Of a stretch of DNA of 64,000 nt, positions 1-64,000 are shown piece after piece. Position numbers and translations under genes: made by a program. The notes beneath the pieces were generated by a model, which was given only the letters and a program-made list of their open reading frames with translations, searched no databases and was not told where the DNA came from. Each line of letters opens with the position of its first letter. Within the stretch, counting starts at the first letter, position 1. Source of the stretch: Corynebacterium freneyi (lineage in GTDB: Bacteria > Actinomycetota > Actinomycetes > Mycobacteriales > Mycobacteriaceae); contig NZ_CP047357.1 in NCBI RefSeq assembly GCF_030408835.1, positions 744,001-808,000 on the forward strand. The letters are read 5' to 3'.

Positions 1-18
1 CCACTGAGCTACGGAGGC
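1..18 (-). tRNA. tRNA 5' end (partial), probably tRNA-Arg
   Basis: Read on the minus strand, the first 18 bases begin GCCTCCGTAGCTCAGTGG. This is a tRNA acceptor strand followed by the start of the D arm. The anticodon lies outside the window. The acceptor sequence resembles actinobacterial tRNA-Arg(CCU) as I remember it, so the amino acid is an inference. The gene reads out of the window to the left. Confidence 0.6.
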
Positions 19-129
19 ATGCGAAACGGAATGATAACCCGGCCACCGGGATGCCCGGTAAGCGGGCGAGCCGCGGCGGGGGAGGGAACGGCGCGCCAAC
101 CGGAATTCTGCGGCCCCACCTCGGGGGTC

Positions 130-135
130 TACCCT
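130..135 (+). promoter_or_regulatory. -10 box (TACCCT) of the copD/ctaG gene
   Basis: TACCCT ends 7 nt before the ATG at 143, so transcription would start at or next to the start codon. No Shine-Dalgarno sequence fits in that gap, so the mRNA is probably leaderless. Confidence 0.55.
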
Positions 136-142
136 AGGGGGC

Positions 143-2260
143 ATGACTGCGACGACGACCCGACCGACGCGCAAGGTCCGGGGAACCCTCGGCTGGTACG
201 TGGTTTTCGCCTTGGTGGCCGGCGCCCTCGCGGGCGCGCTGTCGCTGGCGTTCAACATGGAATCCCGGACGACCCTGGGCATCCCGGACCCCGGATTCAT
301 CACGACGGTGGGCTTCCCGCTGGCGAAGGCCGGCGGCGAAATGCTGGCCGCCCTGGCGATCGGTTCGTTCATGTTGTCGGCGTTCGGCTCGCGGCCCAGG
401 CCGGACGGGACGGTCGACCTCGACGGCTGGGCGGCGGCGCGCACCGGCCGGTGGGCGATCCTGAGCTGGGGGCTCATCGCGCTGCTGCAGATCCCGCTGG
501 TGCTGTCGGACGTGTCGGGCCAGCCGCTGTCGACGACGATCCGCCCGGAGAACTGGTCCCTGGCCCTCGAGCAGGTCAGTGAGGCGCTGGCGTGGCTGTG
601 GGTGGCCATCTTCGCCCTGGTCGTGGCCGTCGGCTCGGCGCTGACCAGCAAGTGGATCTGGCAGCCGGTGTTCTTCGCCGTGTCGCTGCTGTCGATGATG
701 CCGCTGGCCGTCGTCAGCCACAACGCCACCGGCGGCAACCACGATTACGGCACCAACTCGTACATCTGGCACCTGACGTTCACGGTGTTCTGGGTCGGCG
801 GTCTGATGGCGCTCATCGGCCATGCGCGCCGCCGCGGCGAGTTCATGTCCGAGGTCGCGTCGCGCTACAGCTTCGTCGCGCTGGTCGCGTTCGTGGCCAT
901 GAGCGCGTCGGGCGTGATCAACGCGGCGATCAACCTGTCGTGGCACGACCTGTTCGACAACAACTACGGCATCCTCGTGGTGGTCAAGACGCTGCTGATC
1001 GTCGTGCTGGGCCTGTTCGGCTACATGCACCGGAAGGTGACTATCCCGGCGCTGGACAAGGACCCCAACGGCCCGGCGTTTTGGCGTCTGGCCATCGTGG
1101 AGGTTCTGGTCATGGCCGTGGCGGTCGGTGTCGCGGTGGCGCTGGGCCGCACGCCTCCGCCGCCGAATTACTCGGACCAGGCCGGTGGCGAGGGCCTGCC
1201 GCCGATCACGCAGATGGAGGTCAAGCTCGGCTACAAGCTGGAGATCCCCTTCGGCTGGGAGGCGATGTTCACGCAGTTCCGGTTCGACATCTTCTTCGGC
1301 TCGGCGGCGATCATCGCGGCGTGGATCTACCTGTACTGGCTGCGGAAGCTGCGCAAGCGCGGCGGCGAGTGGCCGATTTCGAACACGATCTGGTGGCTGT
1401 CGGGTTGCGCGCTGTTGCTGTTCACGTCGTCGTCGGCGTTGGGCGTGTACATGCCGGCGCTGTTTTCGGTGCACATGCTGGCGCACATGCTGTACTCGAT
1501 GGCGATTCCGGTGATGTTGGCCCTGGGCGGCCCGGTGACGTTGGCGTTGCGGGCGCTCAAGCCGGCGGGTCGCACGGGTCTGCCGGGTGTGCGCGAGTGG
1601 TTGGTGGCGTTCATCAACAATCCGGTGTCGCGGTTCCTGACCAATCCGATCGTGGCCACGGCGCAGTTCGTCGCGGGTTTCTACCTGCTGTACATGACGC
1701 CGTTGTACGACTTCCTGGCCGACGAGCACGCCGGTCACCTGTTCATGAACATTCACTTCCTGATCTCCGGGTACATCTTCTACTGGGTGATCATCGGCGT
1801 GGATGCGGCGCCGCAGCAGATTTCGCCGGCGGTGAAGCTGGTATCGCTGATGGGTTCGCTGCCGTTCCATGCGTGGTTCGGCATCACGTTGATGCAGATG
1901 CAGCAGGTGTTGGCGGAGGAGTACTACCGCAATCTGGCGTTGCCGTGGTACGTGGATTTGCTGGAGGACCAGAACGTCGGCGGCGCGGTGGCGTGGGCGT
2001 TGGGTGAGGTGCCCCTGTTCATCGTGATGACGGCCCTGTTCGTCCAGTGGCGGCGCAGCGACGAGAGGGATGCCGCCCGCTACGACCGCAACGCCGAGCG
2101 CGATCATGACGCTGAGTTGGAGGCCTACAACGCCATGCTGGCGGCGCGCACGAGCCGGGGCATGACCGACGAGGAGCGCGAGTACTACACCGGCACCGTC
2201 GATGCCGAGCATGAGGTGCATCTCGGGTCGGCGAAGGACGCCGGGAAGCTGGGCAGGTAG
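143..2260 (+). CDS. CopD / CtaG fused membrane protein (cytochrome c oxidase assembly, copper)
   Basis: This 705-residue polytopic membrane protein combines two families. The N-terminal half, roughly residues 15-345, has many hydrophobic helices and a histidine-bearing region (SHNATGGNHD) and matches the CopD copper-handling type. The C-terminal half, roughly 370-640, matches caa3-type CtaG, with conserved histidines in HMLAHMLYS, HAGHLFMNIH and FHAWFG. CtaG-type proteins deliver copper to the CuB site of haem-copper oxidases in the membrane. The last 60 residues are charged and cytoplasmic-looking. The start is set by the -10 box 7 nt upstream. It is a stand-alone gene followed by a strong hairpin. 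The domain identity is from memory of the families; the substrate is inferred. Confidence 0.88.
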   Translation: MTATTTRPTRKVRGTLGWYVVFALVAGALAGALSLAFNMESRTTLGIPDPGFITTVGFPLAKAGGEMLAALAIGSFMLSAFGSRPRPDGTVDLDGWAAARTGRWAILSWGLIALLQIPLVLSDVSGQPLSTTIRPENWSLALEQVSEALAWLWVAIFALVVAVGSALTSKWIWQPVFFAVSLLSMMPLAVVSHNATGGNHDYGTNSYIWHLTFTVFWVGGLMALIGHARRRGEFMSEVASRYSFVALVAFVAMSASGVINAAINLSWHDLFDNNYGILVVVKTLLIVVLGLFGYMHRKVTIPALDKDPNGPAFWRLAIVEVLVMAVAVGVAVALGRTPPPPNYSDQAGGEGLPPITQMEVKLGYKLEIPFGWEAMFTQFRFDIFFGSAAIIAAWIYLYWLRKLRKRGGEWPISNTIWWLSGCALLLFTSSSALGVYMPALFSVHMLAHMLYSMAIPVMLALGGPVTLALRALKPAGRTGLPGVREWLVAFINNPVSRFLTNPIVATAQFVAGFYLLYMTPLYDFLADEHAGHLFMNIHFLISGYIFYWVIIGVDAAPQQISPAVKLVSLMGSLPFHAWFGITLMQMQQVLAEEYYRNLALPWYVDLLEDQNVGGAVAWALGEVPLFIVMTALFVQWRRSDERDAARYDRNAERDHDAELEAYNAMLAARTSRGMTDEEREYYTGTVDAEHEVHLGSAKDAGKLGR

Positions 2261-2288
2261 CTCTTTTTCGGGGGCGTTTTCGCAGGTT

Positions 2289-2323
2289 GGCGCGCGGCGG
2301 GTGGTTCCCGTCGCGCGCCTTTT
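2289..2323 (+). terminator. terminator after copD/ctaG
   Basis: A 13-bp GC-rich stem (arms 2289-2301 and 2307-2319, one mismatch) with a 5-nt loop is followed by TTTT. It lies 29 nt after the stop codon. Confidence 0.75.
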
Positions 2324-2344
2324 GCGTTCGCCGGCGCGCCTTTT

Positions 2345-2466
2345 GCTTTACGACGCCCACCGGGTCGCACAGGAGTCTTCACGGCGAAGGGCCTTGGGCT
2401 TTACGACGCCCACCGGGTCGTGCAGGAGCCGCCACGGTGAAAGGGATGGGGTAGGCGTCGTCAAGC
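2345..2466. repeat. 53-bp-period direct repeat carrying three copies of the GCTT(T/G)(A/G)CGACG word
   Basis: Bases 2345-2391 recur at 2398-2444 with about eight differences. Both copies begin with GCTTTACGACG followed by CCCACCGGGTCG. A third word, in the opposite orientation (CGTCGTCAAGC), sits at 2456-2466. The stretch lies between the copD/ctaG terminator and the ssb promoter and has no convincing ORF. It is the densest cluster of the 11-base word in the window. Confidence 0.8.
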
Positions 2467-2480
2467 GGAAAAATCCGGGG

Positions 2481-2519
2481 CCTGTGGATAAGCCCCATAA
2501 TCTGCGATTCATCCACAGG
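2481..2519. promoter_or_regulatory. inverted pair of DnaA boxes around a -10 box upstream of ssb
   Basis: The 9-bp arms CCTGTGGAT (2481-2489) and ATCCACAGG (2511-2519) are perfect inverted copies. The left arm contains a consensus DnaA box (TTATCCACA on the minus strand, 2483-2491). The right arm contains TCATCCACA (2509-2517), one base off. Between them CATAAT at 2496-2501 is a plausible -10 box for ssb, whose ATG is at 2626. The arrangement suggests DnaA binding on both sides of the promoter. Confidence 0.55.
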
Positions 2520-2625
2520 CCGTCGAAACGGCGGTGGTGGCCGGCGGGCGAAGGCGGCATCGTCGGACGTGCGAGGCCCGGAACGACCAGCGCTCCGGGG
2601 ACCACGACACGAAGGGGGACTCGCA

Positions 2626-3165
2626 ATGTCCGAGATCAAGGTGACCATCGTCGGCAACATCACCAAGAAGCCGGAGATCAAGACCACCGCCAACGGCAAG
2701 CTGGTGACTCGCCTGCGCGTCGCATCGACCCGCAAGCGCCACATCGACGGCCAGTGGGTCGACGGCGACACCGCGTACATCGACGCCGAATGCTGGGACC
2801 GCCTGGCGCAAAACGCGGTGAACACGTTCGCCAAGGGCGACCGCATCATCGCCGAAGGGCGCCTGTGCACCGTCGAATGGCAGGACGACGAAGGCAAAAC
2901 CAAGTCGTACACCAAGGTCATCGCCGATTCCGTCGGCCCCGACCTGCGCTTCGCCACCGCGGCGATCACCCGCATCAAGGGCGGGTCGTCGCGCGCCGCG
3001 GAGGCCGAGCGCCGCGCCCGCGAGGCCGAGGAAACCGAACAGCGCATGGTCCACGACCAGGGCGTCGTCCCCAACGAAACCAACCACTTCGACGAGTCCG
3101 TGCAGCGCGACGACGCCGGCGGCGCATACGGGACGGAGGCGGAGATGGCCCAGATGGTCTCGTAG
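2626..3165 (+). CDS. ssb: single-stranded DNA-binding protein paralogue
   Basis: A 179-residue OB-fold protein. The start MSEIKVTIVGNITKKPEIK is the usual SSB N-terminus, and the ATG follows a purine-rich GAAGGGGGA. The OB fold occupies about residues 1-115 (AYIDAECWDRLAQNA, FAKGDRIIAEGRL). The tail is acidic and charged but ends AEMAQMVS, without the acidic DDDIPF-type tip that recruits partner proteins to the main replicative SSB. It therefore looks like a second, non-essential SSB paralogue of the kind actinobacteria carry. The DnaA-box pair upstream hints at replication-linked control. Confidence 0.9.
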   Translation: MSEIKVTIVGNITKKPEIKTTANGKLVTRLRVASTRKRHIDGQWVDGDTAYIDAECWDRLAQNAVNTFAKGDRIIAEGRLCTVEWQDDEGKTKSYTKVIADSVGPDLRFATAAITRIKGGSSRAAEAERRAREAEETEQRMVHDQGVVPNETNHFDESVQRDDAGGAYGTEAEMAQMVS

Positions 3166-3177
3166 CCGGTCGGGGCG

Positions 3178-3272
3178 CTCGTCGGGGAAGTGCGCGGGCC
3201 GCCATCGGGGAAGTGCGCTCGGGGTGCCGTCGGAGAAGTTCGCTCGGGCCGCCCGTCGGGGAAGTTGCCGCC
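3178..3272. repeat. imperfect ~25-bp tandem repeats between ssb and ettA
   Basis: The phrase (G/A)TCGG(G/A)GAAGT(G/T)CGC followed by GGGCCGCC-like spacing recurs four times immediately after the ssb stop codon. The copies are degenerate and have no ribosome binding site or clear frame. Confidence 0.5.
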
Positions 3273-3280
3273 GCTACCGG

Positions 3281-3286
3281 TAAGGT
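3281..3286 (+). promoter_or_regulatory. -10 box (TAAGGT) of ettA
   Basis: TAAGGT lies about 135 nt before ettA and 8 nt before the ATG of a 29-codon ORF. This implies a leader of roughly 125 nt. Confidence 0.45.
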
Positions 3287-3294
3287 GAGGGCGA

Positions 3295-3384
3295 ATGTGC
3301 GCGGGCGGTGATCGTCGCAACGCAACACCGGCAACCGCGACGGCGAAAGCCCGGTCCCGGCGGGGCGGCCCCCGGCGCACCTGA
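3295..3384 (+). CDS. possible leaderless 29-codon upstream ORF of ettA
   Basis: ATG at 3295 lies 8 nt after a -10-like box and opens a 29-codon frame ending TGA at 3382-3384, before the SD-preceded ettA start. The peptide begins MCAGG and is rich in Arg, Thr and Ala. No homologue is recognised. It is proposed only because similar leaderless ORFs precede rne and the moaB-like gene in this window. Confidence 0.3.
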   Translation: MCAGGDRRNATPATATAKARSRRGGPRRT

Positions 3385-3419
3385 AGCGAAACCACCAACC
3401 TCCGAAGGAGAGCGCAGCA

Positions 3420-5090
<1,671 letters not shown>

Positions 5091-5186
5091 TGCCCCCGCG
5101 CGGGGGTCGACCGCGCTAGCCTGGGCCCGTGGCCGCTGATGACGGTGGCCGCGGGCCCCGCGCATGTTCCCGGCGCCACCGCACCC

Positions 5187-5269
5187 GGCGGGTGGTGCGG
5201 CGTCGAAAAGCCGCCCGGCGGGTGGTGCGGCGTCGAAAAGCCGCCCGGCGGGTGGTGCGGCGTCGAACG
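5187..5269. repeat. 30-bp tandem repeat, 2.8 copies
   Basis: A unit beginning GGCGGGTGGTGCGGCGTCGA repeats with a 30-bp period at 5187, 5217 and 5247. The first two copies are identical. It lies in the leader of the thioesterase gene. The reading frame of that gene is open through the repeat, but the SD and ATG lie downstream. Confidence 0.85.
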
Positions 5270-5291
5270 GCGGCCCGCACCGAACAACCGT

Positions 5292-5362
5292 GAATCACCC
5301 GAAGCACCCGCGAGTAACCCGAAGTACCCGCGAATCACCCAAAGCACCCGCGAATCACCCGA
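5292..5362. repeat. 20-bp tandem repeat, about 3.5 copies
   Basis: Units of the form GA(A/G)T(C/A)ACCC(G/A)AAG(C/T)ACCCGC follow each other with a 20-bp period directly before the thioesterase SD (GAGAGAAG). Two unrelated tandem repeats stacked within 180 bp is unusual. Confidence 0.8.
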
Positions 5363-5376
5363 GAGAAGTGGACGAG

Positions 5377-5838
5377 ATGCCGGATACCAACGCCTTCCTG
5401 ACCACCATCCCCGTGCGATGGTCGGACTTCGACCAGTACGGGCACGTCAACAACACCGCGTACCTCGAGTACGCGCAGGAGGCCCGCGTCGCCTTCGCCC
5501 GGGCCAGCGTTGAAGGCGGCACCGGAAAGTTGGGCACCGTGGTGCGCCACATGGAGATTGACTACCTCCGCGCCCTGCTGCCCGACACCCGGGAAGTGCT
5601 GGTCGCCACCGAGATCATCGACATGGGCAAGACGTCGTACACCATCCGTCAGGCCATCAAGGACGAGCACGGCCACATCGCGGCGGTGCTGACCACCGTG
5701 ATGGTGCTGTTCGACCTGGAGGAGTCGCGCGCCAGCGAGTTGACGCCGACGGTGCGCAAGGCGTTGGAACGTTTCGCCTCGCCCGAGCTGACCGCCGGTG
5801 CCGGGGCGAATGCCGAAGCCAGTGGCGACGATGAGTGA
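5377..5838 (+). CDS. acyl-CoA thioesterase, hotdog fold
   Basis: A 153-residue single hotdog domain of the 4-hydroxybenzoyl-CoA thioesterase type. The N-terminus WSDFDQYGHVNNTAYLEY holds the characteristic Asp and the HVNN motif. It would hydrolyse acyl-CoA thioesters in the cytoplasm; the substrate is unknown. I chose the ATG at 5377 because GAGAGAAG precedes it and the protein then starts just before the fold. The longer frame reads through tandem repeats. It overlaps the next gene by 8 bp, suggesting coupled translation. Confidence 0.85.
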   Translation: MPDTNAFLTTIPVRWSDFDQYGHVNNTAYLEYAQEARVAFARASVEGGTGKLGTVVRHMEIDYLRALLPDTREVLVATEIIDMGKTSYTIRQAIKDEHGHIAAVLTTVMVLFDLEESRASELTPTVRKALERFASPELTAGAGANAEASGDDE

Positions 5839-6766
5839 CGCCGGTGCCCGGGGCGGTTCCGGGGCGTCGACGGGTGGGGCGTCGAATGGTGGGGCGTCGG
5901 CGGGCGGGGAGTCTCTCGTCGTCCATGACGTCGCGGCGCTGACCAATCTCGGCGTCCTCGCCCGTAAGGCGGTGGCGCTGGATGCGCAGGCGTTGATCCG
6001 GGTTCGTGCGCTTCCCGCGGGGTCGCCGGATGACCTGGTCGCGGCGTCTCGGCCGGCCGGCGTTGCGCGTGTGTGGGCGACCACTCCCTTTGGGCCGGTG
6101 GCGTGCCGCACGATGGCCATCAGCCCGGGGCGCGGTGGTCGCGATGATGTCGTCGTTCGGGCTGATGCTGTGTCCGCCGTCACGGGTGACGCCCGGTCGG
6201 TGCCGCAGATCGATGCCGCCGTGCCGATGACGTTGGAGTGCGGTGCCGCCGCCGATTCTTCGTGGCCGGGCAGTGTGCCGGTGGACGGTGGGTGGACCGT
6301 CGTCGATGCCGTGCCGGCGGGCGTCTTCCGCGACTTGGAGACGCAGGCGAGGGGAGTGGCCAAGGAAGAATCGGGCCCGTTGGGCTTGCCGACGTCGCTG
6401 CTCGACCAGAAGGTCCTCACCGTCCGCGGTGCCCGTCTCGCCGATACTTCGGGGAATGAGGGCGGCCTGACTGCTGGTGCTGCCGGGCGTGAACGTGGCG
6501 CGACTGCTGCTGCCGGGCGTGAACGTGGCGCGACTGCTGCTGCCGGGCGTGAACGTGGCGCGACTGCTGCTGCCGGGCGTGAAGTTGGCCCGGTCGCCGA
6601 GATTTCCATGCGCGAGGTGTTCGCCTTGTGTGCCATGGGCTTCATCCCGGTCAAGCCCTCCACCGATGAGCCCGTGCGGGTGTCGGTGAAGGGGCGTTGG
6701 CGTCGACTCGATGGGCGATTCGGAAGCGTCTACGCCTCCGAAGGGCTTGGGGTTCTGCCGTTGTAG
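5831..6766 (+). CDS. conserved corynebacterial protein of unknown function with decapeptide repeats
   Basis: A 311-residue protein overlapping the thioesterase stop codon. I do not recognise a characterised family. The N-terminus is a Gly/Ser/Ala linker with GAS repeats. Residues about 25-205 form a compact domain (SLVVHDVAALTNLGVLARKA onward). Then come three identical decapeptides of the form AAGRERGATA plus a partial fourth (about residues 217-252), and a C-terminal segment ending at 6766. There is no signal peptide or membrane segment. Gene order suggests a functional link to the thioesterase or EttA, but nothing more can be said. Confidence 0.65.
   Translation: MSDAGARGGSGASTGGASNGGASAGGESLVVHDVAALTNLGVLARKAVALDAQALIRVRALPAGSPDDLVAASRPAGVARVWATTPFGPVACRTMAISPGRGGRDDVVVRADAVSAVTGDARSVPQIDAAVPMTLECGAAADSSWPGSVPVDGGWTVVDAVPAGVFRDLETQARGVAKEESGPLGLPTSLLDQKVLTVRGARLADTSGNEGGLTAGAAGRERGATAAAGRERGATAAAGRERGATAAAGREVGPVAEISMREVFALCAMGFIPVKPSTDEPVRVSVKGRWRRLDGRFGSVYASEGLGVLPL
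6471..6588. repeat. 30-bp in-frame tandem repeat inside the unknown protein gene
   Basis: Three identical 30-bp units start at 6481, 6511 and 6541. A partial fourth unit begins at 6571 and a degenerate lead-in precedes the first. Perfect identity implies recent expansion and probable copy-number variation between strains. Confidence 0.9.
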
Positions 6767-7277
6767 CGATCGGCGCGTCTGCCGCCGGTGTCAACAACGG
6801 CGCATCCCTCTGCCACGAGCGTCGGGACGGCCCACTCGTCCCGCCCGACCGACCGCATGGCCCACTCGCAGCCGGTCGCTCCACCCCTTCGAGTCATCCC
6901 GCTCGCCTCATGCGCCCCACTCGCCCCATTTTCTGGTGGGCTCACCCTCTACTGGAGGTTTGATCCGCATTTAGTCGGCTGATTTGTTGCAAGTCCGCCC
7001 GCAAAAGCCCAGGTGAGAATTTGAGAATTGCAACAAATCAGCCGACTAAATGCAGATCAAAATCGAGCTGTTATAGGTGGGGCGCAAGTGGCCCGTGGCG
7101 CGATGCCTGCGCGGGCGAGCGGGGGAGTTGGGGCGGATGGCCGGCGCGGGGTGGGAGGCCGCGCGGGGCGGGGGAGTTTGGGGTGTGGCGAGCCTGCGGG
7201 GTTGAGACCTTGCCGGGAGCCGGCGAGGGACGGGGGAGGGGGCGACGCGAGGCGGGAGGCCGCGCGGGGTACAGCAG
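6767..7277. other. 511-bp gene-free interval
   Basis: Several short ORFs exist, but none has a ribosome binding site, a -10 box at a start codon or a recognisable product. The only organised feature is the AT-rich palindromic element at 6959-7061. The right half (7062-7277) is very G-rich, and I see nothing else in it. Confidence 0.6.
6959..7061. repeat. 34-bp near-perfect inverted repeat (MITE-like or long hairpin)
   Basis: The arms at 6959-6992 and 7028-7061 are reverse complements with one mismatch, separated by 35 nt. The arms are AT-rich (they contain TTTAGTCGGCTGATTTGTTGCAA, written here as TTTAGTCGGCTG then ATTTGTTGCAA) in a GC-rich setting. It lies between two convergent genes, so a terminator role is possible. 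The length and perfection of the arms, and the lack of a U tract, also fit a small non-autonomous mobile element. Confidence 0.75.
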
Positions 7278-7709
7278 CTACGCGTGGGTGTTGATGAGCA
7301 TGTCCGCCACCCGCACCATGTGCTCCCACATGGCGTCGCGGTGGGGCTTCGGCAGCTCCTCGTCGGACACCTCGGCCAGCGACAACGCCATCAACTCCAG
7401 CCACCGGTCACGGGCCGCCATATCGACGACGAACGGGTGATGACGCATGCGCAGCCGCGGATGGCCCCTTTCCTCGTTGTACGTGGTGGGACCACCCCAG
7501 TACTGCTCGAGGAACATCCGCAAGCGCCGCTCGGCGCCCTCCCAATCATCGGCGGGATACATCGGACCGAGGATGTCGTCCTCGCGCACGCGCACGTAAA
7601 AACCGTGCACCACCTTCGCGAACGTATCCTCGCCGACCTCGCGGTAGAAATCACTGAACTGCGGCTGCCCATCACCGGGCGCCGCCTGAGAGGGCTGGCC
7701 GTTGGTCAT
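7278..7709 (-). CDS. glbO: group 2 truncated haemoglobin (trHbO)
   Basis: 143 residues with the 2-on-2 globin fold: FYREVGEDTF at the start, then YWGGPTTY and RGHPRLRMRHHPF with the proximal haem histidine near residue 90. The conserved Trp of group 2 globins follows near residue 103 (RDRWLELM). These cytoplasmic proteins bind O2 and related ligands and are linked to respiration or redox protection. ATG at 7709 is chosen over an upstream GTG at 7727 because a TAGCCT -10 box ends exactly 7 nt before it. Confidence 0.93.
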   Translation of the reverse strand: MTNGQPSQAAPGDGQPQFSDFYREVGEDTFAKVVHGFYVRVREDDILGPMYPADDWEGAERRLRMFLEQYWGGPTTYNEERGHPRLRMRHHPFVVDMAARDRWLELMALSLAEVSDEELPKPHRDAMWEHMVRVADMLINTHA

Positions 7710-7716
7710 GCCCACC

Positions 7717-7722
7717 AGGCTA
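7717..7722 (-). promoter_or_regulatory. -10 box (TAGCCT) of glbO
   Basis: On the minus strand TAGCCT ends 7 nt before the glbO ATG, implying a leaderless transcript. Confidence 0.5.
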
Positions 7723-7866
7723 CCCACGCGGCGACGCGGCGAGGAGTGCGGCCAGCGGCGCGGCCCACAGTCACCACATTGGCGGAGCGGTGGGCCATCG
7801 ACGCGGCGACGCTACGGGCGGCGGGGCGGTCGAGCGCACCGACCCGCCCACTGCCGCGCCCGACTT

Positions 7867-10614
7867 CTACTGCTCCGGGACGTACCCGTCGCACTCGCGG
7901 GCGGCCAACGCCCGCTCGACGCGGTCACGGTTCTCCGCGACGATGCGCTTGACGGGGTTGGGCACCGAGGCGTCGTCAAGCACCGCCGAAGCCTTGTCCA
8001 GTCCCTCCTGCGAGACCTCCCAGTGCGGGTACAGGCCATCGAGCATCCGCTGCGCCGTCTCCGAGGAATACCGGCCCCACCAGGACGGAGCCTCGGCGAA
8101 GTACCGGTCGGTGAAGTCGCCGAGCAACCCATCCGAACCGGGCGCGGTGAAACCGGCGATCATCGACCGCAACATCAGATTCGACGGGGCGGCGGCCCCG
8201 GTGGCGGTGCAGGTGTTCCACACGCGGATCTTGTTGTCCGCCGCCGGGATCGCCGCACGCGCCTTCGCCGCAGCCTGCGTCCCCAGCGCCGACTGGTCGG
8301 CCTGCTCGGCCGCCGCGATATCGGACACCCCCTTGTCGCCGGCGGCGACGAGCACGGTCAGCGCGTTCCACTTCATGTCCTCGTCGACGGTCAGCCCGTC
8401 CAGGCCGACCGACCCGGGCTCGCCGGCGAGGATCGCGCGGAAGATCTCGAGCGAACCGGCGCCGTCGGCCGGCAGCATGGCCAGGGCGTTGACGAACGCC
8501 AACTGGGCGTCGGACCCGGCCTCCGCGGCGCGGGCGTGATCGAGCAGCCCCTCGCCGAGCAGGCGACGCCCCTCGGCGACCCAATCGGGCGCGGCGTACC
8601 GCTCGACGGCCGCCACCGCCTGCGACAAAACACGCTCGAGCACCGAAATCTGATCCTCCGACGGCGCGCCCCGCAGCACCATGGCCACGAAATCGCGGGC
8701 GCGGACCTTCGCCGCACGGGTCATCTCCCACATCGTCGACCACGCCAGGGTGCGCGGCATCGGATCGGCGAAGGCGCCGATGTTCTCCAGCAGGAACAGC
8801 CACGACCCGGGATCCATCTCCATGAAGCAGTAGCTCAGGTCGTCGTCGTTGGCCAGGACGACGTCGCCGACGGGCACGCCCGACATCTCGGGAACCTCGG
8901 TGATCTCGCCCTTGACGTCGACCTCGACGCGGTGGGTGCGGCGCAGCAGTCCGCCGTCCATCGCGTACACGCCGATGGCCACGCGGTGGTCGCGCAGCTC
9001 GCCCGCCCCGGGCTCGGCGCCGGTCTGGCGGATGGCGAAAATGTCGTAGACCTCGGCGGCGCCACCCTCGGCAGCGTCCCCGGCACCATCCCCGGCGGCG
9101 CCACCCTCGGCCTTCTTCGTGGAGTAGGCCGCCGACAGGGTGTTGATGCCGGTGGTGGTCAGCCACTGGTCGGCCCACCCGGACAGGTCGCGGCCGGACG
9201 CCTCGGACAGGGCGCCGAGCAGGTCGTCGAAGGTGGCGTTGCCGAAGCGGTGGCGGGCGAAGTGCAGGCGGGCGCCGGCGAGGAACGCGTCTTCGCCGAC
9301 GTAGGCCACGAGCTGCTTGAGCACGGAGGCGCCCTTGGCGTAGGTGATGCCGTCGAAGTTCTGGTCGACGGTGTCGATGTCGGAGGCGTCGGCGGCGATG
9401 GGGTGCGTCGACGGCAGCTGGTCCTGCTGGTAGGCCCATGCCTTTTCGACGTTGGCGAAGGTGGTCCAGGCGCCGTCGTATTCGCTGACGGCGGCCTGCG
9501 ATGCGCAGGCGGACCAGGTGGCGAAGGATTCGTTGAGCCACAGGTCGTCCCACCATTGCATGGTCACGAGGTCGCCGAACCACATGTGGGCCATTTCGTG
9601 GAGGATGGTTTCGTTGCGGCGTTCGTACAGGTAGCCGGTGGTGCGGGAGCGGAAGACGTATTCGTCGCGGATGGTGACGGCGCCGGCGTTTTCCATTGCG
9701 CCCATGTTGTATTCGGGGCAGAAGATCTGGTCGTACTTGCCGAAGGGGTAGGGCTCGCCGAAGTTGGCCGCGTACCAGTCGAAGCCTTCCTTGGTTTCGC
9801 GGAAGAGCCGTTCGGCGTCGAGGTGTTCGGCGATGGAGGCGCGGCAGTACAGGCCCAGGGGGATGGTCAGCTCACCGTCGGGCTGGTGGTCGGCGGGGGT
9901 TTCGGGGTGCTTTGCGACGGTGCCGGTCCATTGGTCGCGGACCTCGTGCCAGGGGCCGGCGCAGAATGCGATGAGGTAGGTGGACAGGGGCACGTCGACG
10001 CGGAAGCGGTGGATGCGGGCGGCGGGGCCGTCGAGGGGCGCGATGTCGCCGTCGGCGGGGGCGATGTCGGCTACTTCGGGTTCGGAGTTGGACACGATGG
10101 TCCAGTCGCCGGGTGCGGTGACGTCCATCGTGTAGGTGGCCTTGAGGTCCGGCTGGTCGAAGCAGGCGAAGACGCGTTTGGCGTCGGCGGTTTCGAACTG
10201 GGAGTAGAGGTAGGTCTGTTCGTCGGCGGGGTCGGTGAAGCGGTGGAGGCCTTCGCCGGTGGTGGTGTAGCGGCAGTCCGCGTCGACGACGACCACGTGG
10301 TCGCCTGCGGTGAGATCGAGGATGAGGCCGCGTTCGTCGTCGTAAAGCTCCTTCGACCCGCCGCAGGCGGCGTCGGTGACGTCCGTGCCATCGATGGTGA
10401 CGGAGCGGATGTCGGCGTTGCGGAGGTCGAGGAAGGTGGTGCCGTCCCGCTTCGCGGTCAGCGTCACGGTGGTGGTCGAACGGAAGGTGTCGTCGCCCGG
10501 GGCGGCGGTGGTGCCGGGGGCGCCGGTGACGTCGAGGGAGATGTCGTAGTGGGACACCTCGAGCATGGCCGCGCGGTCGGCGGCCTCGGTCTGCGTCAGG
10601 TTCGTGGAAGTCAT
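7867..10614 (-). CDS. pepN: aminopeptidase N (M1 family zinc metallopeptidase)
   Basis: A 915-residue cytoplasmic M1 aminopeptidase. The substrate-binding GAMEN motif is at 305-309. The zinc motif HEMAH is at 339-343 with the third ligand Glu in WLNES near 361, and a catalytic Tyr region lies downstream. The C-terminal half is the helical ERAP1-like domain (about 540-900). It removes N-terminal residues from peptides produced by Clp and other proteases. The start is the ATG at 10614, 6 nt after a TACCCT -10 box. The frame continues open far upstream, but only over the SMI1 gene on the other strand. Three copies of the 11-base word lie within it (7971, 9909, 10338). Confidence 0.95.
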   Translation of the reverse strand: MTSTNLTQTEAADRAAMLEVSHYDISLDVTGAPGTTAAPGDDTFRSTTTVTLTAKRDGTTFLDLRNADIRSVTIDGTDVTDAACGGSKELYDDERGLILDLTAGDHVVVVDADCRYTTTGEGLHRFTDPADEQTYLYSQFETADAKRVFACFDQPDLKATYTMDVTAPGDWTIVSNSEPEVADIAPADGDIAPLDGPAARIHRFRVDVPLSTYLIAFCAGPWHEVRDQWTGTVAKHPETPADHQPDGELTIPLGLYCRASIAEHLDAERLFRETKEGFDWYAANFGEPYPFGKYDQIFCPEYNMGAMENAGAVTIRDEYVFRSRTTGYLYERRNETILHEMAHMWFGDLVTMQWWDDLWLNESFATWSACASQAAVSEYDGAWTTFANVEKAWAYQQDQLPSTHPIAADASDIDTVDQNFDGITYAKGASVLKQLVAYVGEDAFLAGARLHFARHRFGNATFDDLLGALSEASGRDLSGWADQWLTTTGINTLSAAYSTKKAEGGAAGDGAGDAAEGGAAEVYDIFAIRQTGAEPGAGELRDHRVAIGVYAMDGGLLRRTHRVEVDVKGEITEVPEMSGVPVGDVVLANDDDLSYCFMEMDPGSWLFLLENIGAFADPMPRTLAWSTMWEMTRAAKVRARDFVAMVLRGAPSEDQISVLERVLSQAVAAVERYAAPDWVAEGRRLLGEGLLDHARAAEAGSDAQLAFVNALAMLPADGAGSLEIFRAILAGEPGSVGLDGLTVDEDMKWNALTVLVAAGDKGVSDIAAAEQADQSALGTQAAAKARAAIPAADNKIRVWNTCTATGAAAPSNLMLRSMIAGFTAPGSDGLLGDFTDRYFAEAPSWWGRYSSETAQRMLDGLYPHWEVSQEGLDKASAVLDDASVPNPVKRIVAENRDRVERALAARECDGYVPEQ

Positions 10615-10620
10615 GCGACC

Positions 10621-10626
10621 AGGGTA
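10621..10626 (-). promoter_or_regulatory. -10 box (TACCCT) of pepN
   Basis: TACCCT on the minus strand ends 6 nt before the pepN ATG. It lies back to back with the promoter of the divergent SMI1 gene, both within 72 bp. Confidence 0.55.
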
Positions 10627-10673
10627 ACCGCGTCCCCGGATCGGCATCCGTGGCGCGGTGGGCCGACTAAAAA

Positions 10674-10679
10674 TACACT
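10674..10679 (+). promoter_or_regulatory. -10 box (TACACT) of the SMI1/KNR4 gene
   Basis: TACACT ends 7 nt before the ATG at 10687. There is no SD sequence, so the gene is probably leaderless. Confidence 0.55.
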
Positions 10680-10686
10680 TTGCCGC

Positions 10687-11217
10687 ATGAATGAACTGAG
10701 CAATGATGCTGGCAAGGTCGATCGGGTCAACGCGGCGTGGGATCGGATCGAGGCAGTGCTTGACGACGATGCCCTGGGAGCCCCCGCAACGGAGGCGGAA
10801 CTGGACCAGCTGCAGGCCGACCTCGGTGTGACGCTGCCGGATTACGTGCGGGCGTCGTGGCTGCGGCACGGGTCGGTGGACGGCGAGCCGTGGGACGGTG
10901 GCTGGATCGCGGCGCCGGCGTCGATCCTGAACGACTACAAGCTGTGGACCAAGCTGCAGGCCGACGGCGAGTTCGACGACTTCGAAAACACCGACGGGGA
11001 GGGCGCCGACTCCGAGGGCAAGTGGTACCACGAGGCGTGGATCCCGCTGGTCATGGACTTCGGCGGAAACAACTACTGCCTGGACATGCGCTCGGGTCGC
11101 CTGGTGTCCATGGACCACGAGGTCGGTTCGGAGTTCCTGGACTACGCCGACTGGCCGGCGTACCTGGAGGCCGCCGCCGATTCGCTGGAGGCCACGGGGC
11201 TGCCCTTCCCCGAGTAG
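10687..11217 (+). CDS. SMI1/KNR4 family protein
   Basis: 176 residues. The pattern is typical of the SMI1/KNR4 (SUKH) superfamily: an N-terminal helix, then TEAELDQLQADLGVTLPDYVRASWLRHGS, written here as the segment from about residue 37 to 65. The core ends with WIPLVMDFGGNNYCLDM and GSEFLDYADW. Family members include immunity proteins to contact-dependent or polymorphic toxins and also cell-wall regulators. No toxin gene is adjacent here, so an immunity role is not supported by context. The gene is a divergent single unit facing away from pepN. Confidence 0.8.
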   Translation: MNELSNDAGKVDRVNAAWDRIEAVLDDDALGAPATEAELDQLQADLGVTLPDYVRASWLRHGSVDGEPWDGGWIAAPASILNDYKLWTKLQADGEFDDFENTDGEGADSEGKWYHEAWIPLVMDFGGNNYCLDMRSGRLVSMDHEVGSEFLDYADWPAYLEAAADSLEATGLPFPE

Positions 11218-11333
11218 TCGGCCGCGCCGGGCGTCGCGTTCGTGTCGGGCGCGTGCGTCGGGTGAGTGCCGGGCCGGTGTGTCGCGTTCGTGCCGGCGCG
11301 CGGCAGGCGTGTGCGGGCGGGAAGATCCCTCCC

Positions 11334-11339
11334 TATAGT
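11334..11339 (+). promoter_or_regulatory. -10 box (TATAGT) upstream of the DsbA-like gene
   Basis: TATAGT lies 80 nt before the GTG start. The leader holds two direct copies of GCAATCAACT (within 11390-11402) and then a clear SD. Confidence 0.5.
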
Positions 11340-11419
11340 CGGTGACGAGATTATTGGTTGATGAGTCAAGCAACTCGTCGGCAATCAACTCGGCAATCAA
11401 CTCTTCAGGAGGAATTCAC

Positions 11420-12064
11420 GTGAGCACCCGAGACAAGGTCACCTTTTACTTCGACGTTTCCTGCCCGTTCTGCTGGATCACCTCCCGCTGGATCAAGGAA
11501 GTGGAGAAGGTCCGCGACATCGAGGTCGAGTGGAAGCCGATGAGCCTGTCGGTTCTCAACGAGGGCCGCGAGGAACTGCCGGAAGAGTACAAGTTCATGA
11601 TGGAGTGCAACTGGACTCCGGCGCGCCTGTTCAATGCGGTGTTCGACCAGGATGGTCAGGAGGCCGTCGACAAGCTCTACACGGCGCTGGGCACGAAGAT
11701 CCACGACGAGGACCGCATCGACCGTCACGCGCGCGTCGACGAGCCGGCCCACGCGTTCGATGAGTTGATCACCGAGGCCCTCGCGGAAGTCGGCCTACCG
11801 GAGGAGCGCCTGGCGCAGGCCCTGACCACGGATTTCGACGAGCTCATGCGCGACAACCACGCGGAGGCCATGAAGGAGGTCGGCGACGAGGTCGGCACCC
11901 CGGTGGTCAAGCTCGGCGACACCGCCTTCTTCGGCCCCGTGCTCACCCGCATTCCGCGCGGCGAGGAGGCCGGGAAGATCTTCGACGGCTCCATCCTGCT
12001 GGCCGGCTACCCGCACTTCTTCGAGCTGAAGCGGTCGCGCACCGAGAGCCCCCAGTTCGACTAA
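11420..12064 (+). CDS. DsbA-fold mycothiol-dependent nitroreductase-like protein (Rv2466c family)
   Basis: 214 residues with a thioredoxin fold and an inserted helical domain. The redox motif CPFC sits near residue 14 (FDVSCPFCWITSRW), and the cis-proline region VGTPVVKLG lies near 163. The Rv2466c family uses mycothiol as reductant and is linked to oxidative-stress response. There is no signal peptide, so it acts in the cytoplasm. GTG at 11420 follows AGGAGG with a 6-nt spacer, which fixes the start despite a longer open frame. Confidence 0.88.
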   Translation: MSTRDKVTFYFDVSCPFCWITSRWIKEVEKVRDIEVEWKPMSLSVLNEGREELPEEYKFMMECNWTPARLFNAVFDQDGQEAVDKLYTALGTKIHDEDRIDRHARVDEPAHAFDELITEALAEVGLPEERLAQALTTDFDELMRDNHAEAMKEVGDEVGTPVVKLGDTAFFGPVLTRIPRGEEAGKIFDGSILLAGYPHFFELKRSRTESPQFD

Positions 12065-12150
12065 CAGGCTGACCTGCGGAGGGATTGGCCAACCGGCCCC
12101 TCCGCATTGTCATTTCCGCCTCCGGCCCCACACCTGACCCGACGCCCGCA

Positions 12151-13353
12151 TCAACGCTGCTCGACGGCCTCCGCGCTGGCGTCGACACCGCCGCCGGCGT
12201 CCGGGTGCCAGGCCGGCGGGACGTACACGCACGTCGGGTCGGAGGCACGGTAGTCGCCGGTCAGGGCGAACGCCGTCGACCGGGAACCGCCGCAGACATT
12301 GTGGAACCCGCAGACGCTGCACTTGCCGTGCCAGTTGTCCGGGTCGCGCAACTCCTTGAACACGGGCGACTCGGAGTAGATCTCCCGGAAATCCGTTTCC
12401 TTCACGTTGCCGCAGTGCAGCGGCAGGAAACCATTCGGGTAAACGTCGCCGATGTGGTCGATGAACGCGAAACCGGAACCCGAGTTCACCGCCATCGGCG
12501 ATCGCGGCGGGCGGGGCTTCGCCGGGTGCTCGCCGAGGAGCTCGGTGGTCTTGCGGGTCAGCTCGTCGTAAAGCGGCCCACCTTCGTACTTCGGGGCGCC
12601 GGTCTCCTCCGCCTCGCGCCGCTGCAGCACCACCCGCCGATACTGCGGCGCCTCCGTGGTCTTGATGGCGATGCGGTCGGAAACGTCGACCAACCAGTTG
12701 AGCACGTCCTCGCGCTCCTCCGGCGACAGGCAGTTGAGCGCCGCGCCGCGACCGGTGGGCACGAGGAAGAAGACGTACCACATCTTCGCCCCCATCTCGA
12801 TGACCTTCTTCATCAGGGCGGGGGCTTCGCCGATGTTGTCGCGGGTCAGCGTCGAATTGATCTGCAGGCGGTAGCCGGCCTCGTTGATCACCGGCGCCAT
12901 CTCGACGGTCTTTTCGAACGTGCCCGAAAAACCGCGGAACGCATCATGCGTCGTCGCGGTCGCACCATCGAGCGACATCGACATCGCCTTGCCGCCGGCG
13001 GCCCGCAGCGACCGGATGCGCTCCGGCGTCAACCGCGGCGTCACCGACGGCGACAGGGAAATGTTGAGACCCTTCGCCGTGCCGTACTCGGTCAGCTCCT
13101 CCAGATCGGCCCGCTCGAACGGGTCACCGCCGGTGAACACCACCAACGGCAGCGGTTTGTCGTACGACGACAACGCATCGAGCAGCCGCTTGCCCTCCTC
13201 CGTGGTCAGCTGATCCGGGTGGGGCTCATGCTGGGCGTCGGCCCGACAGTGCTTGCACACCAGGCCGCAGGCCCGCGTCACCTCCCAGATCACGATGAAC
13301 GGCTTCTGATTGATGTCGTGGCGGACGGTGCGGACTGCTGGGGGCCGATGCAC
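12151..13353 (-). CDS. radical SAM/SPASM protein (TIGR04053-like)
   Basis: 400 residues. The radical SAM 4Fe-4S motif is CGLVCKHC (about residues 30-37), followed by the glycine-rich FTGGDPF. A C-terminal SPASM-type cysteine set (HCGN, CSVCGFHNVCGG, then C in DPTCVYV) would bind auxiliary clusters. It resembles the AhbD/NirJ branch, whose characterised members modify haem or peptides; the substrate here is unknown. The start is GTG with GAGGAA a few bases upstream. TAAAGT on the minus strand at 13397-13402 is a plausible -10. No precursor-peptide gene is adjacent. Confidence 0.85.
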   Translation of the reverse strand: MHRPPAVRTVRHDINQKPFIVIWEVTRACGLVCKHCRADAQHEPHPDQLTTEEGKRLLDALSSYDKPLPLVVFTGGDPFERADLEELTEYGTAKGLNISLSPSVTPRLTPERIRSLRAAGGKAMSMSLDGATATTHDAFRGFSGTFEKTVEMAPVINEAGYRLQINSTLTRDNIGEAPALMKKVIEMGAKMWYVFFLVPTGRGAALNCLSPEEREDVLNWLVDVSDRIAIKTTEAPQYRRVVLQRREAEETGAPKYEGGPLYDELTRKTTELLGEHPAKPRPPRSPMAVNSGSGFAFIDHIGDVYPNGFLPLHCGNVKETDFREIYSESPVFKELRDPDNWHGKCSVCGFHNVCGGSRSTAFALTGDYRASDPTCVYVPPAWHPDAGGGVDASAEAVEQR

Positions 13354-13437
13354 GGGGGTTCCTCGGGGCCGGGGGTTGGAAAAAACGCGTTCTCCAGCTA
13401 CTTTACGCCCCCATGCCGCAGCCCGGGAGTCGGCGAC

Positions 13438-13950
13438 CTACAGCGCTCCCTTCCATTCGGTGGGCTTCGAGGTGAAGCTGAAGGTCTTCTCGTAGGTCAA
13501 GGTGTACTCGCCCGGCGCCGCGTCCGACTTGAAGCACAGGGTGCCCGACTTGCTGCCGCCCGGGGTGAGCTCGACGGAGTCGTAATCGGTGGCCCCGCCG
13601 AACTCGGTGCTCAGCATGACGCCGTTGGTGTCGGTGAGCTTCCAATCGAACGGGTTGAGGCTGACGACGTCGGATTCCGAGACGTTGACCACGGTGACGT
13701 CGGCGCACACCTGATTGTCGCCGAAGACGTCGACGCCCGCGTTGCGGAGGTTCGACGTGGTGATGTCGGCCTCGCCCAGGTGGACGGTGTCGCCGATCTG
13801 GGCCGGGCCTTCCCGGGTGGCGTCGGCCTGGGCGGCGTCGGCCGGACCAGTGTCCGCCTGGGCGGCGTCGGCCGTCGACGACGACCCGTCGCATGCGGCG
13901 AGGACGAGGGCCAGGGCGGTGAGACCGACGGCGATGGTGGACTTCTTCAT
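13438..13950 (-). CDS. lipoprotein with DUF4352-like Ig-type domain
   Basis: 170 residues. MKKSTIAVGLTALALVLAAC is a lipoprotein signal peptide with a cleavage site before Cys 20. A low-complexity Ala/Asp/Gln linker with ADAAQAD repeats follows (about 24-50), then a beta-rich domain (about 55-170) of the telokin/DUF4352 kind found on many actinobacterial surface lipoproteins. Two cysteines in the domain (VCADV, LCFKS) could form a disulfide. The ATG at 13950 has AGGAGTG at good spacing. It may share transcription with the radical SAM gene 84 nt downstream. Confidence 0.82.
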   Translation of the reverse strand: MKKSTIAVGLTALALVLAACDGSSSTADAAQADTGPADAAQADATREGPAQIGDTVHLGEADITTSNLRNAGVDVFGDNQVCADVTVVNVSESDVVSLNPFDWKLTDTNGVMLSTEFGGATDYDSVELTPGGSKSGTLCFKSDAAPGEYTLTYEKTFSFTSKPTEWKGAL

Positions 13951-14205
13951 GATGCACTCCTGATGCGTGTTGGCGTCCGTGGCTGCGCCAGGCGCCGGGG
14001 ATCCGATCCCGCGGCGACCGCCTGATCGGAGCTGCGACTTCCGCAGCAACCGCAGATTGTCAGCCCATTCGGATCAGCTATGTTTTTGCATCGAATGGAC
14101 GAACGAACGCCGTTGGTCAGGAGAGAAGATCGGGGGAGGGGGGTGACCCGGCCGTCCCGGTCGGACCCGCGGCGATCGCGTGCACCCCCGCGCCCCGCGC
14201 CTGGT

Positions 14206-14211
14206 TATGCT
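14206..14211 (+). promoter_or_regulatory. -10 box (TATGCT) of rpiB
   Basis: TATGCT ends 6 nt before the ATG at 14218, indicating a leaderless mRNA. Confidence 0.55.
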
Positions 14212-14217
14212 TGGCTC

Positions 14218-14694
14218 ATGCGTATTTACCTTGGCGCGGACCACGCCGGCTTCGAGATGAAGAACCTGATCAAGGACCACCTGGAAAAGGCGGGCCACGA
14301 GGTCGTCGATTGCGGCGCCCACGTGTACGACGCCGCCGACGACTACCCGGCCTTCTGCATCGAGGCCGCCTCACGCACGGTCAACGACCCGGGTTCGCTG
14401 GGCATCGTGCTCGGCGGTTCCGGCAACGGCGAGCAGATCGCCGCGAACAAGGTCAAGGGTGCTCGCTGCGCCCTGGCCTGGTCGGTGGAGACCGCCAAGC
14501 TCGCCCGCGAGCACAACAACGCCCAGCTCATCGGCCTTGGCGGCCGCATGCACTCCGAGGAGGAGGCGCTGGCCATCGTCGACGCTTTCGTCGCCCAGCC
14601 GTGGAGCGAGGAGGAGCGCCACCAGCGCCGCATCGACATCCTCGCCGAGTACGAGAAGACCGGCATCGCCCCGGCCCTGCCCGAGCAGGAGTAG
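14218..14694 (+). CDS. rpiB: ribose-5-phosphate isomerase B
   Basis: 158 residues of the RpiB/LacAB fold. MRIYLGADHAGFEMK holds the phosphate-binding GADHAG motif. The catalytic region GIVLGGSGNGEQIAANKVKG has Ser in place of Cys in the usual GxGxG loop, as in actinobacterial RpiB. It interconverts ribose 5-phosphate and ribulose 5-phosphate in the pentose phosphate pathway. The start is fixed by the -10 box, since upstream codons in the same frame have no signal. Confidence 0.94.
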   Translation: MRIYLGADHAGFEMKNLIKDHLEKAGHEVVDCGAHVYDAADDYPAFCIEAASRTVNDPGSLGIVLGGSGNGEQIAANKVKGARCALAWSVETAKLAREHNNAQLIGLGGRMHSEEEALAIVDAFVAQPWSEEERHQRRIDILAEYEKTGIAPALPEQE

Positions 14695-14803
14695 CCCCGC
14701 GTCTGCGGTTCAGGTGTCGAACGGCGGCATCCCACGTCATGTGGGATGCCGCCGTCGTCGTTTGCGGAGCGGGCGTGACCGGGGGAAACTCCGGCGGACG
14801 ACT

Positions 14804-15691
14804 CTAGAAGTCGAAGTCGAATCCGCCGCCGTCGCCGCCGAACATGCCGCCGTCGAAGAAGCCGCCGTCGTCGCCGCCGAAGAATCCGCCGCCATCTCCG
14901 GCGTCCATGTCGCCGCCCATGTCCCCGCCATCACCGGCATCGCCCATGTCGCCGCCGTCGCCGCCGTCGCCACCGGCTCCCATGTCGCCGTCGCCCATGT
15001 CGCCGACCCCCTCGGAGCCGTCGCCGACGCCGCTTTCGAAGTCGGAGGCGGCGTAGGCGACGCCGGCCATGCCGTTGAACATCATGGAGAACAGCAGCAC
15101 GGAACCCATGGTCCACATGCCGGTGCGCAGGGCGGATTGCCACCACGGTTCGGAGTACCAGCCGGCGGGCACGGGGCGTCCGGCGACCTTGCCGCCCGGG
15201 TAGTAGTTGGGGGTCTGTTCGGTGGGCACGGGCGACGCGGAGATCTGCCGGCCCTCGTGTTCGATGGTGCGCTGTTCGGTGACGGATCCGGCGGATCGCT
15301 GGCCTTCCAGCGGCGGCAGCGCGGGTCCGGCGGGCATGCCCATGATTTCGCGGGCCGCGGCGACGTAGTGCAGGCCTTCGAGCGCGGATTCGCGGGCGAG
15401 CTGGGCCTGCTTGACGGTGTTGGCGGTGGAGATCTGCGCCGACGCCGCGTTGTACCGCTCGGAGGCGTCGGCCATCGCCTGGGTGGAGGCGGTGTCGGAG
15501 CCGGCGATGGACAGCACCTGCGATCCCAGCCGTTCGATCCAGCGGCGGGCGTCGGCCACGGCATCGGCGACGTCGTCGTGGGCGCGCTGTTGGATGGCCT
15601 TGTTCTGGCGGCCCTGCGCCATCTGGATCAGGAGGACGCCGCCGATGATCACGACGGCGATGAGGAGGAATGCATCCATCGGGTGGGTCAC
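14804..15691 (-). CDS. membrane-anchored protein with Gly/Asp-rich C-terminal tail, unknown function
   Basis: 295 residues. An N-terminal membrane helix (about 6-23) is followed by an alanine-rich, probably coiled region (25-120). A linker, a second hydrophobic segment (about 190-213) and a 75-residue tail made almost only of Gly, Asp, Met and Phe (GDGGDMGD-type repeats ending GGGFDFDF) complete the protein. Similar proteins occur in other corynebacteria beside rpiB, as I recall, but no function is known. The start may be GTG at 15691 or ATG at 15679; neither has a convincing SD. The tail resembles the low-complexity tails of TPM/LemA-neighbourhood proteins. Confidence 0.7.
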   Translation of the reverse strand: MTHPMDAFLLIAVVIIGGVLLIQMAQGRQNKAIQQRAHDDVADAVADARRWIERLGSQVLSIAGSDTASTQAMADASERYNAASAQISTANTVKQAQLARESALEGLHYVAAAREIMGMPAGPALPPLEGQRSAGSVTEQRTIEHEGRQISASPVPTEQTPNYYPGGKVAGRPVPAGWYSEPWWQSALRTGMWTMGSVLLFSMMFNGMAGVAYAASDFESGVGDGSEGVGDMGDGDMGAGGDGGDGGDMGDAGDGGDMGGDMDAGDGGGFFGGDDGGFFDGGMFGGDGGGFDFDF

Positions 15692-15881
15692 GGTCCTAAC
15701 GTGATTTTTGTTCGGGGTACATCATCGACAACGGGCCGGGGCCGCGATTCGTTCCAGGGGGAGCGGATTTTTCCGCGAAAGATTCGGTTGTTTTACTCGG
15801 TTGCTTTACGACGATGCCGTCGACGCCCGGGACCCCGTAACGTTCTGTTTGAAAACCATGAATTCGACAGGTTGCGTGACA

Positions 15882-15887
15882 TAGGGT
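15882..15887 (+). promoter_or_regulatory. -10 box (TAGGGT) of the GH1 gene
   Basis: TAGGGT ends 6 nt before the ATG at 15894. The 15803-15813 copy of the 11-base word lies about 70 nt upstream. Confidence 0.5.
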
Positions 15888-15893
15888 GTCGTC

Positions 15894-17426
15894 ATGTCAA
15901 CCAATTGGCCCGCCAATGACCGAACCCTCCATCCTCAGCCGCGCACATCGCCGCTCGCGGAGCCGTTGCATCACGACGTCGATCTGCGGGGCCTGCTCAT
16001 CGGCACGGCGTCGGCCGCCGGGCAGATCGAGGGCGGCGACGAGAACAACGACTGGTTCGATTGGGCCCGCGAGCCCGGCAACATCGCCGACGGTTCGACT
16101 CCGCTGCGCGCCACCGACCACTGGAACCGGTGGCGGGAGGACAACGAGCTCATGGCGTCGCTGGGCCTGCCCATCGCCCGCATCGGCGTGGAGTGGACGC
16201 GCATCGAACCGCGGCCGGGGGAGTTCGACCATGCGGTGCTCGATCGCTACCGCGAGGAGATCGCCGACCTGCGGGACAAGGGGATCCGCCCGCTGGTGAC
16301 GCTCCACCACTTCGTCAATCCGCTCTGGTTCGCCCGGCGCGGCGGCTTCACCTCCGATGAATCGCCGGCGGCCTTCCTGCGCTACGCGGAGATGACCGTC
16401 CGGGCGCTCGACGACCTCGTCGACGAGTGGATCACCGTCAACGAGCCGAACGTGTACGCCACCCAGGCGCACATGTTCCGCTCGGGCCCGCCGGGCAACC
16501 GCTCGTGGGGCGACACGATGGCCGTGCTGCGCAACATGGCGGTGTCCCACATCCGCGGTTACGAGGTCATCCACGGCATCCAGGGCGACCGGGCGAAGGT
16601 CGGCATCGCCCACCACGCCCGGGCGTTCGCCCCGCGCAATCCGCGCAACCCCATCCACCGCGGCCTGACGCGGCTCAACCGGCACCTGTTCCAGGACATC
16701 GTCGCCGACGCCCACCTGGCGGGGAAGTTCCATCCGCTGCTCGGCGGGGCGAAGGTCGCGCGTGGACTGCCGTCGGGCCGCCACCACGACTTCCTGGGCC
16801 TGAACTACTACTCGCGCACTGCCGTCGACAAGTTCGACGACGGCACCTTCGTCGGGGCCCCGGTCAACGACCTCGGGTGGGAAATCCACCCCGAGGGCCT
16901 GGTCGAATGCGCCCGCGACCTGAACGAGCGTTTCGGCGGACCGGTGTGGATCACGGAAAACGGCACCTGCGATCTCGGAGACCTGGAGCTGTCGGTCGGT
17001 GGCGGGGACGAGGGCGTCGCAAAGCCGAATCCGGCCGGGGACTACGCCAACCCGGACGCCGCGGCCGCCGACCGCAGGCTGGAGTCGTTCCGGCCGCGGT
17101 TCATCCTGGAGCACCTGCGGGCCATCGCCGAGTCGGACGTGTCCATCGAGCGTTGGTACCACTGGTGCTTCGTGGACAATTGGGAATGGGCCGACGGCGA
17201 AGAACCGCGATTCGGCATCGTCCACCTGGACTACGAGACGCAGGAGCGGACGATGAAGCCGTCGGGCCGCCTGCTGGCCGAGCTGGCCCGCACCGGGCGG
17301 ATCACCCCGGAGCTGCACCGGCGCTACACTGCGGGCCGGCGTTACCCCGTCGCCGACGAGGACACCGACCCCAACGTGCGGGCGCAGCCGCCGAAGCCGG
17401 AGGGGGCGGAGGGGGCGCAGGGATGA
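15894..17426 (+). CDS. glycoside hydrolase family 1 (beta-glucosidase type)
   Basis: 510 residues of GH1. The acid/base Glu is in TVNEPNV (about 184), and the nucleophile Glu is in ITENGT (about 355). The aglycone/sugar-site motifs GTASAAGQIEG and WYHWCFVDNWEW are also present. It is a retaining beta-glycosidase acting on beta-glucosides or related sugars, and lacks a signal peptide, so it is cytoplasmic. It overlaps the MFS gene by ATGA, implying import and hydrolysis as one unit. The C-terminal 40 residues are a low-complexity extension. Confidence 0.92.
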   Translation: MSTNWPANDRTLHPQPRTSPLAEPLHHDVDLRGLLIGTASAAGQIEGGDENNDWFDWAREPGNIADGSTPLRATDHWNRWREDNELMASLGLPIARIGVEWTRIEPRPGEFDHAVLDRYREEIADLRDKGIRPLVTLHHFVNPLWFARRGGFTSDESPAAFLRYAEMTVRALDDLVDEWITVNEPNVYATQAHMFRSGPPGNRSWGDTMAVLRNMAVSHIRGYEVIHGIQGDRAKVGIAHHARAFAPRNPRNPIHRGLTRLNRHLFQDIVADAHLAGKFHPLLGGAKVARGLPSGRHHDFLGLNYYSRTAVDKFDDGTFVGAPVNDLGWEIHPEGLVECARDLNERFGGPVWITENGTCDLGDLELSVGGGDEGVAKPNPAGDYANPDAAAADRRLESFRPRFILEHLRAIAESDVSIERWYHWCFVDNWEWADGEEPRFGIVHLDYETQERTMKPSGRLLAELARTGRITPELHRRYTAGRRYPVADEDTDPNVRAQPPKPEGAEGAQG

Positions 17427-18730
17427 GCTCCGCCGAACGCGCCAGCTCCGCCGAACGCGCCGTCTCCGACGTCGGGCGTTTCACCGCCGACCCCGCCCAA
17501 CGCACGCCGGTGACCACCGGCTGGATCGTGCGGTACGGACTGCTGTACCTGGGGCAGAACATTTCGTGGGCGGCGCCGACGCAGCTGTTGTTGGCGCAGC
17601 AGATCCTCATCTGGCATCCGGGGGCGAAGGAGGAGAAGTTCGCGCTGCTCATGGCGGTCGGCGGGTTCTTCTCCATCATCGGGCACCCGCTGGCCGGGTG
17701 GTTGTCGGACCGCACGGACACGCGGTGGGGCCGCCGCGCCCCGTGGATCCTCTTCGGCGGGCTGGCGGCGGCCGGGTCGCTGGTGTTCCTCGGCGCCGCG
17801 CCGGGCTTCATGGCGTTGACCATCGGGTGGGCGGTGTTCCAGTTGGCCATCGCGGCGTCGATCAACGCGGCCCAGGCGGTGGCGCCCGATACGGTGCCGG
17901 ACAATCAGTACGGCGTGGTCTCGGGTGTGCTGGGGCTGACGTACACCCTCGGCGTGGTGCTCGGCACCGTCGTGGCCACTGTGTTCGATCTGGGGCTGGC
18001 GTACATCGTCACCGCGGCGCTGCTGCTGGTGTTCATCGGCCAGTTCCTGCCGGGCTTCCGCGACGTGTCCCGGGTGCGGTCGCAGGCGGCTGCGTCGCCG
18101 GTGCTTGACGACGCCGACGGGGTCGATGACGCCGTGGTGCCCGCCGTCGCCGAGGTGCCCGGAGGGCTCTACCGCGACTTCACGTGGGTGTTCATCGCCC
18201 GGTTCCTGGTGACCACGGGCAACTCGGTCGCGTTGTTCTACCTGTTCTATTACCTGCGCGATCACATCGGCCACCCCGACCCGGATGCCGGCGTGCTCGT
18301 CCTGACCGGCGCGTATGCGCTGTGCGTCATCGTCACGGCGATCCTGTCGGGCAAGGTGTCCGACAAGATGGGCAAGCGACGGGCGTTCGTGGCGTTGTCG
18401 TCGATGGGCGTCGCCGGGGCTTGCGCGATCATGGCGTTCGCCGGAAGCTTCGCCATGGTCGTCGGTGCGGCGGTGCTGTTGGGTCTGTCGTGGGGCGTGT
18501 TCATGGCCGTCGATCAGGCCCTGATCAACCAGGTGCTGCCCAAGGCCGACGAGCGCGGGCGTGATGTCGGCGTCATGAACCTCGCCGTCGCCGGCCCGAA
18601 CATGGCCGCCCCGGTGCTCGCCGCATTCGCGTTGGCGAATCTCGGCGGATACCCCGGCTTGTACGTTTTCGCGGGAGCGCTCACCGCCGTCGGTGCGGTG
18701 CTCGTCTACCGGGTGCGGTCTGTGCCCTGA
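17423..18730 (+). CDS. MFS transporter, sugar/glycoside type
   Basis: 435 residues with 12 predicted hydrophobic segments in two bundles. The loop 2-3 motif reads GWLSDRTDTRWGRRAPW and its C-half equivalent GKVSDKMGKRRAF. The pattern fits the GPH/MFS sugar transporter group. Start ATG overlaps the GH1 stop codon (ATGA), so the likely substrate is the glycoside cleaved by GH1. The first 30 residues carry a duplicated SSAERA heptad of no clear function. A copy of the 11-base word (18103) falls in the central loop. Confidence 0.87.
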   Translation: MSSAERASSAERAVSDVGRFTADPAQRTPVTTGWIVRYGLLYLGQNISWAAPTQLLLAQQILIWHPGAKEEKFALLMAVGGFFSIIGHPLAGWLSDRTDTRWGRRAPWILFGGLAAAGSLVFLGAAPGFMALTIGWAVFQLAIAASINAAQAVAPDTVPDNQYGVVSGVLGLTYTLGVVLGTVVATVFDLGLAYIVTAALLLVFIGQFLPGFRDVSRVRSQAAASPVLDDADGVDDAVVPAVAEVPGGLYRDFTWVFIARFLVTTGNSVALFYLFYYLRDHIGHPDPDAGVLVLTGAYALCVIVTAILSGKVSDKMGKRRAFVALSSMGVAGACAIMAFAGSFAMVVGAAVLLGLSWGVFMAVDQALINQVLPKADERGRDVGVMNLAVAGPNMAAPVLAAFALANLGGYPGLYVFAGALTAVGAVLVYRVRSVP

Positions 18731-18823
18731 TCTTCTTGCCCTGATTACCGCGCGTTGAACGGCGTGCGGCCGGCGTTGCGATTCGATACCGTTCGTTGCA
18801 GTCGATGAAAGGTGTTTATCCCC

Positions 18824-20500
18824 GTGCGCCCCATGAAGAAGCCGTCCCTTGCCGCATTCGGCGCGGCGTCCGCCGCCGCATCCGGCGCCGCTTCCGCCGC
18901 AGAGCATGGTGCCGAGGCCCGGTCCGCGAGCCGAGCCTCATCGGCCCCGTCGTCCCGGACGTCCTTCTTCCGCAGGGCGTTGGCCCCGGTCACGGCGCTC
19001 GCGCTGGCGGGCACGCTGCTGTCGGTGCCGCAGGCGTCGGCCGGTGGCCCCGCTGGTCCGGACGATCTCGGCGGATTGGATTGGGGCGCGTGCCCCACTG
19101 CGGCGATGACCGCGCCGGGCACCGTGTGCGCCGACATCGACGTGCCGCGCGATTATTCCGACCCGGAGGGTGCGACCATTTCCCTCACCGTCAGTCGGGT
19201 TCCGGCGACGGGGGAGCGCCGCGGCGTCATCGCGGGCAACCCCGGCGGCCCCGGCGGCGACGCGTTGGGCATGTTCTCCGACGAGGCCGTGAAGATGCCG
19301 GCCGCCGTCCGGGAACACTTCGATCTCATCGCCGTCGAGCCGCGAGGCCTGACCTGGGGTACCCCGCTGAATTGCAACGTGGCGGACATCCCGATGACGG
19401 GTCTGCTCTCCGGGCAGGTCGGCGCAATGCACGCCTCTTGCGAAGCCAACGATCCGGGGTACGCGGGGACCATCACCACGGAGAACACCGCCCGCGATCT
19501 CAACCACGTCCGCGACGTGCTCGGCCAGGACGTCATGCACCTCTACGGCCTGTCCTACGGCACGGATCTGATGAGCACGTACGCGACCCTGTTCCCGGAC
19601 AAGACGGGTCGGATGGTGCTGGATTCCTCGCTCGATCCGGCGGACCGTTACTTCCGGCTCGGAGACTCGCGCGAGCCGTGGCGCCGCGAGGCTCTCAACG
19701 CGATGTTCCAGTGGATCGCCGACCGTGACGACGAGTACGGCCTGGGCACCACCGCCCTGCAGGTGTACGCGCGCTGGTCGCAGCGCATCAACGAGGAGGT
19801 CGGCGCGCCGGGCCAGGTGTACCCGCCGCCGACTCAGGTGGGCGACGTGCCCGCCGCCTTCGCCGATGACCCGGAGGCGTTCATGCAGCTGGCCGACGGC
19901 GTCCTGCCCGTCGCGTGGCGCGGCCATTCCTTCGCGGCGAACGTGCTGCGCCCCGGCGCCGGCAATCAGTCGGTGCTGTTGCAGCAGACTTTCGCGGCGA
20001 CGTACTCGGAGAGCATGTGGCCCGACATCGCCGGCGCCGTGGTCACCGGCGAGGTGGAGACCCCCGAACTGCCCGAGGGCGTGACCCCGGAAGACATGAT
20101 CGCGCAGACCGAGGCGATGGGAATCATCGAGCGGGCGATCATCTGCAACGACAACGTCACCGCCGCCGACCCCTCCCGTATTCCCCGCACGTACGTCGAC
20201 CAGTTCACCGGCGGCGACATCTTCCGCCTCAACGCCGACGCGCTGTCGTCGGGTCAGCTGTGCCTCGGCTGGCCGGGGCAGGGCGCGGCCGTGGAGCTCA
20301 ACGGTGACGCCCTCGAATCGAAGCCGCTGTTGCTCCACTACGACCGTGACGCTGCGGTGACCGGCACGGGTGGCCGCGCGATGCAGGCGGCGATGGGCGG
20401 CGAGCTCATCGAGCTGCCGGGTCACGGCCACGGCGTGCTCGTCGCCCACAACGACGCCGACGAGATCGCCGACGTCGTCGCCGCCCACTACCTGGGCTGA
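18824..20500 (+). CDS. secreted alpha/beta-hydrolase, S33 tripeptidyl aminopeptidase type
   Basis: About 558 residues. The nucleophile elbow is GLSYGTD (Ser near 245 of the protein). The Asp is in LLHYDRDAAV and the His is in LPGHGHGVLV at the C-terminus, as in S33 peptidases of the SlpD/SlpE tripeptidyl aminopeptidase type. A signal peptide (FFRRALAPVTALALAGTLL to PQASA) is preceded by an unusually long n-region of about 45 Ala/Ser-rich residues. GTG at 18824 is preferred because GAAAGG lies 11 nt upstream. GTG 18812 and ATG 18833 are alternatives. It acts outside the cell or in the periplasm-like space, releasing tripeptides. Confidence 0.82.
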   Translation: MRPMKKPSLAAFGAASAAASGAASAAEHGAEARSASRASSAPSSRTSFFRRALAPVTALALAGTLLSVPQASAGGPAGPDDLGGLDWGACPTAAMTAPGTVCADIDVPRDYSDPEGATISLTVSRVPATGERRGVIAGNPGGPGGDALGMFSDEAVKMPAAVREHFDLIAVEPRGLTWGTPLNCNVADIPMTGLLSGQVGAMHASCEANDPGYAGTITTENTARDLNHVRDVLGQDVMHLYGLSYGTDLMSTYATLFPDKTGRMVLDSSLDPADRYFRLGDSREPWRREALNAMFQWIADRDDEYGLGTTALQVYARWSQRINEEVGAPGQVYPPPTQVGDVPAAFADDPEAFMQLADGVLPVAWRGHSFAANVLRPGAGNQSVLLQQTFAATYSESMWPDIAGAVVTGEVETPELPEGVTPEDMIAQTEAMGIIERAIICNDNVTAADPSRIPRTYVDQFTGGDIFRLNADALSSGQLCLGWPGQGAAVELNGDALESKPLLLHYDRDAAVTGTGGRAMQAAMGGELIELPGHGHGVLVAHNDADEIADVVAAHYLG

Positions 20501-20537
20501 CGGTCCGCCCGGGCTGACCGGCCGGAGAGCGGGCCGA

Positions 20538-20750
20538 TTATTTGCGCTTCGCTTCGCGGCCCTTCTGCCACTCGCGCACGTCGTCGGAGTTCCACAGGGT
20601 CAGCCCGTGGAGCTTTGTCGCGGGCACCGGCGCCTTGCCGCGGCCCGCATAGCTGGTGAACGTACCGCGCGCGGTGCCGGTGAACTCCGCGCATTCGGCG
20701 GCGGTCCACAGCTCGACGCCGGTGTCCTTGTCGATGATGCGGGGATCCAT
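20538..20750 (-). CDS. small DNA-binding-like protein, 70 residues
   Basis: The segment ELWTAAECAEFTGTARGTF resembles the winged-helix or excisionase-like HTH that starts MerR/AlpA-type proteins. The basic C-terminus (REWQKGREAKRK) fits nucleic-acid binding. The ATG at 20750 lies exactly 7 nt after a TATTCT -10 box, which supports a real leaderless gene. No phage or integrase genes are nearby, so it is not obviously an excisionase. The function is inferred only from fold-like pattern. Confidence 0.65.
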   Translation of the reverse strand: MDPRIIDKDTGVELWTAAECAEFTGTARGTFTSYAGRGKAPVPATKLHGLTLWNSDDVREWQKGREAKRK

Positions 20751-20757
20751 GCCGCCA

Positions 20758-20763
20758 AGAATA
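20758..20763 (-). promoter_or_regulatory. -10 box (TATTCT) of the small HTH-like gene
   Basis: On the minus strand TATTCT ends 7 nt before the ATG at 20750. Confidence 0.5.
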
Positions 20764-20956
20764 GTTGCGCGTCACGACGGCAAAAGACCCGAAAGGACAG
20801 TGCCGCCGACTTGTGATCGACGCTGTATGAAACCGTGACGCGGGCACGCTGTCGTGAGCGGTCGTGACATGTCCGTGACGGATTGCGGGGAGGATTCTCT
20901 TGGTGTGCCGGGGTGTTGCAACGACCGCTGGGTCCCGGGATCCCGCCGAAAAGAAG

Positions 20957-20992
20957 AACACCCTCCGACGCCGGTCGGAGGGTGTTTTCACG
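20957..20992 (-). terminator. terminator of tRNA-Gly
   Basis: A perfect 13-bp stem (20957-20969 with 20974-20986) with a 4-nt loop follows the tRNA-Gly 3' end by 6 nt. In the minus direction it is followed by the T-rich TTCTTTT. Confidence 0.85.
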
Positions 20993-21067
20993 TGGAGGGG
21001 ATGACGGGAATCGAACCCGCGTCTTCAGCTTGGAAGGCTGAGGTATTAGCCACTATACGACATCCCC
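20993..21067 (-). tRNA. tRNA-Gly (anticodon UCC)
   Basis: On the minus strand the sequence folds with a 7-bp acceptor stem (GGGGATG/CATCCCC). The anticodon loop is CTTCCAA within stem CAGC/GCTG, the T arm is GCGGG-TTCGATT-CCCGT, and CCA is encoded at the 3' end. The anticodon TCC reads glycine codons GGA/GGG. Confidence 0.95.
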
Positions 21068-21132
21068 GCAGCTCAACCGGGGCGGCGGCATCGTCGTAAA
21101 GCGAAACGCGCCCCTACGTGAACGTGGGGGAA

Positions 21133-21138
21133 ACTATA
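21133..21138 (-). promoter_or_regulatory. -10 box (TATAGT) of tRNA-Gly
   Basis: TATAGT on the minus strand lies about 65 nt before the mature tRNA-Gly 5' end. No other gene starts in between. Confidence 0.5.
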
Positions 21139-21219
21139 GCGCACCCCGCGCCCGCCGCCATAATCGACGCGCCACGGGCTTAAACCGGGGCGGTGATCGC
21201 CCCGCGAAAGGCGGCCACG

Positions 21220-21225
21220 TAGACT
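21220..21225 (+). promoter_or_regulatory. -10 box (TAGACT) of tRNA-Pro
   Basis: TAGACT lies about 105 nt before the mature tRNA-Pro and is the only good -10 between the divergent tRNAs on this strand. Confidence 0.4.
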
Positions 21226-21329
21226 GCACGACGTCATCGCATGACTCGCTTCACGACGACCCGACCGCACCGCCCAACGGCGTGCCGGGCCGATCGCGGC
21301 GGGGGATGGGATGCGGGACAAATTCACAA

Positions 21330-21406
21330 CGGGGTATGGCGCAGCTTGGTAGCGCACTCGCTTTGGGAGCGAGGGGCCGTGGGTTCAAATCCCGCTACCC
21401 CGACCA
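21330..21406 (+). tRNA. tRNA-Pro (anticodon UGG)
   Basis: Acceptor stem CGGGGTA/TACCCCG, anticodon loop TTTGGGA within CTCGC/GCGAG, T loop TTCAAAT, and encoded CCA. The anticodon TGG reads proline. It lies 68 nt upstream of tig, with only a short CACGGG/CCCGTG hairpin (21411-21426) between, so some read-through into tig is possible. Confidence 0.95.
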
Positions 21407-21474
21407 GCATCACGGGCACTCCCGTGGTCTGTGAAATCATTTAACTCACATCTACTAACAGGAGTGTGCAACCA

Positions 21475-22866
21475 GTGAAGTCCTCCGTCGAGCAGCAGAG
21501 CGCCACCCGCGTCAAGATCACCGTCGAGGTCCCCTTCGACGAGCTCAAGCCGGAATTCGACAAGGCCCACGAGGCCCTCGCGCAGCAGGTCCAGATCCCG
21601 GGCTTCCGCAAGGGCAAGGCCCCGGCCAAGCTCATCGAGGCCCGCATCGGCCGCGGCCCCATCCTCGAGCAGGTCCTCAACGAGATGGTCCCCTCCCGCT
21701 ACGGCCAGGCCGTCGAGGAGCACGACCTGAAGGTCATCGGCCAGCCCGACGTCGACGTCACCAAGCTGGAGGACGGCGAGCTCGTCGAGTTCACCGCCGA
21801 GGTCGACGTCCGCCCCGAGATCGAGCTGCCGGACTTCGCCGACATCTCCGTCGAGGTCGACGCCCTCAAGGCCGACGACGAGGCCGTGCAGGCCGAGCTC
21901 GACAACCTCCTCGCCCGCTTCGGCACCCTCACCGGCGTCGAGCGCGCCGTCGAGGACGGCGACTTCATCTCCATCGACCTGTCGGCCACCGTCGACGGCG
22001 AGGAGCTGGAGGAGGCCTCCACCGAGGGCCTGTCCTACCAGGTCGGCTCCGACGACCTCATCGACGGTCTCGACGACGCCGTGATCGGCCTGGCCCAGGG
22101 CGAGTCCAAGGAGTTCGGCACCAAGCTCGTCGCCGGCGAGCACGAGGGCGAGGACGCCCAGGTCACCGTCACCGTCCAGTCCGTCAAGGTCCGCGAGCTG
22201 CCCGACGCCGACGACGAGTTCGCGCAGATGGCCTCCGAGTTCGACACCATCGACGAGCTGCGCGAGGACCTGGCCAAGCAGGTCGAGACCACCAAGAAGG
22301 GCGAGCAGGCCCAGCAGATCCGCGACAAGGTCCTCGCCGCCGCCCTCGAGAAGACCGAGGTGCCGCTGCCGGAGGGCGTCGTCAAGGAGCAGGTCGAGGG
22401 CCAGCTGCAGCAGCTGCTCGGCCAGTTCGGCGGCGACGAGGCCGTCCTGAACTCCATGCTCGAGGCGCAGGGCACCACCCGCGAGCAGTTCGACGCCGAC
22501 TCCCGCACCTCCGCCGAAGAGGCCGTGCGCACCCAGCTCTTCCTCGACGAGCTGGCCGAGCAGGAGCAGCCGGAGGTCTCCCAGCAGGAGCTCACCGACC
22601 ACATCCTGTTCACCGCCCAGTCCTACGGCATGGACCCGAACCAGTTCATCCAGCAGGTCCAGCAGTCCGGCCAGCTCGCCAACCTCTTCGCCGACGTCCG
22701 CCGCGGCAAGGCCCTGGCCGTGTCCATCCTGAAGGCCACCGTCAAGGACACCGACGGCAACGACATCGACGTCGCCGAGTTCTTCGGTGAGGCCGAGGCC
22801 CCCGAGTCCGACGTCAAGGCCGACGACGCCGAGGCGAAGGCCGACGAGACCGACGCCGAGAAGTAA
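21475..22866 (+). CDS. tig: trigger factor, ribosome-associated chaperone and prolyl isomerase
   Basis: 463 residues. The N-terminal ribosome-binding domain carries the signature GFRKGKAP (about 44-51). The FKBP-type PPIase domain is central (about 155-240), and the helical C-terminal chaperone domain follows. The tail is a long acidic Asp/Glu/Ala stretch. It binds near the polypeptide exit tunnel and precedes the clpP genes, as in other actinobacteria. GTG at 21475 is chosen because ACAGGAG ends 10 nt before it. The in-frame GTG at 21466 would overlap the SD. Confidence 0.96.
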
Positions 22867-22976
22867 ACCCCCACGCGGAACCGGGGTCGTCGCAAAGCAA
22901 AAAGCACCGACGGATCCCGGCCCACCCGCGACGATGGGGGACCGGGCCCGGGGATGCGCGCCGCCGAACCCCGGCT

Positions 22977-22994
22977 CCGACGCTGACAGCGAAC
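22977..22994. promoter_or_regulatory. ClgR-type operator upstream of clpP1
   Basis: CCGACGCTGACAGCGAAC has the palindromic core CGCTGACAGCG. It agrees with the ClgR consensus I remember (WNNWCGCYNANRGCGWWS) at all but the first specified base. ClgR activates clp genes in C. glutamicum and Streptomyces. The site is about 125 bp before the clpP1 ATG, as expected for an activator. The clgR gene is not in this window. Confidence 0.7.
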
Positions 22995-23116
22995 ATGGGG
23001 CCGTCCCGAAACAAAGGGACGGTCCCTTTCGTTACCCTCAATGAGAGATCCCGCCCCCGAGGCGGGCCGCCCGTGAAACGGCGGCGAAGGCGAAATGGAA
23101 GGGAAACCCTTTTTCG

Positions 23117-23761
23117 ATGAGCGACCAGAACCACGCCCCGGCCGACTCCGTGTTCGACAAGCTGCTGAAGGAGCGCATCCTGTTCCTCGGCGACCAGGTC
23201 GACGACCAGATCGCCAACAAGCTGTGCGCCCAGATGCTGCTGCTGGCGGCCGAGGACCCCGAGCGTGACATCGCCCTGTACATCAACTCCCCGGGCGGCT
23301 CCGTCACCGCCGGCATGGCCATCTACGACACCATGAAGTTCGTGCCGTGCGACGTCGCCACCTACGGCATGGGCCTCGCCGCCTCGATGGGCCAGTTCCT
23401 GCTGTCCGCCGGCACCCCCGGCAAGCGCTACGCCCTGCCGCACGCCCGCATCATGATGCACCAGCCGTCCGCCGGCATCGGCGGCACCGCCTCCGACATC
23501 ACCATCCAGGCCGAGCAGTTCGCCCAGACGAAGAAGGAAATGGCGCGCCTCATCGCCGAGCACACCGGCCAGCCGCTCGAGCGCATCGTCGAAGACTCCG
23601 ACCGCGACCGCTGGTTCACCGCCGCCGAAGCCCTCGAGTACGGCTTCGTCGACCACGTGGTGACCTCCCTCAAGGACGCCCGCGAGACCGCCAACGACTC
23701 CGCCGAGCGCACCGCCGAAAACGCCGCCGACGTCGCCCGCGGCGAGGACGCCGGCAAGTAG
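23117..23761 (+). CDS. clpP1: ATP-dependent Clp protease proteolytic subunit 1
   Basis: 214 residues of the ClpP serine protease. The catalytic Ser is near 90 (GLAASMGQF), His near 115 (MMHQPSAG), and Asp near 164 (SDRDRWF). YINSPGGS forms the oxyanion-side strand. ClpP1 and ClpP2 of actinobacteria form a mixed tetradecamer that works with ClpX or ClpC. The ATG has GGAAGGGAAACC upstream. A ClgR-type site precedes it and clpP2 follows 27 nt later, so the pair is an operon. Confidence 0.96.
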
Positions 23762-23788
23762 GCCGGGCGCAGAAAGCGAGCCACGACA

Positions 23789-24475
23789 ATGCACCGCGAA
23801 TACCCCGGCCAGAAGCCCGAAACGCACCAGTCCGCAACGAACATGGAGATGAGCACCAACATGCAGATGCCGCAGTCGCGCTACGTGCTGCCGTCCTTCG
23901 TCGAGCACTCCAGCTTCGGCGCGAAGGAATCGAACCCGTACAACAAGCTTTTCGAGGAGCGCATCATCTTCCTCGGATCGCAGGTCGACGACACCGCCGC
24001 CAACGACATCATGGCGCAGCTGCTCGTGCTCGAGGGGCTGGACCCCGACCGCGACATCACCATGTACATCAACTCGCCCGGCGGCTCGTTCACCTCGCTG
24101 ATGGCCATCTACGACACCATGCAGTACGTCCGCCCGGACGTGAACACGGTGTGCCTGGGCCAGGCGGCGTCGGCCGCGGCCGTGCTGCTCGCCGCCGGTG
24201 CGCCGGGCAAGCGCGCCGCCCTGCCCAACGCCCGCGTGCTCATCCACCAGCCCGCCACCCAGGGAGTGCAGGGCCAGGTGTCCGACCTGGAGATCCAGGC
24301 CGCCGAGATCGAGCGCATGCGCACCCTCATGGAGGAAACCCTGGCCCGCCACACCGGTCAGACCGCCGAGCAGGTGCGCCTGGACACCGACCGCGACAAG
24401 ATCCTCACCGCCGAGCAGGCGAAGGAGTACGGCATCATCGACCAGGTCTTCGAGTACCGCAAGCTGAACAAGTAG
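23789..24475 (+). CDS. clpP2: ATP-dependent Clp protease proteolytic subunit 2
   Basis: Up to 228 residues. The catalytic Ser is near 128 ([10 protein letters not shown]) and His near 153 (LIHQPATQG). The N-terminal ~30 residues before [10 protein letters not shown] are a Met/Gln-rich propeptide-like extension, and ATG at 23843 or 23852 inside it could be used instead. It pairs with ClpP1 in the mixed complex and is cotranscribed with it. A terminator follows. Confidence 0.95.
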
Positions 24476-24499
24476 CGTTCCTCGACTGATCCGCATTCG

Positions 24500-24526
24500 A
24501 CCCGGTTCCCGATGGGGCCGGGTTTT
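24500..24526 (+). terminator. terminator after clpP2
   Basis: ACCCGG...CCGGGT stem of about 10 bp including two G-T pairs, with a 4-nt loop, followed by TTTTC. It starts 24 nt after the stop codon. Confidence 0.75.
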
Positions 24527-24627
24527 CGCGTTGTCGGTGGTGGACGACGGCGGGACTGCGTCAGCGACGGCGAGGGGCGCGGCGCGCCGTGGGAGGCGGG
24601 CTGGTGGGCCGAATCCGGGCGGGCGGC

Positions 24628-24633
24628 TAGGCT
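24628..24633 (+). promoter_or_regulatory. -10 box (TAGGCT) of clpX
   Basis: TAGGCT in the gap before clpX is the best -10 match. The implied leader is about 175 nt. Confidence 0.4.
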
Positions 24634-24815
24634 GGGTGCGATCGAGCCCTCGACTGCCGACGACCGGTAGGGCGCGGGCCCGGCGGAATGACATCGCCGC
24701 ATCCGGGGTTGCCACCGGAAAGGCCGCGAAAGCGGGCGCACGGCACGGCGCGGAAACGGACGCGCCGGAGGAACTCCCGCCGACACGACGACCAGGGAAG
24801 AGGGGCCGCACGAGT

Positions 24816-26078
24816 ATGGCACGCATGCAGGAAAGCGCCGATCTGCTGAAATGCTCTTTCTGCGGGAAGAGCCAGAAGCAGGTCAAGAAGCTCATCGCCG
24901 GGCCGGGCGTCTACATCTGCAACGAGTGCATCGAGCTGTGCAACGAGATCATCGAGGAAGAGCTCAACGTCGGCTCGGCGCCGGAGGAGAGCGGCGACCG
25001 TCTGCCGCGCCCGGCGGAGATCCGCGACTTCCTCGATGAGTACGTCATTGGCCAGGACGTCGCCAAGCGCACGCTCGCCGTTGCGGTGTACAACCACTAC
25101 AAGCGCATCCGCGCCGAAGAGCAGGGCGCCCGCGACGACGTCGAACTGTCGAAGTCGAACATCCTTCTGCTTGGCCCGACCGGCTGCGGCAAGACGCATC
25201 TGGCGCAGACGCTGGCCCGGAAGCTCGACGTGCCGTTCGCCATCGCCGACGCCACGAGCCTCACGGAAGCCGGCTATGTCGGCGAGGATGTGGAGAACAT
25301 CCTGCTCAAGCTGCTGCAGGCCGCCGATTTCGACGTGGCGAAGGCCCAGCGCGGCATTATTTACGTCGACGAAGTGGACAAGATTTCCCGCAAGTCGGAG
25401 AACCCCTCCATCACCCGCGACGTGTCGGGTGAGGGCGTGCAGCAGGCGCTGCTGAAGATCCTCGAAGGCACCGTCGCCGCGGTGCCGCCGCAGGGAGGGC
25501 GCAAGCACCCGAACCAGGAGTTCATCCAGTTCGACACGTCCAACGTGCTGTTCATCGTGGCGGGCGCGTTCGCCGGCCTGGAGAAGGTCGTCCAGGAACG
25601 CGTCGGAAAGAAGGGCCTCGGCTTCGGCGCGGACGTGCACTCGAAGTCGGACGTCGACGAGGTCGACCCGTTCCGCGAGGTGCTGCCGGAGGACCTGATC
25701 CGCTTCGGCCTGATCCCGGAGTTCATCGGCCGCCTGCCGGTCATCGCGTCGGTGACCAACCTCGACGAGGACGCGCTGGTCCGCGTGCTCACCGAGCCGC
25801 GCAATTCGCTGGTCCGCCAGTACGAGCGCCTCTTCGAGATGGACGGCGTGGAGCTGACCATCGACGACGACGCGCTGCACGCCATCGCGGGCAAGGCCAT
25901 CGAACGCAAGACCGGCGCCCGCGGCCTGCGCGGCATCATGGAGGAGATCCTGGTGCCGGTGATGTTCGACGTGCCGGACCGCGACGACGTCTCGCAGGTC
26001 ATCATCCACCGCAATTGCGTCACCGACGGCGCGGCCCCGGAGCTGGTTCTCGCGGAGCCGGGCGAGCGCAGCGCGTAG
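24816..26078 (+). CDS. clpX: ATP-dependent Clp protease ATP-binding subunit ClpX
   Basis: 420 residues. The N-terminal zinc-binding domain has CSFCGKSQ and CNECIELC (about 13-42). The AAA+ module follows, with Walker [13 protein letters not shown], Walker [11 protein letters not shown], and a pore loop in the AGYVGEDVE region. The IGF-like loop region ([12 protein letters not shown]) contacts ClpP, and sensor 2 is in [10 protein letters not shown]. It unfolds substrates for ClpP1P2. The ATG at 24816 gives the normal ClpX N-terminus and has AGGGAAGAGGGG upstream. Confidence 0.97.
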
Positions 26079-26103
26079 CTTTCGCTTTACGACGCCGACG
26101 CGG

Positions 26104-26142
26104 CAACGGCCCGGCCCCCGTTAGTTTGGGGCCGGGCCGTTG
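26104..26142. terminator. shared hairpin between convergent clpX and acr3
   Basis: A perfect 15-bp stem (26104-26118 with 26128-26142) with a 9-nt loop lies between the two stop codons. There is no long T tract on either side. A copy of the 11-base word (26084-26094) stands just before it. The stem core CGGCCCGGCCCC recurs in the hairpin at 27416. Confidence 0.7.
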
Positions 26143-26167
26143 TCGCGTGTTCGCCGTTTCGGGGACG

Positions 26168-27251
26168 TCACCGCGGCGGCAGCGTCGCGTCGCCGGCGAA
26201 CAGTTTCGGCCCGAGCCACAGCATGAGGTAGACGAGGCCGACGAGGACGGGGATCTCGATGAGCGGGCCGATGGTGCCGGCCAGGGCCTGGGCGGAGGTG
26301 GCGCCGAAGGTGCCGATGGCCACGGCGATGGCCAGTTCGAAGTTGTTGCCGGCGGCGGTGAAGGACACCGACGCGGACTGGGCGTAGGTCATTCCCGACG
26401 CCTTCGAGGCGGCGAGGGCGATGAAGAACATGCCCACGAAGTAGGCCAGCAGCGGCAGTGCGAGGCGGGCGACCGTCCCCGGCTGCGAAGTGATCTGCTC
26501 GCCCTGCAGGGAGAACAGCAGGACGATCGTGTACAGCAGGCCGATGAGCGCGAGCGGGGAAATGCGGGGGGATGAAAGTCGATTCGTACCAGTCGCGGCC
26601 CTTGGCTTTCTCTCCGACGATGCGGGAGACGACGCCGGCGAGCAGCGGGATGCCCAGGAACACGACGACGGAGATGACGATGGACCGGAAGGAGAATTCG
26701 GCGCTGGTGGTTTCCAGGCCGAGCCACGACGGCAGGATCTGCAGGTAGAACCAGCCGAGCACGCCGAACATGAGCACCTGGAAGACGGAGTTGATGGCCA
26801 CGAGCATGGCGGTGGCTTCGCGGTCGCCGCAGGACAGGTCGCTCCACACGAGGACCATGGCGATGCAGCGGGCGAGGCCGACGATGATCAGCCCGGTGCG
26901 CAGGGCGGGCTCGTCGGGGAGGAAAATCCAGGCCAGGGCGAACATGAAGGCGGGGCCAATCACCCAGTTGAGCAGCAGCGAGACGGTCATGAGCCGTTTG
27001 TCGGCGGCGATTTCGCCGGCCTTGTCGTAGCGGACCTTCGCCAGCGGCGGGTACATCATCACCAGCAGGCCGAGGGCGATGGGCGGTGAGATGCCGCCGA
27101 CCTCCATCGCGCCGAGCGCGTCGCCGATGCCGGGGAAGAATCGGCCGATCGCGAGGCCAAGGGCCATGGCGAGGATGATCCACACGGGGAGCCACCGATC
27201 CAGGAATGACATCCGGGCCTGCGGGGGCGCCGTGGGGGCTGGAGCGGTCAC
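26168..27251 (-). pseudogene. acr3: ACR3-family arsenite efflux pump, frameshifted
   Basis: The first ~225 codons read as a normal ACR3 permease, with LDRWLPVWIILAMALG and the conserved cysteine segment GLARCIAMVLVW. At a run of six G on the plus strand (26567-26572) the frame is lost. Removing one base restores the rest (RISPLALIGLLYTIVLLFSL through GMFFIALAAS and AGNNFELA to LPPR, stop at 26168). It is therefore either a one-base insertion pseudogene, a phase-variable allele or a sequencing error. An intact protein would be about 360 residues and export arsenite. No arsR or arsC lies nearby. GTG start with GGAAGGTG upstream. Confidence 0.85.
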
Positions 27252-27266
27252 TGCACACCTTCCACC

Positions 27267-27294
27267 AGTTCGATGAACGTCGAACTAAAGAGTA
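27267..27294 (-). promoter_or_regulatory. promoter and palindromic operator of acr3
   Basis: AGTTCGA and TCGAACT are perfect 7-bp inverted arms separated by 6 nt (27267-27286). On the minus strand they directly follow a TACTCT -10 box (27289-27294). A repressor there would cover the transcription start. An ArsR-type regulator is likely from context but is not in the window. Confidence 0.55.
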
Positions 27295-27328
27295 CGTCGC
27301 GTCGCGAGGCCGAGCGCAATCGGAAGAG

Positions 27329-27362
27329 GCTTGACGACGTCCCGGTCCCATCGTCGTCAAGC
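27329..27362. repeat. inverted pair of the GCTTGACGACG word
   Basis: GCTTGACGACG at 27329-27339 faces CGTCGTCAAGC at 27352-27362 across 12 nt, giving a perfect 11-bp inverted repeat in the tetR-acr3 gap. There is no poly-T tract on either side. Confidence 0.85.
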
Positions 27363-27415
27363 GAAGAACCGAAGCAGAGGCACGAACCGCAAGTTCGTCG
27401 GCGGCGAAAGAGAGA

Positions 27416-27449
27416 ACGGCCCGGCCCCGTTCGTGTGGGGCCGGGCCGT
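27416..27449 (-). terminator. terminator after tetR
   Basis: A 13-bp stem (27416-27428 with 27437-27449) with an 8-nt loop, followed on the minus strand by TCTCTCTTTC. It begins 11 nt after the TetR stop codon. Confidence 0.75.
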
Positions 27450-27460
27450 CGTCTCGAAAG

Positions 27461-28252
27461 CTACTCGTCGCCGTCGTCGTACATGTCCGTGAACGTCGGC
27501 GCCACGTCGCCGTCGGCGCGGTCGTCGAGGAGGGCGGGGGACTCGTCGGCGTAGACCTCGTCGACGAGGCGGGGCTCGACGACCTTCCGCCGCGGGGTGG
27601 TGGTCACGTAGGAGTTGCCGTGCTGCCAGGTCGTCGAGGCGGTGAGGAACCCGGTGACGGCGTCGCGGGCCATTTCGCGGAGACGGTCGATGAGCGTCTC
27701 GGAGGTGAGTTCGAGGCTGTAGAGGTTGCGGAAGGTGCGCTCGTTGAGGGTGGGGAACTGGGCCATCGACGCGACGATGTAATAGATGTCCAGGGCGGAG
27801 ACGTCGGTGCGGAAGGCGCCGTAGTCGCGGCCTAGCAGCAGCACGCGGTCGAACTCGAGGACGATTGGGGACTGTTCGGCCAGGGCGGAGGATTCCTCCA
27901 GTGGGAGGATGGGGTGCATGTTCTCCTGGGCGATGAAGCGCACCGCCGACGGGTTGTCGGCGAAGCGGTCGAAGATGACGCCGACGACGTGGCGGAGGAC
28001 GTCGACGGGGACCTCGGAGTCGATGCGCAGCGCCTCGGGGTCGGGGCGCAGCAAGCTGAGCACGTAATGCATGGTCGTGCGGTAGAGGCCCATTTTGTCG
28101 CCGCAGTGGTAGTGCAGCATGCGCTTGGAGACGCCGGACGACGACGAAATGGCGTCGAGGCGCGCGTCGGCGTACCCCTTGGCGGTGAACTCGCCGAGAG
28201 CCGCCTCGAGGACGGCGTGGGGGACTGCGTCGCTGCTCCCTGAGGCCTTCAT
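27461..28252 (-). CDS. TetR-family transcriptional regulator
   Basis: 263 residues. The N-terminal HTH reads VLEAALGEFTAKGYADARLDA then SSSSGVSKRMLHYHCGDKMGLY (about residues 13-55), the standard TetR pattern. The ligand-binding half is all-helical. The C-terminal 40 residues are acidic and probably disordered (DDRADGDVAP...DDGDE). ATG at 28252 follows GAAAGG with a 6-nt spacer. It is divergent from mdh across 218 bp. The target and ligand are unknown. Confidence 0.85.
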   Translation of the reverse strand: MKASGSSDAVPHAVLEAALGEFTAKGYADARLDAISSSSGVSKRMLHYHCGDKMGLYRTTMHYVLSLLRPDPEALRIDSEVPVDVLRHVVGVIFDRFADNPSAVRFIAQENMHPILPLEESSALAEQSPIVLEFDRVLLLGRDYGAFRTDVSALDIYYIVASMAQFPTLNERTFRNLYSLELTSETLIDRLREMARDAVTGFLTASTTWQHGNSYVTTTPRRKVVEPRLVDEVYADESPALLDDRADGDVAPTFTDMYDDGDE

Positions 28253-28293
28253 GTGTTGCCTTTCCGCATTTTCGGGTGGTGCCCCGTCGGTGA

Positions 28294-29454
<1,161 letters not shown>

Positions 29455-29515
29455 GGGGTTGAGCAGGGCCGCGTCCGGCGGGCTCGGGTAGGGCCCGGGC
29501 CGGACTGGTGCCGCG

Positions 29516-29563
29516 CGGGGCGTCGTAAAGCAATGCTGCTTTGCGACGCCCCGTCTGCTTTTC
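29516..29563 (+). terminator. mdh terminator formed by two inverted copies of the 11-base word
   Basis: Arms 29516-29532 and 29537-29553 pair over 17 bp with one mismatch. They contain CGTCGTAAAGC (29521) and GCTTTGCGACG (29538). A T-rich tail (CTGCTTTT) follows. The mismatch is exactly the A/G position where the word forms differ. Confidence 0.85.
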
Positions 29564-29611
29564 CAGGTGACCGGGCAGGACGTGGTGGGCGGCGGGATCC
29601 GGGCGACCCTC

Positions 29612-29617
29612 TAGACT
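29612..29617 (+). promoter_or_regulatory. -10 box (TAGACT) of valS
   Basis: TAGACT ends 7 nt before the GTG at 29625, so valS is probably leaderless. There is no room for a T-box or attenuator leader. Confidence 0.55.
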
Positions 29618-29624
29618 GTCCGAC

Positions 29625-32360
29625 GTGACCAACGCCGAGAATCTTCCGAACCGCGCCGACAATCTGCCGAAGTCGTGGAACCCCTCCGAGGTGGAGGCGG
29701 ATCTCTACCAGGGCTGGGTGGATGCCGGGTACTTCACCGCCGACGCCACCAGCGACAAGCCGGCGTATTCCATCGTGCTGCCGCCGCCGAACGTGACGGG
29801 CCAGCTGCACATGGGCCATGCGCTCGACCACACGCTGATGGACGCCCTGGCCCGCCGCAAGCGGATGCAGGGCTACGAGGTGCTGTGGCTGCCGGGCATG
29901 GACCATGCGGGCATCGCCACGCAGACCAAGGTCGAGGCGCAGCTGAAGGAGACCGAGGGCAAGGACCGGTTCGACTACGGGCGCGAGGAGTTCATCGAGC
30001 GCGTCTGGGAGTGGAAGCGGGAATACGGCGGCAAGATCGGCGGCCAGATGCGCCAGATCGGCGATTCCGTCGACTGGTCGCGCGAGCGGTTCACCCTCGA
30101 CGAGGGGCTGTCGCGTGCGGTGCAGACCATTTTCAAGGAGCTGTTCGACCAGGGCCTGATTTACCGTGCCAAGCGGATGGTCAACTGGTCGCCGGTGCTG
30201 CAGACCGCGATTTCCGACATCGAGGTCAAGTACGAGGATCGCGACGGCGAGCTGGTGTCGTTCCGCTACGGCGACGGCGACCAGTCGATCGTCGTGGCGA
30301 CGACCCGCGTGGAGACGATGCTCGGCGACGTCGCGGTGGCGGTGCACCCGGATGACGAGCGGTACACCGCCCTGGTGGGCACGACGCTGCCGCACCCGTT
30401 CCGCGACGATCTGACGCTGCAGGTCATCGCCGACGATTACGTCGACCCGGAGTTCGGCACCGGTGCGGTGAAGATCACCCCGGCGCACGACCCCAACGAC
30501 TTCGCCATGGGCCAGCGGCACGACCTGGACATGCCGGAGGTCATCGACAAAACCGGCGCGATCACCGGCACCGGCACGCGTTTTGACGGCATGGATCGTT
30601 TCGAGGCGCGCGCCGCGGTGACCGAGGCGCTGCGGGAGCAGGGGCGCATCGTCAAGGAGGTCCGCCCCTACGTCCACTCCGTGGGCCACTCGGAGCGTTC
30701 GGGCGAGGTCATCGAGCCGCGCCTGTCGGAGCAGTGGTGGGTCAAGGTCGACAAGCTGGCCGAGATGTCCGGCGATGCGATCCGCCGCGGCGACACCGTC
30801 ATCCACCCGGCGTCGCAGGAGCCGCGCTGGTTCGACTGGGTCGACGACATGCACGACTGGTGCATCTCCCGTCAGCTGTGGTGGGGCCACCGCATTCCGA
30901 TTTGGTACGGGCCGGACGGCGAGATCGTCTGCGTCGGGCCGGATGACGAGGCGCCGACGGGCGAGGGCTGGCACCAGGACCCCGACGTGCTGGACACGTG
31001 GTTCTCGTCGGCGCTGTGGCCGTTTTCCACGATGGGCTGGCCGGAGGCCACCCCGGAGCTGGCCAAGTTCTACCCGACCTCGGTGCTGGTGACCGGCTAC
31101 GACATCCTGTTCTTCTGGGTCGCGCGCATGATGATGTTCTCGACCTTCGCGGCCACCCTGCCGAACTCGCCGTTGGGCGAGGGCGTCGACGGTCGCCCGC
31201 AGATCCCGTTCACCGACGTGTTCCTGCACGGGCTGGTGCGCGACGAGCAGGGCCGCAAGATGTCCAAGTCGCTGGGCAACGGCATCGACCCGTTGGACTG
31301 GGTGCGCGACTACGGCGCCGACGCGCTGCGGTTCACGCTGGCCCGCGGCGCGAACCCCGGCTCGGACCTGCCGGTCGGTGAGGATTCGGCGCAGAGCTCC
31401 CGCAATTTCGCCACGAAGCTGTTCAACGCGACGCGCTTTGCGCTGATGAACGGCGCGCACGTCGGCGAGCTGCCGGCCCGCGAGACGCTGACCGACACCG
31501 ACCGGTGGATCCTGGACCGCCTGGAGCAGGTCCGCGCCGAGGTCGACGAGGCGCTGGACAAGTACGAGTTCGCCAAGGCCAACGAGGCGCTGTACCACTT
31601 CGCGTGGGACGAGTTCTGCGACTGGTACCTGGAGATGTCCAAGGTGGACTTCCCGCGTTTGGCGGAGGGCGAGGAGCCGACGGCCGAGCAGGCCGCCCGT
31701 TCCGAGTCGACCCGCCAGGTGCTGGGTCACGTGCTCGACGTGCTGCTGCGTCTGCTGCACCCGACGATCCCGTTCGTCACGGAGGTGCTGTGGAAGGCCC
31801 TGACCGACGGTGACGAGGGCACGCCCGAGTCGCTGGTCATCGCTTCCTGGCCGACCGCCGGCGAGGCCAACGGTGGCGCCGACGTCGACGCCGATGCCGC
31901 CCGCCGCATCAACGACGCGCAGAAGCTGGTCACCGAGGTGCGCCGCTTCCGCTCGGACCAGGGCGTCAAGCCGTCGCAGCGCGTGCCCGCCCGGTTCGAC
32001 GCGGCCGCCGCGGACCTGTCCGCGCAGGAGGGCATCGTCCGGTCGCTGGCCCGACTGGAGACGCCGGAGGAGGGCTTCACCGCCACCGCGTCCATCGAGG
32101 TTCGCTTGTCGACGGCGACGGTCACCGTCGAGCTGGACACGTCCGGCACCGTCGACGTCGCCGCCGAGCGCAAGCGCCTGGAGAAGGACCTCGCCGTGGC
32201 GGAGAAGGAGCTGGCGGGCACCGAGAAGAAGCTGGGCAACGAGTCCTTCCTGGCGAAGGCCCCGGAGGCGGTCGTGGACAAGATCCGCACCCGCAACCAG
32301 GTCGCGCGCGAGGAGATCGAGCGCATCACCGCCCGGCTGGAGGGGCTGCCGAAGGCATGA
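29625..32360 (+). CDS. valS: valyl-tRNA synthetase
   Basis: 911 residues of a class I synthetase. HIGH-type motif [12 protein letters not shown] lies near residue 63. The CP1 editing domain (about 190-360) has the [10 protein letters not shown] threonine-rich motif. [12 protein letters not shown] is near 545, the anticodon domain lies about 620-790, and a C-terminal coiled-coil arm (about 840-905, [13 protein letters not shown]) is typical of ValRS. It charges tRNA-Val. Its stop codon overlaps the folC start (ATGA), so valS-folC-DUF4233 form an operon. Confidence 0.97.
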
Positions 32361-34213
32361 CGGGCAACAAGGACGACGACCGCCGGGGCGACGACGAGAT
32401 CCGTCTGATCCTCGATGATCTCGCGCCGGCCGATCCCGGTGCGGGGCAGGTCGGGGCCGGTTCCGGCGAACCGCTGGAGCTGCCCGACGATGACGATGAC
32501 GGGTTCGACCCGGCGACGGCGCAGATCGTGGAGGACACCGAGCCCCGGGAGCTGGCCGCGTCCCTGAGGGGCGAGGCGTCGGGCGAATACTCGGGTGGCC
32601 CCGACGACGGCTCCGCTGAATCCGGAGACGCGGATGGCGCGGATGACTCTTCGCCGGTGTCCGACGCCGTGATGGCCGCGGAGGCGGCGCGCGACGGTGG
32701 TGCGGACGTCGACATGCTGGGCCGGTTCGGCGCGGTGTCGATGGACGAGGGCGGCCTGAGCCTGCCCGTCGACGTCGACCAGCCGGTCAACGCCCCGGAG
32801 TCGAGGGAGATCACCCGGGAGGATCTCGCCGAACTGGCGGCCGTGGAGGCCGAGCTGGACACCCGCTGGCCGGAGACGAAGATCGACCCGTCGCTGGAGC
32901 GCGTAGAAAAGCTCATGGACCTGCTCGGCCACCCCGAGCGGTCGGCGCCGGTCATCCACGTCGCCGGCACCAACGGCAAGACGTCGACGGTGCGCATGAT
33001 CGAGTCGCTGGTCCGCGCGTTGGGCCGCCGCACCGGCCGCACCACCAGCCCGCACCTGCAGTTGGTCACCGAGCGCATCGCGGTCGACGGCGTGCCGCTG
33101 CACCCGCGCGATTACGTGCGGGTCTGGCGCGAGATCGAGCCCTACGTCGAGATGGTCGACGCGGCGTCGGAGGCCGAGGGAGGCCCGCGCATGTCGAAGT
33201 TCGAGGTGCTCACGGCGATGGCCTTCGCCGCGTTCGCCGACGCTCCGGTCGATGTCGCGGTGGTGGAGGTCGGGATGGGCGGCACGTGGGACGCGACCAA
33301 CGTCGCCGATGCCGACGTCGCCGTGGTGTGTCCGGTCGGGCGCGACCACACCGATTACCTGGGCGACACGTTGACGGAGATCGCGGGGGAGAAGGCGGGC
33401 ATCATCAAGTCCCGCTGGAACGCCGAGGATTTGCTGGCTCCGCCGGACAACGTTGCGATCATCGCCGAGCAGGAGACGGAGGCCATGGAGGTGCTGCTCA
33501 CCCGCGCCGTCGAATGCGACGCGGCGGTGGCCCGCGCGGGTTCCGAGTACGGCGTCATCGCCCACACCCTGGCCGTCGGCGGGCAGAACCTGACGCTGCG
33601 CGGGTTGGCCGGCGAGTACGAGGACATTCATCTGCCGCTGCACGGCCCGCACCAGGCCCGCAACGCGGCGACCGCGCTGGCCGCCGTCGAGGCGTTCTTC
33701 GGCGCGGGGCCGGGCCGGCCGTTGAGCATCGACGCCGTGCGCGAGGGTTTCGCCACGGTGACCTCCCCGGGCCGCCTGGAGCGCGTCCGGTCGGCGCCGA
33801 CGGTGTTCATCGACGCCGCCCACAACCCCCACGGTGCCCGGGCGCTGCGCGAGGCGCTGACGGCGGAGTTCGAGTTCCGCAAGGTCGTCGGCGTCGTCGC
33901 GGTGCTCGGCGACAAGGACGCCCGCGGCATCCTCGAGGAGCTCGAACCCTACGTCGAGGAGCTCGTGGTGACGCAGAACGCCTCGCCGCGCGCCCTGCAC
34001 GTCGACGACCTCGCCGAGCTGGCGGAACAGGTCTTCGGCGAGGAACGCATTCACCGCATCGACACGTTGCCGTCGGCCATCGAGCTGGCCATCGCCCTGG
34101 CGGAGGAGACCGACTCCGGCGACGGCATCGTCAGCGGCTCGGGTGTGGTGGTCACCGGTTCGGTGGTCACCGCAGGCGAGGCCCGCACGCTTTTCGGAAA
34201 GGACCCCCAATGA
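32357..34213 (+). CDS. folC: folylpolyglutamate synthase / dihydrofolate synthase with long acidic N-terminal extension
   Basis: 618 residues. The Mur-ligase-like core starts near residue 150 with the P-loop [12 protein letters not shown] at about 203-214. The metal/ATP motifs ([26 protein letters not shown]) and the C-terminal ligase domain ([14 protein letters not shown]) follow. It adds glutamate to folates. The usual FolC is about 430-500 residues. Here ~150 extra N-terminal residues are Asp/Glu/Gly/Ser-rich and look disordered. ATG overlaps valS by 4 bp. A later start inside the extension is possible, but the overlap favours the long form. Confidence 0.93.
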
Positions 34214-34734
34214 CCGAGGATCGATCCACCTCCCGCCCGGGCGGCGATGAGGCGGGCCGTCGTCACGCGGACGCGTCCGCGGAGGAATTGCGTGCCTACC
34301 GCGAGGGGCGCGACCTGTCCGACGGCGGCAAGTACGGACCGCTCGGCGCCGGCCACGCCCCGGAGAAGGACCCGATGAAGGGTCTGCGCGGCGTCATGGC
34401 CGGCACCCTGATCATGCAGGCGATTTCGGTGTTGTTGGGGTTGACCGTCGTGGCGCGCGTCGACGGCGGCGGGCTGTTCGGCACGACCTTCGCCATCTGG
34501 TACATCACGCTGCTGGGCCTGGCGATGGTGGCCATGGCGTTTTTGCAGAAGCAGCCGTGGGCGCTGCAGGCGAACATCGTGCTGCAGGTGTTCGGTGTGC
34601 TGGCGATCGTGGCGCACTGGTCGATGGGTTTCGTGGGCGTCTTCTTCGCGCTGGTGTGGGCGTACATCCTGCATCTGCGCAAGAACCTGATCGACCGCAT
34701 GGAGCGCGGGCTGCTGACCACGCAGCACATGTGA
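34210..34734 (+). CDS. DUF4233 membrane protein
   Basis: 174 residues. A charged N-terminal 55 residues precede four hydrophobic helices (from GVMAGTLIMQAISVLLGL to VGVFFALVWAYILHL). This small membrane family sits next to folC throughout the actinobacteria; its role is unknown. Start ATG overlaps the folC stop (ATGA). Confidence 0.85.
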   Translation: MTEDRSTSRPGGDEAGRRHADASAEELRAYREGRDLSDGGKYGPLGAGHAPEKDPMKGLRGVMAGTLIMQAISVLLGLTVVARVDGGGLFGTTFAIWYITLLGLAMVAMAFLQKQPWALQANIVLQVFGVLAIVAHWSMGFVGVFFALVWAYILHLRKNLIDRMERGLLTTQHM

Positions 34735-34778
34735 CGTGCGCCACGCAGCCCCGGTGGCCGTGCGTGGCGCCGGGGAAG

Positions 34779-34784
34779 TAGGAT
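34779..34784 (+). promoter_or_regulatory. -10 box (TAGGAT) of ndk
   Basis: TAGGAT ends 7 nt before the ATG at 34792, which indicates a leaderless transcript and rules against the in-frame ATG at 34783. Confidence 0.55.
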
Positions 34785-34791
34785 GCTGCGC

Positions 34792-35202
34792 ATGACCGAA
34801 CGCACTCTGATTCTGATCAAGCCCGACGGCGTCCGCCGTGGCCTCGTCGGCGAGGTTATCTCCCGCATCGAGCGCAAGGGCCTGAAGCTGGTGGCCATGG
34901 ACCTGCGCGTCGCCGACAAGGCCGTTGCCGAGGAGCACTACGCCGAGCACAAGGAGCGCCCGTTCTACGGCGAGCTCGTCGACTTCATCACCTCCGCCCC
35001 GCTGGTCGCCGGTGTGGTCGAGGGCCCGAACGCGATCGCCGCGTGGCGTCAGCTGGCCGGCGGCACCAACCCGGTCGAGGCCGCCACCCCGGGTTCGATC
35101 CGCGGTGACTTCGCCCTCGAGGTGTCGGAGAACATCGTCCACGGTTCCGATTCGCCGGAGTCCGCCGAGCGCGAGATCGGCATCTGGTTCCCGAACCTGT
35201 AG
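34792..35202 (+). CDS. ndk: nucleoside diphosphate kinase
   Basis: 136 residues. [18 protein letters not shown] is the standard N-terminus. The Kpn loop, phosphate-binding Arg residues and [17 protein letters not shown] with the phospho-histidine (near 117) are all present. It transfers the gamma-phosphate between nucleotides. Length is normal for the family. Confidence 0.97.
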
Positions 35203-35249
35203 GTCCGGTTCCGGAGGCGGCCGGGCCTTTCCCGGCGGCTCGTTTTTCA

Positions 35250-35286
35250 CCGGCTTCCCGCTTTTTTCGTGCGGGGAGCCGGTTTT
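35250..35286 (+). terminator. terminator after ndk
   Basis: A 12-bp stem (35250-35261 with 35271-35282, one G-T pair) with a T-rich loop is followed by TTTT. A smaller GCCGGG hairpin with TTTTT precedes it at about 35220-35247. Confidence 0.75.
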
Positions 35287-35333
35287 CGCGTGTCCGGGGC
35301 GTGCGTGTGGCGGCGGGGAGGGGGCGTGTGTGA

Positions 35334-35339
35334 GACAAT
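35334..35339 (+). promoter_or_regulatory. -10 box (GACAAT in TGAGACAATGG) of rne
   Basis: The surrounding TGAGACAATGG is one base from the extended corynebacterial -10 consensus as I remember it (GNTANAATGG). It ends 7 nt before the GTG of a 25-codon ORF and about 178 nt before rne. Confidence 0.55.
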
Positions 35340-35346
35340 GGCGGGC

Positions 35347-35424
35347 GTGTGCCGCGTTCGCTCCGCGATTTACTGTGACGACGTTGACCGCAGAACGCCG
35401 TGCACGCCGACAGAACTTGGATAA
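35347..35424 (+). CDS. possible leaderless 25-codon ORF in the rne leader
   Basis: GTG at 35347 is placed exactly where the transcript should begin. The ORF has 25 codons (start MCRVRSAIYC, three Cys, end TPTELG) and stops with TAA 93 nt before rne. RNase E genes are often feedback-controlled through their leaders, and a translated short ORF could take part. No homologue is recognised. Confidence 0.4.
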   Translation: MCRVRSAIYCDDVDRRTPCTPTELG

Positions 35425-35516
35425 AACGACGATCGCCGTCTTTGGCGGCCCCCGGATCGGCGCTTGCGTGCGCTGGTCGGCGCGTGGGCCGGGCGGCTTG
35501 AGGAGAACCGCATATC

Positions 35517-38500
35517 GTGCTGGATTTCAGCGATAACACCGTGTCGAGTGCCCGTGATTTCGATCGTGGGTCGGCGCCGGAGAGGATGCGCGTGCATGCC
35601 TTGGCGAAGGCCGTGGGCGTCACGTCGAAGGAAGTGATCGCCGCCCTGGCGGAGTTGGGCGTCGCGGTGACGTCGGCGTCGTCGTCGGTGGGGGCCGAGG
35701 ATCGGAATCGTTTCCTGGATGCGGTGGCCGGTTCGGGTTCGCTTGACGACGGCCGGTCGGGGGAGTCGGCCGCCGTGGAGGTGGCTGCGGCCGAGGAACA
35801 GCCGGCGGAAGAGACCGCCGAGAAGGCCGAGGAGAAGCCCGCCGCGAAGAAGGCCGCCCGGAAGGCTTCGAGGAAGACCGCCAAGAAGACAGCGAAGAAG
35901 GCGACCAAGAAGACGGCTGCCAAGGCCGCGGAGAAGGCCGAGCCCGAGGCCGACGCGTCCGCCCCGAACGAGACCGAGCAGAACGCCGCCGCCGAGGAGG
36001 CGCCGAAGAAGGCCACCCGTCGTTCGCGTTCCCGCCGCACCGCCAAGCGCGCCGCGTCCAAGCCGGCTGCGCCCGCGAAGAAGGCCGATGAGGTCGAGGT
36101 CGAGGAGACCATCGTCGCGGATGCTCCCGCCGAGTCCGCGCCCGCCGAGTCCGCGACCGTTGAGCCCGTGACTGCGGAGCCGGCTTTCACCGAGCTTGCA
36201 GCCACTGAACCCGCCGATGCCGAAGATGATCACCTCGTGGAAATCGTCCCGCCGGTGACCCCGCCGCCGGCGGAACCGGCGTTCGCCGTTCCGGTGTTCA
36301 TGGCGCCCGAGCCGATCGAGGTCATCGCCGACGATTCGGCGGACTCCTCGTCCGGGGCCGACGCCGATGCGACCGGCAACGCCGCCGACGAGTCGGGCGA
36401 CTCCGATCGCACCGATTCCTCCGTCTCCACCGACTCCACCGACGCTGATTCCGGCGACGATTCCAACCGTCGCGAGCCCCGCCCTCGCCGCCGTCGCCGT
36501 GGCCGTGGCCGCGGTCGGGGCGGCCAGGGTTCGTCCGGCGGCGACTCGTCCGACGGTGATTCGTCGGGCGGCCGGGACTCCTCGGGCGCAGATTCCGAGT
36601 CGGCGAAGGGCCGTGACGCGGGCGTCGCCAAGCAGGACAACGCACGCCGCGGCGAGCGGGACGACAATGCGGAGCCGGAGGTGCCGGTCGTCGACGAACC
36701 GGTGGCCATCAAGGGCTCGACGCGACTGGAGGCCCAGCGCCGCCGTCGCGCCGATCGCCGCGCCGAATCCCGCAAGCGCCACGTCATCTCCGAGGCCGAA
36801 TTCCTCGCCCGCCGCGAATCCGTCGAACGCACGATGGTGGTGCGCGAACGCCGGCGCCACGACGGCGACGGCATGGTCACGCAGGTCGGCGTGCTGGAGG
36901 ACGATCTGCTCGTCGAGCATTTCGTCACCTCGGACACGCAGACGTCGATCATCGGCGACATCTACCTCGGCCGCGTGCAGAACGTGCTGCCCAGCATGGA
37001 GGCGGCGTTCATCGACATCGGCACCGACCGCAACGGCGTGCTGTACTCGGCGGACGTCAATTGGCGTTCGTTCAGCGCCTCGGGCCGGTCGCGGCGCATC
37101 GAGCACGCGCTCAAGGCCGGCGACCAGGTGCTGGTGCAGGTGACCAAGGACCCGGTGGGCCACAAGGGCGCTCGCCTGTCCATGCAGATTTCCCTGGCCG
37201 GCCGTTTCCTGGTGTACGTGCCGGGCGGCCACAGCGCGGGCATTTCCCGCAAGCTGCCGGAGCCGGAGCGCAAGCGCCTGAAGGAGATTCTCAAGGAGGT
37301 CACGCCGCAGGGGTCGGGCACGATCATCCGCACCGCCGCGGAGGGCGTGACCAAGGAGGCCATCGCCGCCGACGTCAAGCGGCTTGAGGGGCTGTGGCGG
37401 GACATCGACAAGCGCACTGCGGAGGCGAAGAGCCGCAAGGGCGCCAAGCCGGTGACCATGTACGAAGAGCCCGACATGCTGATCAAGGTCGTCCGCGACC
37501 TGTTCAACGAGGATTTCTCGCGCCTGGTCGTCGAGGGCGACAAGGCGTGGGGCGTCGTGCGTTCCTACGTCGACGAAGTCGCCCCGGATCTGTCGGATCG
37601 TCTGCAGCGCTACCACGCCGAGCAGCACGGCGGCGAGGACGTGTTCGCGCATCACCGCATCGACGAGCAGCTGGCGAAGGCGCTGGACCGGAAGGTGTGG
37701 CTGCCGTCGGGCGGCACGCTGATCATCGAGCGCACCGAGGCGATGACCGTCATCGACGTCAACACCGGCAAGTTCACCGGTGCCGGCGGCAACCTCGAGG
37801 AGACGGTGACCCGCAACAATCTGGAGGCGGCGGAGGAGATCGTCCGACAGATGCGGCTGCGCGATCTCGGCGGCATGATCGTCGTCGACTTCATCGACAT
37901 GGTGTTGCCGGAGAACCAGGACCTGGTGCTGCGTCGTTTGAAGGAGGCGTTGGGCCGGGACCGCACGCGTCATGAGGTGTCGGAGGTGACGTCGCTGGGT
38001 TTGGTGCAGATGACCCGCAAGCGCCTGGGCACCGGACTGTTGGAGACGTTTTCCACGACGTGCGAGGCGTGCAATGGCCGTGGCCTGATCATTCATGTCG
38101 ATCCGGTCGATCATGAGCAGGAGCAGCAGCGGGGTCGTCGTCGCGGTCGCCGCAATCAGCCTCCGGGTAAGCATCCGGCGGCGGAGGCGATGCACCGCAA
38201 GGACGCCAAGGATGAGCGGGCCGAGGTTTCCGAGAAGGATTCCGACGATGCCGTGCAGGAAGAGCAGCTTGACGACGGCTCGCGTGGTTCGTCGTCCGGC
38301 GATCGGGAGCGGGACGGCGGTTCGGGTCGTCGCCGTGGTCGTCGTCGTGGTTCCCGTCGCGGTGGTTCGGGCCAGGGGCCGGAGCAGGGCCGTGACGGTC
38401 GGAACGATGACCAGAGCGGTGACCAGCGTGATGGTCGCCGTGACGACCGCCGTGACGACCAGACCGAGGATCGGGCCGAGGAGATGTCCGAGGAGGAGCG

Positions 38501-39782
38501 GGCCGTCGACGAGTCGGTGACGCGCGCCGAGTCGGAGGAGTCGCGTCCGCCGCGTCGCCGTCGCCGTGGTCGTCGTTCGTCGTCTCGTGGTCGCGGTGCC
38601 GCCGAAGAAGGTCGGGGTGCCGACGAGTCGGGGTCGGATGATGCGAAGACGCCGCGTCGTGAAGCATCCCGCGACGACCGCGACAAGCGCGACAAGCGTG
38701 ATGAGCGCACCGACGACGGCGATGCCCTGGCTCGCCTGGCGGCCGACGCCGTCGCCGAGGCGCGGGACAAGGATCCGGATGAGCCGTCGGACGATCGTTA
38801 CGTGTCGCGGTCGACTCGTCGTCGCCGTCGCCGCCGCGTGGTGCATGCCGCGCAGCAGGCGCAGGGCGATCAGTCGCAGGGCGGTCAGGCCAAGGGTGAG
38901 CAGACCAAGGGTGGTCAGCAGGACGGCCGGGCGGAGCACACCGGGCGGGCGTCGGCGAAGAAGGCGACCACCGACGTCTCCGAGACCCCGGAGCGCACCG
39001 TGTCCGTCGACTCCAGGCCGAAGCGCGGTGCGGACGATGCCCCGGCCGAACCGCAGACCTACGAGGAGGCGCTGGAGGCGTTCGAGAAGTCGCCGCGCCG
39101 CAACCGCCCGACGCGTGGGCGTTCCCGTTCCGACCATGCGCCCAAGCCGGAAGATTTCGGCGTCGACGCCGGCCGGGACGCGGCCACGGCCGACGCAAAG
39201 GGTGCCGGCAAGGACTCGGACGATGCGGGCTCGAAGGGCAAGGGCTCGAAGGGCAAGGGCTCGGGCGCCAAGAGCTCGAACCGCAAGGGCTCGAACCGGA
39301 AGTCTTCCGGCAACGAGGATTCGAAGGCCAAGGGCTCGGAGACCAAGAGCTCGAAGGGCAAGGGTTCGAACGACAAGTCCTCGAACGACAAGAAGGGCAA
39401 GTCGGCGGACAAGAAGGCCTCGGACAAGAAGGGGTCGGACACCAAGGGGTCGGACAACAAGGGGTCGGGCGCCGGGCGCTCGAGCCAAAAGTCCGCGAAC
39501 AACGAGGGCGCCAAGGGCAAGGACGAGGCCACCGGTTCGAACCGTCCGGCCCGCCGCCGTGGCCGCCGACGCGTCGTCCGCCGCACCGCCGCCGGCGCCC
39601 CGGCCGATGCCGCCGCCGACGCCCCCAAGGCCAAGGCGCCGAAGAGGACCGCCGACAAGAAGGCGACCTCTTCCGGCAACGAGGCCGCGGGGGAGAAGGC
39701 CGGCGTCGCAAAGCAGGACGGCACCGGCAACAAGGCCCGCCGCGGTCGCCGACGCGTCGTCCGCCGCACCGCACGCGGCTGA
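35517..39782 (+). CDS. rne: ribonuclease E/G family protein, with very long N- and C-terminal extensions
   Basis: 1421 residues. The catalytic core is about 440-870: S1 domain (GDIYLGRVQNVLPSMEAAF), the metal-binding Asp in MTVIDVNTGKFTG and in VVDFIDM, and the zinc-link CEACNGRG near 848. It makes the rate-limiting cuts in mRNA decay and rRNA processing. The first ~430 residues start with a short IF2N-like helix pair (MRVHALAKAVGVTSKEVIAALA), followed by Lys/Ala/Glu-rich and Ser/Asp-rich low complexity. The last ~550 residues are Arg/Asp/Gly- then Lys/Gly/Ser-rich, and GRRRVVRRTA occurs twice. Both arms look like scaffold and RNA-binding regions. GTG start follows GAGGAG. Confidence 0.95.
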   Translation: MLDFSDNTVSSARDFDRGSAPERMRVHALAKAVGVTSKEVIAALAELGVAVTSASSSVGAEDRNRFLDAVAGSGSLDDGRSGESAAVEVAAAEEQPAEETAEKAEEKPAAKKAARKASRKTAKKTAKKATKKTAAKAAEKAEPEADASAPNETEQNAAAEEAPKKATRRSRSRRTAKRAASKPAAPAKKADEVEVEETIVADAPAESAPAESATVEPVTAEPAFTELAATEPADAEDDHLVEIVPPVTPPPAEPAFAVPVFMAPEPIEVIADDSADSSSGADADATGNAADESGDSDRTDSSVSTDSTDADSGDDSNRREPRPRRRRRGRGRGRGGQGSSGGDSSDGDSSGGRDSSGADSESAKGRDAGVAKQDNARRGERDDNAEPEVPVVDEPVAIKGSTRLEAQRRRRADRRAESRKRHVISEAEFLARRESVERTMVVRERRRHDGDGMVTQVGVLEDDLLVEHFVTSDTQTSIIGDIYLGRVQNVLPSMEAAFIDIGTDRNGVLYSADVNWRSFSASGRSRRIEHALKAGDQVLVQVTKDPVGHKGARLSMQISLAGRFLVYVPGGHSAGISRKLPEPERKRLKEILKEVTPQGSGTIIRTAAEGVTKEAIAADVKRLEGLWRDIDKRTAEAKSRKGAKPVTMYEEPDMLIKVVRDLFNEDFSRLVVEGDKAWGVVRSYVDEVAPDLSDRLQRYHAEQHGGEDVFAHHRIDEQLAKALDRKVWLPSGGTLIIERTEAMTVIDVNTGKFTGAGGNLEETVTRNNLEAAEEIVRQMRLRDLGGMIVVDFIDMVLPENQDLVLRRLKEALGRDRTRHEVSEVTSLGLVQMTRKRLGTGLLETFSTTCEACNGRGLIIHVDPVDHEQEQQRGRRRGRRNQPPGKHPAAEAMHRKDAKDERAEVSEKDSDDAVQEEQLDDGSRGSSSGDRERDGGSGRRRGRRRGSRRGGSGQGPEQGRDGRNDDQSGDQRDGRRDDRRDDQTEDRAEEMSEEERAVDESVTRAESEESRPPRRRRRGRRSSSRGRGAAEEGRGADESGSDDAKTPRREASRDDRDKRDKRDERTDDGDALARLAADAVAEARDKDPDEPSDDRYVSRSTRRRRRRRVVHAAQQAQGDQSQGGQAKGEQTKGGQQDGRAEHTGRASAKKATTDVSETPERTVSVDSRPKRGADDAPAEPQTYEEALEAFEKSPRRNRPTRGRSRSDHAPKPEDFGVDAGRDAATADAKGAGKDSDDAGSKGKGSKGKGSGAKSSNRKGSNRKSSGNEDSKAKGSETKSSKGKGSNDKSSNDKKGKSADKKASDKKGSDTKGSDNKGSGAGRSSQKSANNEGAKGKDEATGSNRPARRRGRRRVVRRTAAGAPADAAADAPKAKAPKRTADKKATSSGNEAAGEKAGVAKQDGTGNKARRGRRRVVRRTARG
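39230..39480 (+). repeat. Lys-Gly-Ser low-complexity repeats in the RNase E tail
   Basis: Degenerate units encoding SKGKG, SNRKG, SNDKK and SDKKG follow one another. The DNA repeats (TCGAAGGGCAAGGGC-like) are partly identical, so the length may vary between strains. Confidence 0.7.
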
Positions 39783-39887
39783 CCCGCCCGGCCACCCGGC
39801 CACCTCCCGACGCCGACCCCACCCCGCGACCACCACCGCGGGGCGGGGGCGGCGGAAGGCGGTTTGTCATTTACCGGGGCGATTCGC

Positions 39888-39893
39888 TACTCT
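39888..39893 (+). promoter_or_regulatory. -10 box (TACTCT) of rplU-rpmA
   Basis: TACTCT precedes rplU by about 175 nt. The leader is long, as for other ribosomal operons, but I cannot assign it to a known leader RNA. Confidence 0.45.
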
Positions 39894-40067
39894 TGACCAG
39901 TCGCTGTTCAGAGGCGTATCGGGCGTGCCCGAATCGAGCCCGTGCCGGGAGCGAGCGGAAACCCGCGACGACGAGCCATGAGGCCGCCTCCGAACGCAGA
40001 AGAAACTGTCCATGTCGAGGGGCGTTCGTCTCTCGAGTCGAGTAAACGAAAAAGGGGTAGCCCTCCT

Positions 40068-40376
40068 ATGTACGCGATCGTCAAGACCGGCGGCAAGCAG
40101 TACAAGGTTGCCGAAGGTGACCTCGTCAAGGTCGAGAAGATCGAGGGTGAGCCGGGTTCCACCGTGGCTCTCACCCCGGTTCTGCTCGTCGACGGCGCCG
40201 ACGTCACCTCCGACGCCGAGAAGCTTGCCAAGATCACCGTCAACGCCGAGATCGTCGAGGCCGCCAAGGGCCCGAAGATCCGCGGCATGCACTACAAGAA
40301 CAAGACCGGCTACAAGCGTCGCTTCGGCCACCGTCAGCAGCTGACGGTCCTGAAGATCACCGGCGTTTCCAAGTAA
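40068..40376 (+). CDS. rplU: 50S ribosomal protein bL21
   Basis: 102 residues, starting [18 protein letters not shown], with the conserved C-terminal [14 protein letters not shown] motif that binds 23S rRNA. ATG at 40068 follows AAAAGGGG. The longer open frame upstream is leader DNA. It is cotranscribed with rpmA 34 nt downstream. Confidence 0.97.
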
Positions 40377-40410
40377 GCCACCGAAACAAGCTTTTCCTGA
40401 AGGAGGAATC

Positions 40411-40677
40411 ATGGCTTCCAAGAAGGGTGCATCCAGCACCAGCAACGGCCGCGACTCCGAGGCCAAGCGCCTCGGCGTGAAGCGTTTCGGCGGCCAGCAG
40501 GTCAAGGCCGGCGAGATCCTGGTCCGTCAGCGCGGCACCTCGTTCCACCCCGGTGAGAACGTTGGCCGTGGCGGCGATGACACGCTCTTCGCCCTGAAGG
40601 CCGGCGCCGTCCAGTTCGGCACCAAGCGCAACAAGCGCACCGTCAGCATCGTCGAGGCCGAGGCCGCCGAGGCGTAA
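40411..40677 (+). CDS. rpmA: 50S ribosomal protein bL27
   Basis: 88 residues. The N-terminus [29 protein letters not shown] reads as the mature bL27 without a Firmicutes-type cleaved leader. [27 protein letters not shown] is the conserved core. The bL27 N-terminal arm reaches the peptidyl transferase centre. SD GAAGGAGG is well placed. Confidence 0.97.
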
Positions 40678-40727
40678 GTCTCCCGGTTCGCCCCTCCCGT
40701 TCCGCGCGGGTGGCATCGACGTCGAAG

Positions 40728-40762
40728 GCGCCGCACTTTCCGTTGGAAGGTGCGGCGCTTTT
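40728..40762 (+). terminator. terminator after rpmA
   Basis: A 14-bp stem with one G-T pair (40728-40741 with 40745-40758) and a 3-nt loop, followed by TTTT. Confidence 0.9.
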
Positions 40763-40800
40763 GCGCGTCCTGGGGTTCCGGGGAGGGCTGCACATTTGAC

Positions 40801-42253
40801 GGCCCTTCCGGTTTTAGAGTGCGTTGATCTTGGCCTGGAACCCTCCGGAGTGGATCAGTGACCGCAAGATGTAGTGGTTGAGGTTCCTGAACCCGAGTGC
40901 GATGCCACGCAGGTGCTCCAACCGTCCGTTGATGGCCTCGACGGGGCCATTGGAAGCGCCGGTGTCGAAGTACGCGAGGATCTCGGCCCGTCGTTTCCAC
41001 ATCGTCCGGCCCAACTGCCCCAGCTCCTGGACCCCGGCGGGAAGATCTTTCCGGATCCGGCACATGATTTTGTACATCCACCTCTTCCCGACCCGACGGT
41101 CAGGATGCTCATAGGCTGCGATGATGTCCTGATACGTCCAGTGCGTGACATCCACAGCCGTGTGCCGCTCATCAGCGAACACCGCGTCCAGCTTCGCTTT
41201 CTGCCTGTCGGTCAGCAGTCCCATCCGGGTTAGCAGGATCCGACGCACCCCGTACAAGGGATCCCCTGACCGGCCGCGATGCCCACAGGTGTCCTGTTGG
41301 ATCCGCTGCCGGGTCATAGTCAGCTTGTCGGCGGCCAGGTGCACGACGTGGAACGGGTCCATCACCTTCCTCGCCTTCGGCAGCTGCTCGGTGGTGGCGG
41401 TGTGGTAGCCGGCGAATCCGTCCATCGCCACGACTTTCACCCGGTCGCGGAAGGACTTCTCCCGGGCGGCGAGCCAGCGGCGCAGCACCTCAGCGGATCT
41501 GCCCGGCACCATGTCCAACAGCCGGGCGGGCCCGGTGCCGTCCACGTTCGGCGTCAGGTCGACGATGACGGTGACGAAACCGGGAGTACCGTCGCCGCGG
41601 CGGTGTTTCCATTTGTGCTCGTCCACCCCCAGGACGCGGACTCCGGCCAGGTGGGTGGGATCAGCGTAGATCAGCTCCCAGGCCTGTTCGAGGGCTACCT
41701 GGTTGACCAGATCCCAGCCGATGTCCAGGGACTTCGAGATCGCGGCAACGCTCATGCGGTCAATCGCCAGGCGCTGGAGGATCCAGCGGGTGCAGCGGTC
41801 GGTGAGCTTGGCTTTCCGCTTCGCGCACACGAGTTGCTGTTGAAAGATCTTTGTCGCACAGGCGGTGTTGGTGCAGGTGAAACGGGGTAGCCGGATCCGT
41901 AACCGGGTGGGATGCCCGACGACGGGCAGGTCCACGAGTTCACGGATCCGGTGATCACGCAGCCGGCCTTTCATCCCGCAGGCCGGGCAGGAGGCATCCT
42001 GTTCCACCGGGCGGCAGGTGATCCACGTGTGGCGCTCATCGATCGCGGCGCCCGTGATGGTCAGGCCGAGTTCAACGGTCCGGATGATGGTGTCAGCAAT
42101 AAGAGACGTAGAATCGGGCATAGGTCCTCGGGGCGAAAGATGGTTGTGTAGGAGCTTTCATCTTCGCACCAGGGACCCCTATATCTTGTGGTGGGTCCCG
42201 ATCCTCATACTTGGTACCTCATCCCGGCTACGCACCCCAGATCCGGAAGAGCC
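40801..42253 (-). mobile_element. ISL3-family insertion sequence, 1453 bp, IS31831-like
   Basis: Imperfect 25-bp terminal inverted repeats (40801-40825 and 42229-42253, starting GGC[C/T]CTTCCGG and sharing GTGCGT) bound a single transposase gene. An 8-bp target duplication CATTTGAC flanks both ends (40793-40800 and 42254-42261). The length equals what I remember for C. glutamicum IS31831. All parts are intact, so the insertion is recent. It landed in the first copy of the 62-bp repeat array to its right. It lacks any copy of the 11-base word. Confidence 0.95.
40814..42121 (-). CDS. ISL3-family transposase
   Basis: 435 residues, full length. The N-terminal zinc-binding module has CPACGMKGR and CTNTACATK (about 43-90), followed by an HTH region. 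The DDE-type RNase H core has the first Asp in VLGVDEHKWKHR, the second in VVAMDGFAGY, and the Glu in NGPVEAINGRLEHLRG near the C-terminus. It catalyses cut-and-paste or copy transposition of the element. The start ATG is within the right inverted-repeat side, 108 bp from the end, and the stop is 13 bp from the left end. Confidence 0.95.
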   Translation of the reverse strand: MPDSTSLIADTIIRTVELGLTITGAAIDERHTWITCRPVEQDASCPACGMKGRLRDHRIRELVDLPVVGHPTRLRIRLPRFTCTNTACATKIFQQQLVCAKRKAKLTDRCTRWILQRLAIDRMSVAAISKSLDIGWDLVNQVALEQAWELIYADPTHLAGVRVLGVDEHKWKHRRGDGTPGFVTVIVDLTPNVDGTGPARLLDMVPGRSAEVLRRWLAAREKSFRDRVKVVAMDGFAGYHTATTEQLPKARKVMDPFHVVHLAADKLTMTRQRIQQDTCGHRGRSGDPLYGVRRILLTRMGLLTDRQKAKLDAVFADERHTAVDVTHWTYQDIIAAYEHPDRRVGKRWMYKIMCRIRKDLPAGVQELGQLGRTMWKRRAEILAYFDTGASNGPVEAINGRLEHLRGIALGFRNLNHYILRSLIHSGGFQAKINAL

Positions 42254-42495
42254 CATTTGACGAGTGTGCGTGGGAGGGCATGTGGCGCACATTCGTCGGT
42301 GTGGTGGGGGCTGCACATTTGACGAGTGTGCGTGGGAGGGCATGTGGCGCACATTCGTCGGTGTGGTGGGGGCTGCACATTTGACGAGTGTGCGTGGGAG
42401 GGCAGGTGGCGCACATTCGTCGGTGTGGTGGGGGCTGCAGATTTGACGAGTGTGCGCAGGAGAGCGTGTGGCGCACATTCGTCGGTGTGGTGGGG
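42254..42495. repeat. 62-bp tandem array, four hairpin-forming copies, target of the IS
   Basis: Units start at 42254, 42316, 42378 and 42440. The first three are nearly identical and the fourth has about six changes. Each unit contains GACGAGTGTGCG and CGCACATTCGTC, which pair as a 12-bp stem with one mismatch over a 15-nt loop. A piece of a fifth, leftmost copy (CTGCACATTTGAC) survives at 40788-40800 on the far side of the IS. The array lies 3' of the recQ-like gene, and a GCTTTGCGACG word (42496-42506) abuts its right end. Confidence 0.92.
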
Positions 42496-42545
42496 GCTTT
42501 GCGACGGCCGCCCCTGAGCCCAATGGCGAAAGCGCCCGGCGCCGC

Positions 42546-45029
42546 CTATCCGCGGGAGGCCAGGGCCAGCGGGAGGACGTCGCGGCCGGTGGCGGAAGCG
42601 AGCGCGGCGGCGGTGAGGGTGATCGACCATCCGGTGTCGATGCAGTCGGTGACCAGCAGGATCGGCCCGTTGCCCAGCTCGAGATCGGAGATGGCGGTCC
42701 AGTCCCACCGGTCGGCGAGGCCGGCGACTCGGTACGCGGAGTTCTGGGCCTCCACGGGGCGGGATCCGTCGCGCACCGGCAGGACGCCTCCGAAGCGCAT
42801 GCGACCGATGTCGGAGATGGCGATCGCGCAGGCCACGGCAATCTCGTCGAGCGCCGACCCATGCAGCGCGGCACCATCGGGGCCCGACCCATGCACCGCG
42901 GCACCATCGGGGCTGGAGCCGTGCAGCGCAGCATCGCCCGGCGCCGTGGTTCCCGCGTCCATGGCTCCAGCGGCTGTGGATCCCGCCGCTGCGGCCCCCG
43001 CCGCATGGGCGTCCAGGTCGACGGTGTCGTGGGTGACGAGCGCGACGACGGTGTCGGGCCGCACCTCCCAGTCCCACCCGGCGAGCACGTCGACGAGGTC
43101 GCGCAGCACCCGGTCGCTCCGCCAATCGGGGCCGGGCCGCCACGACGCTTCGGTGAGCAGCGTGGTCAGCGCCGGCCCGCGGGCGATGTCGTTGAGCCGC
43201 CCGATGGCGCGCCCTTCGCCGACGCCGGCGATCTTGCCCTTCAACGGCACGCGCAGCCCGGTCACGCCGAGCGTCGAACCGGCGCGCCCGAGTCCGTCGC
43301 CACCGGCCATGAGGCGGTCGAGCCCGGTCGGCCATTGTTTCCGCGCGGGGATGCGCACGCCGGGTTCGTTCAGCCGTGCCCGCACGACGTCGTCGACTTC
43401 CGCGTCGATGTCGGGGGACAGGTGCCGCCCGGTGCAGTTGTCGCAGCGTCCGCAGGGCCCGGTGGCGGTGGGGTCGTCGAGTTGCCTGCGCAGGAACAGC
43501 ATGCGGCAGGCGTCCGGGTCGGGGTCGCCGTTGCGTGACGACGACCCATCTCCGCCCTCTCCGTCCGGGGTGCCCTCTTCGTCCGTGACAACCTTGCAGC
43601 CCGGAGCATCGCCGAGTCGCTCGTAGGCGAGCATCGCCTCCTGCTCGGCTTTGCGGGCCTCGGCCAAACCGCCGTAGCGGGCGGTGTCGTACTCCCACGG
43701 CGCACCGGTGGCGATCCACCCGCCCCGGACTCGCCGCACGGCGCCGTCGACGTCGAGGACCTTCAGCACCTGCTCCAGTCGCGACCTCGACAGGTCCACG
43801 GCGGTTTCCAGCCGCGCCGTCGATGCGGGTTGGTCTCCGTAGGAGGCGAGCTCGTCGAGAAGCATGCGCACGACGTCCTCCGACGGAAACGACAGGGAGG
43901 CGAAGTACTCCCAGATGTCACGGTCCTCGGCGCCCGGCAGCAACACGACCTCGGCCCGATCGGTGCCGCGGCCGGCACGGCCGATCTGCTGGTAATACGA
44001 GATCGGCGACCCCGGCGCACCCATGTGCACCACGAATCCCAGGTCCGGTTTGTCGAAGCCCATGCCCAACGCCGACGTGGCCACCAGCGCCTTGACCTCG
44101 TTGTTCAGCAGCGCCGCTTCAAGCCGTTCACGCTCGGCGGCGTCGGTGCGGCCGGTGTACGCGGCGACGTCGTACCCCGCCGCAATCAACGCCTCGGCCA
44201 GGTCCTCCGCCGCCGCGACGGTGAGGCAGTAGATGATGCCCGACCCCGGCAGCTGCCGCAGATGCGACGCCAACCACGCGGGGCGTTTCGTCGTGTCGGG
44301 CAGCCGCACGACGTTGAGCCGCAGCGATTCCCGATCCAGTCCACCGCGCAGCACGCCGGTGCCGTCGCCCAGCTGCGCCCGCACGTCCTCGACGACGCGG
44401 TCATTGGCCGTCGCCGTCGTCGCCAACACGGGAACCCCCGGGCCCAGACCGGCGAGCAGATCGCGGATGCGCCGGTAGTCGGGCCGGAAGTCGTGGCCCC
44501 AGTCGGAGATGCAGTGCGCCTCATCGACCACGACCATGCCCGCGGCCTGCGCCAGCGACGGCAGGACGTCGTCGCGGAACTGCGGATTGTTCAGCCGCTC
44601 CGGCGACACCAGCAGCACGTCGACCTGCCCGGCCGCCACGCGCCGCTGGATGTCGTCCCATTCCGTCATGTTCGCGCTGTTGACGGTCTCGGCGACGATG
44701 CCGGCCCGCTGTGCCGCGGCGACCTGGTTGCGCATCAGCGCCAACAGCGGGGAGATGATCACGCTGGCCCCGCGCCCGCGCCGCCGCAGCAGTTTCGCCG
44801 CGATGAAGTACACCGCCGACTTGCCCCAACCGGTGCGCTGCACAACCAGCATCCGTTCGCGCCGATTGACCAGGCCGTCGATGGCCACCCACTGGTCGTC
44901 GCGCAGCGAGGTCCCCGGCCCGGCCAACCCCTGCAGCAGCTCGTCGGCTTCCCGCCGCGTGGCGGGCGCGTGCCCGGCCTCGTCGGGGGCCATCGGATCG
45001 GACTGTGCCGCATCGCCACTTCGCGTCAT
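42546..45029 (-). CDS. RecQ-like DNA helicase with C-terminal phosphoribosyltransferase-like domain
   Basis: 827 residues. SF2 helicase motifs: Walker A QRTGWGKSAVYF, DEAH in VVVDEAHCISDWGHDF, motif III TTATAND, and motif VI QQIGRAGRGTDRAEV. A zinc cluster has C in CRMLF and PCGRCDNCTG (about 525-560), as in RecQ. After a linker with a decapeptide repeat, the last ~90 residues include ILLVTDCIDTGWSITLTAA, which matches the PRPP-binding loop of phosphoribosyltransferases. It is expected to unwind DNA with 3'-5' polarity. The role of the fused domain is unknown. Confidence 0.88.
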   Translation of the reverse strand: MTRSGDAAQSDPMAPDEAGHAPATRREADELLQGLAGPGTSLRDDQWVAIDGLVNRRERMLVVQRTGWGKSAVYFIAAKLLRRRGRGASVIISPLLALMRNQVAAAQRAGIVAETVNSANMTEWDDIQRRVAAGQVDVLLVSPERLNNPQFRDDVLPSLAQAAGMVVVDEAHCISDWGHDFRPDYRRIRDLLAGLGPGVPVLATTATANDRVVEDVRAQLGDGTGVLRGGLDRESLRLNVVRLPDTTKRPAWLASHLRQLPGSGIIYCLTVAAAEDLAEALIAAGYDVAAYTGRTDAAERERLEAALLNNEVKALVATSALGMGFDKPDLGFVVHMGAPGSPISYYQQIGRAGRGTDRAEVVLLPGAEDRDIWEYFASLSFPSEDVVRMLLDELASYGDQPASTARLETAVDLSRSRLEQVLKVLDVDGAVRRVRGGWIATGAPWEYDTARYGGLAEARKAEQEAMLAYERLGDAPGCKVVTDEEGTPDGEGGDGSSSRNGDPDPDACRMLFLRRQLDDPTATGPCGRCDNCTGRHLSPDIDAEVDDVVRARLNEPGVRIPARKQWPTGLDRLMAGGDGLGRAGSTLGVTGLRVPLKGKIAGVGEGRAIGRLNDIARGPALTTLLTEASWRPGPDWRSDRVLRDLVDVLAGWDWEVRPDTVVALVTHDTVDLDAHAAGAAAAGSTAAGAMDAGTTAPGDAALHGSSPDGAAVHGSGPDGAALHGSALDEIAVACAIAISDIGRMRFGGVLPVRDGSRPVEAQNSAYRVAGLADRWDWTAISDLELGNGPILLVTDCIDTGWSITLTAAALASATGRDVLPLALASRG
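42856..42932 (-). repeat. 30-bp in-frame repeat in the recQ-like gene
   Basis: Two 30-bp units (42856 and 42886) and a partial third encode HGS-PDGAA-type decapeptides in the linker before the phosphoribosyltransferase-like domain. Confidence 0.8.
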
Positions 45030-45400
45030 GCCCCCACTAAAGCACGGCCCCCGGATTTCCGATGTTCGAACGCCTCCCGGCGCCCGCGCGCACTCCTTCG
45101 GGCGTGGCTTTGCGACACGCGACCCGCTTGACGACGAGCGACCCGCTTGCTGTGACGGCTACTTGCGACGACGAAGTGACCCGCATCGCACGGCGGAGGA
45201 GACGTTGAACTTCTCACCATCCGCCCCGGAACATACCGGTTGGGGCCGCGATTGTGCGACAATCGAGGGTCATGCGGAGGTCCGATCAGTCGGGCCCGGC
45301 TTTTGCGTGCCCGAAATCGGATGCGCTTTGGCCGCCGGAAGCAGTCGGACACGGCACAGGCACCGGCCCAGTTCCCAGCACCCCGAGGAATGAGGACCCC
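45030..45400. other. 371-bp divergent region between recQ-like gene and obgE
   Basis: It holds a full 11-base word (GCTTGACGACG at 45126), a one-base variant (GCTTTGCGACA at 45107) and a further degenerate match. A GACAAT -10 box follows, and then the obgE leader. No independent gene is visible. Confidence 0.6.
45258..45263 (+). promoter_or_regulatory. -10 box (GACAAT) of obgE
   Basis: GACAAT ends 8 nt before an ATG at 45272 that is in frame with obgE. The canonical SD-preceded obgE start lies 129 nt further on. Confidence 0.45.
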
Positions 45401-46909
45401 ATGTCACGGTTCATCGATCGCGTCGTCCTGCACCTGCAGGCGGGCGACGGCGGCCACGGCTGCAATTCCGTGCTGCGCGAAAAGTTCAAGCCCCTCGGCG
45501 GTCCCGACGGCGGCAACGGCGGGCACGGCGGCGACATCATCTTCGAGGTGTCGCCCCAGGTGCACACGCTGATGGACTTCCACTTCCACCCGCACATCAA
45601 GGCCGAGAAGGGCCGTCCCGGCGCCGGCGATCACCGCAACGGCGCCCGCGGCCGGGATCTGGTGCTGGAGGTGCCCGAGGGCACGGTCGTCATGACCACC
45701 GACGGTGAGGTTCTCGCGGACCTGACCGGCAAGGGCACCCGCTTCATCGCCGCAGAGGGAGGGTACGGCGGACTGGGCAACGCCGCGTTGGCGTCGAGGT
45801 CGCGTCGTGCCCCCGGTTTCGCCCTGCTCGGCGAACCGGGCGAACAGAAGGACCTGGTCCTCGAACTGAAGTCGATGGCCGACGTCGGTCTGGTCGGTTT
45901 CCCTTCGGCGGGCAAGTCCTCGCTGGTCTCGGCGCTGTCGGCGGCCAAGCCGAAGATCGGCGACTACCCGTTCACCACGCTGCAGCCGAACCTCGGCGTG
46001 GTCAACGTCGGCCACGAGTCCTTCACCGTCGCCGACGTGCCGGGCCTCATCCCGGGTGCCTCCGAGGGCCGTGGCCTGGGCCTGGACTTCCTCCGCCACA
46101 TCGAGCGCTGCGCCGTCCTGGCGCACGTGGTCGACTGCGCGACGTACGAGTCCGACCGCAACCCCGTCGACGACATCAAGGCCCTGGAGCACGAGCTGGC
46201 CAACTACCAGTCCGCGCTGGCCGGCGACGTCGGACTGGGCGACCTCGCGGAGCGTCCGCGGGTGATCGTGCTCAACAAGCTCGACGTGCCCGAGGCCCAG
46301 GAGATGGCCGACTTCATGCGCGAGGAGCTCGAGGAGTTCGGCTGGCCGACCTACGGCATCTCCACCGCCACCCGCGACGGACTCAAGGAGCTGACCTACG
46401 GTCTGGCCGAAGCCGTCGCAAAGTACCGCGCGGAAAACCCGGCGAAGAAGGACGAGAAGCCCGCCGTCATCGTGCCCAAGGCCGTCGGTCGCCGCGGTCG
46501 CACCCAGGACTTCGAAATCGAACGCGACCCCGAGGTGCAGGACGGTTTCATCGTGCTGGGCCGCAAGCCGCAGCGCTGGATCCACCAAACCGATTTCGAA
46601 AACGACGAAGCCGTCGGCTTCCTCGGCGACCGGCTGGCCAAACTGGGCGTGGAGGACGCCCTGGCCAAGGCCGGCGCCGTCCCCGGCTGCCCGGTGACCA
46701 TCGGCGACATCACCTTCGAGTGGCACCCGCAGACCGCCGCCGGCCTCGACGACTTCGTCCCCTCCGGGCGCGGCACCGACCAGCGCCTGGAGATCAACGA
46801 CCGCGTGTCCGCCGAAGAGCGCAAGCGTGCCTCGCAGGTGCGCCGCGGCCTCATCGACGAGTTCGACTACGGCGACGGCGAACAGGCCGACCGCGAGCGC
46901 TACCAGTAA
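45401..46909 (+). CDS. obgE: GTPase Obg (ribosome assembly, stress response)
   Basis: 502 residues. The glycine-rich Obg fold ([18 protein letters not shown], about 1-160) precedes the G domain (about 160-335) with G1 GFPSAGKSS, switch-region TTLQPN, G3 DVPGLIPGA and G4 LNKLD. The C-terminal OCT domain (about 355-435) and an acidic/basic tail follow. Obg binds the 50S subunit and senses GTP/ppGpp. ATG at 45401 has GAGGAATGAGGA and gives the canonical N-terminus. Confidence 0.96.
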
Positions 46910-47033
46910 TCACCGACGATCCCGCTGCTCCCGTCCCCGGCTTCATCGTCGGCAAGCGGGACAGCCCCCGGATCTCAGACCCCAGTTCCAGTCCACATAC
47001 ATCCCCCGTTCCGACGACGAAACGAAAGGGCCC

Positions 47034-48161
47034 ATGAACCCGCCTTACTCCAGCTCCACCCGCGACAGCATCCGCGACGCGAAGAGGATCGTGGTGAAGA
47101 TCGGCTCGTCCTCACTGACCGGTCCCGACGGGCGCACCGACCCGGCGAAGATCGACGAGATCGCCGAAGCCCTGGAAAAGCGCATGGTCACCGGAAGTGA
47201 CCTGATCCTGGTGTCCTCCGGTGCGGTGGCGTCGGGCATGGGACCGCTGGGTCTGTCGTCGCGTCCGACGGACCTGGCGACCAAACAGGCCGCCGCGGCG
47301 GTCGGTCAGGTGCGCCTGGCACAGGAGTGGTCCCGTTCGTTCGCCCGGTTCGGCCGCACCACCGCGCAGGTTCTGCTGACATCGGCCGATGCCGGCAACC
47401 GCCCCCGCGCCCGCAACGCGCAGCGCACCATCGATCGTCTGCGCCAGCTGCACGCCATTCCGATCGTCAACGAAAACGACACGGTGGCCACCTCGGAGAT
47501 GCGCTTCGGCGACAACGACCGTCTGGCTGCGCTGGTGTCGCACCTGGCGTTCTGCGATGCGCTCGTGTTGCTTTCCGACGTCGACGGCCTATACGACCGC
47601 AACCCCTCCGAGCCGGGTGCGCAGTTCGTGCCCGAGGTGTGGAGCGGCAATGACCTCAAGGGCGTCGTCGCCGGCGATGGCGGCAAGCTGGGCACCGGCG
47701 GCATGGCGTCGAAGGTGTCGGCGGCGCGTCTGGCGTCCCGTGGCGGTGTGCCGGTGCTGTTGACGTCGACGGAGAACATCGACGCGGCGCTGGATCAGGC
47801 CGACGTGGGCACCGCCTTCGCACCGAAGGAGGACCGCCTGTCGGCGTGGCAGTTCTGGGTTCTCTATGCGGCGGATTCGTCGGGCGTGCTGCGCCTGGAC
47901 GCCGGTGCGGTCACCGCCGTCACCGAGCACCGCCGCTCCCTGCTGCCGGTGGGCCTGACCAGCATCGACGGGGAGTTTTCGTCCGGCGACATCGTGGACA
48001 TCGTCGGGCCCAACGGCGAGATCGTCGGCCGCGGCGAGGTGGCCTACGACTCCGACGAGCTCTCCGAAATGATCGGCCGCACCACCGCCGAGCTGCCGGA
48101 TGGCATGCAGAAGCCGGTGATCCACGCCGATTACCTGTCGGGCTACGCCTCGCGGGCGTAG
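47034..48161 (+). CDS. proB: glutamate 5-kinase
   Basis: 375 residues. The amino-acid kinase domain (about 15-265) starts [16 protein letters not shown] and contains [10 protein letters not shown] and the glutamate-site [13 protein letters not shown]-terminal PUA domain (about 285-370) is present. It phosphorylates glutamate in the first step of proline synthesis; proA, two genes downstream, performs the next step. ATG at 47034 has GAAAGGG. Confidence 0.96.
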
Positions 48162-48236
48162 CCGCCCCGAGCGTCCGCCTCGACGGCTCCGGCCTCCGGG
48201 CCGACGCCTCCGACGTCGGGGTCGACGCCCTTCCGC

Positions 48237-48270
48237 CCCGGACCCCGGTTTTGCGTCGGGGTCCGGGTTT
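48237..48270 (+). terminator. terminator after proB
   Basis: A perfect 10-bp stem (48237-48246 with 48258-48267) is followed by TTTCTT. It separates proB from the sortase promoter. Confidence 0.8.
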
Positions 48271-48292
48271 CTTCGTTGGTGCGCCCGGGGTG

Positions 48293-48298
48293 CATAAT
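48293..48298 (+). promoter_or_regulatory. -10 box (CATAAT) of the sortase gene
   Basis: CATAAT ends 7 nt before the ATG at 48306, giving a leaderless transcript. Confidence 0.55.
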
Positions 48299-48305
48299 CG
48301 GACGC

Positions 48306-49052
48306 ATGGTGTCCCGCATCGCAGGTGTTCTGGGCGAATTGTTGATCACGTTCGCCGTGATCATCGCGCTTTTCGTCTTCTACCAGCTGTATTGGACGGG
48401 CCTGGCCACGGGGCGTGCGCAGTCCCAGGCAACCGATGACCTCCGCTCGCAGTGGGGTGAGGTCGGCGTCGCCGCGGAAGGGGAGGGGGCCGCGCCGGGG
48501 GAGCCGGATGCGCCGCTCGACCCGGCGATGGCCGGCTATGGCGACGGCTGGGGCACCCACGGTGCGCCGGTGGCGTTTTTGACGGCGCGGAAGGCGGGCA
48601 TCGACGAGTTCGTGGCCTTCGAGGGAGTCGACCTGGCCACCATCGCCAACGGTCCGGGCCATTACCCGGGCACTGCGCTGCCGGGTCAGGTGGGCAATGC
48701 CGCGTTCGCCGCGCACCGCGACGGCAACGGCGCCCCGTTCGACGACATCGACCGGTTGGGCACGTGCGACGACATCATCGTGGAGACCCAGTCGGCGGTG
48801 TACCGCTACAAGGTTCTGCCGGTCGACGGCCTGGCCGGGCGAGGAGAGTCGTTCGATTGCGTGCCGGAGGGCACCGTCGTGCCGGAGGTGCCGGGCCGCC
48901 ACATCGTCGACCCGAACCAGACCGAGGTCATCGCCCCGTACGGTGAGGCGAGCCTGGTGACGTTCACCACGTGCCACCCGCAGTGGTCGAACACGCACCG
49001 CCTGATCGTCCACGGTGTGTTGGCCGGCGTCGAGCAGAAGGGAGCCGCGTAA
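48306..49052 (+). CDS. class E sortase
   Basis: 248 residues. An N-terminal membrane anchor (about 7-29) is followed by a sortase beta-barrel. The catalytic His is near 137 (FAAHRDGNG), Cys near 223 (TFTTCHPQWS) and Arg near 232 (NTHRLIVHG). The PQWS after the Cys and the overall length fit class E, which attaches LAXTG-type proteins to the cell envelope in high-GC actinobacteria. The sorting substrate is not in the window. The stop codon abuts the start of a small membrane-protein gene. Confidence 0.9.
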   Translation: MVSRIAGVLGELLITFAVIIALFVFYQLYWTGLATGRAQSQATDDLRSQWGEVGVAAEGEGAAPGEPDAPLDPAMAGYGDGWGTHGAPVAFLTARKAGIDEFVAFEGVDLATIANGPGHYPGTALPGQVGNAAFAAHRDGNGAPFDDIDRLGTCDDIIVETQSAVYRYKVLPVDGLAGRGESFDCVPEGTVVPEVPGRHIVDPNQTEVIAPYGEASLVTFTTCHPQWSNTHRLIVHGVLAGVEQKGAA

Positions 49053-49229
49053 ATGTATCGGGCTTTGTGGCGTGCGCTTCCCGGCCCCGCGTGGCTGAAG
49101 CTGCTCTTCGTTCTCGCGGTTCTGGCGTTCGTGTTCCTGCTGCTCATGGAGGTGGTGTTTCCGTGGGTGGAGTCAGTCGCCCCGTGGACCGACGTCGCCG
49201 TGGCACGCGCCCGGGTCGCCGTGGCCTGA
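49053..49229 (+). CDS. small single-pass membrane protein downstream of the sortase
   Basis: 58 residues: a short basic N-terminus ([11 protein letters not shown]), one strong hydrophobic helix (about 14-36) and a short tail. It starts directly after the sortase TAA (TAAATG), with AAGGGAGCC upstream, so it is translated with it. Small membrane proteins of this type follow class E sortase genes in related species, as I recall. The function is unknown. Confidence 0.7.
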
Positions 49230-49295
49230 CTGCGGGGGCATCCGGATGCACGCGCCCGGATTGCAGTGCCCCGACCGCGGCGTCCGGGGATTCCC

Positions 49296-49301
49296 TACAC
49301 T
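49296..49301 (+). promoter_or_regulatory. -10 box (TACACT) of proA
   Basis: TACACT ends 7 nt before the ATG at 49309, implying a leaderless transcript independent of proB. Confidence 0.55.
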
Positions 49302-49308
49302 GGTTCGC

Positions 49309-50607
49309 ATGACTGACGCGACCACTGACCAGACCATGACCGACGCCCGCGCCGCCGAGCGCGACGAAGTGCTGGACAAGGCCCGCCGCGCCAAGGCCGT
49401 TTCCCACGAGCTGGCGGGCTACACCTCCGAGCGGAAGAACCGGATTCTGCTGGCCGCCGCCGATGCGCTGGTGGAGCAGGCCGAGAAGATCCTCGAGGCC
49501 AACGAGCGCGACATCGAGGCCGGTCGCGAGCGGGGCCTGGCGGAGTCCCTCATCGACCGTCTGAAGCTTGACGACGATCGCATCCGGGGAATCGCCGGCG
49601 GTTTGCGCCAGGTCGCCGCTTTGCAGGATCCGGTGGGCGAGGTGCTGCGCGGGTCGACGTTGCCCAACGGCATCAAGATGTCGCAGGTCCGCGTGCCGCT
49701 GGGCGTGATGGGCATGGTGTACGAGGCCCGTCCGAACGTCACCGTCGACGCCTTCGGCCTGGCCCTGAAGTCCGGCAACGTCGCCCTGCTACGCGGGTCG
49801 AAGTCGGCCGTGAACTCCAACACCGCCCTGGTGGAGGTGCTGCGCGGCGTGCTCGCCGCCGATGGAGCTCCCGAGGATCTGGTGCAGCTGCTGCCGTGCG
49901 AGACCCACGATTCCGTCCAGGACCTGATCACCGCCCGCGGCCTGGTCGACGTGGTCATTCCGCGTGGCGGCGCCGGTCTCATCGAGGCCGTGGTCACCCG
50001 CGCCACGGTGCCGGCCATCGAGACCGGTACGGGCAACTGCCACCTCTACATCGACGGTTCCGCCGACGTCGACGAGGCCATCGCGTTGCTGATCAACGGC
50101 AAGACCCGCCGCTGCTCGGTGTGCAACGCCACCGAGGTCGTGCTGCTGGATTCCGCCCTTGGCGAGGAGAAGATCGGCAAGGTCCTCGACGCGCTGGTCG
50201 ACGCCGACGTGAAGGTCCACGGCGACGCCGACAATCTGCCGTGGGGCGGCGAGATCATCCCCGCCACCGACGAAGACTGGAACGACGAGTACCTGTCCTT
50301 CGACATCGCGGCGAAGGTCGTCGACGGCGTGGAGGCCGCCGCCGACCACATCAACGCACACGGCTCCGGCCACACCGAGGCGATTTCCGCGAAGGACTGG
50401 AACGCCTGCGAGACCTTCGTCGAGCGCGTCGACGCCTCCACGGTCAACGTCAACGCGTCGACCGCCTTCACCGACGGCGAGCAGTTCGGCATGGGCGCGG
50501 AGATCGGCATCTCCACCCAGAAGCTCCACGCCCGCGGCCCGATGGCCCTGCCGGAGCTGACGTCGACCAAGTGGATCCTGCGCGGCACCGGCCACACCCG
50601 CCCGTAG
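49309..50607 (+). CDS. proA: glutamate-5-semialdehyde dehydrogenase
   Basis: 432 residues of the gamma-glutamyl phosphate reductase family. The NADP-binding region is [20 protein letters not shown]. The catalytic Cys is in [15 protein letters not shown] (about 282), and the C-terminal [16 protein letters not shown] is conserved. It reduces glutamyl 5-phosphate in proline synthesis. It has its own promoter and is followed by a strong terminator. Confidence 0.96.
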
Positions 50608-50634
50608 TTCGCCGGTAACGCTTCACCCGTTGAC

Positions 50635-50671
50635 GACGCCGGGCCCCGCACCAATGGCGGGGCCCGGCGTC
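50635..50671. terminator. hairpin between convergent proA and modBC
   Basis: A perfect 15-bp GC-rich stem (50635-50649 with 50657-50671) with a 7-nt loop lies in the gap between the two stop codons. It could serve both strands; no T tract is present. Confidence 0.75.
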
Positions 50672-50693
50672 GGCGAGGTCAATTGTTACGGGG

Positions 50694-52649
50694 TCAATCG
50701 TCGGCGGGCAGAACCTGGACCTGCATTGCTTTGACGGCCGCCCGGACGGGGGAGCCCACGGCCAATCCCAGCGTGGTCAGCGAATGGGCGGAGATCTCCG
50801 CGATGATCGTGGCGCCGCCGCGGGCGGCCCGCAGTTCCACGCTGACGGACGTGCCCTGGTGATGGATCTCGTGCACGGTGCAGGCGAGGTCGTTGCGGGC
50901 GCTGGTGTCGACGAGATCGTCTTCGACCGCGTGGAGGGTGACGGCCCTCGGCGAGAACAGGGCCACCGCCTCCGCGTCCTCGTCGACGGGGTCGGCGGCC
51001 ACGCCGATGACTCGGGCGCCGCCGGGGGCGGTCACGGCGATCGTGTCGTCGTCAAGCACGGTGGCGGTGCCCCGGAAGGCGACGAGCCCGGCGAAGCGGG
51101 CCAGGAACCGTGTGGAGGGGGCGGCGAGCAGCTCTGCCGGGGCACCGACGGCGGCGATGCGGCCGTCCTCGATGACGATGACGTGATCGGCCAGCGTGGC
51201 CACGTCAACCGGATCATGGGTGACCAGCATCGCCGTACGGCCGCGGAGTCGGCGGCGCAGAACCCCGCGCAGTGCCGCGGCGGACTCCGAGTCGAGGGCT
51301 GCGAAGGGTTCGTCGAGGAGGATCACGTCGGTGTCGGCGGCCAGCGCACGCGCCAGCGCCACCCGCGCGGCCTGACCTCCGGACAACGAAGCGGGGCGGC
51401 GATCGGCCAGGTGCGCGGCGCCGATCGCGGCGAGTTCCGCATGGGCCCGGTCGCGGTCTCGGCAGGCGAACTCCACGTTGCCCAGCGCCGTCCTGTGGGG
51501 CAGCAGCGCCGGATCCTGCGTCAGCAGCACCGCGCGCGGCACATCACCGGTCACCGTCGCGCCACCGCGCACCGGCAGCCCCGCGATGGCCCGCATCAGC
51601 GTCGACTTGCCTGCCCCGTTCGGGCCGATCACAGCGGTGGTGCGGCTCGTCGGTATCGTCGGCTCCGCATCGAGCAGCCCCGGCACCGTCACCGACGGGG
51701 CCAGGTCCGCAGTCGGCCCGGGCTCGTGCGTGACGACGCCCAGGTCCCCGGATTCGGCCGGACCGTCGGGCGCGGTGAATGAATCGGAGGTGCCGCAGTA
51801 GTCGACGGCGTCGGTCGAATCGGTGGAGTCGGTTCGCGAGGCGCGCCCTCGGCGTTCCATCCACCACGGCACCGCCGCGCCGATGGCCACGAGCGCGATG
51901 GCGATGCCGAGCAACACGGCCGACAACGCCAGCGCCAGCTCGGGTTCGTTCTCCCGCTCCAAATAGATGGCCAGCGGAAGGGTACGGGTGACGCCCGGCA
52001 GCGAGCCCGCGAACGTCAGCGTCGCACCGAACTCGCCGAGTGCCCGTGCCAGAGACAGCGTGGCACCCGAGACGATCGCCGGCAGGACCATGGGCAGCGT
52101 CACCTGCCAGAGGATGCGGCTTCGCGACGCCCCGAGGCCGGCCGCCGCCTCCGCATGCCGGGGATCGAGGCCGCGCACGGAGCCCTCCACCGCCAACACC
52201 AGGAAGGGCAACGACACGAAGACCTGCGCGAGGACGACCGCGGCGGTGGAGAAGGAAAAGTACTCGGCCAGCCACGGCCACCGCGAACCGATGACGCCCG
52301 TGCGACCGAACGCCGCCAACAAGGCCAGGCCCCCCACGACGGGCGGCATTGTCATCGGCAGCACCACCGCGAGCCGCAGTGCACCGGCCCAGCGGCGCGC
52401 CCGCGCCATGAGGACGGCAAGAGGAATGCCGACCACCATGACGATCAGCGCCGACAGCACACTCGTGCGCAGCGAAATTCCCAGCGCCGCGGACCCCGCC
52501 TCGGAGGAGATGAGCTCCGGCACCCGCGCCCACGGCACCTGCATCGACAGCGCGATGACCGGGATGACCGCGACGGCCAGCGCAACGGCGGCCGGCACGG
52601 CGATCCAGGCCGGGGGAGCGGTGCTCGTCGAGCCCGTGCGGACGGTCAT
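50694..52649 (-). CDS. modBC: fused molybdate ABC transporter permease-ATPase (ModB-ModC)
   Basis: 651 residues joining two normally separate proteins. Residues about 1-270 are a ModB permease with five or six helices and the EAA loop HAEAAAGLGASRSRILWQ. A Thr/Ser/Asp linker follows. The ATPase has Walker A GPNGAGKSTLM, signature LSGGQAARVALARAL and Walker B VILLDEPFAALD, and the H-loop VTHDPVD. The C-terminus carries a TOBE/Mop domain (VHEIHHQGTSVSVELRA) that binds molybdate. ATG overlaps the modA stop codon by 4 bp. Confidence 0.93.
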   Translation of the reverse strand: MTVRTGSTSTAPPAWIAVPAAVALAVAVIPVIALSMQVPWARVPELISSEAGSAALGISLRTSVLSALIVMVVGIPLAVLMARARRWAGALRLAVVLPMTMPPVVGGLALLAAFGRTGVIGSRWPWLAEYFSFSTAAVVLAQVFVSLPFLVLAVEGSVRGLDPRHAEAAAGLGASRSRILWQVTLPMVLPAIVSGATLSLARALGEFGATLTFAGSLPGVTRTLPLAIYLERENEPELALALSAVLLGIAIALVAIGAAVPWWMERRGRASRTDSTDSTDAVDYCGTSDSFTAPDGPAESGDLGVVTHEPGPTADLAPSVTVPGLLDAEPTIPTSRTTAVIGPNGAGKSTLMRAIAGLPVRGGATVTGDVPRAVLLTQDPALLPHRTALGNVEFACRDRDRAHAELAAIGAAHLADRRPASLSGGQAARVALARALAADTDVILLDEPFAALDSESAAALRGVLRRRLRGRTAMLVTHDPVDVATLADHVIVIEDGRIAAVGAPAELLAAPSTRFLARFAGLVAFRGTATVLDDDTIAVTAPGGARVIGVAADPVDEDAEAVALFSPRAVTLHAVEDDLVDTSARNDLACTVHEIHHQGTSVSVELRAARGGATIIAEISAHSLTTLGLAVGSPVRAAVKAMQVQVLPADD

Positions 52650-53467
52650 CGCGTGCCGTCTGCTCCGCCCGTCGCGCCGAACCCGGCGTCGGCGAGGATT
52701 TCCCGACCCCAATCGGACAACACCGCGCGGATCCACATCTCCGCGTCGGAGAATCGCCGTCCGTCCTCGCCGGCGTCGGCGGTGACGGCGATGGGGTACT
52801 CGTTGACCGCCTCGTCGGCGCCGTCGATGTCGATGGCCTCCACGCCCTTCGCCGCGTTGGCATCGGTGCGATAGACGATGCCCGCGTCGGCCTGCCCCGC
52901 CTCGACCTTTCCACGCACGTCGGAGACCTTGGACTCCTCCGACACCGGCGAAATCTCGGTGCCGGTGGCGTCGAGGATCTTTTGCGTGGCGGCGCCGCAC
53001 GGCACCTCGGGGGCGCACACGACCAGCTTGGCGTCGTCAAGCGAATCGTCCAATCCCGTCACGCCGGCGGGATTGCCTTCGGGGACGATGAGCGTCAGCG
53101 TGTTCGTCGCGAACGTCTGCGGCGCACGCACCGCGCCGGCCTCCTCCGCACGCTCCATGGTGCGCAGGTCGGCGGTGGCCAGGACATCCGCGGGCGCGCC
53201 GGCCTGCAGCTGGTCGACCAGGTTCTGCGACCCGTCGAAGGAGAACACCACGTCGATGTCCGGGTTGTCTTCCTCGAACCGCCGCTCGATCTCCTCGAAG
53301 GTCTTCTGCAGCGACGCGGCGGCGAACACGGTCAACGTCCGCCGCTCACCGTCGTCGGCTCCGCCGCCCGAGCACGCGGTCAGGCCCGCGAGCCCCACCG
53401 CCGCGGTCGCGGCCGTCGCCCGGCGCACAACTCCGCGCCCCGTGGATTCACTTCGGTTGATTCCCAT
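52646..53467 (-). CDS. modA: molybdate-binding lipoprotein ModA
   Basis: 273 residues. The lipoprotein signal has AVGLAGLTAC (lipid Cys near 36). The periplasmic-binding fold starts LTVFAAASLQKTFEEI, with the oxyanion Ser residues in AASL and SFDGSQNLVDQLQAG typical of ModA. It captures molybdate outside the membrane and passes it to the fused ModBC, whose gene it overlaps. ATG at 53467 is chosen; the longer frame runs into the upstream gene. Confidence 0.93.
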   Translation of the reverse strand: MGINRSESTGRGVVRRATAATAAVGLAGLTACSGGGADDGERRTLTVFAAASLQKTFEEIERRFEEDNPDIDVVFSFDGSQNLVDQLQAGAPADVLATADLRTMERAEEAGAVRAPQTFATNTLTLIVPEGNPAGVTGLDDSLDDAKLVVCAPEVPCGAATQKILDATGTEISPVSEESKVSDVRGKVEAGQADAGIVYRTDANAAKGVEAIDIDGADEAVNEYPIAVTADAGEDGRRFSDAEMWIRAVLSDWGREILADAGFGATGGADGTR

Positions 53468-53498
53468 GAAAACTCCCGGCTTCAATTCCGCTGCCAGC

Positions 53499-54224
53499 CT
53501 AGTTGTCGGGCGCCATGGGGCGCCTCTCCAACTCGTCATTCAATCTTTCGACCTCGGCCGTCAGTTCGTCGATCTCGGCCCTGAGTTTTTCGATGTCGGC
53601 GCGGTAGAGGTCGATGCGCTCTTCGACGGCGTCACGGTCCCACCGGGGCTTGATGTGTTTCGAGCAGTTCGCGTCGACCGCCGCGACGTCGACGACGATC
53701 ACCCGCTCGATGGTCGCCCGGATCTCCCGGTCGGAGCGGGGACCGAGATCGCGCATGCGCTCGATGAGGTCGGGATCGTCGTCGGCCTCCACCGCCCGGG
53801 CGACGCCGAAGACCTTCAACCGGCGTCGGGTGGGGAAGTCGACGAAAAACAGGCACACCCGGCCGTCGCGGTCGATGTTGCCGGCGCTGACGTACTGCTG
53901 GTTTCCGGGGAAGTCGGGAAACGCGAGGGTTCGGTCATCGAGGACGTGGACGAAACCCCTGGGCCCGCCCTTGTGCTGCACGTAGGGCCACCCGGCGCCA
54001 GTGACCGACGAGAGGAAGAACACGTCGGCTTCCCGGATCAGCTTCGCGTCGACGGCCTCGAAGGCGAAACCGCCGGGGCCTCCGGCGCCGGTCGGCCCGT
54101 CGAGATTGGGGCGGTCGTCGACGCGATTGCCCGCACCCGCCGCCCTCTGGCGGGCGCGGACGTGATCGTCGAACGCGATGTCGTTGTAGGACGGCTTCCG
54201 CGTCGTGCCACCGTGATCGGTAAT
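53499..54224 (-). CDS. pyridoxamine 5'-phosphate oxidase-family (split-barrel flavin) protein, possible AUU start
   Basis: The fold is a PNPOx-like split barrel: PSYNDIAFDDHVR, then FFLSSVTGAGWPYVQHKGG, NIDRDGRVCLFFVDFP and a C-terminal coiled segment (about residues 205-235). The conserved N-terminus extends about 67 residues upstream of the first possible GTG (54023). No ATG, GTG or TTG occurs in frame between the narI stop codon and there. The best start is ATT at 54224, since AAGGAG lies exactly 6 nt before it. The protein would then begin ITDHGGTTRKPSYNDIAF, about 241 residues. It sits between narI and modA. The role is unknown. Confidence 0.7.
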   Translation of the reverse strand: MTDHGGTTRKPSYNDIAFDDHVRARQRAAGAGNRVDDRPNLDGPTGAGGPGGFAFEAVDAKLIREADVFFLSSVTGAGWPYVQHKGGPRGFVHVLDDRTLAFPDFPGNQQYVSAGNIDRDGRVCLFFVDFPTRRRLKVFGVARAVEADDDPDLIERMRDLGPRSDREIRATIERVIVVDVAAVDANCSKHIKPRWDRDAVEERIDLYRADIEKLRAEIDELTAEVERLNDELERRPMAPDN

Positions 54225-54284
54225 CGCCTGCTCCTTCCTCGTGTTCTTTCCTCGTGCTTCGAGGACCGTCTCGCCCCGCGCGGA

Positions 54285-55058
54285 TCAGGCGCCGGACGAC
54301 CTGGCCTGCCCCTTTTCCGGCTCCCGCGTGGACACCGGGTCCCAGCCGCCCGAATGCTTGGTCGTGGTGCGCGGCGACCGCGACCGGTACACGATGTACG
54401 GACGGTTGAGGTACCCCACCGGGGCGCTGAGCGCGTGGATCAGACGCGTGAACGGCCACACCGCGAACAACAGGAACCCGGCGATGACGTGCAGCTTGAA
54501 CGACAACGGCACGTCGACCATCAGCTCCGGCTGGGGATTGAACAGGAACAGGCTGCGCAACCATGGGGAAATGGTCTCGCGGTAGTCGTAGCCGTGGGAG
54601 TCCGTCATCACCTGGTTGAGCACCGTCGCGATGGTGCCCAGGGCGATGGGCAACGCCAACATGAAATACATGAACTTGTCGTTCGGGGTCGTCGCTCGGA
54701 ACACCGACGTGTCGGTGCGGCGGCGCCACAGCAGTCCGATCAGGCCGAGGATGGTCACGATCGCCGCGGTCATGCCGCCGATCGTCGCCAACCAGTGGTA
54801 CGCGGTTTGCGGGATGCCCGCGGCCTCGGTCCACGATTTCGGGATGATCAGACCCATGAAGTGGCCGATCGCCACGAACAAAATGCCGTAGTGGAACATC
54901 GGCGACGCGTACTTCAGCAGCCGGTTGCCCAAGAACTGCGAGGACCGGGTGGTCCAGCGGTACTGGTCGACGCGGAAGCGCCAGATGGTGCCGACCAGGA
55001 AGATCGCGATGCACAACCACGGCAGGGCGATCCAGAGGATGTAGTCGAAGGTCGTCAT
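54285..55058 (-). CDS. narI: respiratory nitrate reductase gamma subunit
   Basis: 257 residues with five membrane helices and the b-type haem histidines in SPMFHYGILFVAIGHFMGL and in the VPLSFKLHVIAGF and RLIHALSAPVGY segments. It takes electrons from menaquinol and passes them to NarH. It overlaps narJ by 4 bp. The C-terminus has a 30-residue basic tail. Confidence 0.95.
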   Translation of the reverse strand: MTTFDYILWIALPWLCIAIFLVGTIWRFRVDQYRWTTRSSQFLGNRLLKYASPMFHYGILFVAIGHFMGLIIPKSWTEAAGIPQTAYHWLATIGGMTAAIVTILGLIGLLWRRRTDTSVFRATTPNDKFMYFMLALPIALGTIATVLNQVMTDSHGYDYRETISPWLRSLFLFNPQPELMVDVPLSFKLHVIAGFLLFAVWPFTRLIHALSAPVGYLNRPYIVYRSRSPRTTTKHSGGWDPVSTREPEKGQARSSGA

Positions 55059-55792
55059 GATCTCGTCTCCTGATTGCTGACGGGGAAGGGGAGTTCCAGG
55101 GTGCCGACCAGCTCGGCCGGCGGTCCCGCGGTGACCAGCTTGAGGTAGCGTTCGCGCGTCTCCTCGTCGAGCGGGGGCAGCGCGGTGACCAGGGCGTCGA
55201 TGACGCCGGAGTAGGCGCTGCCACGGTCGGCGAGGGCGTGGCGCAGCACTTCGATGCCGTCGCGGTGGGTGGCCAGCACGTCGGCGGCGATGGCATCTCC
55301 GGTTTCGGGGCTGCCGGGTTCGCGGGCGGCGGCCTCGCACACGACGCACAGGTGGTCGGGCAGTTCGTCACGATCCTGCTCGAGGCCGACGGCGGCGAGC
55401 ATTTCGCGGAAACTCAGCAGGGCGACGCCGCGTTGCCGGGTGTCGCCGGTGGCGTAGTAGGACAGGTAAAGGTTGCAGCGGCGCTTCTGGTCGAAGGTGG
55501 CCACGTAGTGCTCTTCCAGGGCTCGCTTGCCGACGGCACGTGCATGGGCGATGAAGCCGGCGAGCGGGTCGGACGCTTCGAGGGGGAGGTCTGGCAGAAC
55601 CTGCGCGACCGCATCCCAGCGGGACTCTGCGTCGCCGCCGGGGTAGTCCAGCAGCGTGGCCGCCGCCATGAGCACGGTGCGCCGCTGGGCGTCGGTCATG
55701 GGCACGTGGGTCGGTTCGGCGACCTCAGTGGCGCGGGCCTGCTCCGCCGCGCGCCGCGCCGGGCGGCCCAGGAAATTCAACGCCATCGCCAT
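55055..55792 (-). CDS. narJ: nitrate reductase molybdenum-cofactor assembly chaperone
   Basis: 245 residues, all-helical, with the NarJ motif EEHYVATFDQKRRCNLYLSYYATGDTRQRG split here as EEHYVATFDQKRRC then LSYYATGDTRQRG. NarJ holds apo-NarG for cofactor insertion and is not part of the final enzyme. The start codon is ATG in TGATG with the narH stop; a GTG one codon earlier is possible. Confidence 0.94.
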   Translation of the reverse strand: MAMALNFLGRPARRAAEQARATEVAEPTHVPMTDAQRRTVLMAAATLLDYPGGDAESRWDAVAQVLPDLPLEASDPLAGFIAHARAVGKRALEEHYVATFDQKRRCNLYLSYYATGDTRQRGVALLSFREMLAAVGLEQDRDELPDHLCVVCEAAAREPGSPETGDAIAADVLATHRDGIEVLRHALADRGSAYSGVIDALVTALPPLDEETRERYLKLVTAGPPAELVGTLELPFPVSNQETRS

Positions 55793-57405
55793 CACCTCTT
55801 GGGGAACATGGAGTCGGGACGTTCGCCCGGGCTCCAGGAGGCCAGCGGCACGCGACCGGAACCGGCGGCGACGTCCTGCACGGGGACGCCGTGGAATTCG
55901 GCGGCGAGCGCTTCGGCGGACATGTTCGGGTCGTGCATGCCGGGGCCGCCGAAGTCGTCCAGGGAGCAGCCCATGGCGGCGATCCCCTCCGGGGTGGCGG
56001 CGGATTCGGAATGCGCGGTCGGGATGACGTAGCGCTCGTCATACTTTGCGATGGCCAGCAACCGGTACATGTCCTCGATGTCCTGCGGGGCCATGCCCAC
56101 GGCCGCCGCGATTTCCGGGTCGGGTTCCCGGCCGACGCGCACGTCGCGCATGAACGACCGCATCGCGGCGAGCTTGCGCAGCACCTTCTCCACCACCGCG
56201 GTATCGCCGGCGGTGAACAGCTCCGCCAGGTATTCCAGCGGGATGCGCATCGTGGCGATGGCGGTGTACAGCATCCGGTGTTCCTCGCCGTCGGCTCCCG
56301 ACGCGGTGACCGCGTCGACGACCGGGGACAGCGGCGGGATGTACCAGACCATCGGCAGCGTCCGGTACTCCGGGTGAATCGGCAACGCGACCTTGTACAC
56401 GCTGATCAACTTCCAGATCGGCGACTCCTGCGCCGCCGTGATCCACGACTCCGGCACTCCGCCGGCCCGTGCGCCCGCGATGACCTCCGGGTCATTCGGG
56501 TCCAGCAGGATGGAACGCTGCGCCTCGTAGAGATCCTGATCATTTTCCGTCGCGGCCACTTCGCCGACCCGGTCGGCGTCGTAAAGCAACACACCAAGGT
56601 ATCGGAGCCTGCCGACGCACGTCTCGGAACAGATCGTCGGCTCGCCGACCTCCAGGCGCGGATAGCACAGGGTGCACTTCTCGGCCTTGCCCGTGTGGTG
56701 GTTGAAGTACACCTTCTTGTACGGGCACCCGGAGACGCACATGCGCCAACCGCGGCACTTGTCCTGGTCGACCAGAACGATGCCATCCTCCGCGCGCTTG
56801 TACATCGCGCCCGACGGACACGACGCCACGCACGTCGGGTTGAGGCAGTGCTCGCAAATGCGCGGCAGATAGAACATGAAGGACTGCTCGATCTCGTGGC
56901 GGACCTTCTCGCCCATCTTCCGCAGCACCGGGTCGTCGTCCAGGATCTCCTGCGACCCGCCCAAATCGTCGTCCCAGTTCGACGACCACTCGATGGTGTC
57001 GATCGGCTTGCCGGACAACTGCGACACCGGCCGCGCCGTGGGCACGTGCTTCGAATCCTTCGGAGCCGACAGCAACTTGTCGTACTCGTAGGTCCACGGC
57101 TCGTAGTAGTCCGTCATCTCCGGCATGTCCGGGTTGGAGAAGATCGTGGCCAGCTTCTTCAGCCGCCCGCCGGCGCGGGGCACCACCTTACCGTTGGCTT
57201 TGCGGACCCACCCGCCCTTCCACTTCTCCTGGTCCTCCCACTGCTTGGGGTAACCGACGCCGGGACGCGTCTCGACGTTGTTGAACCAGACGTACTCGGT
57301 GCCCTCGCGGTTCGTCCACGTCTGCTTGCACGTGACCGAACAGGTGTGGCAGCCGATGCACTTGTCCAGGTTCATGACCATGGACAGCTGCGCCATGACC
57401 TTCAT
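55792..57405 (-). CDS. narH: respiratory nitrate reductase beta subunit
   Basis: 537 residues. Four cysteine groups ligate the iron-sulfur clusters: CIGCHTCSVTC near residue 16, CEHCLNPTCVASC near 183, CRGWRMCVSGC near 216 (the Trp-containing group of the 3Fe-4S type) and CTLCYPRLEVGEPTICSETC near 242. It conducts electrons from NarI haems to NarG. The ATG overlaps the narG stop by one base (TGATG), with GAGGTTGAG upstream. A copy of the 11-base word (56577) encodes LLYDADR. Confidence 0.96.
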   Translation of the reverse strand: MKVMAQLSMVMNLDKCIGCHTCSVTCKQTWTNREGTEYVWFNNVETRPGVGYPKQWEDQEKWKGGWVRKANGKVVPRAGGRLKKLATIFSNPDMPEMTDYYEPWTYEYDKLLSAPKDSKHVPTARPVSQLSGKPIDTIEWSSNWDDDLGGSQEILDDDPVLRKMGEKVRHEIEQSFMFYLPRICEHCLNPTCVASCPSGAMYKRAEDGIVLVDQDKCRGWRMCVSGCPYKKVYFNHHTGKAEKCTLCYPRLEVGEPTICSETCVGRLRYLGVLLYDADRVGEVAATENDQDLYEAQRSILLDPNDPEVIAGARAGGVPESWITAAQESPIWKLISVYKVALPIHPEYRTLPMVWYIPPLSPVVDAVTASGADGEEHRMLYTAIATMRIPLEYLAELFTAGDTAVVEKVLRKLAAMRSFMRDVRVGREPDPEIAAAVGMAPQDIEDMYRLLAIAKYDERYVIPTAHSESAATPEGIAAMGCSLDDFGGPGMHDPNMSAEALAAEFHGVPVQDVAAGSGRVPLASWSPGERPDSMFPKR

Positions 57406-60400
57406 CAGAACTCAACCTCCTGGGAGCGGCGGCGGATCACGGTGACCTCGTCGCGCTGGTTGCCGGTCGGGCCGGTGTAGTTGAACGCGTAGGAATGCTG
57501 GGCATAGCCGCCGATGAGGTGGGACGGCTTGATCAGGATCCGCGTCAGCGAATTGTGGATGCCGCCGCGCTTGCCGGACGTTTCCGCCACCGGCACGCCG
57601 ACGGTGCGTTCCTGGGCGTGGTGCATGTAGACCGTGCCCTCGGGGATGCGGTGGGAGACGACCGCGCGGGCGGCGATGACGCCGTTGCGGTTGTAGCCCT
57701 CGATCCATTCGTTGTCGGCGACGCCGATCTTTTCGGCGTCGGCGGGGGACATCCAGACGACCTGGCCGCCGCGCGACAGCGCCAGCATGTGCAGGTTGTC
57801 GAAGTATTGCGAGTGGATGGCCCACTTGTTGTGCGGCGTCAGGTACCGCACCGCCACTTCCGTCTGGCCCGCCCCGTTGACGCTGACCGTGCCGGGTGCG
57901 GCCTCGCCGTAGAGGTGGTGCAGGTCGAGCGGGGGACGGAACACCGGCAGGGCTTCGCCCATGTCGCGCATCCAGTCATGGTCCAGGTAGTAGTGCTGGC
58001 GGCCGGTGAGCGTGTGGAACGGCTTGAGCCGCTCGACGTTGATGACGAACGCCGAGTAGCGGCGGCCGCCGTGTTCCGAGCCGGACCATTCCGGCGAGGT
58101 GATCACCGGCACCGGGCGGGCGGAGACGTCCGCGAAGGTGATGCGCTTGCCGGCTTCCTCGGCCGACAGGTCGGCGAGTTCGACGCCGGTGCGCTTCTCC
58201 TGGTGCTTGAAGCCTTCCGTGGCCAGGCGGCCGTTGGTGGTGCCGGACAGGCGCAGGACCATTTCGGCGGCGCGGACGTCGGTGTCGATGCGAGGGCGGC
58301 CCTTGGCGGCGCCGCCGCGGGCGACGCCGTTGGTGTGCGCCAGTTCGCCGATTTCGCGGGTCGGGTCGAATGCGACGCCCTTGGTGGCCAGGCCGGCCTT
58401 CTCGGGCAGCGGACCGATGGCGTTGAACTTGTCGTACACGGCCGAGTAGTCGCGCTCCACCGGGATCAGCTTGGGCATGGTCACGCCCGGCACCTTCGGG
58501 GTTTCGGACCAGGGCTTGACGACGCCGTGAGGGGTCGCCATCTGGTCCGGCGAATCGTGGGACAGCGGTGCCGCGATGACGTCGGTTTGGGTGCCCAGAT
58601 GCGTGCGCGCCATCTCCGAGAACCGCTTGGCCAGATCCTGGAAGACCTGGAAGTCGGAGCGGGCCTCCCACGGCGGGTCGATGGCCGCGTTGAAGGCGTG
58701 GACGTAGGGGTGCATGTCCGTCGAGGACAGGTCGTTCTTCTCGTACCAGGTCGCCGCGGGCAGGACGATGTCCGAGTGCAGCGTGGTGGACGTGTTGCGG
58801 AAGTCCGCGGTCCACATCAGGTCGACCTTGCCGACGGCGGCTTCGTCGCGCCAGACCATTTCCTTCGGGCGACGATCGGCGGGGACTTCCTTGCCTTGCA
58901 CGGCGTTGTCGCAGCCGAGCATGTGGCGATAGAAGTACTCGGTGCCCTTGGCGGAGGAGCCCAGCAGGTTGGTGCGCCAGTTGGCGATGATGCGCGGGAA
59001 GTTCTCCGGGTTGCCGGGGTCTTCGATGGCGAACCGCAGGCGGCCCTCCTCGAGTTCCTTGATGATGTAGTCCTTCGGGGCCATCCCCGCGTCCGCGGCC
59101 TCCTGGCCCAGGGCCAGCGGGTTGCGGTCGAAGGTGGGGTAGGACGGCATCCAGCCGCGGCGCGTGGCCTCGACCAGGGTGTCCGCCGTGGTCTTGCCGG
59201 CGAAGGACCCTTCCTGCAGCGGTGAGCCGAGTCGCTCGGCGTCGGTGCCGTCGTAACGCCACTGTTCGGTGGTGGCGTACCAGAAGCCGGTGGAGATCAT
59301 CTGGCGCGGCGGGCGCTGCCAGTCCAGCGCGAACGCGTACTGCGCCCAGCCGGTGATCGGTCGGACCTTCTCCTGGCCGACGTAGTGCGCCCAGCCGCCG
59401 CCGTTGACGCCCTGGCAGCCGGTCATGGTGGTCAGCGCCAGGAACGTCCGGTAGATCGTGTCCGAGTGGTAGTAGTGGTTCGTTCCGGCGCCCATGACGA
59501 TCATGGACTTGCCCTCGGTTTCGACGGCGTTCCGGGCGAACTCGCGGCCGATGCGGATCGCCGCGTTGGCGGGCACGCCGGTGTGCTCCTCCTGCCACGC
59601 CGGGGTGCCCGGGGTGGAGGCGTCGTCGTAGTCGGCGGGCCACTCACCGGGCAGGCCCTCGCGGCCGACGGCGTAGCGGGCGAGCATCAGGTCGAACACG
59701 GTGGTCACCAGGTCGTCGCCGAGCTTGAACGCCGGCACGCCGCGAGACACCACACCCGCGCCGACGGGACCTTCCGGCGTCGACTCGCCGGGCAGGTCGA
59801 AGCGGGGCAGCAGAACCTCGACGGCTTCGGCCCCCTTCTTGCCCAGGGCGGTCATCGCCGGAGAGCAGTCGTCGAGGCGCAGATTCCACTTTCCTTCACC
59901 CGCCTCGCCCCAACGGTCCGCCATCGTTCCGCCGGGATCCTTGACCGTCCCGTCCTCGTCGAGGACCAGGGGGCGGAATTCCGCGTTGGCGGCGTCGTGA
60001 AGCGGATGATCGGCGGGCAGATCCGAGGCCGTGACGAACTTGCCCGGCACGTACGCCCCGTCGTGGGCGTTTAGCCGCACCAGGAACGGGGAGTCCGTGT
60101 AGCGCTTCATGTACTCCAGGAAGCGCGGCGTCTGCTGCTCGACGTGGAACTCCTTGAGTATGACGTGGCCCATCGCCAACGCCAGCGCACCGTCCGTGCC
60201 CGGGTGGACGCGCAGCCACTCGTCGGCGAACTTCGTGTTGTCCGCGTAGTCCGGCGACACCGCGACGACCTTCTGGCCGTGGTAGCGGGCCTCGGTCATG
60301 AAGTGCGCGTCGGGCGTGCGGGTCAGCGGGATGTTCGAGCCCCACATGATGAGGTAATCGGAGTTGAACCAGTCCGCCGACTCCGGGACGTCGGTCTGGT

Positions 60401-61139
60401 CGCCGAAGACCTGCGGAGAGGCCATCGGCAGGTCCGCGTACCAGTCGTAGAACGACAGCATCGCGCCGCCGATCAACTGGTAGAAGCGGGAACCGGCGCC
60501 GTAGGACAGCATCGACATCGCCGGGATGACCGTGAAGCCGGCCAGCCGGTCGGGGCCGAAGCGCTTGACCGTGTACACGTGCGCGGCCGCGACGATTTCC
60601 ATCGCCTCGTCCCACGTCGTGCGCACCAGGCCGCCCTTGCCGCGCGCTTCCTTGTACGCCCGCGAGCGTTCCGGGTCCTCCACGATGTCGCGCCACGCCA
60701 GCACCGGGTCCTGCAGCCGGGCCTTCGCCTCCCGCCAGTAATCCAGCAGCGTGCTGCGGATGTAGGGGAAGCGGATGCGCGTCGGCGAGTACGTGTACCA
60801 GGAAAACGCCGCGCCGCGGGGGCAGCCGCGGGGCTCGTATTCCGGCATGTCCGAGCCGATCGTCGGGTAGTCGGTCTCCTGGGTTTCCCAGGTGATCACG
60901 CCGTCCTTGACGTACACCTTCCACGAGCACGAGCCCGTGCAGTTGACGCCGTGGGTGGAGCGGACGACCTTGTCATGGCTCCAGCGTTGGCGGTAGAAGC
61001 GGTCCGCATCGCGGCCGCCTTTGAGGAACATTTGGCGCGAGTCTTCGCTCACGGTGCCGCGGCGGAGTTGTCCGCCCAGCTTGAACAGGGGGTTGGATGA
61101 GCCGGATCCGGAGGCCGGGCGGCTGTCGGTGGTGGTCAT
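57405..61139 (-). CDS. narG: respiratory nitrate reductase alpha subunit
   Basis: 1244 residues, full length for NarG. The N-terminal FeS site is HGVNCTGSCSW (His plus three Cys). The molybdopterin bis-MGD oxidoreductase domains follow, with the Mo-ligating Asp in the WNSDYLIMWGSN area (here WFNSDYLIMWG). The C-terminal molydopterin-dinucleotide-binding domain ends the protein. It reduces nitrate to nitrite facing the cytoplasm. It is the first enzyme gene after narK, 116 bp downstream, with a copy of the 11-base word in that gap and another inside the gene (58514). Confidence 0.97.
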   Translation of the reverse strand: MTTTDSRPASGSGSSNPLFKLGGQLRRGTVSEDSRQMFLKGGRDADRFYRQRWSHDKVVRSTHGVNCTGSCSWKVYVKDGVITWETQETDYPTIGSDMPEYEPRGCPRGAAFSWYTYSPTRIRFPYIRSTLLDYWREAKARLQDPVLAWRDIVEDPERSRAYKEARGKGGLVRTTWDEAMEIVAAAHVYTVKRFGPDRLAGFTVIPAMSMLSYGAGSRFYQLIGGAMLSFYDWYADLPMASPQVFGDQTDVPESADWFNSDYLIMWGSNIPLTRTPDAHFMTEARYHGQKVVAVSPDYADNTKFADEWLRVHPGTDGALALAMGHVILKEFHVEQQTPRFLEYMKRYTDSPFLVRLNAHDGAYVPGKFVTASDLPADHPLHDAANAEFRPLVLDEDGTVKDPGGTMADRWGEAGEGKWNLRLDDCSPAMTALGKKGAEAVEVLLPRFDLPGESTPEGPVGAGVVSRGVPAFKLGDDLVTTVFDLMLARYAVGREGLPGEWPADYDDASTPGTPAWQEEHTGVPANAAIRIGREFARNAVETEGKSMIVMGAGTNHYYHSDTIYRTFLALTTMTGCQGVNGGGWAHYVGQEKVRPITGWAQYAFALDWQRPPRQMISTGFWYATTEQWRYDGTDAERLGSPLQEGSFAGKTTADTLVEATRRGWMPSYPTFDRNPLALGQEAADAGMAPKDYIIKELEEGRLRFAIEDPGNPENFPRIIANWRTNLLGSSAKGTEYFYRHMLGCDNAVQGKEVPADRRPKEMVWRDEAAVGKVDLMWTADFRNTSTTLHSDIVLPAATWYEKNDLSSTDMHPYVHAFNAAIDPPWEARSDFQVFQDLAKRFSEMARTHLGTQTDVIAAPLSHDSPDQMATPHGVVKPWSETPKVPGVTMPKLIPVERDYSAVYDKFNAIGPLPEKAGLATKGVAFDPTREIGELAHTNGVARGGAAKGRPRIDTDVRAAEMVLRLSGTTNGRLATEGFKHQEKRTGVELADLSAEEAGKRITFADVSARPVPVITSPEWSGSEHGGRRYSAFVINVERLKPFHTLTGRQHYYLDHDWMRDMGEALPVFRPPLDLHHLYGEAAPGTVSVNGAGQTEVAVRYLTPHNKWAIHSQYFDNLHMLALSRGGQVVWMSPADAEKIGVADNEWIEGYNRNGVIAARAVVSHRIPEGTVYMHHAQERTVGVPVAETSGKRGGIHNSLTRILIKPSHLIGGYAQHSYAFNYTGPTGNQRDEVTVIRRRSQEVEF

Positions 61140-61255
61140 CGAAGACTCCTAGTCGGGTGAGGGGCAGGAGCGGTGGGCGGGGTGGTCGTCTTTGTGCTTT
61201 GCGACGGTGGGGGCTGGCCCCGTCGGGCGTGGTGGGGCATGGCGGCGTCCTTCGG

Positions 61256-62593
61256 TCAGCCGGGGAACGGAGCGTTCGGGCGGGCGTAGTAGATCCAGGT
61301 CAGCGTCGTGGCGAAGGCGAAGAACACCGCGCAGCCGAGGAAGAAGACCTGCGGGTCGAGGGCGGAGAGCAGCATGCCGACGATGAACGGGCCGAAGGCC
61401 GCGATCGCGGCGGTCCAGCCGATGACGCCACCCGCCTGGCGGGGGTTGAGGATCATCGGCATCTGCTTGAACGTGCCGGCGTTGCCCAGGCCGGAGAAGA
61501 AGAAGACGGTCATCATGGCGGCGAAGAACCACCAGAACTGGTCGGGTTCGGTCGGCTTGACCAGGAAGGCGACCGCGACGGTGAAGACGGTCATGCCGAC
61601 GCCGCAGATGAAGGTCCAGATCGCGCCGCCGTAGCGGTCGCACAGCGGGCCCCACAGGGCGCGGACGCCGGCGCCGATCATCGGGCCGAGGAACGCCAGT
61701 GCGGCGCCCTGCGGCAGCGTTTCGGGGTCGTAGCCCTGGGCGACGAAGTCGGAACTCCTGCCGAAGACGTTGTTGACCAGCAGCGCGTATTGGGCGGCGA
61801 AGCCGGAGAAGGCGCCGAAGGTCATGATGTAGATGATCGTGAGGATCCACGTGTTCTTGTTGCCGAAGATGTCCAGCTGCTGGCGGAAGTTCGCCTTGAC
61901 GGGCACGTCCTTGAGCATGGTGAACGCGAGGATGGCGGCGAGGATGGTCCACGGCAGGAAGAACCAGGCGACGTTGTGGACCCACAGGTCGGATCGGTTG
62001 GCGGCGTCGCGTTGCGGGGCGACGAAGCCGATGCCCAGCAGGGTGAAGCCCATCAGCCAGGGGGCGATGAGCTGGATCAGGGACATGCCGAAGTTGCCGA
62101 TGCCGGCCTGCAGTCCGAGCGCCGTGCCGGACATGCGCTTGGGGAAGAAATAGCCGGTCGACGGCATGTAACCCGAGAAGCAGCCGCCGCCGATGCCGGT
62201 CATCAGGGCCAGCACGACGAGCCACCAGTAGGGGGTCGACGGGTCGGTGACGGCGAAGCCCCAGCCGAGCATCGGCACCGCGAGCAGCAGCGAGGTGATG
62301 CCGACGAGCTTGCGGGTGCCCAGAACGGGCGGCAGGAACATGTAGATCAGGCGGATCGCGCCGCCGGAGAGTCCGGGCAGTGCCGCGAGCCAGTACAACT
62401 GGCTGGGCGACAGGTCGAAACCGATGTCGTTGAGTTTGGGGGCGATCGCCGAGACGAGGAACCAGACCGCGAAGGCCAGGATCATGGAGAAGGTGGTGAT
62501 GCTCAGCGTTCGCCAGGCGATGCTTTTGTCCCAGGCTGCTTCATCTTCGGGGTTCCAGCCTTGGATCACTCGGCCGGAGGTGTCGATGGACAT
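61256..62593 (-). CDS. narK: nitrate/nitrite transporter NarK
   Basis: 445 residues, MFS with 12 hydrophobic segments. The nitrate-signature stretches GIGGGCFSGYMPSTGYFFPKR and GNAGTFKQMPMI (split from longer matches) carry the conserved glycines of the NNP family. It imports nitrate and/or exports nitrite. ATG at 62593 follows TTGAGG. The gene heads the nar cluster and is divergent from the moaB-like gene. Confidence 0.94.
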   Translation of the reverse strand: MSIDTSGRVIQGWNPEDEAAWDKSIAWRTLSITTFSMILAFAVWFLVSAIAPKLNDIGFDLSPSQLYWLAALPGLSGGAIRLIYMFLPPVLGTRKLVGITSLLLAVPMLGWGFAVTDPSTPYWWLVVLALMTGIGGGCFSGYMPSTGYFFPKRMSGTALGLQAGIGNFGMSLIQLIAPWLMGFTLLGIGFVAPQRDAANRSDLWVHNVAWFFLPWTILAAILAFTMLKDVPVKANFRQQLDIFGNKNTWILTIIYIMTFGAFSGFAAQYALLVNNVFGRSSDFVAQGYDPETLPQGAALAFLGPMIGAGVRALWGPLCDRYGGAIWTFICGVGMTVFTVAVAFLVKPTEPDQFWWFFAAMMTVFFFSGLGNAGTFKQMPMILNPRQAGGVIGWTAAIAAFGPFIVGMLLSALDPQVFFLGCAVFFAFATTLTWIYYARPNAPFPG

Positions 62594-62661
62594 GCGGGCC
62601 TCAATTCCGTGTTGGCGGAGATAACCGGTGCGCACGATTGCCGGCCCTCCGGCGCTTCTGA

Positions 62662-62677
62662 GTTGATTGCACTCACA
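62662..62677. promoter_or_regulatory. possible CRP/GlxR-type site upstream of narK
   Basis: On the minus strand the sequence reads TGTGA-N6-TCAAC, two bases from the TGTGA-N6-TCACA consensus used by GlxR. It lies about 70 bp before the narK ATG. The match is imperfect. Confidence 0.35.
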
Positions 62678-62770
62678 AATATCGTAACTTGGATGCGTAA
62701 ATTCGTCCAGATCAAAAGCGCAGGTCATTGGGTTATTTTCGCAACATGCGTGTTGTCGAATTGAAGGGCA

Positions 62771-62776
62771 TATGAT
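62771..62776 (+). promoter_or_regulatory. -10 box (TATGAT) of the moaB-like gene
   Basis: TATGAT ends 6 nt before the ATG of an 18-codon ORF at 62783. The moaB-like ATG follows at 62846. Confidence 0.55.
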
Positions 62777-62781
62777 CGAAA

Positions 62782-62905
62782 CATGGCCGATAAGGACATT
62801 GAAAGAAACATGGCCGACATGTCCGATGGGGAGCCTTAAGGAACCATGAACGATAGGAACGTTGAAAGAATCATGGCCGGCAAGGACGTTGAAATGAACG
62901 AAATG
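62782..62905 (+). repeat. 63-bp in-frame tandem duplication
   Basis: Bases from 62782 match those from 62845 at about 28 of 34 positions, with a 63-bp (21-codon) offset. Within each unit, a CATGGCCG-like subrepeat recurs 27 bp further on (62809 and 62872). Confidence 0.75.
62783..62839 (+). CDS. 18-codon leader ORF, duplicate of the moaB-like N-terminus
   Basis: The ORF MADKDIERNMADMSDGEP ends in TAA, 6 nt before and in the same frame as the next ATG. It is a 63-bp-offset copy of the DNA encoding MNDRNVERIMAGKDVEMN at the start of the following gene. The stop codon overlaps the next SD (TAAGGA), so translation could re-initiate. Confidence 0.5.
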   Translation: MADKDIERNMADMSDGEP

Positions 62906-63529
62906 CATTCCGCGCATTCGCAGAATTCGAATCGAACGGAGGGCGATGGTTCGCCCGCGTCGGGCGCGCACGGGAACTCGGGAAACGGGGCCGGTGCCGG
63001 TTCCGACGGGATCGTCGAAAAGCAGCTCGCGCCGATGGAGGGGGAGGTGCCGGGCGTGGTCATCACCGTCAGCGATCGTTGTGCCGCCGGTACTCGCCCC
63101 GACAAGTCCGGGCCGCGGGCCGTCGAGGCGCTCGCCGCGCATGGCGTCGTGTGCCCCGAGCCGGTCGTCGTGACCGATGACGTGCCGGAAATCCGCGCCG
63201 CCATCGAAACCGCCCTGAACGGGGGCGCCCGGCTCGTATTCACGACCGGCGGCACCGGCGTCACGCCCCGCGACAACACTCCGGAGGCGACCGAGCCGTT
63301 CGTGGCCACGCGGCTGCCGGGGCTGGAAACGCAGATCCTCAACCATGGGCTGACCAAGACGCCGTTGGCCGGCCTGTCGCGCGGCATCGTCGGCGTGACC
63401 GGGCGTGGCGGGGACGCGGCCGTGATCGTCAACGCGCCGGGCAGCTCCGGTGGCGTGCGCGACGCCATCGAGGTCATCGGCCCGCTGATGCCGCATCTGC
63501 TGGAGCAGCTCGGCGGCGGCGATCACTGA
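62846..63529 (+). CDS. MogA/MoaB-type molybdenum cofactor biosynthesis protein
   Basis: 227 residues. After a poorly conserved, Ser/Asn/Gly-rich N-terminal 65 residues comes the MoaB/Mog domain: VVITVSDRCAAGTRPDKSGP, VVTDDVPEIRAAI, and the molybdopterin-binding TTGGTGVTPRDNTPEAT. C-terminal LAGLSRGIVGVTGRGG completes the fold. It adenylates molybdopterin ahead of molybdate insertion. ATG at 62846 has TAAGGA at 5 nt. Divergent from narK, it shares the regulatory gap with the nitrate reductase cluster. Confidence 0.92.
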   Translation: MNDRNVERIMAGKDVEMNEMHSAHSQNSNRTEGDGSPASGAHGNSGNGAGAGSDGIVEKQLAPMEGEVPGVVITVSDRCAAGTRPDKSGPRAVEALAAHGVVCPEPVVVTDDVPEIRAAIETALNGGARLVFTTGGTGVTPRDNTPEATEPFVATRLPGLETQILNHGLTKTPLAGLSRGIVGVTGRGGDAAVIVNAPGSSGGVRDAIEVIGPLMPHLLEQLGGGDH

Positions 63530-63915
63530 AGCGCCGCTTTGCGACGGGCCGCCGACGGGTTCAGCGGTGGCGGATGTCCGCACCGTCGGGGCCCGTTTCC
63601 TGGGGGTGGCGGCTTGCTGGACGAGTCGGCGGTGGAGCGATGACTCGGGCGTTATCGCCGTGTGAATCGCCCAAAACGACTCATTGACCGTTTCTGAATG
63701 CGCAGGTCAGGGGTCCGTAGAGTTCGGCGGGGTGAGTCGTTTTGGGCGATTTGGCCGTCGATGGTTAGCGGTGGGGCTGGTGTGGCGCATTGTCTGCCCA
63801 TGGCGCGTCATCGTGGCCCGTCAGTCACGGGCCGACACGCAACCAACGCCCGTTCGGAACACGGCTAACGCACGGCCGGCACGCGGCCGAGGCGAGCGTC
63901 GGCGATCGGCTTTCG
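63530..63915. other. 386-bp gene-free interval
   Basis: It contains a copy of the 11-base word (63536-63546) just after the moaB-like stop codon and the palindromic element at 63665-63751. A 93-codon ORF (63684-63965) has no start signals and a composition typical of random high-GC frames, so I do not call it a gene. Confidence 0.6.
63665..63751. repeat. 19-bp perfect inverted repeat, 49-nt spacer
   Basis: AATCGCCCAAAACGACTCA (63665-63683) and its exact reverse complement (63733-63751) flank 49 nt. It has the same build as the element at 6959-7061: AT-richer arms, a short spacer, and a position between convergent genes. The sequences themselves differ. Confidence 0.75.
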
Positions 63916-64000
63916 TCACAGTGGCGATTCGCGGCCATCCGGCGACATGCGCTCGAGTGCGATGACGTCGTCCGGGGTGTCGGCGTCGGTGGCCCACGCG
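63916..64000 (-). CDS. mobA: C-terminus of a probable molybdenum cofactor guanylyltransferase (partial)
   Basis: The last 27 codons of a minus-strand gene read AWATDADTPDDVIALERM then SPDGRESPL and a TGA. The D(A/V)DTPDD(V/L) segment is the usual C-terminal signature of MobA-type NTP transferases, which attach GMP to molybdopterin. Only the tail is visible, so the call rests on this motif and on the molybdenum gene context. Confidence 0.55.
   Translation of the reverse strand, partial: AWATDADTPDDVIALERMSPDGRESPL

Follow-up and report, generated by a model that had tools for sequence, protein, structure and literature searches.

A genus-wide word with dialects in Corynebacterium, a probable DNA uptake sequence

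The chromosome of Corynebacterium freneyi contains in high copy number a short word, GCTT-NN-CGACG, which is probably the signal by which a naturally transformable corynebacterium recognises DNA for uptake (a DNA uptake sequence), served by machinery composed of ComEA/ComEC and a Flp/Tad pilus. A likeness to uptake sequences had been proposed by a sequence-only reading of one 64-kb stretch of this genome (here called the window), and those features which can be decided from sequence support it. The interpretation is based on nine fixed bases whose one-base variants are scarce, on the absence of strand bias, on a density of 597 copies per Mb, and on sharply different dialects in sister clades. 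Most corynebacterial genomes examined had hundreds to nearly two thousand copies, with species-specific spellings.

The 30 copies located by the sequence-only reading were all recovered, with identical coordinates and strands (30/30); they consist of nine copies of GCTTTACGACG, eight of GCTTTGCGACG and 13 of GCTTGACGACG. In 464 kb of the C. freneyi genome these three were the commonest members of a wider spelling set, with 35–75 copies each, and a minor form, GCGTGACGACG, was also present. The better spelling is GCTT-NN-CGACG, i.e., nine fixed bases flanking two loose ones; T, G or C stands at position 5 (A in a single copy within the 464 kb), and any base at position 6. Words that deviate by one base within the fixed positions had only 0–4 copies each in the 464 kb, except for two with 31 and 9 copies, respectively.

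Copies of GCTTTACGACG outside predicted genes are situated at 2345..2355 (+), 2398..2408 (+), 21092..21102 (-) and 26084..26094 (+), and those in genes at 10338..10348 (-), 12564..12574 (-), 15803..15813 (+) and 56577..56587 (-). GCTTTGCGACG occurs in genes at 9909..9919 (+), 17015..17025 (-) and 39704..39714 (-), and outside predicted genes at 22888..22898 (-), 42496..42506 (+), 61196..61206 (+) and 63536..63546 (+). For GCTTGACGACG the sites outside predicted genes are 2456..2466 (-), 45126..45136 (+) and 53032..53042 (-), and the genic ones 7971..7981 (-), 10758..10768 (+), 18103..18113 (+), 35741..35751 (+), 38267..38277 (+), 49566..49576 (+), 51047..51057 (-) and 58514..58524 (+). Two inverted pairs, both outside predicted genes, complete this set: GCTTGACGACG with itself (27329+ / 27352-; 27329..27362, spacing 12 bp), and GCTTTACGACG (29521-) with GCTTTGCGACG (29538+) (29521..29548, spacing 6 bp). 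The minor form GCGTGACGACG is found in genes, at 34258..34268 (-), 43533..43543 (+) and 51728..51738 (+). Spellings beyond those counted earlier are GCTTTTCGACG, outside predicted genes at 5201..5211 (-) and 5231..5241 (-) and in a gene at 63013..63023 (-); GCTTGCCGACG, outside at 6384..6394 (+) and 46947..46957 (-) and in a gene at 55525..55535 (+); GCTTGTCGACG, in genes at 11665..11675 (-) and 32104..32114 (+); GCTTCACGACG, outside at 21248..21258 (+) and in genes at 38655..38665 (-) and 59993..60003 (-); GCTTGGCGACG, in genes at 25058..25068 (-) and 36623..36633 (-); GCTTCTCGACG, in a gene at 43853..43863 (-); GCTTTCCGACG, outside predicted genes at 47570..47580 (+); and GCTTCGCGACG, in a gene at 52119..52129 (+).

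Under an order-5 Markov model with 400 kb of the C. freneyi genome as training set, 0.97 copies of the three forms were expected in the window versus the 30 observed, and 3.36 copies of GCTT[TGC]NCGACG versus 46 observed. The excess that had been suspected from the window extends to the whole genome (2.88 Mb), where 1,720 copies were counted versus 119 of the reversed control (14-fold enrichment). Likewise, the lack of strand bias described for the window (17 plus, 13 minus) holds genome-wide, with 861 plus and 859 minus copies. Orientation relative to an origin assumed at position 1 gave 188 versus 158 copies in sampled stretches. The spread across the genome is near-random on both strands. 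Thirteen pairs were closer than 60 bp (the mean spacing predicts about 10), of which nine were inverted; close inverted pairs are thus too few to account for the word by themselves. Of the three longest intervals without the word that were inspected, two contain an ISL3-type element.

Half of the noted copies (15 of 30) lie outside predicted genes, as had been remarked; the non-genic share of the window by gene prediction is 13.7%. In a 451-kb genome sample 204 copies lie within genes, 64 lie between them and 6 are at gene edges, and densities in C. freneyi were 1.22 per kb between genes versus 0.51 per kb within them; samples from six other genomes, on which the gene finder works poorly, did not show such an excess between genes. 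The 64 intergenic copies compare with 4.0 by the Markov model, and the 204 coding copies with 33.7 in synonymous-codon shuffles (n = 50; maximum 44). The shuffles thus lose most of the signal, and 178 different peptide contexts were found among the 204 coding copies, in agreement with the earlier statement that the word is not a protein motif. The related statement that copies in genes fall in different frames can be retained only for the diversity of the encoded peptides, since 163 of the 204 coding copies are in one phase (sense and antisense taken together). A codon or protein effect does not account for the word.

Within the genus, 242 genomes were surveyed: 170 were rich in the ...CGACG spelling (dialect C), 17 in ...CGATG (dialect T), 10 were weak, and 45 had neither. 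The dialects were recognised from word counts in 100-kb samples; the pattern GCTTKRCGACG makes T genomes look motif-free. One of the 17 T genomes, G024, contains 352 ...CGACG copies as well and is the only genome high in both spellings. A private word, ATGACGYCGCG, occurs with 644 copies (control: 6) in one of the 45 genomes without C or T spelling, i.e., in one of the 242. Other genera of the family (n = 30) showed little or no word, and enrichment was found in this genus only among 31 genera.

On a tree of one gene (Tex) from 28 genomes the dialects cluster within clades, and dialect T is polyphyletic with five T/C changes, requiring several origins or losses; a single T clade is disfavoured (one-clade AU p 0.0017). 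In the same tree a T clade (G001/G143/G101) and a C clade (G035/G105/G222) are sisters. By this tree the ...CGATG spelling has been gained or lost repeatedly. Conservation was estimated with three relatives at 87% identity, in which the nine fixed bases were kept at 15 of 27, 19 of 35 and 19 of 34 window sites, versus 5.2, 7.4 and 7.5, respectively, expected from flank-matched controls; retention was 2.5–2.9 times that of the controls, and at 41–45% of the aligned window sites the relative did not have the word.

A search for com and pil genes, which had been recommended along with the original observation, revealed ComEA, ComEC and a Flp/Tad locus in the C. freneyi genome. The comEA gene adjoins comEC, 8 kb to the right of the window, and Pfam matches in the tad locus comprise TadA, two T2SSF proteins, a DUF4244 pilin and a TadE/G-like protein. 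ComEC was present in 241 of 242 genomes and TadA in 77 of 77 genomes searched (one strong TadA each), in both cases with motif-free genomes included. Their presence therefore predicts nothing about the word and lends no support to the uptake reading; by the same counts, absence of ComEC or TadA was rejected as the cause of motif-free genomes. Searches with PF12836 yielded mostly Tex matches, and a second, ComEA-sized match in 28 of 30 genomes, the identity as ComEA being confirmed by Pfam for the C. freneyi protein only. The T-word genomes G128 (625 copies) and G185 (211 copies) were without a ComEA-sized match; G185, whose assembly is 90% complete, was also without ComEC.

Candidates for a receptor were sought among the pilus proteins and ComEA. 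A strong TadE match was obtained in 177 of 187 motif-rich versus 10 of 45 motif-free genomes, an association which is biased and confounded, since 24 of the 26 sequences of the TadE model came from motif-rich genomes, the cut-off of 1e-16 was our own choice, all weak genomes (10 of 10) passed it too, and the motif-free genomes may be largely interrelated. Alignments of Flp, TadE and TadF from 41 genomes each (15 T, 18 C, 8 motif-free) contained no column which separated C from T. The best internal candidates, TadE columns with V in 13 of the 15 T genomes and S in 12 of the 15, follow relatedness and were discarded. Among ComEA columns (22 genomes) no convincing C/T separator was found; the first column separates fully, and was rejected as the determinant because it is an alignment edge, at the start of stop-to-stop frames.

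Several other explanations were weighed, and all fare worse than an uptake sequence. A binding site for a chromosome-organising or nucleoid protein, itself fast-evolving, could agree with the near-random spread on both strands, with the conserved core positions, with enrichment in a single genus among 31, and with the ISL3-type elements in motif-free intervals. If every cell depended on such a mark, however, its absence from 45 of 242 relatives (one of them with another word) and its change of spelling between sister clades would be surprising, and 41–45% of the aligned window sites do not have the word in the relative at 87% identity. Moreover, nucleoid proteins are usually less sharp in their specificity than a word with nine fixed bases and few one-base variants would demand, and this explanation appears unlikely. 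Sharp specificity and clade-specific spellings could also be produced by the changing specificity subunit of a modification or defence system, if its methylation or tagging sites became enriched through the protection that modification gives the host. Genomes usually avoid restriction sites, whereas a 14-fold enrichment was found here; the gap of type I sites is longer than two bases; and the loose positions are not free, considering the near absence of A at position 5 in C. freneyi. Such a site is very improbable.

The very high copy number throughout the chromosome would suit a Chi-like recombination signal or a site for FtsK polarity (KOPS). Chi and KOPS are strongly strand-skewed relative to replication, and the nearly equal numbers on the two strands, overall as well as by the assumed origin, do not display such a skew, which makes this possibility still more remote. 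That the word is what is left of a mobile repeat (REP, MITE) or a protein repeat is hardly credible, although copy number is high and some close pairs are inverted: aligned copies had no conserved unit past about 15 bases and a flank information of ≤0.39 bits per position, and the REP-like element offered as an option by the sequence-only reading is thus contradicted by the lack of a longer unit around the word. The peptide contexts and synonymous shuffles described above argue in the same way against a protein repeat.

For the DNA uptake sequences (DUS) of Neisseriaceae, copy numbers of about 900–6,000 per genome and several dialects are described in PMC3630211, as well as two dialects in the genome of S. 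muelleri and five genomes without obvious DUS. Like the DUS, which is read by the minor pilin ComP, the corynebacterial word is short, occurs in many copies and has dialects among relatives, and G024 would appear to be a counterpart to S. muelleri. Sequence and phylum are different, as is the pilus (classical type IV versus Flp/Tad); unlike the DUS, the corynebacterial word has two loose positions inside, is missing in both spellings from 45 of 242 genomes, and has a dialect, T, which is polyphyletic on one gene tree. The uptake signal sequences (USS) of Pasteurellaceae are reported in PMC12616744 to possess a 9-base core, 200–800 copies per Mb, two main dialects with a common inner core, and a predicted minor-pilin receptor. 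The density in C. freneyi falls within that range, and the 9-base core and two main dialects (Hin- and Apl-types in the USS) are further similarities. Sequence and phylum differ again and, unlike in the USS, a single one of the nine fixed bases sets the two main corynebacterial dialects apart, with one unrelated-looking private word in addition. Uptake sequences are also characterised by enrichment between genes and by inverted pairs which act as terminators. Close word pairs are typical of Neisseria and Haemophilus; they are few in C. freneyi. In the actinobacterium Micrococcus luteus, transformation needs Flp/Tad pili, with two tad clusters, and comEA/comEC; neither "uptake sequence" nor "sequence specific" occurs as a term in the main text of that report (PMC4322843). 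The same gene classes (tad, comEA/comEC) are present in C. freneyi; the two tad clusters of M. luteus contrast with one strong TadA in each of the 77 genomes searched here.

Literature searches did not bring up natural transformation of any member of the genus. For the proposed uptake sequence we infer a preference, a receptor and a drive. A surface component of the uptake machine, perhaps a Flp/Tad minor pilin or else ComEA, would show a binding preference for extracellular DNA bearing the word; this DNA would then be drawn to ComEA, cross ComEC in single-stranded form and recombine with the chromosome. Uptake bias and recombination together would favour alleles carrying the word, and thus copies could accumulate and persist in both orientations. 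Following a change in receptor specificity the genome would slowly be rewritten to the new spelling, which could explain the dialects (CGACG, CGATG and the private ATGACGYCGCG).

Gram-positive bacteria of this type possess an outer mycolic layer, and to our knowledge self-recognition uptake tags have so far been known only from Neisseriaceae and Pasteurellaceae. It seems rather likely that the first sequence-specific uptake system outside these two proteobacterial families is represented here, with a genus-wide word read by a Flp/Tad pilus, a receptor specificity which would have changed many times, in one species to an unrelated-looking private word, and dialects which may act as recombination barriers between sister species. 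If true, Actinobacteria would add an independent third case and demonstrate that uptake specificity evolves convergently and with a different pilus. Many corynebacteria would be predicted to be, or to have been, naturally transformable, and species barriers to gene exchange would be explained. Several natural dialect switches should then be available for finding the receptor and for testing why uptake words accumulate.

All 30 copies claimed by the sequence-only reading were recovered where it had placed them (30/30). An order-5 Markov model, trained on 400 kb of this genome, predicted about 1 copy for the three forms together in the window, and 3.4 copies of GCTT[TGC]NCGACG, of which 46 were found. 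With order 6 the expectations rose to 4.5 and 7.2, respectively, since that model starts to include the word itself. A sample of 464 kb (the window plus 20 further stretches of the genome) contained 75 copies of GCTTGACGACG, 36 of GCTTTGCGACG and 35 of GCTTTACGACG. One-base changes at the nine fixed positions of GCTT-NN-CGACG occurred in 0–4 copies each, with the exceptions of GCGTGACGACG (31 copies) and GCTCGACGACG (9 copies); position 5 was A in 1 copy only, and position 6 was loose. In the complete genome 1,720 copies of GCTTNNCGACG were counted, compared with 119 of the pattern read backwards. The asserted absence of strand bias was borne out by 861 forward and 859 reverse copies, and spacing in the sample was near random (coefficient of variation 0.99). 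A second over-represented word, AAACCACGGG / CCCGTGGTTT, was observed in the same 464 kb (17 versus 0.9 expected).

The flanks showed weak preferences, for T immediately upstream and for C at the second base downstream, and their information was at most 0.39 bits per position; therefore the element is a word rather than a longer repeat. When synonymous codons were permuted inside each gene (50 rounds), a mean of 33.7 and a maximum of 44 coding copies resulted, compared with 204 actually present in the sampled genes, and these 204 copies lay in 178 different peptide contexts, in agreement with the statement that this is not a protein motif. Between genes, 64 copies were present versus 4.0 expected (order 5). 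Thus the excess, for which codon- and Markov-based controls had been proposed, was seen against both, and a codon effect or peptide as its source is countered. The remark that half of the copies were intergenic was accurate: 15 of the 30 fell in the 13.7% of the window that no predicted gene covered. The sample had 1.22 copies per kb in intergenic DNA and 0.51 in genes. Six other genomes, sampled at 100 kb each, showed no intergenic excess, but there the purpose-written gene finder, labelling 18–32% of the DNA as intergenic, was unreliable.

Conservation, a further proposed check, was assessed for the 46 window sites by comparison with the syntenic regions of three relatives (87% identity). 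Of these sites 28, 38 and 37 could be aligned, and the pattern was retained at 16, 21 and 22 of them; in random 11-mers the nine positions were kept in 38–39%. All nine fixed bases were kept in 15/27, 19/35 and 19/34 sites, compared with 5.2, 7.4 and 7.5 expected from non-motif positions of matched flank identity (sites without full flanks were excluded). At 41–45% of the aligned window sites the relative did not have the word, and conversely 10/25, 8/28 and 9/30 aligned sites of the relatives were not the word in the window. Copies thus come and go, as those of a drive-maintained word would.

GCTTNNCGACG (spelling C, ending CGACG) and GCTTNNCGATG (spelling T, ending CGATG) were counted in 242 Corynebacterium genomes. 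With cut-offs set by us (≥180 copies for C; ≥200 for T; for weak, ≥100 C or ≥150 T), 170 genomes were classified as C, 17 as T, 10 as weak and 45 as neither. Copies per genome ranged from 195 to 1,964 in C genomes (median 1,090) and from 211 to 1,337 in T genomes, three of which (G032, G156, G185) had only 211–223. Genome G024 was the only one of the 242 high in both (352 C, 1,337 T), perhaps caught in the middle of a dialect switch. Preferences at the loose bases differed between samples of the C. freneyi and three other motif-rich genomes: GC in G096 (18/23) and G222, TT and AT in G088, and GA, TG and TA in the C. freneyi genome. When the Tex protein alone was used for a tree of 28 genomes (2 of the 30 sought gave another locus), T clade G001/G143/G101 adjoined C clade G035/G105/G222 with full support, and 5 changes between T and C were needed. 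A single clade of all T genomes was rejected (AU p 0.0017), as judged from one gene with long branches. Some C genomes (G035, G085, G105, G180, G181, G201, G219–G222, G238, G239) had raised CGATG counts, 118–165 versus roughly 50 in many others; of these, G035, G105 and G222 are the three on the tree, where they are sisters of a T clade. The raised counts are possibly fossils of an earlier dialect.

Ten motif-poor genomes (G131, G029, G011, G012, G207, G231, G241, G206, G018, G043; nine motif-free, one weak) were sampled at 100 kb each. One of the motif-free genomes, G012 (stretches L267–L271), contained a private word, ATGACGYCGCG, with 644 copies in its whole genome of 2.03 Mb (control 6); no other of the 242 genomes had more than 42. 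In the sample the two spellings of this word had 17 and 24 copies, whereas its one-base neighbours were scarce (0–7); positions 1 and 2 rank among the least strict, and TG often precedes the word. TGACG is common to it and the commonest C. freneyi spelling, which may or may not reflect common descent. The weak genome, G231 (L277–L281), had a milder excess of TTCTCGACG (20 per 100 kb versus 4.1 expected), possibly a variant of the word that is weak or in decay. A survey of the family covered 201 genomes, 16 of Corynebacterium; the other 185 represented 30 further genera, and in them the combined pattern stayed close to its backwards control (typical ratio about 1, highest 2.7, in G338), with one genus (g22) depleted.

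Intervals free of the motif were ranked in the sampled C. freneyi stretches, the GCGT form being also counted. The two longest, of 12.2 kb and 6.9 kb (the latter reaching the stretch end), contained near-identical ISL3-type transposases (L017:8716–10032; L014:17765–19081), beside an ABC-transporter cluster in the 12.2-kb interval. In the third (6.8 kb) no transposase was noticed among the predicted genes, as judged by eye; a stricter pattern gave four more gaps, of 7.1–8.2 kb. Transposases inside such gaps would fit, as an anecdote, a word resident in the recombining core.

A search for competence and pilus genes had been suggested, and comEA, comEC and a tad locus are present. The adjacent comEA and comEC lie at 816,055–819,073, 8 kb to the right of the window; the tad locus, at about 210–215 kb (L065:5810–10904, G000:C1:209810–214904), has Pfam matches to TadA (T2SSE), two T2SSF proteins, a DUF4244 pilin and a TadE/G-like protein. 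Between the latter two is a TadE-like protein, named by position and without a Pfam match; this pilin diverges from its counterparts in most of the genus, even though the genome has dialect C, the common one. Transformation by such Flp pili with comEA/comEC is described for Micrococcus luteus (PMC4322843). ComEC was found in 241/242 Corynebacterium genomes, TadA in 77/77 tested, the Flp family in 29/30 and a ComEA-sized match in 28/30; the presence of this machinery fails to separate motif-rich (C and T) from motif-free genomes. G185 (assembly 90% complete) was without ComEC or ComEA-sized match, yet has 211 T copies, and G128 without ComEA-sized match, yet has 625. The small pilin TadE partly separates rich from free genomes: matches at 1e-16 or better occurred in 177/187 rich, 10/10 weak and 10/45 free genomes. 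This is only a lead, because the model is biased (24 of its 26 sequences were from rich genomes), the cut-off was set by us, and related genomes were counted as independent.

Among the papers listed in searches of the open-access literature, outside which most subscription-journal papers and preprints lie, none reported an uptake word or natural transformation in this genus; in passages of three motif surveys, corynebacteria were mentioned solely in tables of genomes or in connection with CRISPR. The word is real and its frequency far exceeds chance; most genomes of the genus have it, and its spellings form dialects. On the criteria decidable at the level of sequence it behaves as a putative DNA uptake sequence.
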